Source: a virus | DNA: 23,753 bases | Direction: 5' to 3' (one strand) | Virus record (IMG/VR): IMGVR_UViG_3300042988_000154 | Coordinates: 1 to 23,753 of that record | Shown here: piece after piece, positions 1-23,753 of the stretch | How positions within the stretch are numbered: position 1 is the stretch's first letter | How the letters are laid out: each line of letters opens with the position of its first letter | Made by a program: the position numbers and the translations under genes | The notes under the pieces: generated by a model | Told to the model about the DNA's origin: nothing | Seen by the model: only the letters and a program-made list of their open reading frames with translations | Databases searched by the model: none

Positions 1-44
1 TCATCTTTGATCCAACTAAAAATTCCTGCTAGAATATCGTTCAT
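1..44 (-). CDS. 5' end of an unknown phage gene, cut by window edge
   Basis: An ATG at 44-42 overlaps the TGA of the preceding gene as ATGA, the commonest junction in this window, and the frame stays open to base 1. Only about 14 residues are visible (MNDILAGIFSWIKD). That is too little for identification. In T4 the genes downstream of dsbA are 33 and 59, so a late-transcription or replication accessory protein is possible, but this rests on gene order alone. Confidence 0.55.
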   Translation of the reverse strand, partial: MNDILAGIFSWIKD

Positions 45-310
45 ACTGAATACTTGCTTTCCAACTCAATTAGCTTACTCAGCTCTGCTAGCTCTTCGTT
101 GTGTTTAGATCTAAGATTGCTTAGTTCCATTTCGTGCTTAACATACAAGCTCAGGCGGCGTCCTGTATACCCATGCTCGCCAAATCCTATCTTAGCATAG
201 CGAGCTTCGGGACTGTAGACCTGCCACGTAGCACTTTTAATATCAGCTCTACGCTTTAGGTCGTCCCAGTCTTCCTCGTCATCATAAACTGCTGAACGAG
301 AATCTCCCAT
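41..310 (-). CDS. Small charged hypothetical phage protein
   Basis: This 89-aa, highly charged protein was not recognised. The N-terminal part is acidic (DDEEDWDDLKRR). The C-terminal third (about residues 58-88) is rich in Glu, Leu, Lys and Ser with coiled-coil-like spacing. There is no signal peptide or membrane segment. The start codon shares one base with the stop of the dsbA-like gene (TAATG), and the stop overlaps the next start as ATGA, so it is translationally linked on both sides. Position just downstream of dsbA matches the place of gene 33 in T4, but I see no convincing resemblance to gp33, so no function is assigned. Confidence 0.75.
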   Translation of the reverse strand: MGDSRSAVYDDEEDWDDLKRRADIKSATWQVYSPEARYAKIGFGEHGYTGRRLSLYVKHEMELSNLRSKHNEELAELSKLIELESKYSV

Positions 311-585
311 TACAGTGTCTTGCCCACTGTTTCAAGGATGGTGTTCAACTCATCGTGGTCACGATTGGTTTCACCTAGTTTAGCCTTGTGTGCAATCTTC
401 AACGCCTTCTTGAGAGTGCCTGGCTTAATTTCAAGTTCTTCGGCGATAGCTTTAATGGTATCGTTGAGACCTTCGTTTAAGGATTCAATCTCGTGCATGA
501 CGCCCATGCCTTCGTTGAATAGTTGCTGTAGTTTAATTTTGGCATCGCCGTTAAAACTGCGATTGTAGCCGTTACCGTTATCCAT
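310..585 (-). CDS. dsbA: DsbA-like double-stranded DNA-binding protein, T4 type
   Basis: The 91-aa protein matches T4 DsbA (about 89 aa, a dsDNA-binding protein linked to late transcription) in length and layout. A variable N-terminus is followed by a helical region, about residues 35-90, with NEGLNDTIKAIAEELEI, a basic helix (KKALKIAHKAKLGE) and an acidic stretch ending HDELNTILETV. T4 DsbA has the same order of NELIKDI, DELGVDG, a short basic segment and an acidic EVVELYDTVF tail. The similarity is by eye and modest. It is the first gene of a short transcript: a sigma70-like promoter lies upstream and a clear Shine-Dalgarno AGGAG sits 9 bases before the ATG. The next gene starts in TAATG. 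It supports a T4-like phage origin. Confidence 0.72.
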   Translation of the reverse strand: MDNGNGYNRSFNGDAKIKLQQLFNEGMGVMHEIESLNEGLNDTIKAIAEELEIKPGTLKKALKIAHKAKLGETNRDHDELNTILETVGKTL

Positions 586-594
586 GTAATAGTT

Positions 595-599
595 CTCCT
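595..599 (-). promoter_or_regulatory. Shine-Dalgarno site of the dsbA-like gene
   Basis: On the minus strand the leader reads AGGAG with 9 bases to the ATG at 585. It is one of the few clear Shine-Dalgarno sites in the window, where most starts sit inside the preceding gene, and it fixes the start of the dsbA-like protein. Confidence 0.75.
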
Positions 600-607
600 A
601 GTTGATT

Positions 608-636
608 AGTATACTTACTTAGTTGCTGTAGATCAA
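608..636 (-). promoter_or_regulatory. Sigma70-type promoter of the dsbA-like operon
   Basis: On the minus strand TTGATC (636-631) is followed after exactly 17 bases by TATACT (613-608). These are 4/6 and 5/6 matches to TTGACA and TATAAT. The predicted start of transcription near 601 leaves a leader of about 15 bases with a Shine-Dalgarno. The -35 box contains the TGA stop of the upstream 260-aa gene (635-633), the same arrangement as the promoter at 23268-23296. Confidence 0.65.
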
Positions 637-1415
637 GAGTTCTGAGTAACTTCCACAAGGAAGTTGCCCGCTTCTTTCCACTTGTCTTCTGTGATAGTTT
701 CTGTCGGCAAGTCTGAACTTGGCCACACAAACAAATACCCGCCGTTTACGTCAAATCGTTTGTTGAAGTTGACGCTGCCTTTGCTGTACTCTAACAGCTT
801 GTACAAGATTTTGCCATTGGCATCATATGCATTGTATCCAGATGCCTTGCCTTGTTTGTTGATGTAGGTGTCAAACGAGGCTGGCGGTGGCGCTGCAAAC
901 GCTTGTTCTTCGATGTACACTGCTTTGTATCCATTGCCTTTACCGTACAAGAAGATGATGCTGTTTAAATCTGTACATCCTGCTTCTTCGGTTGTACGCT
1001 TTGCATACTCTTGGTACTCTGCAATTTGATCTAGGATCACTTCTTCAGGATTACTAGAGAAGTTTTCATGTTCGACATTGGGACGACGAACTGGACTTAG
1101 CACACTAGTTGGAATCTTTACGTATAGATTGCTATCAACCTTTACGTATTGGTTGTCTGATTCAGTTTGTGTTTTAGTGGGAGTCTTGGTAATAATTCCC
1201 AACACATCCCTGCACTTGATGTCGTATGCAATATTGCCTGCTCTAACGTCAACAATGGTAGTTGATCCACCTCGTTGTTCTACATCAGAATAGAAAGCAC
1301 GGAGTCCTTCTCTGATAACAGCTTCGCCTGCGTCATCGTTTGGCACACTGTAATGCCATGCTTCTTTTGCGTGTGCAGCAATATTGGTTGCTACTGCCTG
1401 TGTAATTAATTTCAT
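633..1415 (-). CDS. Hypothetical protein, possible PD-(D/E)XK-like nuclease
   Basis: I do not recognise this 260-aa protein with certainty. About residues 50-70 read like the core of a PD-(D/E)XK nuclease fold: a hydrophobic strand ending in Asp56, a short turn, then a strand with Asp65-Ile-Lys67, plus Glu31 in an upstream helix as a possible extra ligand. The C-terminal half has aromatic- and glycine-rich segments (YGKGNGYKAVYIEE; GGYLFVWPSSD) and no membrane segment. Its start overlaps the stop of the HNH-like gene as ATGA, so it is co-translated with the ParB-like and HNH-like genes and is the last gene of that transcript. Position beside two other putative DNA-acting proteins fits a nuclease, but this is inference. 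Confidence 0.7.
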   Translation of the reverse strand: MKLITQAVATNIAAHAKEAWHYSVPNDDAGEAVIREGLRAFYSDVEQRGGSTTIVDVRAGNIAYDIKCRDVLGIITKTPTKTQTESDNQYVKVDSNLYVKIPTSVLSPVRRPNVEHENFSSNPEEVILDQIAEYQEYAKRTTEEAGCTDLNSIIFLYGKGNGYKAVYIEEQAFAAPPPASFDTYINKQGKASGYNAYDANGKILYKLLEYSKGSVNFNKRFDVNGGYLFVWPSSDLPTETITEDKWKEAGNFLVEVTQNS

Positions 1416-1969
1416 AAAATAGTTAAATGTTTAAAATAGTTGTAATGGTCATCTAATGTCCATGTAGCAGGATCAATATCAGTTCCGTCATAAGTTTGAT
1501 ACTTACCGTCAAATACTTGCGAATAACGTAAAAATGGCAAGTACATGTTTGGTGTTTTATCGCCCCAACCTGCTTCGTTTAGTAATTTGTGTTTTACTTT
1601 ACAGAGCTTAACCGTTGGAGTGTTTAGGGCTTGCTCGACTGTTATTTTTTTCTGTAACAACAGATCTCGGACCCGACTAGCTGGGATTAAATGTTCAAAG
1701 TCTGTTTCGGTAGCGCCTACTTCAATATAATGGGCACCCATTCCGTTACGCTGCTCAATACAATACTTGTGGTATCTACGTAAGTAATAATCAATATCAT
1801 TACGCAGTTCACGAAGTAATTGCTGATCATTTTCAACTAAATGGTATTCATCTACTAAGCGAGTAATGTGCTTAGTACAATGTTCCATTATTGTTTTATA
1901 TGTAGCAAGTGTACGCTTTGTTTTCCCATACACCGGTGCAATAAATTGTTCTAATGATTCTTTAATCAT
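1412..1969 (-). CDS. HNH-like protein downstream of inserted homing endonuclease
   Basis: From the ATG at 1969 this gives 185 aa starting MIKESLEQF. An in-frame ATG exists at 2050, but its extra 27 codons lie wholly inside the HNH endonuclease gene, and the 1969 start is also where a perfect ATGA junction would form without that insert. About residues 90-140 carry an HNH-like array: Glu-His in EHLIPASRVRD, Asn in ALNTPTV, then LCKVKHKLLNEAGWG. The N-terminal half is helical with many charged residues. It probably cuts or binds DNA with the ParB-like neighbour. The HNH reading is by eye; zinc-binding cysteine pairs are absent. It ends in ATGA with the 260-aa gene. Confidence 0.7.
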   Translation of the reverse strand: MIKESLEQFIAPVYGKTKRTLATYKTIMEHCTKHITRLVDEYHLVENDQQLLRELRNDIDYYLRRYHKYCIEQRNGMGAHYIEVGATETDFEHLIPASRVRDLLLQKKITVEQALNTPTVKLCKVKHKLLNEAGWGDKTPNMYLPFLRYSQVFDGKYQTYDGTDIDPATWTLDDHYNYFKHLTIL

Positions 1970-2954
1970 ATTTCCCGCCTTTATGTTTGCAGTTGATCCC
2001 ATGCCACTGGTTGTAATTAGATCGAACACACTCTTTTCCGCAGTGTTCACATGCTACCGTGGGGCGTTTGATCCCTTTCATCCGTTCACTCATCTTTTTC
2101 TTAAAACTGTTAGACTTAGGTCTACTCCCAACCATCCTAGAGTTTTCAATTTGACGTTGCTTTCCCTCGGGTGTGTACACTTTGTTTTTAGAGGCTGTTC
2201 GCATTCTTTCAATTTGTTCAGGGGTATATAATTCTTCCCATGTCTTGTTTCTCTTTGCGGCCGCTGTTTTTTCTATTGCCACCGGATCTCTCTTAACCCC
2301 GACACGAGCGTCAGATGCTGCCTTTCTGGCTGCAATAACTTCAGGACGTTTGTTAACTTCTTTTCGATGCTCTAATATTTTCTGTTTCCAAACAGGGTCA
2401 TCCCAATTAGCCTTTATTGCCGCAAGTCTTGCAGCCTTGCCCTCAGGAGACACATTCTGTTTCTTGCCCCACTGTGGATTTTCCGGGCCACGCTTAAAAA
2501 CTTTAAGTTTGCTTTTTTCTCCAATGATGCGTTTAGTTTCTTCAGAGTGCTTTTTCCCTTTGAAGTTTGCACCTTCCCTGGCCCATTTTTCTTTTAGTAT
2601 TGCTGAATATTCTTTTCTAAATACTTCATACGTTCTACTTGAGATAGTGTAGGTATGATGCACACCTCTAACTTTAGTTGTCATCTTGCTAATAAATGTA
2701 TTGAAAGCAAAAGCCATTTTGCTTCCGTACACTCCAGTAAATTTCATCTTCCATAGCAACGCATGGGCAATATAATGCTCTCTTGCAGTAAGTTTTACTA
2801 AGTTGGCTTTACTGTCATTACCGCCAAAACTGCGTGGCACAATGTGATGGGTTTCACTATATCCCACAATGGTGCGGGATTGTGCTTTTGCAATCAACGA
2901 ATCATACCATCTAGCATATTTTTTATTAGCGTGTTGCACTGGCCACTCAATCAT
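1962..2954 (-). CDS. HNH homing endonuclease with NUMOD3 repeats
   Basis: The 330-aa product has the three parts of a free-standing phage homing endonuclease. Residues 36-63 form the HNH site (THHIVPRSFGG, then NLVKLT with Asn51, then REHYIAH with His60). About residues 105-295 are low-complexity basic NUMOD3-type DNA-binding repeats (GKKHSEETKR, SPEGKAAR, TPEGKQRQ, KMSERMKG). The last 30 residues carry a zinc finger, Cys302, Cys305, His318 and Cys322. Such enzymes nick or cut a related genome lacking the gene and so spread it. Its ATG overlaps the ParB-like stop (ATGA) and its last codons overlap the start of the HNH-like gene by 8 bases. It is flanked by the 7-base repeat TATGATT. Confidence 0.93.
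   Translation of the reverse strand: MIEWPVQHANKKYARWYDSLIAKAQSRTIVGYSETHHIVPRSFGGNDSKANLVKLTAREHYIAHALLWKMKFTGVYGSKMAFAFNTFISKMTTKVRGVHHTYTISSRTYEVFRKEYSAILKEKWAREGANFKGKKHSEETKRIIGEKSKLKVFKRGPENPQWGKKQNVSPEGKAARLAAIKANWDDPVWKQKILEHRKEVNKRPEVIAARKAASDARVGVKRDPVAIEKTAAAKRNKTWEELYTPEQIERMRTASKNKVYTPEGKQRQIENSRMVGSRPKSNSFKKKMSERMKGIKRPTVACEHCGKECVRSNYNQWHGINCKHKGGKYD
1964..1970 (-). repeat. Downstream copy of TATGATT flanking the HNH gene
   Basis: The minus strand reads GGCGGGAAATATGATTAAAG here. The partner copy lies at 2949-2955 within GGCGAGTTATGATTGAG. Collapsing the two copies removes the endonuclease gene exactly and joins the ParB-like stop to the HNH-like start as ATGA. Confidence 0.55.
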
Positions 2955-2955
2955 A
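2949..2955 (-). repeat. Upstream copy of TATGATT flanking the HNH gene
   Basis: The minus strand reads GGCGAGTTATGATTGAG. TTATGA holds the end of the ParB-like gene, and ATGATT starts the endonuclease. The seven bases recur at the other end of the endonuclease gene. Repeats this short can arise by chance, but their exact placement at both gene borders is suggestive. Confidence 0.55.
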
Positions 2956-4006
2956 ACTCGCCTTTATCTGGGAATAATCCAGGGGCAATGTTGCTATCCT
3001 CAATTCCCATCTTGGCGCCTTCGCCGTGGTATGGTAGGTTTAGTGTGCCGCCAGCACGAATGTGTAGTTCACGCAAGAAGTTACTCATTGCACTCGGAGC
3101 ACTCCATGAAGATCCAGGATGCACATAATCCCATTGCAACTTGGCTTTAGAATGGATTAGGTGTGAACTGTTAAAGGTAAGTTTAATACTTTGCAATAGC
3201 GTCTTCATCCAGTCTGCAGGCAAAGGCGAATTAGTGTTAGTTGAACTAATACGATGTAGTTCATATAATCCAATGTAGAGACCTTGGTCAATTTCTTCCT
3301 GTGTTGGGAAAGTTTCCTTGATTGCTGTAAGAATAGACTTAATTACTTTACCAGATTCGTCTACCTCAATGCCCTTGATAGCGTACTTAAAGTGACTAAA
3401 GAAGTAGTCATTGTCTCCACGCAATGCGGGGCTGTTACGGCTACCTTTGTCTTGAAGGTCAATTCCTAGTGCATCAAATTGGTCTTGCATTGTGCGGGCG
3501 CGAACTACTTTAATGTCGCGACTTCCATTTTTGTAACGAACTAGTGCGTTACGGTGTAAATCTCCGGGCGTCAATCTTTTTACTCCTGTATCGTTTAGCA
3601 TTTCAAATGCATAGCTTGCAAAGTTTTTGTCTGATGTGTGTACTACTGCACACGGTACTTCAGTAAAGCCAAGAATGGCACTAGCTATGCTACGATGCTG
3701 ACCATCATACGTATCAATTCTGTCAGAATCTTCTAGGCAACATGCACTCACAGGAGAGCAGATACGTGGATCCCACTTCTTCATGATGTTGATGATGTGT
3801 TTGTGAATTACGTCACGCTGGACTTCGTAATCGATCCACAGAGTTGCAATGGGAACCATTGCTGTAGTAGGGAATGTAAATAAACTTGCTTTAGCACGGG
3901 CACGCCATGCATCAAGTTCTTTTTGTGTCACGTTGAAGTGTGAACGAAGTTGTGCTTCAACTTCTGCAGCAACATCGGTTAGACGACGGGTAAGGCGTTT
4001 AGCCAT
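2951..4006 (-). CDS. ParB/DGQHR-fold protein
   Basis: The 351-aa protein shows a ParB/sulfiredoxin-type core at about residues 50-125. A strand VPIATLWIDYEVQR ends in the Gln-Arg typical of ParB-like domains. A helix follows (KHIINIMKKWDP). Then comes the signature DGQHR at 101-105, leading into RSIASAILGF and a strand EVPCAVV. This fold binds nucleotides or DNA and occurs in partition proteins, in DndB-like phosphorothioation regulators and in many phage proteins; the exact role here is unknown. The C-terminal 200 residues match nothing I know. A Shine-Dalgarno-like AGAGGAA lies 8 bases before the ATG and a promoter further upstream, so it leads a transcript continuing through the HNH endonuclease, HNH-like and 260-aa genes. 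Confidence 0.8.
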   Translation of the reverse strand: MAKRLTRRLTDVAAEVEAQLRSHFNVTQKELDAWRARAKASLFTFPTTAMVPIATLWIDYEVQRDVIHKHIINIMKKWDPRICSPVSACCLEDSDRIDTYDGQHRSIASAILGFTEVPCAVVHTSDKNFASYAFEMLNDTGVKRLTPGDLHRNALVRYKNGSRDIKVVRARTMQDQFDALGIDLQDKGSRNSPALRGDNDYFFSHFKYAIKGIEVDESGKVIKSILTAIKETFPTQEEIDQGLYIGLYELHRISSTNTNSPLPADWMKTLLQSIKLTFNSSHLIHSKAKLQWDYVHPGSSWSAPSAMSNFLRELHIRAGGTLNLPYHGEGAKMGIEDSNIAPGLFPDKGEL

Positions 4007-4096
4007 AATAATATTTCCTCTAGGTTAACGGGCAAATAACTGCCACCCAGTAAATCTATATTGCTACCATAGCGTTCTTAATTTACTAGCTATGAT

Positions 4097-4124
4097 TGTA
4101 TAAATTTACACCCCTAGAGATCAA
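4097..4124 (-). promoter_or_regulatory. Probable promoter of the ParB-like gene
   Basis: On the minus strand TTGATC (4124-4119) is followed after 16 bases by TATACA (4102-4097), each a 4/6 match to the sigma70 boxes. This is the only sizeable non-coding gap in the window (4007-4164), directly upstream of the ParB-like gene. The -35 box is identical to that of the dsbA-like promoter. Confidence 0.45.
4098..4111. promoter_or_regulatory. Near-perfect 14-base dyad over the -10 box
   Basis: The plus strand reads GTATAAATTTACAC, a dyad of the form GTRTAAATTTAYAC with one mismatched pair. It overlaps the proposed -10 box and could be an operator. The plus strand also contains TATAAATT, 7/8 of the T4 late promoter, but it would point into the 3' end of the oppositely oriented 811-aa gene. 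Confidence 0.3.
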
Positions 4125-4147
4125 ATATTATGGCACACTATTTCAAA

Positions 4148-4157
4148 GTTAATTAAC
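4148..4157. repeat. Perfect 10-base palindrome after the 811-aa gene
   Basis: GTTAATTAAC is self-complementary and lies 8 bases after the TGA of the 811-aa gene. It has no GC-rich stem or U-run, so it is a poor terminator. It may be chance in AT-rich DNA or a protein-binding site. Confidence 0.25.
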
Positions 4158-4164
4158 CGTATTA

Positions 4165-6600
4165 TCATTTACTGTCAAATCGATTTCTGAGCCATGCCCA
4201 TTCAAAAGATAATTGCAACTTTGCAGGGTCACCTTGTACTTCATCGTAGTAACGTAATGCGTCATTGGCGCCATCGATGCTGTAGTTGCTGTAGTTGCCT
4301 GCTGCCACTGTACACCATGTGTTCAGTCTATGTTCAGTTTCTAATGTAGGCTGAGTGTCCATGAACATGCGTAGCTTCAGTGCTTCACGGAATGCTGTGC
4401 GCCACGTTGTCCAAGAGTCTTGGTTATAGTGTGCAGTTCCGGACAACAGCGGAACAGATTCGTGTGCTTGCGACAGTGTAAAGTCAATGCCAGGATTGTT
4501 ATTTTCCAATACCAATCGCTTGTTATATGCAATCACACCCATGTGTCCGTACTCTAGGCCGTTAACAGGATTACGTGCATTAAAGATGTAATGTTTGGGG
4601 CCTTGCCAATAGTCTGGTTGGAACTCCCACAGCTCTCTACTACCGACTACTTCGAGTTTAGCAAACACTGCAAGGAACCAATCGGATGTGCTTAGACGGG
4701 CAGCAGCTTGATATGCTGCCACGCGACCGTTGACCCCGCGTATCCACTTCACATCTCTGTTACTCATGTACTCAGTATGGTCAAACCACTTTTGTTCGTC
4801 TGGCTCTCCGTTGCTGATGTAAATGATATCAAGGTCCGGGGTGTATCTAACATTACGAGTCTTGGATGTATCTAAGTAAGGATAATCGTAGACCTGTGTT
4901 TTAATGTACTTCTTAGCGTCACGTGGTATGATACTGGTTGCCTTATCTGCAGAATAGTCACGTGCAAGGCGATCCTTCTCTGTCCACATACATATGTTTA
5001 CATTGGCTATCTTGGTAATGTTACCTTGATTGGTAAACAGTGCATATGGAGTCGTGAAGTTGTGATTCTTAATGGCCTCTACTATGTTGTCATCTTCGTA
5101 GTAGACCGCAGGAATGTCGTAGCGTTTGACTTTTGAGCCAAACACATAGTTAATAACATTAAACCAGTCTAGCAACTCTAGTTCAACCATTTGCTTTTTA
5201 AATGACTCAACGTGTATGTAGAATGTGTCTCCACGTTGTTCATACTGCCCGCCTTCATTAACAAAGCAGTGGATCATTTCCTTTTGCCAAGGCTCGGGTT
5301 GCCATGTAAAGTCAAACTCTGAGTAGTCACATATGCTGTTTAAAATCCATACGTACTCGGTATCGGCATTATTGATGATACGCTTAAAGGTGTCAAGGTA
5401 AGTGTTTGCAAACCGTGTCTTAACTACGTTCTTAAATTTAAACTTTATGGCTTCATAGTCTAAGTCACTGTCTGTGTTACCATGGTCAACAAAATACATG
5501 TCGTAGATGTTTTCTGGCTTAACAACACTTTGATCAGTGACGAAATTTAAGTTTGGAAAATCCTCAATGCCCTTTGCTCCGTTAGCTTGGTGCATGTTGA
5601 ATTCGTACTTGTTGATTAAGAACGTATCACTCCACTTGTTATGCTGACTAGGGAATACATGCGTCATATAACTTTGCCAAGGCAATGCATGCCAATGGAA
5701 GTCAAAGTCACTGTAATCGTACTCGCTAGAGATTACCCAGAACTTAGTGGTACTAGATCTGTTTACACAACGTTTAATAGTGTCCATCATGCTGTTTGCA
5801 TAACGTACTTTTGTGATGTTTAATCGCTCGCTCAACAAGTCGAATCTAACTTGTGCAGTAGGATTGCCTTTGTCTATGTAAAAGATATCCAGCACTTCCA
5901 TCACTGACAGCTTGTGGTAACCTCGCGTGGGCATAGGGCCTGCGAACTTAATGTCTGTGGCTCCGGGTACAGTGTAAGTTAGTCCAATGCTTTTTTGATA
6001 TTCGGTGCCAAAGTGATATACATATGGCGGCTCTAGTGTGTTAGGATGCCAGGTAAAGTCAATGGTTGTTTCATTGACTTCTTCGGGTATGACCCAATTT
6101 GTTTTGTCGGGCAGTGCTGTAACAGCAAATGGACTAACCATTTTAACGCCGGTGGCCCCGATTTGCCAGAACACTACTCCACTTGCACTTTGGTGTTGGC
6201 TCGGGAAATGGTAATTAAAGGATGGGTCAATTGAATCTGGGTGCCAGCTGGTATCTACAGAATTGATGTCAATATTGCCGGGAATGATCCATTGATTGCT
6301 GTTAGGCAAACGCCTTACAGTTTGCTCTGTCCTAAAGTTCCACTGTTGCTGATCAAACGAATCAACATGTGCTAGATACACATCTCCATTTCGTTGCCAT
6401 TGACTTGAGAATACGTGAACATGATCCTTTTCCCAAGGGGGCGGAGTCCAACTAAAATCAAACCCTGTGTAGTCATTGCCCCCATAAATAAACCAAAAGA
6501 ACCCAGTTTTAGCTTGCGCCGCTGCGGTGCCAATGTTGAGTGCATATCTCTCAAATTCGAATAGGTTTGGCTTTGGGCCATAATAGAAAACGTCAAACAT
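4165..6600 (-). CDS. Large protein of repeated degenerate glycosyltransferase-like units
   Basis: This 811-aa protein, the largest here, is built of repeats. Longer units at about 1-80, 236-335 and 366-467 share a strand like LDIFYIDKGN, a KVRYAN-like strand, DTIKR, a hydrophobic strand WVI, then DYSDFDFxWxPxPWQxxxxHVFPSQ. Two shorter copies (about 101-160, 163-222) keep WIIPxxxDxxxxDFTWHP and YHFxxxxQ. The C-terminal unit (588-760) aligns with the 300-aa glycosyltransferase at 19873-20775 (LDIIYISNGEP; FNARNPVNGLEYG; WRTAFREALKLRMF). Where that enzyme has Asp-Gly-Asp, this unit has FAKLEV, so catalysis looks lost. It may bind glycans or scaffold active transferases. No signal peptide is seen. 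Its start shares CATG with the divergent glycosyltransferase. Confidence 0.88.
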   Translation of the reverse strand: MFDVFYYGPKPNLFEFERYALNIGTAAAQAKTGFFWFIYGGNDYTGFDFSWTPPPWEKDHVHVFSSQWQRNGDVYLAHVDSFDQQQWNFRTEQTVRRLPNSNQWIIPGNIDINSVDTSWHPDSIDPSFNYHFPSQHQSASGVVFWQIGATGVKMVSPFAVTALPDKTNWVIPEEVNETTIDFTWHPNTLEPPYVYHFGTEYQKSIGLTYTVPGATDIKFAGPMPTRGYHKLSVMEVLDIFYIDKGNPTAQVRFDLLSERLNITKVRYANSMMDTIKRCVNRSSTTKFWVISSEYDYSDFDFHWHALPWQSYMTHVFPSQHNKWSDTFLINKYEFNMHQANGAKGIEDFPNLNFVTDQSVVKPENIYDMYFVDHGNTDSDLDYEAIKFKFKNVVKTRFANTYLDTFKRIINNADTEYVWILNSICDYSEFDFTWQPEPWQKEMIHCFVNEGGQYEQRGDTFYIHVESFKKQMVELELLDWFNVINYVFGSKVKRYDIPAVYYEDDNIVEAIKNHNFTTPYALFTNQGNITKIANVNICMWTEKDRLARDYSADKATSIIPRDAKKYIKTQVYDYPYLDTSKTRNVRYTPDLDIIYISNGEPDEQKWFDHTEYMSNRDVKWIRGVNGRVAAYQAAARLSTSDWFLAVFAKLEVVGSRELWEFQPDYWQGPKHYIFNARNPVNGLEYGHMGVIAYNKRLVLENNNPGIDFTLSQAHESVPLLSGTAHYNQDSWTTWRTAFREALKLRMFMDTQPTLETEHRLNTWCTVAAGNYSNYSIDGANDALRYYDEVQGDPAKLQLSFEWAWLRNRFDSK

Positions 6601-6601
6601 G
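6598..6601. promoter_or_regulatory. Shared CATG: start codons of two divergent genes
   Basis: The four bases CATG at 6598-6601 supply the ATG of the plus-strand gene (6599-6601) and, on the other strand, the ATG of the 811-aa gene (6600-6598). There is no intergenic DNA, so each gene's leader and promoter must lie inside the other's coding region. No Shine-Dalgarno is visible on either side. Confidence 0.75.
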
Positions 6602-7720
6602 TATAATATTAATAGTCACTACGAAAATATCTATAGTTACTTGTCTACGATTGTAGCACATCCAAGGGTCTTATATCTACACCCTTATGGATCAACTCAA
6701 CCAGAACAAATTGAAGTGTTAGCCAAAGACATGAGTCATTTGCCTTCAACAGGCGACCCATTGTTTATATTCTATGACCAAGAACCGATATACGGTGAGT
6801 TTAACTTTAGACTGTTTGATTACATACGAGATAACATTAGTGGACCGTATGTGTTAGTGACAACTGAAAAAGAAAGTGATGCACTAGATAGAGTGCAAGC
6901 TAGGTACGGATGGCCGGTTGTTTATTATTTTCATCACGTATTTGCTGCACACGATTGGTACAGGGGTTACCAGTACAATAGCCAATTAATAGACCCAGGA
7001 TCAAGAACGCTAAAAAAGAAGTTTGTATCATTTAACAGGCTCACTAGTCATGCACGAGTATATCGCAGTTTATTTATTTCGGAATTAGTCAAACACGGAA
7101 TCCTAGATCAAGGACACGTAAGTTATAACGATGTGTGCCCCAATAATAACGAAAACTATGTTAGCAATTTAGCTGCTGCAAAAGAATCTGGTCTAATTTC
7201 CTATAATATATTTAGTGAAGCAACCAACAATATAGCACAGGCGCCACTACCATTACGTGTAGATTACAAAGATCAATTAACTATACCGAATCATAGTTTT
7301 GTATTAAGTGCTATTCCGGAAACACAAGAAAGCTTCTGCTATGTGGTCACCGAAACATGCTTTTGGGATAGAAAACATCACCTAACCGAAAAGATCTTTA
7401 AACCAATTGTTAGCAAAATGCCATTTATATTAATTGGTCCTGCTAACAATCTAGCATACTTACGTGAGTATGGGTTTGAAACCTTCAGCAATTGGTGGGA
7501 TGAGAGCTATGATAGTATTGTGGACCCTGTTGCACGTTTGGCCGCTGCTACCCAGGTTTTAAGCAATCTATGCAGCAAGGATTTGGGTGAGCTAGAAGCT
7601 ATGCTAAAGGATATGAATGATGTTTTGGACTACAACTACAATCGATTCTATAGCCAAGACTTTTTGGATACCAGCTGGGCAGAGCTAACTGAAAATCTCA
7701 AGTTTGCTGTCCCCATTTAA
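6599..7720 (+). CDS. Phage glycosyltransferase, fucosyltransferase-like C-terminal half
   Basis: This 373-aa protein is the only plus-strand gene. Residues 142-163 (FVSFNRLTSHARVYR) and the motif HLTEKIFKPI at 261-270, followed by PFILIGPANNLAYLREYGF and a WDESYD segment, resemble the nucleotide-sugar-binding part of GT10-type fucosyltransferases. The same pattern, with TEKxFKPI, recurs in glycosyltransferases of many phages. The N-terminal half has a Rossmann-like strand VLYLHPYG and FIFYDQEPIYG. It presumably acts in the cytoplasm on a nucleotide sugar; acceptor unknown. The next in-frame Met is at residue 45, inside the conserved part, so the first ATG is kept although no Shine-Dalgarno precedes it. 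Its last 23 bases overlap the convergent DUF2061 gene. Confidence 0.85.
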   Translation: MYNINSHYENIYSYLSTIVAHPRVLYLHPYGSTQPEQIEVLAKDMSHLPSTGDPLFIFYDQEPIYGEFNFRLFDYIRDNISGPYVLVTTEKESDALDRVQARYGWPVVYYFHHVFAAHDWYRGYQYNSQLIDPGSRTLKKKFVSFNRLTSHARVYRSLFISELVKHGILDQGHVSYNDVCPNNNENYVSNLAAAKESGLISYNIFSEATNNIAQAPLPLRVDYKDQLTIPNHSFVLSAIPETQESFCYVVTETCFWDRKHHLTEKIFKPIVSKMPFILIGPANNLAYLREYGFETFSNWWDESYDSIVDPVARLAAATQVLSNLCSKDLGELEAMLKDMNDVLDYNYNRFYSQDFLDTSWAELTENLKFAVPI

Positions 7721-7904
7721 TTTTTCCCCATACTCGTTCATGTATAAAATATAAAACAGTATTAAAGGTTAGCTGGATTACTGCAATAGAACTTGAGATT
7801 GAAATATCCCCAACAATAGCATACGATATAGCAAACGTTGCCCCAGTACCTGTAATACGCCAGGTAATTGTTTTTGCAAGGCTTCTTACTGTGGTATCAT
7901 GCAC
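7698..7904 (-). CDS. DUF2061 small membrane protein, copy 2
   Basis: The 68-aa protein has the DUF2061 pattern: RSLAKTITWRITGTGATF, a hydrophobic segment with the GDIS turn, then a second hydrophobic stretch ending in LYFIHERVWGKIKWG. It should form two membrane spans (about 16-33 and 37-53) with a basic C-terminal tail. The family's function is unknown. The start is GTG at 7904, which gives the family's usual N-terminus; it overlaps the kinase stop by 8 bases. It is the last gene of the long minus-strand run, and its 3' end overlaps the plus-strand glycosyltransferase by 23 bases, with no terminator hairpin between them. It pairs with the copy at 8328-8540 around the kinase gene. Confidence 0.85.
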   Translation of the reverse strand: MHDTTVRSLAKTITWRITGTGATFAISYAIVGDISISSSIAVIQLTFNTVLYFIHERVWGKIKWGQQT

Positions 7905-8331
7905 CTCTAAATCCTAAAATAGTATGTGCGATTAACTCGCTCCATTTAACACTATCTTGTGTGTGTATTCTAAAATCATAACACCCAGGTGGTTCGAATA
8001 ATCGATTGGTATCTTCGAAGCGACCTTCTTGTATGGTATCAACCCATACGGTCCAATGTGCGTCAAAGTTTGTACGCATCTCATCTAGCGGTGCAATAAA
8101 GTCACAGATAACATAATCACACGTCATTTCATCTGCTAGCTGTCGCATACGTAGGCTTTGGCGTATACGTCCTTCAATACTGAAATCCCAATCATTGTAT
8201 TTCTTGCGTACATCATCTGCATTGAGCCAGTGGACAGACTTATTTGAATTTTGCAAACGTTCTAATATATGTTGTGCCAAGTATGTTTTACCCGCGCCGG
8301 GCAAGCCCATAACTAGAATACGCTGTGTCAT
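7897..8331 (-). CDS. APS-kinase-like P-loop kinase
   Basis: From the ATG at 8331, which overlaps the upstream stop as ATGA, the product is 144 aa. The Walker A motif GLPGAGKT is at residues 9-16. HWLNADDVRKKYNDWDFS (34-51) and GRIRQSLRMRQLAD follow the adenylylsulfate kinase (CysC) pattern, and CDYVICDFIAPLDEMR (71-86) matches the second core strand and SPxxxxR region. VWVDTIQEGRFEDTNRLF corresponds to the FVDTPxExCxxRDxKGLY segment. It is shorter than bacterial CysC (about 200 aa). The family makes PAPS, the sulfate donor, but relatives phosphorylate other small molecules. No sulfurylase or sulfotransferase is visible here, so the substrate is open. The DUF2061 genes on both sides suggest a shared role at the membrane. 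Confidence 0.85.
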   Translation of the reverse strand: MTQRILVMGLPGAGKTYLAQHILERLQNSNKSVHWLNADDVRKKYNDWDFSIEGRIRQSLRMRQLADEMTCDYVICDFIAPLDEMRTNFDAHWTVWVDTIQEGRFEDTNRLFEPPGCYDFRIHTQDSVKWSELIAHTILGFRGA

Positions 8332-8540
8332 TTTTCCAAGCCCCATTTGATCTTTAACCAAATACGTTCGTGAATGTAATAGTCAACGCTCAACAGTAAG
8401 TGCAATGCCGTGGCAAAGCCCGTGGCTGACCCAATGTCGCCTGTAAACAAGTAAGTCCAGAAAATAGTAAACAGCCAGGCTGTTATTCTATAGGTGATCA
8501 TTCTTGTTACTGTTCTTTTATGTGACTCTTTTACGAGCAT
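8328..8540 (-). CDS. DUF2061 small membrane protein, copy 1
   Basis: This 70-aa protein is a paralogue of the 68-aa protein at 7698-7904. It has the same order: a basic N-terminus (KRTVTRMITYRITAW), a first hydrophobic span with the turn TGDIGSAT, a second span and the conserved tail YYIHERIWLKIKWG. Two membrane segments are expected, about 17-33 and 40-54. It starts at 8540, overlapping the carbamoyltransferase stop by 10 bases, and ends in ATGA with the kinase gene. The gene order DUF2061, kinase, DUF2061 implies duplication around the kinase or a two-subunit membrane partner. Confidence 0.87.
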   Translation of the reverse strand: MLVKESHKRTVTRMITYRITAWLFTIFWTYLFTGDIGSATGFATALHLLLSVDYYIHERIWLKIKWGLEK

Positions 8541-10018
8541 ACTTTAACTCCATATAGTTGTTCAAAGCGATCTGCGTCTGCACGATCGTTTACCATTGGT
8601 TCCCCACGAATGTTAAGACTTGTGTTTAACAACATAGGGCACCCTGTCATTACATACCACTTTTCGAGCAGCTCTCTAATGCCGCTTCCATCTTTCGGCA
8701 CTGTCTGGACACGACTAGAGCCGTCAGCGTGAACGATAGCAGGAAATAGGTCAGGAACCCTGCAACGAGCGACTGACTGCATGTACCTACTATGCTCGAA
8801 ACCACGAGGCATATCAAAGTAAGTATCAGCCAGTTCTTCCAAAATAACGGGCGCAAATGGTCTGAATTGTTGTCTACGTTTAATGTCATTTACTTTCTCC
8901 TTAATCTCGCTGCCTCTAGGATCTGCAAGCAGGCTTCTGTTTCCAAGTGCTCTTGGACCGAACTCGGCTCTCCCGGAAGCCACTCCCACAATTTGCCAAG
9001 TAAGTAACTCGTCCAGAATGTCGTTAACAGGGTAAGGGCCAGGAATATTATGCCCGAGATAAGCGTCACGCCAGTTAAGGGCACCCCCATAAGCCAAAGC
9101 GGCAGCACCAAGGCTACTGCCAGCATCACCAGGGTTAGGCATAATCCAGATATTCTCAAAGTAGTTTCCTATACGTGCATTTGCTGCACAGTTTAAAGCA
9201 CATCCGCCCATGTAGACTAAATTGTTGCTCCACTTAAATTGTTTGGCGCGAAGCATAACGTTTAAAATCAAATCTTCTGCTAGGTCTTGTGCCGCGGCAG
9301 CGACATCCATATCGCCAGTAGTATCAGTTAGATACTTGCATGCCATGCCCATGTGCATGTTCTGTTTAAATTTAATGTTCCATTCATCGTCTACGAGATC
9401 CATACGCATTAAGTCGCTAAACCCACGCTCTCCGTATGCCGCCATACCCATTAGAATGTATTCCTCGTCCATGGGCTTTAGTCCAACTTTGGCTGTCGCT
9501 GCACTGTAGAACAATCCAATGCTGTGTGGATAGTGTTGTTGCCACAGCTTCTTATATACAGCCTTACCGTTTATGTATTCTGCTCCGTAGATGCTGGTTG
9601 TTTCAAACTCCCCAATAGCATCAATTACTACAACCGTGGCTCTGTCAAATGTTGATGTTTGAAATCCAGCTGCGGCATGACTTAGGTGATGGTTGAAGCT
9701 CTTATAAGTGTTGAGGTCCCACCATTTAGCATAACCGATTTGATCATGCACCAACTTCTTTGTAGATATTTTATTCCAGTCAAATCCTTGTCCGGCATAA
9801 AGCTGTCGTAGTTGTTTGATAAGTGGTCGCTCATAATATGCGACAGTCCCGATCGGATTATAATTTTCGAGTTCACGAATAAGAGGACTGCAAAAATTAG
9901 CGTCACTCTTCTTCTTGGAGTAACGTTCACTATGCGATGCAAAAAGTATGTTTCCATCACTGTCTAATACCGTTGCGGCTGCATCATGAAATCCAGCCGA
10001 GATTCCTAATATGTTCAT
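8531..10018 (-). CDS. O-carbamoyltransferase of the NodU/CmcH/TobZ family
   Basis: The 495-aa protein begins MNILGISAGFHDAAATVL, the family's usual start. It keeps the Kae1-like metal site in HHLSH at 110-114, the VVVIDAIGEFETTS strand-turn (about 130-142), MGGCALNCAAN (270-280), PNPGDAGSSLGAA, and the C-terminal-domain signature GRAEFGPRALGNRS (349-362) followed by RPFAPVILEE and NTSLNIRGEPMV. These enzymes activate carbamoyl phosphate with ATP and transfer the carbamoyl group to a sugar hydroxyl, as in nodulation factors or tobramycin. It is somewhat shorter than the roughly 550-600 aa of many members; the loss seems to be at the extreme C-terminus. Its start lies 35 bases inside the SGNH gene. 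It is good evidence that the island decorates a sugar or sugar-like product. Confidence 0.95.
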   Translation of the reverse strand: MNILGISAGFHDAAATVLDSDGNILFASHSERYSKKKSDANFCSPLIRELENYNPIGTVAYYERPLIKQLRQLYAGQGFDWNKISTKKLVHDQIGYAKWWDLNTYKSFNHHLSHAAAGFQTSTFDRATVVVIDAIGEFETTSIYGAEYINGKAVYKKLWQQHYPHSIGLFYSAATAKVGLKPMDEEYILMGMAAYGERGFSDLMRMDLVDDEWNIKFKQNMHMGMACKYLTDTTGDMDVAAAAQDLAEDLILNVMLRAKQFKWSNNLVYMGGCALNCAANARIGNYFENIWIMPNPGDAGSSLGAAALAYGGALNWRDAYLGHNIPGPYPVNDILDELLTWQIVGVASGRAEFGPRALGNRSLLADPRGSEIKEKVNDIKRRQQFRPFAPVILEELADTYFDMPRGFEHSRYMQSVARCRVPDLFPAIVHADGSSRVQTVPKDGSGIRELLEKWYVMTGCPMLLNTSLNIRGEPMVNDRADADRFEQLYGVKVCS

Positions 10019-10517
10019 TGATTTTTTCTGCTATTCTTTGATGACCTAGTTCTAGCGGATGCCCACCAGGTCCTTTAGGGCAATCGCCCATCCACTCTAC
10101 CATACTGCCTGGTATCCAATTACCAACACCGGACTCAGGTACATCAAACGTTCTTACAAACACATAAGGTATCTGTTTGTCCCGTAAGTAGCTATCCAGT
10201 AATAATACTTGTGTGCGAAATTTTTTAATTGCCCAATCCTCGTCCCAATCTAAAAATACATGATCACATATTGATCCATACTTTCTGTGACTACTTGGTG
10301 TTAGGTGTTGCCCATTTATTTCAATTCTATGCGGCGTGGTCCAACATACAATAACGGCATCAGGTTGTGTTAAATGAGTAAACTCTACTGTGGTCTTCAC
10401 AATAGCATCATTACTAAATCCTGCTGTGCCATAATTTATTGTACCTTCAACTAAACTAGGCCATGCAATAGGACTTTCTTCTCCTGCTGTAAAACTGTCG
10501 CCAGTGACAAATATCAT
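9984..10517 (-). CDS. SGNH/GDSL hydrolase-like protein, short paralogue
   Basis: The 177-aa protein has SGNH blocks. Block I is GDSFTAG (6-12), with Ser8 as nucleophile. A block II-like GTAGFSNDAI (30-39) offers Gly and Asn for the oxyanion hole. The C-terminal block is GGHPLELGH (151-159), with His153 or His159 as the likely catalytic base. A TTPHRIEING loop resembles the longer paralogue's FPGRYEF. Family members are esterases or acyl transferases on sugars. No signal peptide is seen, so it should act in the cytoplasm. The start overlaps the GIY-YIG stop as ATGA, and its end overlaps the carbamoyltransferase start by 35 bases. Confidence 0.87.
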   Translation of the reverse strand: MIFVTGDSFTAGEESPIAWPSLVEGTINYGTAGFSNDAIVKTTVEFTHLTQPDAVIVCWTTPHRIEINGQHLTPSSHRKYGSICDHVFLDWDEDWAIKKFRTQVLLLDSYLRDKQIPYVFVRTFDVPESGVGNWIPGSMVEWMGDCPKGPGGHPLELGHQRIAEKINEHIRNLGWIS

Positions 10518-11215
10518 GTATTTTCCATATAAAACCCAATGGATCTAAAAGTTTTTCCAACCATGTCACTTGTTAAAAATTTAGAAACACCAACCATATT
10601 ATTGGTTATAACTGCATCGCAATTTTTACACCATTTAAATACTGTCCCTTTGCTAATATTTTTTATATTATCAGCAATTTCTTTTACGGTTGCAAACTTT
10701 CCATACGGGGTCACATAGTAACCGTTAAACCTTGAATTTTTTTCTGCAACATACTTTCCAGATAGACTATTGCTTATCTTAAGTTTAGATTCATCTGAAT
10801 GACTAGAACCAAACATATGATTCTTTTTCCCCACCTGTGCCTGCCCTATCTTTTTTCGGGTTTCTTCTGAATGAGAATACCCGGGCCTTCTTGATTTCAT
10901 TTTATGCCGTGTTTCCTCAGACATCTTAAATCCTTTACCGAGGCCGTAGCCGCCGGATGACATATTATAACATAACGGGTCATCTTGCCATAAATTGCCT
11001 AAGATTGCAATTTCAGCAATATATGCCTCATCATCGCTAGGGTATTCTCCGATTGTCTCGCGAATGAAGTTTTCTCTCCCGTATTTTTCCACAGATCGTT
11101 TTAATCTTATCCCGCTTCCAAGATACCCGTCAAACTCATCAGTCAGCTGACAGTGTTTACCAATATAGTATTGGCCTGTTGCAATGTTTGTAGTTTTATA
11201 GACTATATATTTCAT
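10514..11215 (-). CDS. GIY-YIG homing endonuclease with NUMOD3 repeats
   Basis: The 233-aa product starts MKYIVYKTTN at the ATG at 11215; an in-frame TTG five codons earlier is less likely. The GIY-YIG domain covers 1-90: IVYKTTN, QYYIGKH, YLGSGIRLKR with the catalytic Arg, and AYIAEIAIL with the metal-binding Glu. Basic NUMOD3 repeats follow at about 95-150 (MSEETRHKMKSR, HSEETRKKIGQ, HSDESKLKIS). The C-terminal 65 residues (YYVTPYGKFATVKEIADNI; TVFKWCKN) look like a helix-turn-helix DNA-binding module. It is a free-standing mobile gene lying between two SGNH paralogues. A T4-late-promoter-like GATAAATA sits just upstream, which would give it expression separate from the operon. It ends in ATGA with the SGNH gene. 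Confidence 0.95.
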   Translation of the reverse strand: MKYIVYKTTNIATGQYYIGKHCQLTDEFDGYLGSGIRLKRSVEKYGRENFIRETIGEYPSDDEAYIAEIAILGNLWQDDPLCYNMSSGGYGLGKGFKMSEETRHKMKSRRPGYSHSEETRKKIGQAQVGKKNHMFGSSHSDESKLKISNSLSGKYVAEKNSRFNGYYVTPYGKFATVKEIADNIKNISKGTVFKWCKNCDAVITNNMVGVSKFLTSDMVGKTFRSIGFYMENT

Positions 11216-11220
11216 ATATC

Positions 11221-11228
11221 TATTTATC
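11221..11228 (-). promoter_or_regulatory. T4-late-type promoter element before the GIY-YIG gene
   Basis: The minus strand reads GATAAATA, 7/8 of the T4 late consensus TATAAATA, ending 5 bases before the ATG at 11215. T4 homing endonuclease genes such as I-TevI are known to use late promoters. I found no other match this good oriented toward a gene. With this spacing the transcript would start at or just inside the ATG, which weakens the call. Confidence 0.4.
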
Positions 11229-11243
11229 AAACGGAACCCGTTT
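11229..11243 (-). terminator. Small hairpin between SGNH and GIY-YIG genes
   Basis: The sequence AAACGG-AAC-CCGTTT (plus strand) forms a perfect 6-bp stem with a 3-base loop. It lies 6 bases after the TAA of the 281-aa gene in the only gap (11216-11249) within the long run. There is no U-run, so it is at best a weak terminator. It may instead be an RNA hairpin controlling the endonuclease, or part of the homing site. Confidence 0.35.
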
Positions 11244-11249
11244 TATTAC

Positions 11250-12095
11250 TTATATATAAAGGGATCCCTGCGTCTCAGTTCTTTTAACTTCTTGCGGTAG
11301 CGAATCTCTAATCGGATTCTGTTGTACAGATTTTTTAACCATTTCATTGAATTTCTCCTGCATAAGTTTTGCAGCATCGGCGTGAGCTTGTTCGAGCGGA
11401 TGTGTAGTGCCTATAGGGTATTTATTTTCCCTGGCCCACTGGTAGAAACCTCTTGGACTTTGCGTATGGTAGCTTTCTGTTCCTGCAGGAAACCAAAACC
11501 AGTTGTTCATATCAATTTGATTTAACAAGCTGTTAATCACTGAATCATTTTGGCTGGCTGTGTAGTTATAGATAATACTGTTGTCTGCACAAGTAAACAA
11601 GTAAGGAATGCCTTTTACTTGGAGGTAATTCTGTAGGTAAACAATCTCTTTAAGACTCGAATACACTTCCCAGTATTCCGTAGAACCCACGTGTGCGTAG
11701 AATGTTCTCGCAAAATCTGCAACACCAGTCGCCTTCGCTCTGCGTATGGATTCCAACTGGGCATCCAGAATAGCCGTATCTTTGGTAACAAATTCTTGTT
11801 CAATTTCTCTGGCATCTTGTTTGATAGTCCATGCGTTAATACTGTACCACGGACTTTTACGCTGCTTTGTATCGTATGCAAATCTAAACTCGTAACGACC
11901 GGGAAATGTCCAGGACACAATTACGCCAGAGACTCCACCTTGCTCACAACGTTCAATGGCTGTACGAGCTATAGCGTCATTGCCATATCCGGGCCATGCA
12001 ACGCATTGTTGGGCCCCTAGCAGTGCGGTAAATGTGTTAGCAGGGCTCGCTAGCTCACTGCCGTAAACAAAACTATCTCCTGCTGCTATAATCAT
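11250..12095 (-). CDS. SGNH/GDSL hydrolase-like protein, long paralogue
   Basis: The 281-aa protein shares its frame with the 177-aa paralogue: block I GDSFVYG (6-12, Ser8), block II-like GYGNDAIAR (36-44), WTFPGRYEF (62-70), and the C-terminal block GTTHPLEQAH (229-238) with two candidate catalytic histidines. A large insert between about 75 and 215 (rich in aromatic residues, such as NNWFWFPAGTESYH) probably shapes acceptor binding. A basic and polar tail follows after 250. The role is likely deacylation or acyl transfer on a sugar. The first 23 bases overlap the end of the 360-aa gene. It is followed by a hairpin and the inserted endonuclease gene. Confidence 0.85.
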   Translation of the reverse strand: MIIAAGDSFVYGSELASPANTFTALLGAQQCVAWPGYGNDAIARTAIERCEQGGVSGVIVSWTFPGRYEFRFAYDTKQRKSPWYSINAWTIKQDAREIEQEFVTKDTAILDAQLESIRRAKATGVADFARTFYAHVGSTEYWEVYSSLKEIVYLQNYLQVKGIPYLFTCADNSIIYNYTASQNDSVINSLLNQIDMNNWFWFPAGTESYHTQSPRGFYQWARENKYPIGTTHPLEQAHADAAKLMQEKFNEMVKKSVQQNPIRDSLPQEVKRTETQGSLYI

Positions 12096-13155
12096 AACCA
12101 GGCTTTAATTTGTTGATTTGCTGTTCATAATAATCCGGATCTGTCCAAGTGTAGGGATATACGGAGCGTAGAACATTCCCTTGCCCGTCATCTGTAGCGA
12201 TCCCTTGTATGTCGAGGTACCTTGAAAGTATGGGCCAAACTTCACTGTAGTTGGTTGTTCCAAAAGACGCCAATAAATCAACTTGACCCACCGGGTGGTA
12301 CCCAAAGTTATATTCGGGGTTGACCAAATCGAATCCGTTGCGTACAAGCCAATCCCTAAATCCTGCCAGCTCTCGGGTGTGCCAAGGATGGGGACCATTA
12401 TAGACCACATCCTGCGCCCACTCGACGTCAAACTCCCCGCTATAGTAACGTAGGTGAGTAATAGCATCACATACGCTCTGGTCAATATCGACTCCTGCTT
12501 CGTCTCGATATACCTCATACAACGTTTTACCAATTTGCGTCCAATGTAGGTATACTTCCCCGAAGCGTCTGTCATATCGAGATTCGTCAAATGTAGTTCG
12601 ATGTATTGCTGGGAATTCATAACGTGGGCAATTTAAAAAGGTTGTGATTTGACTAGGACGTACCCACTCTGGCTGCGTTGCTTGTTTGCGTTGACTAAGC
12701 ATTAAACTCTCTGCTTCGTGGCACAGCAAGTTTAGTTGGCGGATAGCAAACTTTGTGGTATAGTCTGCCCGCTTGTAATATTCACTAAGTCCGTTAACAG
12801 TGCCTTGCAGTATCTCAAAGTGATTGTGCAACTTGTTCATCAAGTCCTGATTAGGCTCTAGCCCATTGCGTAATGTGGTATGAGTGTACAGTTCTTCGAT
12901 ATGATAGTCGTCAAAGAAACTGTTAATCTCATTTACTGCCCAAAACAGTTCTTGGCAAATAAAACGTAAGTCGCGTTGGCTGTCCGGGAATCCTAAAAAG
13001 CAAAAGTTCTTCTCAAGGTAGAGATTACGTTGCACTACATCTTGCAATGCTTCAAACCACAGTTTGCCCATTGGCGTATCATTTACGTTGATGTAGTAAT
13101 CTAACGTGTCACTTTTGTCTAACGGGTTCTGCAAGGTTACAGTTACTTTATTCAT
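12073..13155 (-). CDS. Conserved-looking protein of unknown function
   Basis: From the ATG at 13155, which overlaps the previous stop as ATGA, the product is 360 aa; an earlier in-frame start would lie within the upstream gene. It begins with a beta-like segment (NKVTVTLQNPLDKSDTLDYY). A helical middle with many aromatic and acidic residues follows (about 30-170), then a C-terminal half with SQITTFLNCPRYEFPAIHR, FGEVYLHWTQIGKTLYE and FGYHPVGQVDLLASFG. No catalytic motif is recognised, nor any signal or membrane segment. Position between the radical SAM block and the SGNH gene, with overlap on both sides, suggests it belongs to the same pathway. Acceptor-binding or carrier roles are only guesses. 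Confidence 0.8.
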   Translation of the reverse strand: MNKVTVTLQNPLDKSDTLDYYINVNDTPMGKLWFEALQDVVQRNLYLEKNFCFLGFPDSQRDLRFICQELFWAVNEINSFFDDYHIEELYTHTTLRNGLEPNQDLMNKLHNHFEILQGTVNGLSEYYKRADYTTKFAIRQLNLLCHEAESLMLSQRKQATQPEWVRPSQITTFLNCPRYEFPAIHRTTFDESRYDRRFGEVYLHWTQIGKTLYEVYRDEAGVDIDQSVCDAITHLRYYSGEFDVEWAQDVVYNGPHPWHTRELAGFRDWLVRNGFDLVNPEYNFGYHPVGQVDLLASFGTTNYSEVWPILSRYLDIQGIATDDGQGNVLRSVYPYTWTDPDYYEQQINKLKPGYDYSSRR

Positions 13156-13358
13156 GCCCACCTTAACGCAAATTCTGTGGCTAATTTGGGATCTGCAAAA
13201 TAAAAGTCGCCGCCCCACTCTGTAGCAGTATTATCAGAATACTCCCATAGCCATCCTGTTTCGTCGTACGGTATATTAAGGTTATCACACCATCCAATAA
13301 TCTGATCTATTTTGCTTTCGTGCAGGTCTAGATCCATTTCCACTGTTACTTTAGTCAT
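13152..13358 (-). CDS. Small acidic protein after the radical SAM block
   Basis: Starting at the ATG at 13358 (a TTG three codons earlier is less likely), the product is 68 aa. It starts with a strand-like TKVTVEMDLDL, has a helix around DQIIGWCDNLNI, then GGDFYFADPKLATEFALRW. The latter resembles the end of small phage proteins with a two-strand, one-helix shape. It is acidic, with one cysteine and four tryptophans. It overlaps the last radical SAM gene by 8 bases and ends in ATGA with the 360-aa gene. Because it sits right after five radical SAM genes it is worth considering as a peptide substrate or partner, but nothing in it resembles a known leader peptide. Confidence 0.75.
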   Translation of the reverse strand: MTKVTVEMDLDLHESKIDQIIGWCDNLNIPYDETGWLWEYSDNTATEWGGDFYFADPKLATEFALRWA

Positions 13359-14658
13359 TGATTCCAATTGAGTCCCACCATTCTAACACCGCAGGTCTGT
13401 CTGCAAGTATATCTCTCATAGTATACTGGTCATTGCGAATTTGTTCAAGTTTTTCGATACGAGCCTTGCCACGTTTTAGTCCATCTTGATATTCGTTGGG
13501 CCATTGTTCGGCAAAAGTGGGTCTAGTTTTCAGCTGGACAAGTATATCACGCAAGGGTCCGCCAGTTCCAGTGGTCAGCTGTTCGTCTATCCATTCATCA
13601 AGTAGATGTCTAGGTAGTGCAAGCGGTGACATAACTATGTCCGGGCTAAAACTAAAAATTACTTTGGCAAGGACGTCGACTCCGAGTTCTTTGGACAACT
13701 CTTCAATCCGTTGGACTTCAAACATTCCTGGCAAGGTAAGGGTGAAATCGATTCGCATCTGGCGATAATGAGATGCATACGTAATTCCCTCACGGAAGTT
13801 TTCAAGCCAGGTATTGTAGTCAAGGCCTGTTCTAATGTATTCCCCAATCGCTCCCGTACCGTCGATTGACGCACATATCTGCCAATCACGAACCCTGCTA
13901 AGAATATCGCGATAAAGGTGAACGCCTCTATAGCTAATTCTACTGAGATTGGTATTGTATCTTGCATAAACACGGGGTCCGTCTCCTAATTCTATAATGC
14001 GTTGCATATAGCGCCAGTGTTGTTCATACATAAGAGGTTCGCCGCCAACCCAGTAGACCTCTTCAACACGGTGCTCTTCTACTGCTTGACTAAACTCTGC
14101 CTCGACCTCGCGGTCTTGAAACGACTCAATTTGTTTTTTGACTTCAGGTTGCATCCAAATATTCTTTGGATTAGACCAATCTACCATGTTATGCTGTTTT
14201 TGCTCAGTCTCCCAACTACTACTTAACATATCACCACACATACGGCATTTGAAATTACAAAGATTGGTAAATCTGTAATCCCAGCTAACAGGTTTCATTG
14301 TAGTGTATCCTGTTTCGTCCGTTGCATTTATTACAACATTGTAATCATACTTATGACCAAATAAATGATCAAAATAACTGCGGTAAACACTAGTATTCAA
14401 CAGTTTATCATTGCATACTTCGCACTCCGGGAGGGTTTCCCCACGTAACATACGCAGGCGCACGGACCGCATGTGCTCTCCATTCCAGTGTTCATCCAGA
14501 GTGATAGGTATATACTTGCCACTGCCAGCAGCAGTGTCAATATACTGTTGAAAGTTTTGTGCAGGTTCTCTGCTAGCACAACACATCCTACGTTCTGTTT
14601 GCGGACTTAGATATGTGTGAGTCCACGGCGCAAGGCACATAGTAGCGGGTTTATTCAT
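13351..14658 (-). CDS. Radical SAM protein with N-terminal twitch domain (5th of five)
   Basis: The start is the ATG at 14658, 8 bases inside the upstream gene, giving 435 aa. The N-terminal region carries the twitch/SPASM-like cysteines: MCLAPW (Cys8), RRMCCAS (Cys26, Cys27) and LPECEVC (Cys79, Cys82). The radical SAM site is CNFKCRMC with Cys134, Cys138 and Cys141, which hold the [4Fe-4S] cluster that cleaves S-adenosylmethionine. YWVGGEPLM is the SAM-binding GGE motif, and ICASIDGTGAIGEYIRTGLDY is the later family segment. In usual SPASM enzymes the auxiliary-cluster domain is C-terminal; here it precedes the core. Substrate unknown. Closest in the block to the 438-aa protein (WDYRFTNLCNFKC versus YDIRFSNLCNFAC; shared E-YIR/MR-G motif). 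Confidence 0.93.
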   Translation of the reverse strand: MNKPATMCLAPWTHTYLSPQTERRMCCASREPAQNFQQYIDTAAGSGKYIPITLDEHWNGEHMRSVRLRMLRGETLPECEVCNDKLLNTSVYRSYFDHLFGHKYDYNVVINATDETGYTTMKPVSWDYRFTNLCNFKCRMCGDMLSSSWETEQKQHNMVDWSNPKNIWMQPEVKKQIESFQDREVEAEFSQAVEEHRVEEVYWVGGEPLMYEQHWRYMQRIIELGDGPRVYARYNTNLSRISYRGVHLYRDILSRVRDWQICASIDGTGAIGEYIRTGLDYNTWLENFREGITYASHYRQMRIDFTLTLPGMFEVQRIEELSKELGVDVLAKVIFSFSPDIVMSPLALPRHLLDEWIDEQLTTGTGGPLRDILVQLKTRPTFAEQWPNEYQDGLKRGKARIEKLEQIRNDQYTMRDILADRPAVLEWWDSIGIND

Positions 14659-15859
14659 ATCCCATAGCCTTTGCAATCTCAGGGTGTGTGGTCATAAAGT
14701 TTTGTTTACGGTAAGCATCGGTGCGTTGCATTTGACGTAGGAATTCCTTGCCATCGCTGCCAACGCCACTTTGTATAAACTTGACTACGTTATCTACTTC
14801 TTGCTGGTAACGCCCGGGCCACTTAATGGACTGTAACTTGTTAATTACTAGCTCTTGTGCCGCAGGTGTCATGTATTGCACACTCATGTGATTAGGGCTG
14901 TGCAGCATGTTGAAATGTATGCTGTTGAACATCTTAGGTGCAGCCCAATTTAGCAGCTCGTCAATGTAATACACATTTTGAATGTTGATAGTGAAGCAAA
15001 GCTGCGTGGTAATGTTACGCTGTGTTTTTCTTAACTCGTGTGTGTTATCAATGATTGTGTTTGCTTCTGTCCACTTAGCACCGTAACGCTCGTATTCAAA
15101 ACGATCGTTTACATTGTCAATGCTGAATGCAATATCAACACGGCCAAACTCTTTCCAAAGATCGGGTGCATCTTCTGGCCACTGTGTTCCGTTTGTGTTG
15201 TAGTGAATATCAATGTTCTTGGCAAGTCCTTGATCCGCTGCAAATCGCAATAGATCAAAATGCTCTTGAATTAACCAAGGTTCGCCGCCGGTGAATTCTA
15301 AGTAATGCACGTTAGGCAGCAGCTTACGCAGGTTATCCCAGAACGTTTCTGTCTTTCGTGGCCATGCGCCTTTCTTAAGCCATGTGTATGCAATGTGCTG
15401 TTTTTTATCTGCACCAGGTGGGAGATAATTCATTTCTTCTTCAGCCCACTTGCTGCTGCTCCAGCTTCCGCAAATACGGCATTTCAAGTTACAGATATTG
15501 CCTAGCTTTAAGTCAATGAACCACAGTTGGTCTGGGGTATCATTTTCCCAGTCCACTAACGGATATAGTTCTTTTAATCGTATCTGACTGTTAATACGCT
15601 TGCTGTTACGACCAACTTCTTCTTCGCGCCAGCAATCACTACATGTTGCAGGCTTTTCACCTGCACGAAACTGTCTACGTAGATTTTGCATGTACTCACT
15701 ACGATATACAGTCTCTAAGTCTGTTTCGTTGAGATCGTACTTGTTACCGTTTTCATCTGTAATTTGCTCTTGTGCAAGGCAGCATGGGCGTGTGGTACCC
15801 ATTGGACTAGTTTCAATACTAATCCACGGTAGCATACAAATAGTCTTAGGTAGGGTCAT
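14651..15859 (-). CDS. Radical SAM protein with N-terminal twitch domain (4th of five)
   Basis: The 402-aa protein has CMLPWISIETSPMG (Cys8), TRPCCLAQ (Cys26, Cys27) and TCSDCWREEE (Cys73, Cys76) as the auxiliary-cluster region. The core CNLKCRIC follows (Cys123, Cys127, Cys130), then FTGGEPWL and a DIAFSIDNVNDRFEYERYG segment. It is the shortest of the five and uses Trp after GGEP where the others have Leu. The conserved SIDN/D strand after GGEP is the usual SPASM-family pattern near the substrate. The start at 15859 lies 14 bases inside the 438-aa gene and the end overlaps the next gene by 8 bases. It probably acts on the same product as its neighbours, in an unknown radical step. Confidence 0.93.
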   Translation of the reverse strand: MTLPKTICMLPWISIETSPMGTTRPCCLAQEQITDENGNKYDLNETDLETVYRSEYMQNLRRQFRAGEKPATCSDCWREEEVGRNSKRINSQIRLKELYPLVDWENDTPDQLWFIDLKLGNICNLKCRICGSWSSSKWAEEEMNYLPPGADKKQHIAYTWLKKGAWPRKTETFWDNLRKLLPNVHYLEFTGGEPWLIQEHFDLLRFAADQGLAKNIDIHYNTNGTQWPEDAPDLWKEFGRVDIAFSIDNVNDRFEYERYGAKWTEANTIIDNTHELRKTQRNITTQLCFTINIQNVYYIDELLNWAAPKMFNSIHFNMLHSPNHMSVQYMTPAAQELVINKLQSIKWPGRYQQEVDNVVKFIQSGVGSDGKEFLRQMQRTDAYRKQNFMTTHPEIAKAMGYE

Positions 15860-17162
15860 ACTTTTTCAATTCGTTAAGCTCAGGAAATACGTCAAAGAAG
15901 TTTTCATTACGTACATTGTCAATTAGGTTGTTGTTCTTGAAAAACTCCGGCAGCTGACTTGTGCTATCATTGGCCATCATAAAATTAACAATGCCTTCAA
16001 ACCCGCTTGTTGCACGAGTTAAGCTATCCAGTGGACGTAACCATTCTAGATGCTCTTCAATACGTGCTTTAGCTTGCTCTTTGATATCTTGGGGCAATAC
16101 ATCAACCCGATATCGATGAGGGTGTTGTAGAATGTTGATATTCCAGTCCATTGGGCGTACTAGGCCAAGGTCACTCCACTCACGGTGAAAGTCTGCAATA
16201 TGCAACACGTTCATCATGCTTACTGTGCTACTAACGTAAAAGTCTACGTTGGGGCAAACTTCAATCATACGTTTACGATTCTCAACGGTTTGCTGCCAGT
16301 CTTGTCCTTTACGCATATATTCACCACGTGCATAGCTTCCGTCTAAACTGGCGCCAACGCTCACACAATCAAACAGCTTCCACATTTCAAACACGTCACG
16401 ACCCTTGAACTTCATTTCACTAAAGTTAGTGTTATAGATTAGTCGCACATGGAACATTTTGCGTTTTACTAGCTCGTCAAGAACTTTCCAATGCTCTTCC
16501 ATAATGAGTGGTTCGCCGCCGGCCCAATAGATTTGCTCAAGGTGCGGAATATGCTCTTGCATCTGCTCCCACATGTCTCCTTTATCTTTGCCAGCGTACA
16601 TGATTTGAGGATGCTTTGGATCCCATCCTGCTTTCTTTTCGTCCTGGTACCAGTTTGAAGAAAAGATACTACCGCAGGTTCTGCAAGCAAAATTACAAAG
16701 ATTACTAAAACGAATATCATAGTACCGGAGTTTGAAATCCTCGTAGGTACCATCTTCCTTAGTATCATCTACTAATCCGATATGATGTCCAAAGTTCTTA
16801 TTGGCACTTTCTCGCATACTGAATAGCTTCGATTCTTCTTGCTCATAGCACTTGGTACACTCTTTGCACGGTTGATTCAGTAGCATACGCTTACGCATAT
16901 CCTTTAGTGGAGCATCGTTCCAAATTTCACGCATTGTTTGCGTTTTAAAATTACCAATGGGGTGCTCTGGTTCACTTAGACAGCAAGGGTAAGCACGACC
17001 GTCTGGAAAGCCATGCATATGGATCCACGGAATCATGCAGAACTGATCACTCTTAACTAGTCTGTCAAGTTGATCTTTGCGTAAGTCTTCTTCCTTGATG
17101 TACACTGGCTTGCGGGCACCGTAGTTGTAATCTTTATAGTAATCGTTTAAGTCGTCTGCCAT
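15846..17162 (-). CDS. Radical SAM protein with N-terminal twitch domain (3rd of five)
   Basis: This 438-aa protein has the clearest twitch/SPASM-type signature of the set, at its N-terminus: FCMIPWIHMHGFPDG (Cys42), AYPCCLSE (Cys60, Cys61), then GNFKTQTMREIWND and PCKECTKC (Cys99, Cys102, Cys105). The radical SAM core is CNFACRTC (Cys156, Cys160, Cys163), followed by YWAGGEPLIMEEHW and SVGASLDGSYARGEYMRKG. The order is the reverse of PqqE or anSME, where this region follows the core. It starts in TAATG with the upstream gene, sharing one base, and its last bases overlap the next by 14. A charged 40-residue extension precedes the first cysteine. Confidence 0.95.
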   Translation of the reverse strand: MADDLNDYYKDYNYGARKPVYIKEEDLRKDQLDRLVKSDQFCMIPWIHMHGFPDGRAYPCCLSEPEHPIGNFKTQTMREIWNDAPLKDMRKRMLLNQPCKECTKCYEQEESKLFSMRESANKNFGHHIGLVDDTKEDGTYEDFKLRYYDIRFSNLCNFACRTCGSIFSSNWYQDEKKAGWDPKHPQIMYAGKDKGDMWEQMQEHIPHLEQIYWAGGEPLIMEEHWKVLDELVKRKMFHVRLIYNTNFSEMKFKGRDVFEMWKLFDCVSVGASLDGSYARGEYMRKGQDWQQTVENRKRMIEVCPNVDFYVSSTVSMMNVLHIADFHREWSDLGLVRPMDWNINILQHPHRYRVDVLPQDIKEQAKARIEEHLEWLRPLDSLTRATSGFEGIVNFMMANDSTSQLPEFFKNNNLIDNVRNENFFDVFPELNELKKYDPT

Positions 17163-18511
17163 TATATTGCCTTATACCATTCTGCCAACTCGGGAAATGT
17201 GTTGCAGAAGTCTTTGCCTCTGCGTTGGTCGTATTGTGCGAAGAAGTTTTTAAAGTCACGTTGCAGTATGCTTTGACTAACTGCTTCGCTGTGTGCTTGT
17301 TCTACTGTACCAATGTAATCAATCAGCCTAGTAAGTTGATTAAATTCGTATTCGTGCATTAAGTCCATTTGGACATAACTAGCAGCAAAGTCATTTAACT
17401 TAGTGTAGTAGGTTTTGCGAATATCGTTAGGGAGAACTGTAAGTGATTGAAAACTTGGAAAGCGTAAGATATTTAGCGAAAAGTTAATGGCATCTTTACC
17501 GTACTCCACTTTCCATTGCATGACCATTTCAAGGAAGCTGTCTAAGCTGCTAAGGCATAGTGCATTGATAGTACACATCACATGCAGGCCACGGAACTTA
17601 CCGCTGTCAAGTAGTCGTTCCACATTGTTGGCCCAGTCGTCAAAGTTAATACCATCTCGAATATACTCTGCCTGTAAGCCCATTGATTCGTTGCTAGTAT
17701 ACAAGTCAACTTCTACGCCATCAATGCTGTCAAGCAAACGATCAATATCTACTTGTGTGCCCAGGTTGCTGTTGATAGCAAGGCGTGTGGTACTCTTGCC
17801 CTTGTTGGTTTTAAACCAATCAATTAGCTTCCATGTCTCGCCGGACATTAATGGCTCGCCACCTGTGATGCGTAACTCTTTTAAAGTCTTGTGGAGGTCA
17901 CTTTCCCACCACTTGTGGAACGCTTCCACATACGGATTAGCATCACCGAATTTATACAATTGAGAACTATCGTGACTATGAGTAAAGTGGTTCCTACCGT
18001 CACTAACCAATCCATTGTAGGGTCCATGTTGTTTAATGTCCTTAACCCAAGTAGAACTAAAAGCTGGGTTACAGTAAGAACAAGCAAACTGGCAAGTACG
18101 GTCGAATGCGATTTCAAGCGTTTGAAGATCAACGTCTTCGCTTGCTGGGGTTCTAAAAGCATAATCTAAATCCTTGTCTTCGTATATCACTGTTTTATAC
18201 ACACGGTCAGACACTGCATCCTTGCCCATGTCTTCGATCTTCCAACAGTATTCACAACCTGCAGGACGTTCACCCTTTTGCATCTGCTCGCGTTCTGCTT
18301 TCTTCTTGGCAGTGTTGTGCAGTACTTTGGGGTTAGATGATAGCTCGCTTACATCAATTGCATGTGGCAACGGATGATGGCAGCTAGTGGTCTGACCACT
18401 ACCTAACCAGATAGTGGCATTGTACCATTTAGCAGCACAGAAGCTTTCCGACTTGATGTCAATTACTCTGCGTTTGTACTCTAGGTCTGTTTCGTTATTG
18501 ATTTTGGGCAT
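17162..18511 (-). CDS. Radical SAM protein, HPxxH subgroup (2nd of five)
   Basis: The start is placed at the ATG at 18511, giving 449 aa beginning MPKINNETDLEYKRR. A frame extension of 44 codons upstream lies wholly inside the previous gene and is not used. The N-terminal cysteine region is FCAAKWYNATIW (Cys25), TTSCHHPLPHAI (Cys44) and CEYCWKIED (Cys86, Cys89). NPKVLHNTAKKKAERE between them is shared with the 461-aa paralogue. The core is CQFACSYC (Cys140, Cys144, Cys147), then ITGGEPLM. DLYTSNESMGLQAEYIRDG replaces the usual SIDG. These two paralogues have a single Cys plus His-Pro where the other three have Cys-Cys, so their auxiliary cluster ligands or substrate pocket may differ. Confidence 0.93.
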   Translation of the reverse strand: MPKINNETDLEYKRRVIDIKSESFCAAKWYNATIWLGSGQTTSCHHPLPHAIDVSELSSNPKVLHNTAKKKAEREQMQKGERPAGCEYCWKIEDMGKDAVSDRVYKTVIYEDKDLDYAFRTPASEDVDLQTLEIAFDRTCQFACSYCNPAFSSTWVKDIKQHGPYNGLVSDGRNHFTHSHDSSQLYKFGDANPYVEAFHKWWESDLHKTLKELRITGGEPLMSGETWKLIDWFKTNKGKSTTRLAINSNLGTQVDIDRLLDSIDGVEVDLYTSNESMGLQAEYIRDGINFDDWANNVERLLDSGKFRGLHVMCTINALCLSSLDSFLEMVMQWKVEYGKDAINFSLNILRFPSFQSLTVLPNDIRKTYYTKLNDFAASYVQMDLMHEYEFNQLTRLIDYIGTVEQAHSEAVSQSILQRDFKNFFAQYDQRRGKDFCNTFPELAEWYKAI

Positions 18512-19880
18512 GATACCTGCATTCGTCCCAGAACTCTCGCATCTCTGGGAATGTTGTTTTAAAGTCTGTACCGCGTCTTGTATCATGATGATTAAAGAAT
18601 CGGTAAAAGTCAGCACGTTGCAGTTTAACATATTCAGGATCAAGTTTGCTACCTTCCTTCATCCATTCTATGTCACGAGCCATACGTTGAATCTCGTAAT
18701 CCTTAAAACCTTGAAATGGCTTGTCTGCTGTTTCTTTGTTAGCTTCCATCCATTTCAGAACGTCTTCCATACGCTTAACATAGACCCACGGCATAATCTG
18801 TATACTTTGCCAGCTGGGGGTGCGTAACAAGGGAGTATCAAACCAAACACGTTGATAAGTTGTGCTGTGCTGTTTTCGCAAGTTCAGAATCCAATCTAAC
18901 TGAGCCTGTAAGCCAACAATGCTGAGATTATTCATAGTGATAATGAATGTGAGACTGTTGCGATAAGGAATATCAGTTAGGTAACGCTGCACATTGTTAT
19001 GCACTCTTGATGCTGTCATACCATGTCGGATGTATTCAGCCTGCTCCATGTTGCCCGAGTCCAAACTAACATACTGCATGAAGTGCTCAATTTGTGTATT
19101 GCACAAACGTTTTACGTAATCAAGGTACTGATCCATTAACTTAGGTTCTACGCTAAAGTTACTGGTTACGTTTAAGTGCAGGTCTGGCTTAGGCATGGCT
19201 AACACATAGTCAAAGACCTTGTAGGTATTCTTGTCCATCAGTGGCTCGCCGCCTGTCATGCGGAAGTGCTTTAATTTAGGATACAGTTCCGGCCACCACT
19301 CCCAAAATGCATCAACGTACGGGTTAGACTCACGAGCGGGTATAGGTCGTCTGTTACCCGTAAAATGAGCAGGGTCATTGTGGGGAACACTAGTGGGAAA
19401 TGCTCCGTGTCTAGCAACTTCGTCAGCCCAACTGCTGCTAAACTGAGGGCTACAATAACTACACTTAAGGTTGCAAGCGTGATTAAAATTGACTTCCACA
19501 TAACTCGGGATCGCGTCTTCGACCCCTGTACTATTTTTGATCTCGTCATAGTGTTCTGCTGCCCAAGGCTCTCCGCTTCTGTAGTGTCTGTCACTTAGTT
19601 GATCATGTGCTTCAATGTTCCAGCAATAGCTGCACTCGCTGGGCTTTTCATCCTTTAGCATAATCACACGCTGTTGCTTTTTGTGCTCGGTGTTATGTAA
19701 TGCGCCGGGATTCAGTTTGATTGCTTCTGGGTCAATTTTATGTAGGGGCGGATGGTAGCAACTGTTTGTTAGCCCTGTAGGAAGGTGTAGACTAACTTGT
19801 TGCCACTTAGCCAAGCAGAGTGCAGGACCAAGATTGTCCTTCATAAACTCTGCACTTGCCATGAAGTCTGATTTACTCAC
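18495..19880 (-). CDS. Radical SAM protein, HPxxH subgroup (1st of five)
   Basis: This 461-aa protein opens the radical SAM block. The N-terminal cysteine region reads LCLAKWQQVSLHLPTG (Cys22), TNSCYHPPLHKI (Cys41), NPGALHNTEHKKQQR and CSYCWNIEAH (Cys83, Cys86). The core is CNLKCSYC (Cys136, Cys140, Cys143), then FRMTGGEPLM and YVSLDSGNMEQAEYIRHGM. It is a recent-looking paralogue of the 449-aa protein; both share TFPEL/M-R/A-EF/W near the C-terminus (DFKTTFPEMREFW, DFCNTFPELAEWY) and NSLTFIITMNNL-like strands. The start overlaps the upstream glycosyltransferase by 8 bases and the end overlaps the next gene by 17. It is likely co-translated with its paralogue and could act as its partner. Confidence 0.95.
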   Translation of the reverse strand: MSKSDFMASAEFMKDNLGPALCLAKWQQVSLHLPTGLTNSCYHPPLHKIDPEAIKLNPGALHNTEHKKQQRVIMLKDEKPSECSYCWNIEAHDQLSDRHYRSGEPWAAEHYDEIKNSTGVEDAIPSYVEVNFNHACNLKCSYCSPQFSSSWADEVARHGAFPTSVPHNDPAHFTGNRRPIPARESNPYVDAFWEWWPELYPKLKHFRMTGGEPLMDKNTYKVFDYVLAMPKPDLHLNVTSNFSVEPKLMDQYLDYVKRLCNTQIEHFMQYVSLDSGNMEQAEYIRHGMTASRVHNNVQRYLTDIPYRNSLTFIITMNNLSIVGLQAQLDWILNLRKQHSTTYQRVWFDTPLLRTPSWQSIQIMPWVYVKRMEDVLKWMEANKETADKPFQGFKDYEIQRMARDIEWMKEGSKLDPEYVKLQRADFYRFFNHHDTRRGTDFKTTFPEMREFWDECRYHAQNQ

Positions 19881-20775
19881 GTGCCATTATACCTTTATTT
19901 TTAAACTGACTCATGTAGTGATGTTTAAAGAACTTACTTTGTTCTGCGTTCATTGACGTGATAGGCAAGCCTAATCTAGTCTTTAGAGCTTCATCAACTT
20001 CGTAGGTGAAGTCTTCTCCTGTGTACTCTGCTGTGCTGTACTTTTCCCAGAGAGCTTGGAGTTTGGTGAAATCTTGGACGTCTGTATAGTCCCATTCAGT
20101 AAGCATTGTGAGGTAAGTACCAAGTCTTGCTCCGCGGATTGCCATGGATCCGTAGTCCACATCTTGGCCCACTGAATGCCAGATGGCCAAGTTATCGTAG
20201 TTCCGTGAAACCACCCGCGAGTTGAACTCAGCAAGACTTGGCTTGGCTCCTCGATCCAGACACATTTTAACACCCTCACGAAACCCTGCACGCCAGGCTT
20301 GGAAAGGTGATCCATTTGGATATGTCGTCGAATAACAGTCTGCCATTGCCCAATACTTTGGGTGAAAGCAAAATTCCACAAGCGTCTCATCACTCCCGTC
20401 TGAGGCTTCGTGAGTCCGCATATTGTAAACAAAATCTTTAGTCCACGAGCTAAGTCCACCATTTCCATACATTAGTCCATTTATATTGTTACGTGCTCGC
20501 CATCGGAAAACGCAATCACGATTAGAATCATCCAGATCCATCTGTTGATTAAAAAAAGCAGGATCGGGGAGGTTATCCCCATCAATGAGGATGAACCTTT
20601 CTGTATCTGAAGCATCAGCGGCTGCTTTGTGTGCAGCATCCGAACCCTTAACTCCGTCCACTCGCTTGGCCCAGGGAACAACATTTTGAATCTGGACCCA
20701 AAACTCTTCTTTTTTTGGTTCGTCATATGTTAAGTAGATGCAATCTAAATCTGCAACGTCAATTATTTCTGTCAT
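19873..20775 (-). CDS. GT-A-like glycosyltransferase with DGD motif
   Basis: The 300-aa protein has a nucleotide-sugar-transferase core: first strand LDCIYLTYDEP (10-20), then WAKRVDGVKGSDAAHKAAADAS (35-56) and the metal-binding FILIDGDNLPDP with Asp65-Gly66-Asp67. A later region FRWRARNNINGLMYGNGG and FQAWRAGFREGVKMCLDRG aligns with the C-terminal unit of the 811-aa protein, where the DGD is missing. The layout suggests a retaining or inverting enzyme that needs a metal and a nucleotide sugar; donor and acceptor are unknown. It begins 17 bases inside the 112-aa gene and ends 8 bases inside the first radical SAM gene, so sugar transfer and radical chemistry are co-expressed. Confidence 0.87.
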   Translation of the reverse strand: MTEIIDVADLDCIYLTYDEPKKEEFWVQIQNVVPWAKRVDGVKGSDAAHKAAADASDTERFILIDGDNLPDPAFFNQQMDLDDSNRDCVFRWRARNNINGLMYGNGGLSSWTKDFVYNMRTHEASDGSDETLVEFCFHPKYWAMADCYSTTYPNGSPFQAWRAGFREGVKMCLDRGAKPSLAEFNSRVVSRNYDNLAIWHSVGQDVDYGSMAIRGARLGTYLTMLTEWDYTDVQDFTKLQALWEKYSTAEYTGEDFTYEVDEALKTRLGLPITSMNAEQSKFFKHHYMSQFKNKGIMARE

Positions 20776-21097
20776 AATATTCTATATCAGTATACTCGTC
20801 GTTTTCCACAACAAGATTGGCGTACCCATTTACAACAGGCACACCGGTATTGCTTTTCTTTAATTGTACGTGAAACTGACTGCTTAAGTCAAAGAGTAAC
20901 TTTCCGCCGACTACTCGGCAGTTATAGTTTGCACTGTCGTAATGCTGTTTGGTAATAACCACATACTGCCCCTCTGGGTGCATGTGGCTGCTCATGGTTA
21001 TTGGCTTACCTTTTGAGTCATAGTACAAACGATACTCAAGCTCAACAGGAGGTATGGCTTGTATATTGTTAAATGCTTCCGCTAATTCTTTGCTCAT
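20759..21097 (-). CDS. Small hypothetical phage protein in the glycan operon
   Basis: From the ATG at 21097 (the in-frame TTG at 21106 is less likely) the product is 112 aa. An N-terminal helix (SKELAEAFNNIQAI) is followed by beta-rich sequence: VELEYRLYYDSKGKPITMSSHMHPEGQYVVITKQHYDS, CRVVGGKLLFDLS, then NGYANLVVENDEYTDIEYYDRN. The HMHPEGQYVVI segment and strand-turn pattern recur, from memory, in short proteins beside phage glycosyltransferases, but I cannot name a family. No enzymatic motif or membrane segment is seen. It overlaps the upstream glycosyltransferase by 29 bases and the next by 17, so it may be a small partner subunit. Confidence 0.75.
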   Translation of the reverse strand: MSKELAEAFNNIQAIPPVELEYRLYYDSKGKPITMSSHMHPEGQYVVITKQHYDSANYNCRVVGGKLLFDLSSQFHVQLKKSNTGVPVVNGYANLVVENDEYTDIEYYDRNN

Positions 21098-21911
21098 AGT
21101 ACTCAATTAATTCATCTGTTGCAAAGTCTTTTACATGATAGTGAACTGGATGCAATTGGTTAATATTGTTAATGCGTATCATATCTTCATTGCGTTCAGC
21201 AACACAGTATTCAGTCCATTCCTGTGTGTCACTCCAACCTTGCATACCCGATTTCATATGCACAAAGTTAATGAAATCCAAACTAGGATTGTAGCAAGGA
21301 GTATCCATAATCTTTGCTGCTAATGCGTATACCACATCAGTGGTCGGGTATGGATCATCGCAATGCTTTAACTCTGCCTTAACTGCATCCCAGTTCTCAA
21401 AAATGTCCTTTGCAAGAGCAAAGAATTGTTTACTAGTTTCACTGTAACGCCAATACATTAGGCCGTTATAAGTATCTGGCAATTGGTTATCATCAAACAC
21501 TTGCCGATACTGTCTACTCGTCCCAGTTGTTTGCTGATATGTTTTGCATCCGTGGCTTAGGCAAACATCGTGTAATCTAAATGCGTTCCACCAATGGTCA
21601 ATGCTGCGAGTGAATAACAAATCACTTTCTAGCTTAATGGTTTCTTTGTAAGGAGTTAGCCACCATGCATGCCATTCATTGGCATACGGACCTGCACCTT
21701 CTACTCGATTGGTAGGAATGATATGATCAAACACTGCACGGTGCTTATCTTCTACTAAGTTAAATGTGTCTTGGTCAACAATAACAGAACAGCAATTCAT
21801 TTTCTGCGTTGATTTGATGTTCAACGCTTGTAGATATGCTAGCCGTAGGTAATCTGTCTCTTTTGAGTTTATGGCAAGTGTTAGATATCCGCGTGGCTCT
21901 TTATTTTTCAT
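21069..21911 (-). CDS. GT8-like glycosyltransferase with ESD in place of DxD
   Basis: The 280-aa protein shows the same plan as the 266-aa neighbour. An opening strand YLTLAINSKETDYLRLAYLQALNIK (9-33) is followed by YKETIKLESDLLFTRSIDHWW (88-108), where the metal-binding position reads Glu95-Ser96-Asp97. In the paralogue the equivalent is Asp95-Ala96-Asp97, so residue numbers line up. A C-terminal NQLHPVHYHVKDF is a plausible His-containing metal or phosphate motif, as in GT8-type enzymes. The Glu substitution may still bind metal or may weaken it. It overlaps the 103-aa gene by 11 bases and the 112-aa gene by 29. The acceptor is unknown. Confidence 0.85.
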   Translation of the reverse strand: MKNKEPRGYLTLAINSKETDYLRLAYLQALNIKSTQKMNCCSVIVDQDTFNLVEDKHRAVFDHIIPTNRVEGAGPYANEWHAWWLTPYKETIKLESDLLFTRSIDHWWNAFRLHDVCLSHGCKTYQQTTGTSRQYRQVFDDNQLPDTYNGLMYWRYSETSKQFFALAKDIFENWDAVKAELKHCDDPYPTTDVVYALAAKIMDTPCYNPSLDFINFVHMKSGMQGWSDTQEWTEYCVAERNEDMIRINNINQLHPVHYHVKDFATDELIEYYEQRISGSI

Positions 21912-22212
21912 TTCGGGTTAATGCCAATAACGCTTGATATTTTTCGTATGCATCTTTGACTGCGGGGTACTTCTCACGGAGCAGCATGTCATCTTGCTCA
22001 GTCTTTAATTTAGCGGTATCCATCACCAACATCGCAAAACTTTCTGGCGTGGTGTCTAATGTCACACCACCGCCTCTTCCAGCAATAGCAACGGGTGCGT
22101 TGCCGTATACATCCACGTCAATATGTTCACGTCTGAAACTCGTTATGGTCATTCCATACCGCATTGTGAAATCTCGTATTTCAGTTGCATCAAACACCAT
22201 GTAGGGCTCCAT
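21901..22212 (-). CDS. Small hypothetical protein between two glycosyltransferases
   Basis: The 103-aa product starts at the ATG at 22212; a second ATG four codons later (22200) is equally possible. The N-terminal half is beta-like (FDATEIRDFTMRYGMTITSF; HIDVDVYGNAPVAIAGRGGG), and the C-terminal half is helical and charged (LKTEQDDMLLREKYPAVKDAYEKYQALLAL). A glycine-rich GRGGG turn sits near residue 46. There is no membrane segment. I do not recognise it. It overlaps the glycosyltransferase genes on both sides (23 or 11 bases upstream, 11 downstream), so its expression is tied to theirs. Small phage virion proteins can look like this as well. Confidence 0.75.
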   Translation of the reverse strand: MEPYMVFDATEIRDFTMRYGMTITSFRREHIDVDVYGNAPVAIAGRGGGVTLDTTPESFAMLVMDTAKLKTEQDDMLLREKYPAVKDAYEKYQALLALTRNEK

Positions 22213-22990
22213 TGACTAATTCTTTGAGTGCAGGGCTAGTTAGCCAAGCCTTTGAGATGATGTGAAGGTTACAACGAGGTAGGACATAGCCTCTATCGGA
22301 TGTTTTGACAACCAAGTTTTCAGCAACGGTAATGTTTTCAATCGCACCAGTAAATGTGAGAATAGAAGCTGGTGAAAAACTCTGTGGAGCCAGTTGATTT
22401 CCTTCCAGAATATAATGTGCAATCGCGAAAGCATAGTCGTTGCGGAAGTTGCCTTCTTGGATATTGTATAATAAACGGTAGTAGTCATAATTTCTTTTAA
22501 TCTTTCCCACAAGCTCGAAAAACATTTTAGACTTGGGAGTTTTGCGAAATAGAACAGCAGTTGCCCACACATAGGGCAAACTGTGCGGACCCATTACACT
22601 AGGCTGCTGGCCAATGTTGACGTACCGGTTCTTGTTAAAAAGCAAGTAATCGAAATCGCTGCAAAAGAGCTTGCAAAGACTATCGTCAAAAATAAGATAG
22701 TCAGCATCCAAGATGATGGTTTCGTGGTAGGGGCTTGCTTCGTATGCTTCGTGTCTTCCAAAATTTTTCCATTCTACAAAAGTACCTGTGTCGGTACTAA
22801 ACCGTTTATTGGACCCAGTGTCCTTGGCACTAACAATTGTAGTAGGCAATCCCATAAACCGTTCTATTAAACGGGCATTTTGCTCTGCTATCCCTACATA
22901 GTCTGTTTCGGCAGTGTTGGTTGCAAATATTACAACGCCTCTAGACTTTGCGGATTTTTCGGAGTTCTGCATACTGTTGATGCCATTCAT
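22190..22990 (-). CDS. GT8-like glycosyltransferase with DAD motif
   Basis: The 266-aa protein starts its fold at GVVIFATNTAETDYVGIAEQNARL (18-41), an opening Rossmann-like strand and helix. HETIILDADYLIFDDSL (89-105) holds the metal-binding Asp95-Ala96-Asp97. MGPHSLPYVWATAVLFRKTPKSKMFFEL fits the acceptor side of GT8-like enzymes, and a conserved-looking NDYAFAIAHYILEG follows. It should transfer a sugar from a nucleotide sugar; the acceptor is unknown. Two starts are possible (22990 and 22972); both lie inside the 106-aa gene. It is the first sugar enzyme of the long run and is paralogous to the 280-aa protein. Confidence 0.88.
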   Translation of the reverse strand: MNGINSMQNSEKSAKSRGVVIFATNTAETDYVGIAEQNARLIERFMGLPTTIVSAKDTGSNKRFSTDTGTFVEWKNFGRHEAYEASPYHETIILDADYLIFDDSLCKLFCSDFDYLLFNKNRYVNIGQQPSVMGPHSLPYVWATAVLFRKTPKSKMFFELVGKIKRNYDYYRLLYNIQEGNFRNDYAFAIAHYILEGNQLAPQSFSPASILTFTGAIENITVAENLVVKTSDRGYVLPRCNLHIISKAWLTSPALKELVNGALHGV

Positions 22991-23261
22991 TCATGGCTCT
23001 TTGATAGTGCTGTGTGCAAAGGTCAACGAATTCTCTTTGCACAATTTTGATTGGAGTACCGTATACATCTTCCAAAAACAACGCATCCTGATCACCTTGC
23101 CACAGTATTACAAAAGAGTAAATGGCAGGGTCTGCTTTAAACATTCCACCGTTGTATGCGAAATGCAGATCCGTTTGGATCTTTTCTTTAAGGATTTGTT
23201 TATTGGTTTGAAAATCAGTGGCCACGCGAACCTGGGCCACAATATTAGATAATTCACTCAT
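22941..23261 (-). CDS. Conserved T4-like phage protein, first gene of the long operon
   Basis: This 106-aa protein is of a kind I recall from T4-like cyanophages: an N-terminus like MSELSNIVAQVRVATD, then LKEKIQTDLHFAYNGGMFKADP, a middle FLEDVYGTPIKI and a tail HYQRAMNEWHQQYAELRKIRKV. No enzymatic motif is visible; a structural or assembly role is possible. The ATG at 23261 is supported by the family-like start. It directly follows a strong promoter whose expected transcription start falls on or next to this ATG, so translation may be leaderless; no Shine-Dalgarno is present. The next gene starts 50 bases before its end. Confidence 0.85.
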   Translation of the reverse strand: MSELSNIVAQVRVATDFQTNKQILKEKIQTDLHFAYNGGMFKADPAIYSFVILWQGDQDALFLEDVYGTPIKIVQREFVDLCTQHYQRAMNEWHQQYAELRKIRKV

Positions 23262-23278
23262 CTAGCAAGTATACTAGA
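23261..23278. promoter_or_regulatory. Inverted repeat overlapping the operon promoter
   Basis: TCTAG (23261-23265) and CTAGA (23274-23278) are inverted copies separated by 8 bases, and they enclose the -10 box. Inside lies the perfect palindrome AGTATACT (23268-23275). Such dyads over a -10 box could bind a repressor, or may reflect the -10 sequence itself. Confidence 0.3.
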
Positions 23279-23296
23279 AAGTGAATTATATGTCAA
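23268..23296 (-). promoter_or_regulatory. Near-consensus sigma70 promoter of the long operon
   Basis: On the minus strand a perfect TTGACA (23296-23291) is followed after exactly 17 bases by TATACT (23273-23268). This is the strongest promoter-like sequence I saw. The -35 box overlaps the TGA stop (23295-23293) of the upstream structural gene. Expected initiation at about 23262-23260 coincides with the ATG of the 106-aa gene. A host sigma70 promoter would make the island early or middle expressed. Confidence 0.75.
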
Positions 23297-23753
23297 GCAA
23301 TAGTTGGGTTGCTGATTGCCGTTGGCAAGTTAACGGTTTCAGGTGGGCGAACTGTAATGTTGGTGGTGATGCTTAAGTTTAGAGCATCGTTAAAGTTACC
23401 CTGAGTTGGCGCTGTACCAGCTGGTGTGTATACCGGGATACCAGCCGGTGCTGTGTTCGTGTCTGCGGCTGCATCACTCAAGTTAATGGTAAAGGTCATT
23501 ACTGTACCAACATCGCCGTTTGCGCCTTGCACTCCATTTGTCTTGACGCCAATTGAAATGCTGTTACTGCCGTAATCGGCAGTCCCAGATGCACTTGTTA
23601 ACGTGATAACGTTTTGGCCGGCAGTTCCGGCGTTCCAATATCCCACCGCAGTATTAGTTGACGTAGCAGTTCCGCCTGTGCCGTTGCGAGTATTAGAGTA
23701 ACCACCGATGGTCAAACTTAGCATTTTAGTACCAAGCAATGTGGCCCAATCTG
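23293..23753 (-). CDS. C-terminal part of a probable phage structural protein
   Basis: The frame is open at the window edge, and about 152 residues are visible. The sequence is rich in Gly, Thr, Asn and Ser with alternating beta-like hydrophobics: GGYSNTRNGTGGTAT, VGYWNAGTAGQNVITLTSAS, SNSISIGVKTNGVQGANGD, VGTVMTFTINLSDAA, and LNLSITTNITVRPPETVNLP at the end. Such composition is typical of tail-fibre, neck or other virion surface proteins. It has no cysteine and no signal peptide in view. An ATG lies at residue 10 of the visible part, but the open frame before it suggests the gene continues. Its stop codon overlaps the -35 box of the next promoter. Confidence 0.7.
   Translation of the reverse strand, partial: DWATLLGTKMLSLTIGGYSNTRNGTGGTATSTNTAVGYWNAGTAGQNVITLTSASGTADYGSNSISIGVKTNGVQGANGDVGTVMTFTINLSDAAADTNTAPAGIPVYTPAGTAPTQGNFNDALNLSITTNITVRPPETVNLPTAISNPTIA

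Follow-up and report, generated by a model that had tools for sequence, protein, structure and literature searches.

The stretch of viral DNA analysed here (the window) is positions 1-23,753 of the IMG/VR record IMGVR_UViG_3300042988_000154; the viral loci compared with it in the synteny counts were also drawn from IMG/VR. Inspection of its ORF list showed 20 minus-strand ORFs, overlapping or abutting, to fill positions 7698-23261. The sole gap inside this block measured 19 bases (11231-11249), and 31 bases (23262-23292) lay between the island and the structural gene upstream. A preliminary description of this DNA had counted about 19 near-gapless genes with one gap of 34 bases; the overlap and abutment were confirmed, the gap figure was not. 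Its left border, 7698, leaves out two core genes, since the conserved unit reaches position 4165. These two genes (4165-6600 and 6599-7720; Table 1) are on opposite strands and overlap in their start codons (CATG). The notion that every gene between 7698 and 23261 serves one pathway also had to be abandoned, as the homing endonuclease gene is an insertion found in none of the informative relatives. Two further ORFs are local: 13152-13367 was present in 0 of 64 relatives and 21901-22212 in one of 10. The pathway block, which is co-inherited, is the segment 4165-23261 minus these three genes. It comprises about 15 conserved genes, located directly behind the tail genes in giant T4-like uncultivated phages.

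Table 1. Features of the island and its borders in the 23,753-nucleotide window.
Feature	Position	Strand	Evidence	Presence in relatives
811-aa repeat protein	4165..6600	-		53/53
373-aa conserved protein	6599..7720	+	glycosyltransferase-like by eye only	52/58, paralogues counted
DUF2061 small membrane protein	7698..7904	-	PF09834, 5.8e-20	22/58
APS-kinase-like P-loop kinase	7897..8361	-	PF01583, phrog_10255	38/58
DUF2061 small protein	8328..8540	-	PF09834	4/58
O-carbamoyltransferase, NodU/TobZ-type	8531..10018	-	PF02543, PF16861, phrog_1601	60/60
Short SGNH/GDSL-like protein	9984..10517	-	weak PF19547 match	42/60
GIY-YIG/NUMOD3 homing endonuclease (inserted, non-pathway)	10514..11230	-	PF07460, phrog_314	0/60 informative
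SGNH/GDSL-like protein (by motif)	11250..12095	-	GDSF, GND and HPxxxxH in translation	39/61
364-aa core protein	12073..13167	-	alignment	63 viral loci
Radical SAM 1 (N-twitch)	13351..14676	-	NF033640, 281 bits; one clade, SH-aLRT 100	63/64
Radical SAM 2 (N-twitch)	14651..15859	-	NF033640, 335 bits	58/59
Radical SAM 3 (N-twitch)	15846..17162	-	NF033640, 409 bits	59/59
Radical SAM 4 (N-twitch)	17162..18643	-	NF033640, 302 bits	58/59
Radical SAM 5 (N-twitch)	18495..19880	-	NF033640, 300 bits	53/53
GT-A-fold glycosyltransferase-like protein	19873..20775	-	fold; DGDN invariant	45/45
Conserved 115-aa protein	20759..21106	-		29/32
GT8-like (GT-A) protein, 280 aa	21069..21911	-	profile vs glycogenin, E=0.001	25/25
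GT8-like (GT-A) protein, 266 aa	22190..22990	-	DxD at LDADYL	10/10
106-aa protein, first gene of unit	22941..23261	-		both informative 364-aa-anchored loci; 7/8 jumbo records
Sigma-70-type promoter	23268..23296	-	TTGACA-17-TATACT, 11/12 consensus match	
C-terminal part of upstream gene (outside pathway)	23293..23751	-	adjoins tail-fibre-like genes	

The single promoter proposed to precede the island was found, and its position is conserved. Equivalent promoters lie upstream of the same first gene in four divergent relatives (G001, G002, G004 and G005), and the match is therefore not a chance one. With its start codon 7 bases past the -10 box, this gene may be translated from a leaderless mRNA. 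No T4 late promoter (TATAAATA) was found in the window. This absence, together with the sigma-70-like promoter of its own, indicates that the unit does not simply share the expression of the tail genes. In G001 and G002, the 331-aa homologue of the protein whose C-terminal part is encoded upstream of the island comes after structural and tail-fibre-like genes.

All five of the radical SAM proteins announced in the preliminary description scored well above the curated cut-off of family NF033640 (N_Twi_rSAM; 281-409 bits vs 170), and by this score all five are members. Each of the 229 orthologues checked had the CxxxCxxC motif intact, and conservation of the N-terminal twitch cysteines was at least 97%. 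For radical SAM 4 the true start is probably 18511 rather than 18643. The five genes represent deep orthologous lines, related one-to-one among the relatives, and jumbo relatives contained 8 to 15 matches each to the N-twitch family. The same five lines are also present on Bdellovibrionota chromosomes: in some they lie beside housekeeping genes, without glycosyltransferases, while on one they form part of an apparent surface-polysaccharide locus (nucleotidyltransferase, GT2, SGNH and epimerase genes, assigned by eye).

The carbamoyltransferase assignment was upheld by the presence of both its N and C domains (PF02543, 126 bits with a cut-off of 24; PF16861, 158 bits with a cut-off of 27) and by its PHROG match. 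With the model for NodU proper (NF041651) it scored 139 bits, below the equivalog cut-off of 1000. The kinase scored above the Pfam cut-off only (33 bits vs an equivalog cut-off of 138.7 for CysC, TIGR00455); the protein described as APS-kinase-like is thus a relative of APS kinase and not APS kinase proper. In some relatives it is fused to, or a neighbour of, a cytidylyltransferase-like domain. A 188-aa gene of G001 and G002 was also considered as a kinase partner, but its identity as a sulfotransferase had no Pfam support. For the two proteins held to be SGNH esterases, GDS, Asn and HPxxxxH-type motifs agree with that label, while SGNH family profiles of Pfam and NCBIfam matched neither. These accessory genes are variable in relatives, as is that for the more widely conserved DUF2061 protein (SGNH 39/61, kinase 38/58, DUF2061 22/58). 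The small DUF2061 protein aside, none of the island's products looks membrane-bound. No flippase, polymerase or polyprenyl-phosphate transferase was recognised among the island proteins.

Support for the GT-A glycosyltransferases came from folds and profiles, since Pfam matched no GT-A family in the island. The AlphaFold2 model of the 19873-20775 product (pLDDT 79.5) had glycosyltransferases as nearly all of its best PDB folds in Foldseek (E about 1e-3 to 1e-2, TM about 0.3). The two GT8-like proteins matched one another in profile-profile comparison (P=97), and the profile of the 21069-21911 product weakly matched glycogenin. The 811-aa protein carries a C-terminal domain homologous to the 19873-20775 product (P=98), although it lacks the DxD motif of the latter. 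The 364-aa core protein found no match in Pfam, PHROG, PDB-sequence or PDB-fold searches, the last with an AlphaFold2 model of pLDDT 64.7, and a search for bacterial homologues gave none. Its alignment showed many invariant residues, several His and Glu among them.

The neighbourhood comparison suggested in the preliminary description was run from two anchors. In 64 IMG/VR loci anchored on the gene for the 364-aa protein, the island genes were found in the same order. In an independent search anchored on the carbamoyltransferase, radical SAM 1 and the gene for the 364-aa protein were both present in 64 of 71 loci. The core was near-invariant in presence and order even where the 364-aa proteins were only 45-60% identical. 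Scattered, independent homologues, named beforehand as the outcome that would speak against a common function, were seen from neither anchor, and the proposal of a single pathway is well supported by this conservation of order and co-occurrence. The relatives are T4-type jumbo phages, seven of eight jumbo records encoding a Gp23-type capsid protein (PF07068); this evidence comes from the relatives, as the window ends short of the capsid gene. Upstream of the island, the relatives read that far had tail-fibre-like and large structural genes. A sugar aminotransferase gene (DegT) was present in all 10 jumbo records, adjoining the island in those read, with an NAD epimerase gene beside it. In a phage-like contig from a marine MAG a DegT-like gene lies within the operon, and PIG-L- and GNAT-like genes are near (by eye).

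The reading that we tentatively prefer, and to which we give not quite even credence, is that the island directs the cytoplasmic synthesis of a carbamoylated amino-sugar glycan, modified by the radical SAM enzymes, which is mounted on virion proteins. Inference enters at three points: the sugar as substrate, the reaction of each enzyme and the choice of the virion as target. Production of a nucleotide-activated amino-sugar would draw on the DegT aminotransferase and the NAD epimerase whose genes adjoin the island in relatives. The five non-redundant N-twitch enzymes could then perform difficult C-H chemistry on the sugar or its acceptor, deoxygenation, epimerisation, oxidation and C-C bonding being candidate reactions. 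The GT8-like and GT-A-like proteins would assemble the sugar, and the carbamoyltransferase and SGNH proteins may decorate its hydroxyls; in part of the lineage, the kinase and its cytidylyltransferase-like partner might activate a further substituent. The finished glycan would be transferred to proteins exposed on the virion, for instance the tail-fibre-like ones whose genes lie immediately upstream, and may alter binding or conceal the virion. Points against this reading are the unit's own promoter, the Bdellovibrionota loci without glycosyltransferases, the peptide substrates common among twitch and SPASM enzymes, and the recognition of the SGNH proteins by motif only. A decorated sugar or glycan, as already proposed, is the best reading of the product in view of the DegT, NAD epimerase, GT-A-like and carbamoyltransferase genes, so that the earlier interpretation is in part supported. 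We consider it possible, but on balance unlikely, that the five radical SAM enzymes and the 364-aa protein form an undescribed biosynthetic machine that supplies phage tails with a radical-built sugar, or protein modification, of novel chemistry, its radical SAM lines being ancient and common to T4-type jumbo phages and Bdellovibrionota.

The preliminary description left the target open among the virion, the host envelope and anti-defence; the first two are viable, and the virion is preferred. The same glycan pathway could be aimed at the envelope, changing an LPS O-chain or surface glycan during infection and blocking adsorption of competing phages. Such a role has been published for glycosyltransferases of the pelagimyophage host recognition cluster (PMC7029224), and the island's host-type promoter and the polysaccharide locus in Bdellovibrionota fit it. 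However, the export functions named above went unrecognised and the divergent forms read keep the island tight against tail-fibre-like genes; as the island is nearly devoid of membrane proteins, cytoplasmic protein glycosylation fits better than O-antigen export, and we regard an envelope target as somewhat unlikely. Peptides are often the substrates of twitch and SPASM radical SAM enzymes, structural proteins are encoded next door, and on a Bdellovibrionota chromosome no sugar genes lie between the radical SAM lines. These points would suit a RiPP-like process in which side chains of a tail-fibre or structural protein are modified (epimerisation, thioether or C-C crosslinks), the sugar enzymes acting afterwards. 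It is doubtful, though, because neither a precursor-peptide gene nor an RRE-type domain was recognised and sugar amination and epimerase genes accompany the phage set.

Anti-defence modification of DNA, with the carbamoyltransferase and glycosyltransferases acting on hydroxymethylated bases as in 5-carbamoyloxymethylcytosine, appears very improbable. 5cmC is indeed the product of a phage carbamoyltransferase of this fold, found alongside thymidylate-synthase homologues (PMC8670742), and most jumbo records have a thymidylate synthase gene near the island. DNA carbamoylation is nevertheless disfavoured because this nearby enzyme keeps Asn at 177 (motif FN) in the relatives read, whereas modifying enzymes mostly have Asp (PMC8670742); the residue was checked in relatives, the window itself being without such a gene. 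In addition, there is one thymidylate synthase gene per genome, and the island comes after tail genes and not replication genes. A search for Tet/JBP gave no match, though it gave none in its controls either. The variable accessory genes and the homing endonuclease inside the block might suggest auxiliary genes piled loosely in a recombination hot spot, but the core, near-invariant among divergent loci whichever anchor is used, largely refutes this idea, which we consider hardly credible.

Many aquatic phages are reported to carry radical SAM genes of no known purpose, and the island offers a testable case through its fixed five-enzyme set and order, its sugar-activation partners and its tail-fibre-like neighbour. 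The chromosomal counterparts in Bdellovibrionota may be easier to handle experimentally. Should the product be a virion glycan, phages would be encoding an elaborate decoration for their tails, and radical SAM sugar chemistry would gain a new source. Virion glycosylation in mycobacteriophages is not known to involve either a radical SAM set or a carbamoyltransferase. The glycans there are on capsid and tail proteins, according to the citation of Freeman 2023 in PMC12619734. The NF033640 entry, as retrieved, gives no reaction and does not mention five co-inherited paralogues; the literature and databases searched yielded no substrate for any N-twitch enzyme of this family, and no earlier case of the conserved five-enzyme set turned up in the papers or phage records covered. 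The island carbamoyltransferase shares both domains and conserved motifs with TobZ, NovN, GdmN and the 5hmC carbamoyltransferase (PMC8670742). Its structurally solved relatives (NovN, TobZ and GdmN) have antibiotics as substrates, several of which bear sugars; the dCMP-hydroxymethylase partner of the 5hmC system (PMC8670742) is missing here.

The product had been said to lack precedent in model phages. At the gene level this holds, since tblastn against INPHARED found no match for five proteins (the 364-aa protein and the products of 19873-20775, 4165-6600, 22190-22990 and 6599-7720); as a type of region, however, clusters of glycosyltransferase and radical SAM genes by T4-like tail fibres are already published (PMC7029224). 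The T4-like ocean phage TARA_ERS488813_N000010 has 12 radical SAM genes, and the relatives of the island are likewise rich in them; the relevant passage of PMC5332604 handles these as Fe-S proteins generally, with no cluster or pathway reading. In pelagimyophages, tail fibres, glycosyltransferases and radical SAM cassettes occupy one region, between VrlC and gp14, and freshwater representatives are without the radical SAM and LPS genes (PMC7029224). This host recognition cluster, known from pelagimyophages and cyanomyophages, is likewise a feature of T4-superfamily phages, lies beside tail fibres and has several GT8-type glycosyltransferases. It is, however, hypervariable and non-syntenic, whereas the island core of about 10 genes is ordered across 60 loci and includes the carbamoyltransferase and the 364-aa protein.

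Open reading frame calling of the window, recorded in IMG/VR as a linear virus fragment of 23,753 bases, identified 20 frames that overlap or abut on the minus strand between 7698 and 23261. A single gap of 34 bases had been reported in the preliminary description; the widest internal gap is in fact 19 bases, while 31 bases precede the first gene. These 31 bases contain a TTGACA-17-TATACT promoter, and equivalents with 11 of 12 matches were found immediately before the same gene in four divergent jumbo-phage relatives (G001, G002, G004 and G005). Read by eye, the sequences of G001, G002 and G010 show a hairpin-like repeat and, after it, a run of T residues ahead of the promoter equivalent. Since the promoter position recurs in relatives and is preceded by this repeat and T-run, the island looks like a transcription unit of its own, though it lies close behind tail genes. 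The -10 box is 7 bases from the start codon, which suggests that the mRNA of the first island gene is leaderless; the spacing is similar in G001 and G002. The late promoter TATAAATA was not found within the window, despite the presence of a homologue of a DsbA-like transcriptional regulator. A tRNA search detected no tRNA genes in the window, whose base composition is uniform throughout.

The 364-aa protein retrieved 31 viral contigs, and a query with its alignment 63. Gene order around the 364-aa gene was then tallied (see table). Because these counts depend on the anchor and include some near-identical contigs, the carbamoyltransferase served as the anchor of a second search. Of the 71 loci with room, 64 had both radical SAM 1 and the 364-aa gene, and 62 of 66 had gene 4165-6600. 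As co-occurrence holds from both anchors, the homologues are not scattered and independent in related phages. The conservation counts also move the left border, previously set at 7698, to include 6599-7720 and 4165-6600. The start codons of these two divergent genes overlap in one CATG, which 34 of 38 loci retain; in 22 loci, alignment of the second gene starts at residue 1, with the 2-base overlap. The upstream signals of each must lie inside the other. The gene at 10514-11230, inside the island, differs from the earlier description in being a homing endonuclease, and it is missing from all 60 informative relatives.

Features of the window and their occurrence around the 364-aa gene (only loci whose contig extends far enough; counts are anchor-dependent and include some near-identical contigs)
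Position	Feature	Loci
310-585	DsbA-like transcriptional regulator homologue (phrog_639)	
1962-2954	HNH homing endonuclease	
4165-6600 (-)	C-terminal domain homologous to 19873-20775, without DGDN motif	53/53
6598-6601	Shared CATG	
6599-7720 (+)	Divergent gene (count includes paralogous domains)	52/58
7698-7904, 8328-8540	DUF2061 proteins (Pfam); accessory	22/58 and 4/58
7897-8361	APS-kinase-like P-loop protein (Pfam); accessory	38/58
8531-10018	Carbamoyltransferase (both domains matched by Pfam)	60/60
11250-12095, 9984-10517	SGNH-like; accessory	39/61 and 42/60
10514-11230	GIY-YIG/NUMOD3 homing endonuclease	
12073-13167	364-aa gene	anchor
13351-14676	Radical SAM 1	63/64
14651-15859	Radical SAM 2	58/59
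15846-17162	Radical SAM 3	59/59
17162-18643	Radical SAM 4	58/59
18495-19880	Radical SAM 5	53/53
19873-20775	Glycosyltransferase candidate	45/45
21069-21911	Glycosyltransferase candidate	
22190-22990	Related to 21069-21911 (profile comparison)	
22941-23261	First gene of the unit	
23261-23268	-10 box to start codon	
23293-23751	Part of gene upstream of the island	

All five radical SAM genes were confirmed as NF033640 members (281-409 bits; cut-off 170). In a tree of N-twitch proteins (n = 122; quick search, SH-aLRT support only), they fell in five deep groups; radical SAM 1 formed a single, fully supported clade, and support was also strong for the cores of the remaining lines. All five lines are represented in a row on a Bacteriovoracaceae chromosome segment, with no sugar genes between them (neighbours, by eye: obgE, L21, L27 and lgt). 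For lines 1 to 4, the Bacteriovoracaceae sequences take outgroup or basal positions relative to the phage ones; judged by this branching, the split of the lines predates the phage radiation. A radical SAM 1 match below 1e-50 was present in 14 of the 369 Bdellovibrionota genomes scanned, and on one 2.66-Mb contig the lines adjoin nucleotidyltransferase-like, GT2-like, SGNH-like and epimerase-like genes (annotation by eye). Bdellovibrionota chromosomal loci with the same lines are L196, L188 and L278-L289, in one case with no sugar genes between. The jumbo relatives G001-G011 each have 8 to 15 N-twitch family matches, several distant from the island.

Pfam recognised no glycosyltransferase in the island. 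The AlphaFold2 model of 19873-20775 (pLDDT 79.5) had best PDB matches that were almost all glycosyltransferases, with modest scores, and the 21069-21911 profile matched glycogenin (E = 0.001). In relatives, a cytidylyltransferase-like domain is fused to or adjoins the APS-kinase-like gene (L090:9483-10283, L077:2305-2676).

Upstream of the island, several of eight jumbo records encode a 2,500-3,100-aa structural protein, and most have tail-fibre-like proteins and a 23293-23751 homologue. Since Gp23-type capsid genes occur in seven of the eight, these relatives are placed among the T4-superfamily phages. Downstream, on the opposite strand, relatives carry a DegT aminotransferase (PF01041, 2.6e-78; full-length in 10/10 jumbo records), an NAD epimerase (PF01370, 1.3e-41), thymidylate synthase and a DHFR-like protein. 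No DegT aminotransferase was seen in the window, because other genes replace the downstream part there. The island was also found on four contigs binned with public MAGs (L182-L185, from MAGs labelled Pelagibacter, Rickettsiales, Betaproteobacteria and Verrucomicrobia), probably misbinned phage contigs; in L184, the most complete, tail-fibre-like genes lie upstream and the operon itself includes a DegT-like gene.

Acting with a dCMP hydroxymethylase, carbamoyltransferases of phages can modify 5-hydroxymethylcytosine (PMC8670742), so that phage DNA might be the target. However, the thymidylate synthase adjoining the island retains Asn at its diagnostic position in the relatives read, which speaks against such modification here. 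A glycan may instead be destined for the virion, as the tail-gene neighbourhood and an island almost without membrane proteins would suggest, or for the host, a target that agrees with the unit's own host-type promoter and with the published interpretation of such regions (PMC7029224). The anatomy of the island is strong and reproducible, and the question it poses is directly testable; the pathway is predicted.

The claim that the product has no precedent in model phages holds in that five island proteins tested matched no named phage of INPHARED; nor did the literature searched yield a description of five such enzymes as a fixed set accompanied by a carbamoyltransferase. It does not extend to the type of region: 12 radical SAM genes have been reported in one T4-like ocean genome (PMC5332604), and tail fibres accompanied by glycosyltransferases and radical SAM cassettes have already been published for SAR11 T4-like phages (PMC7029224).
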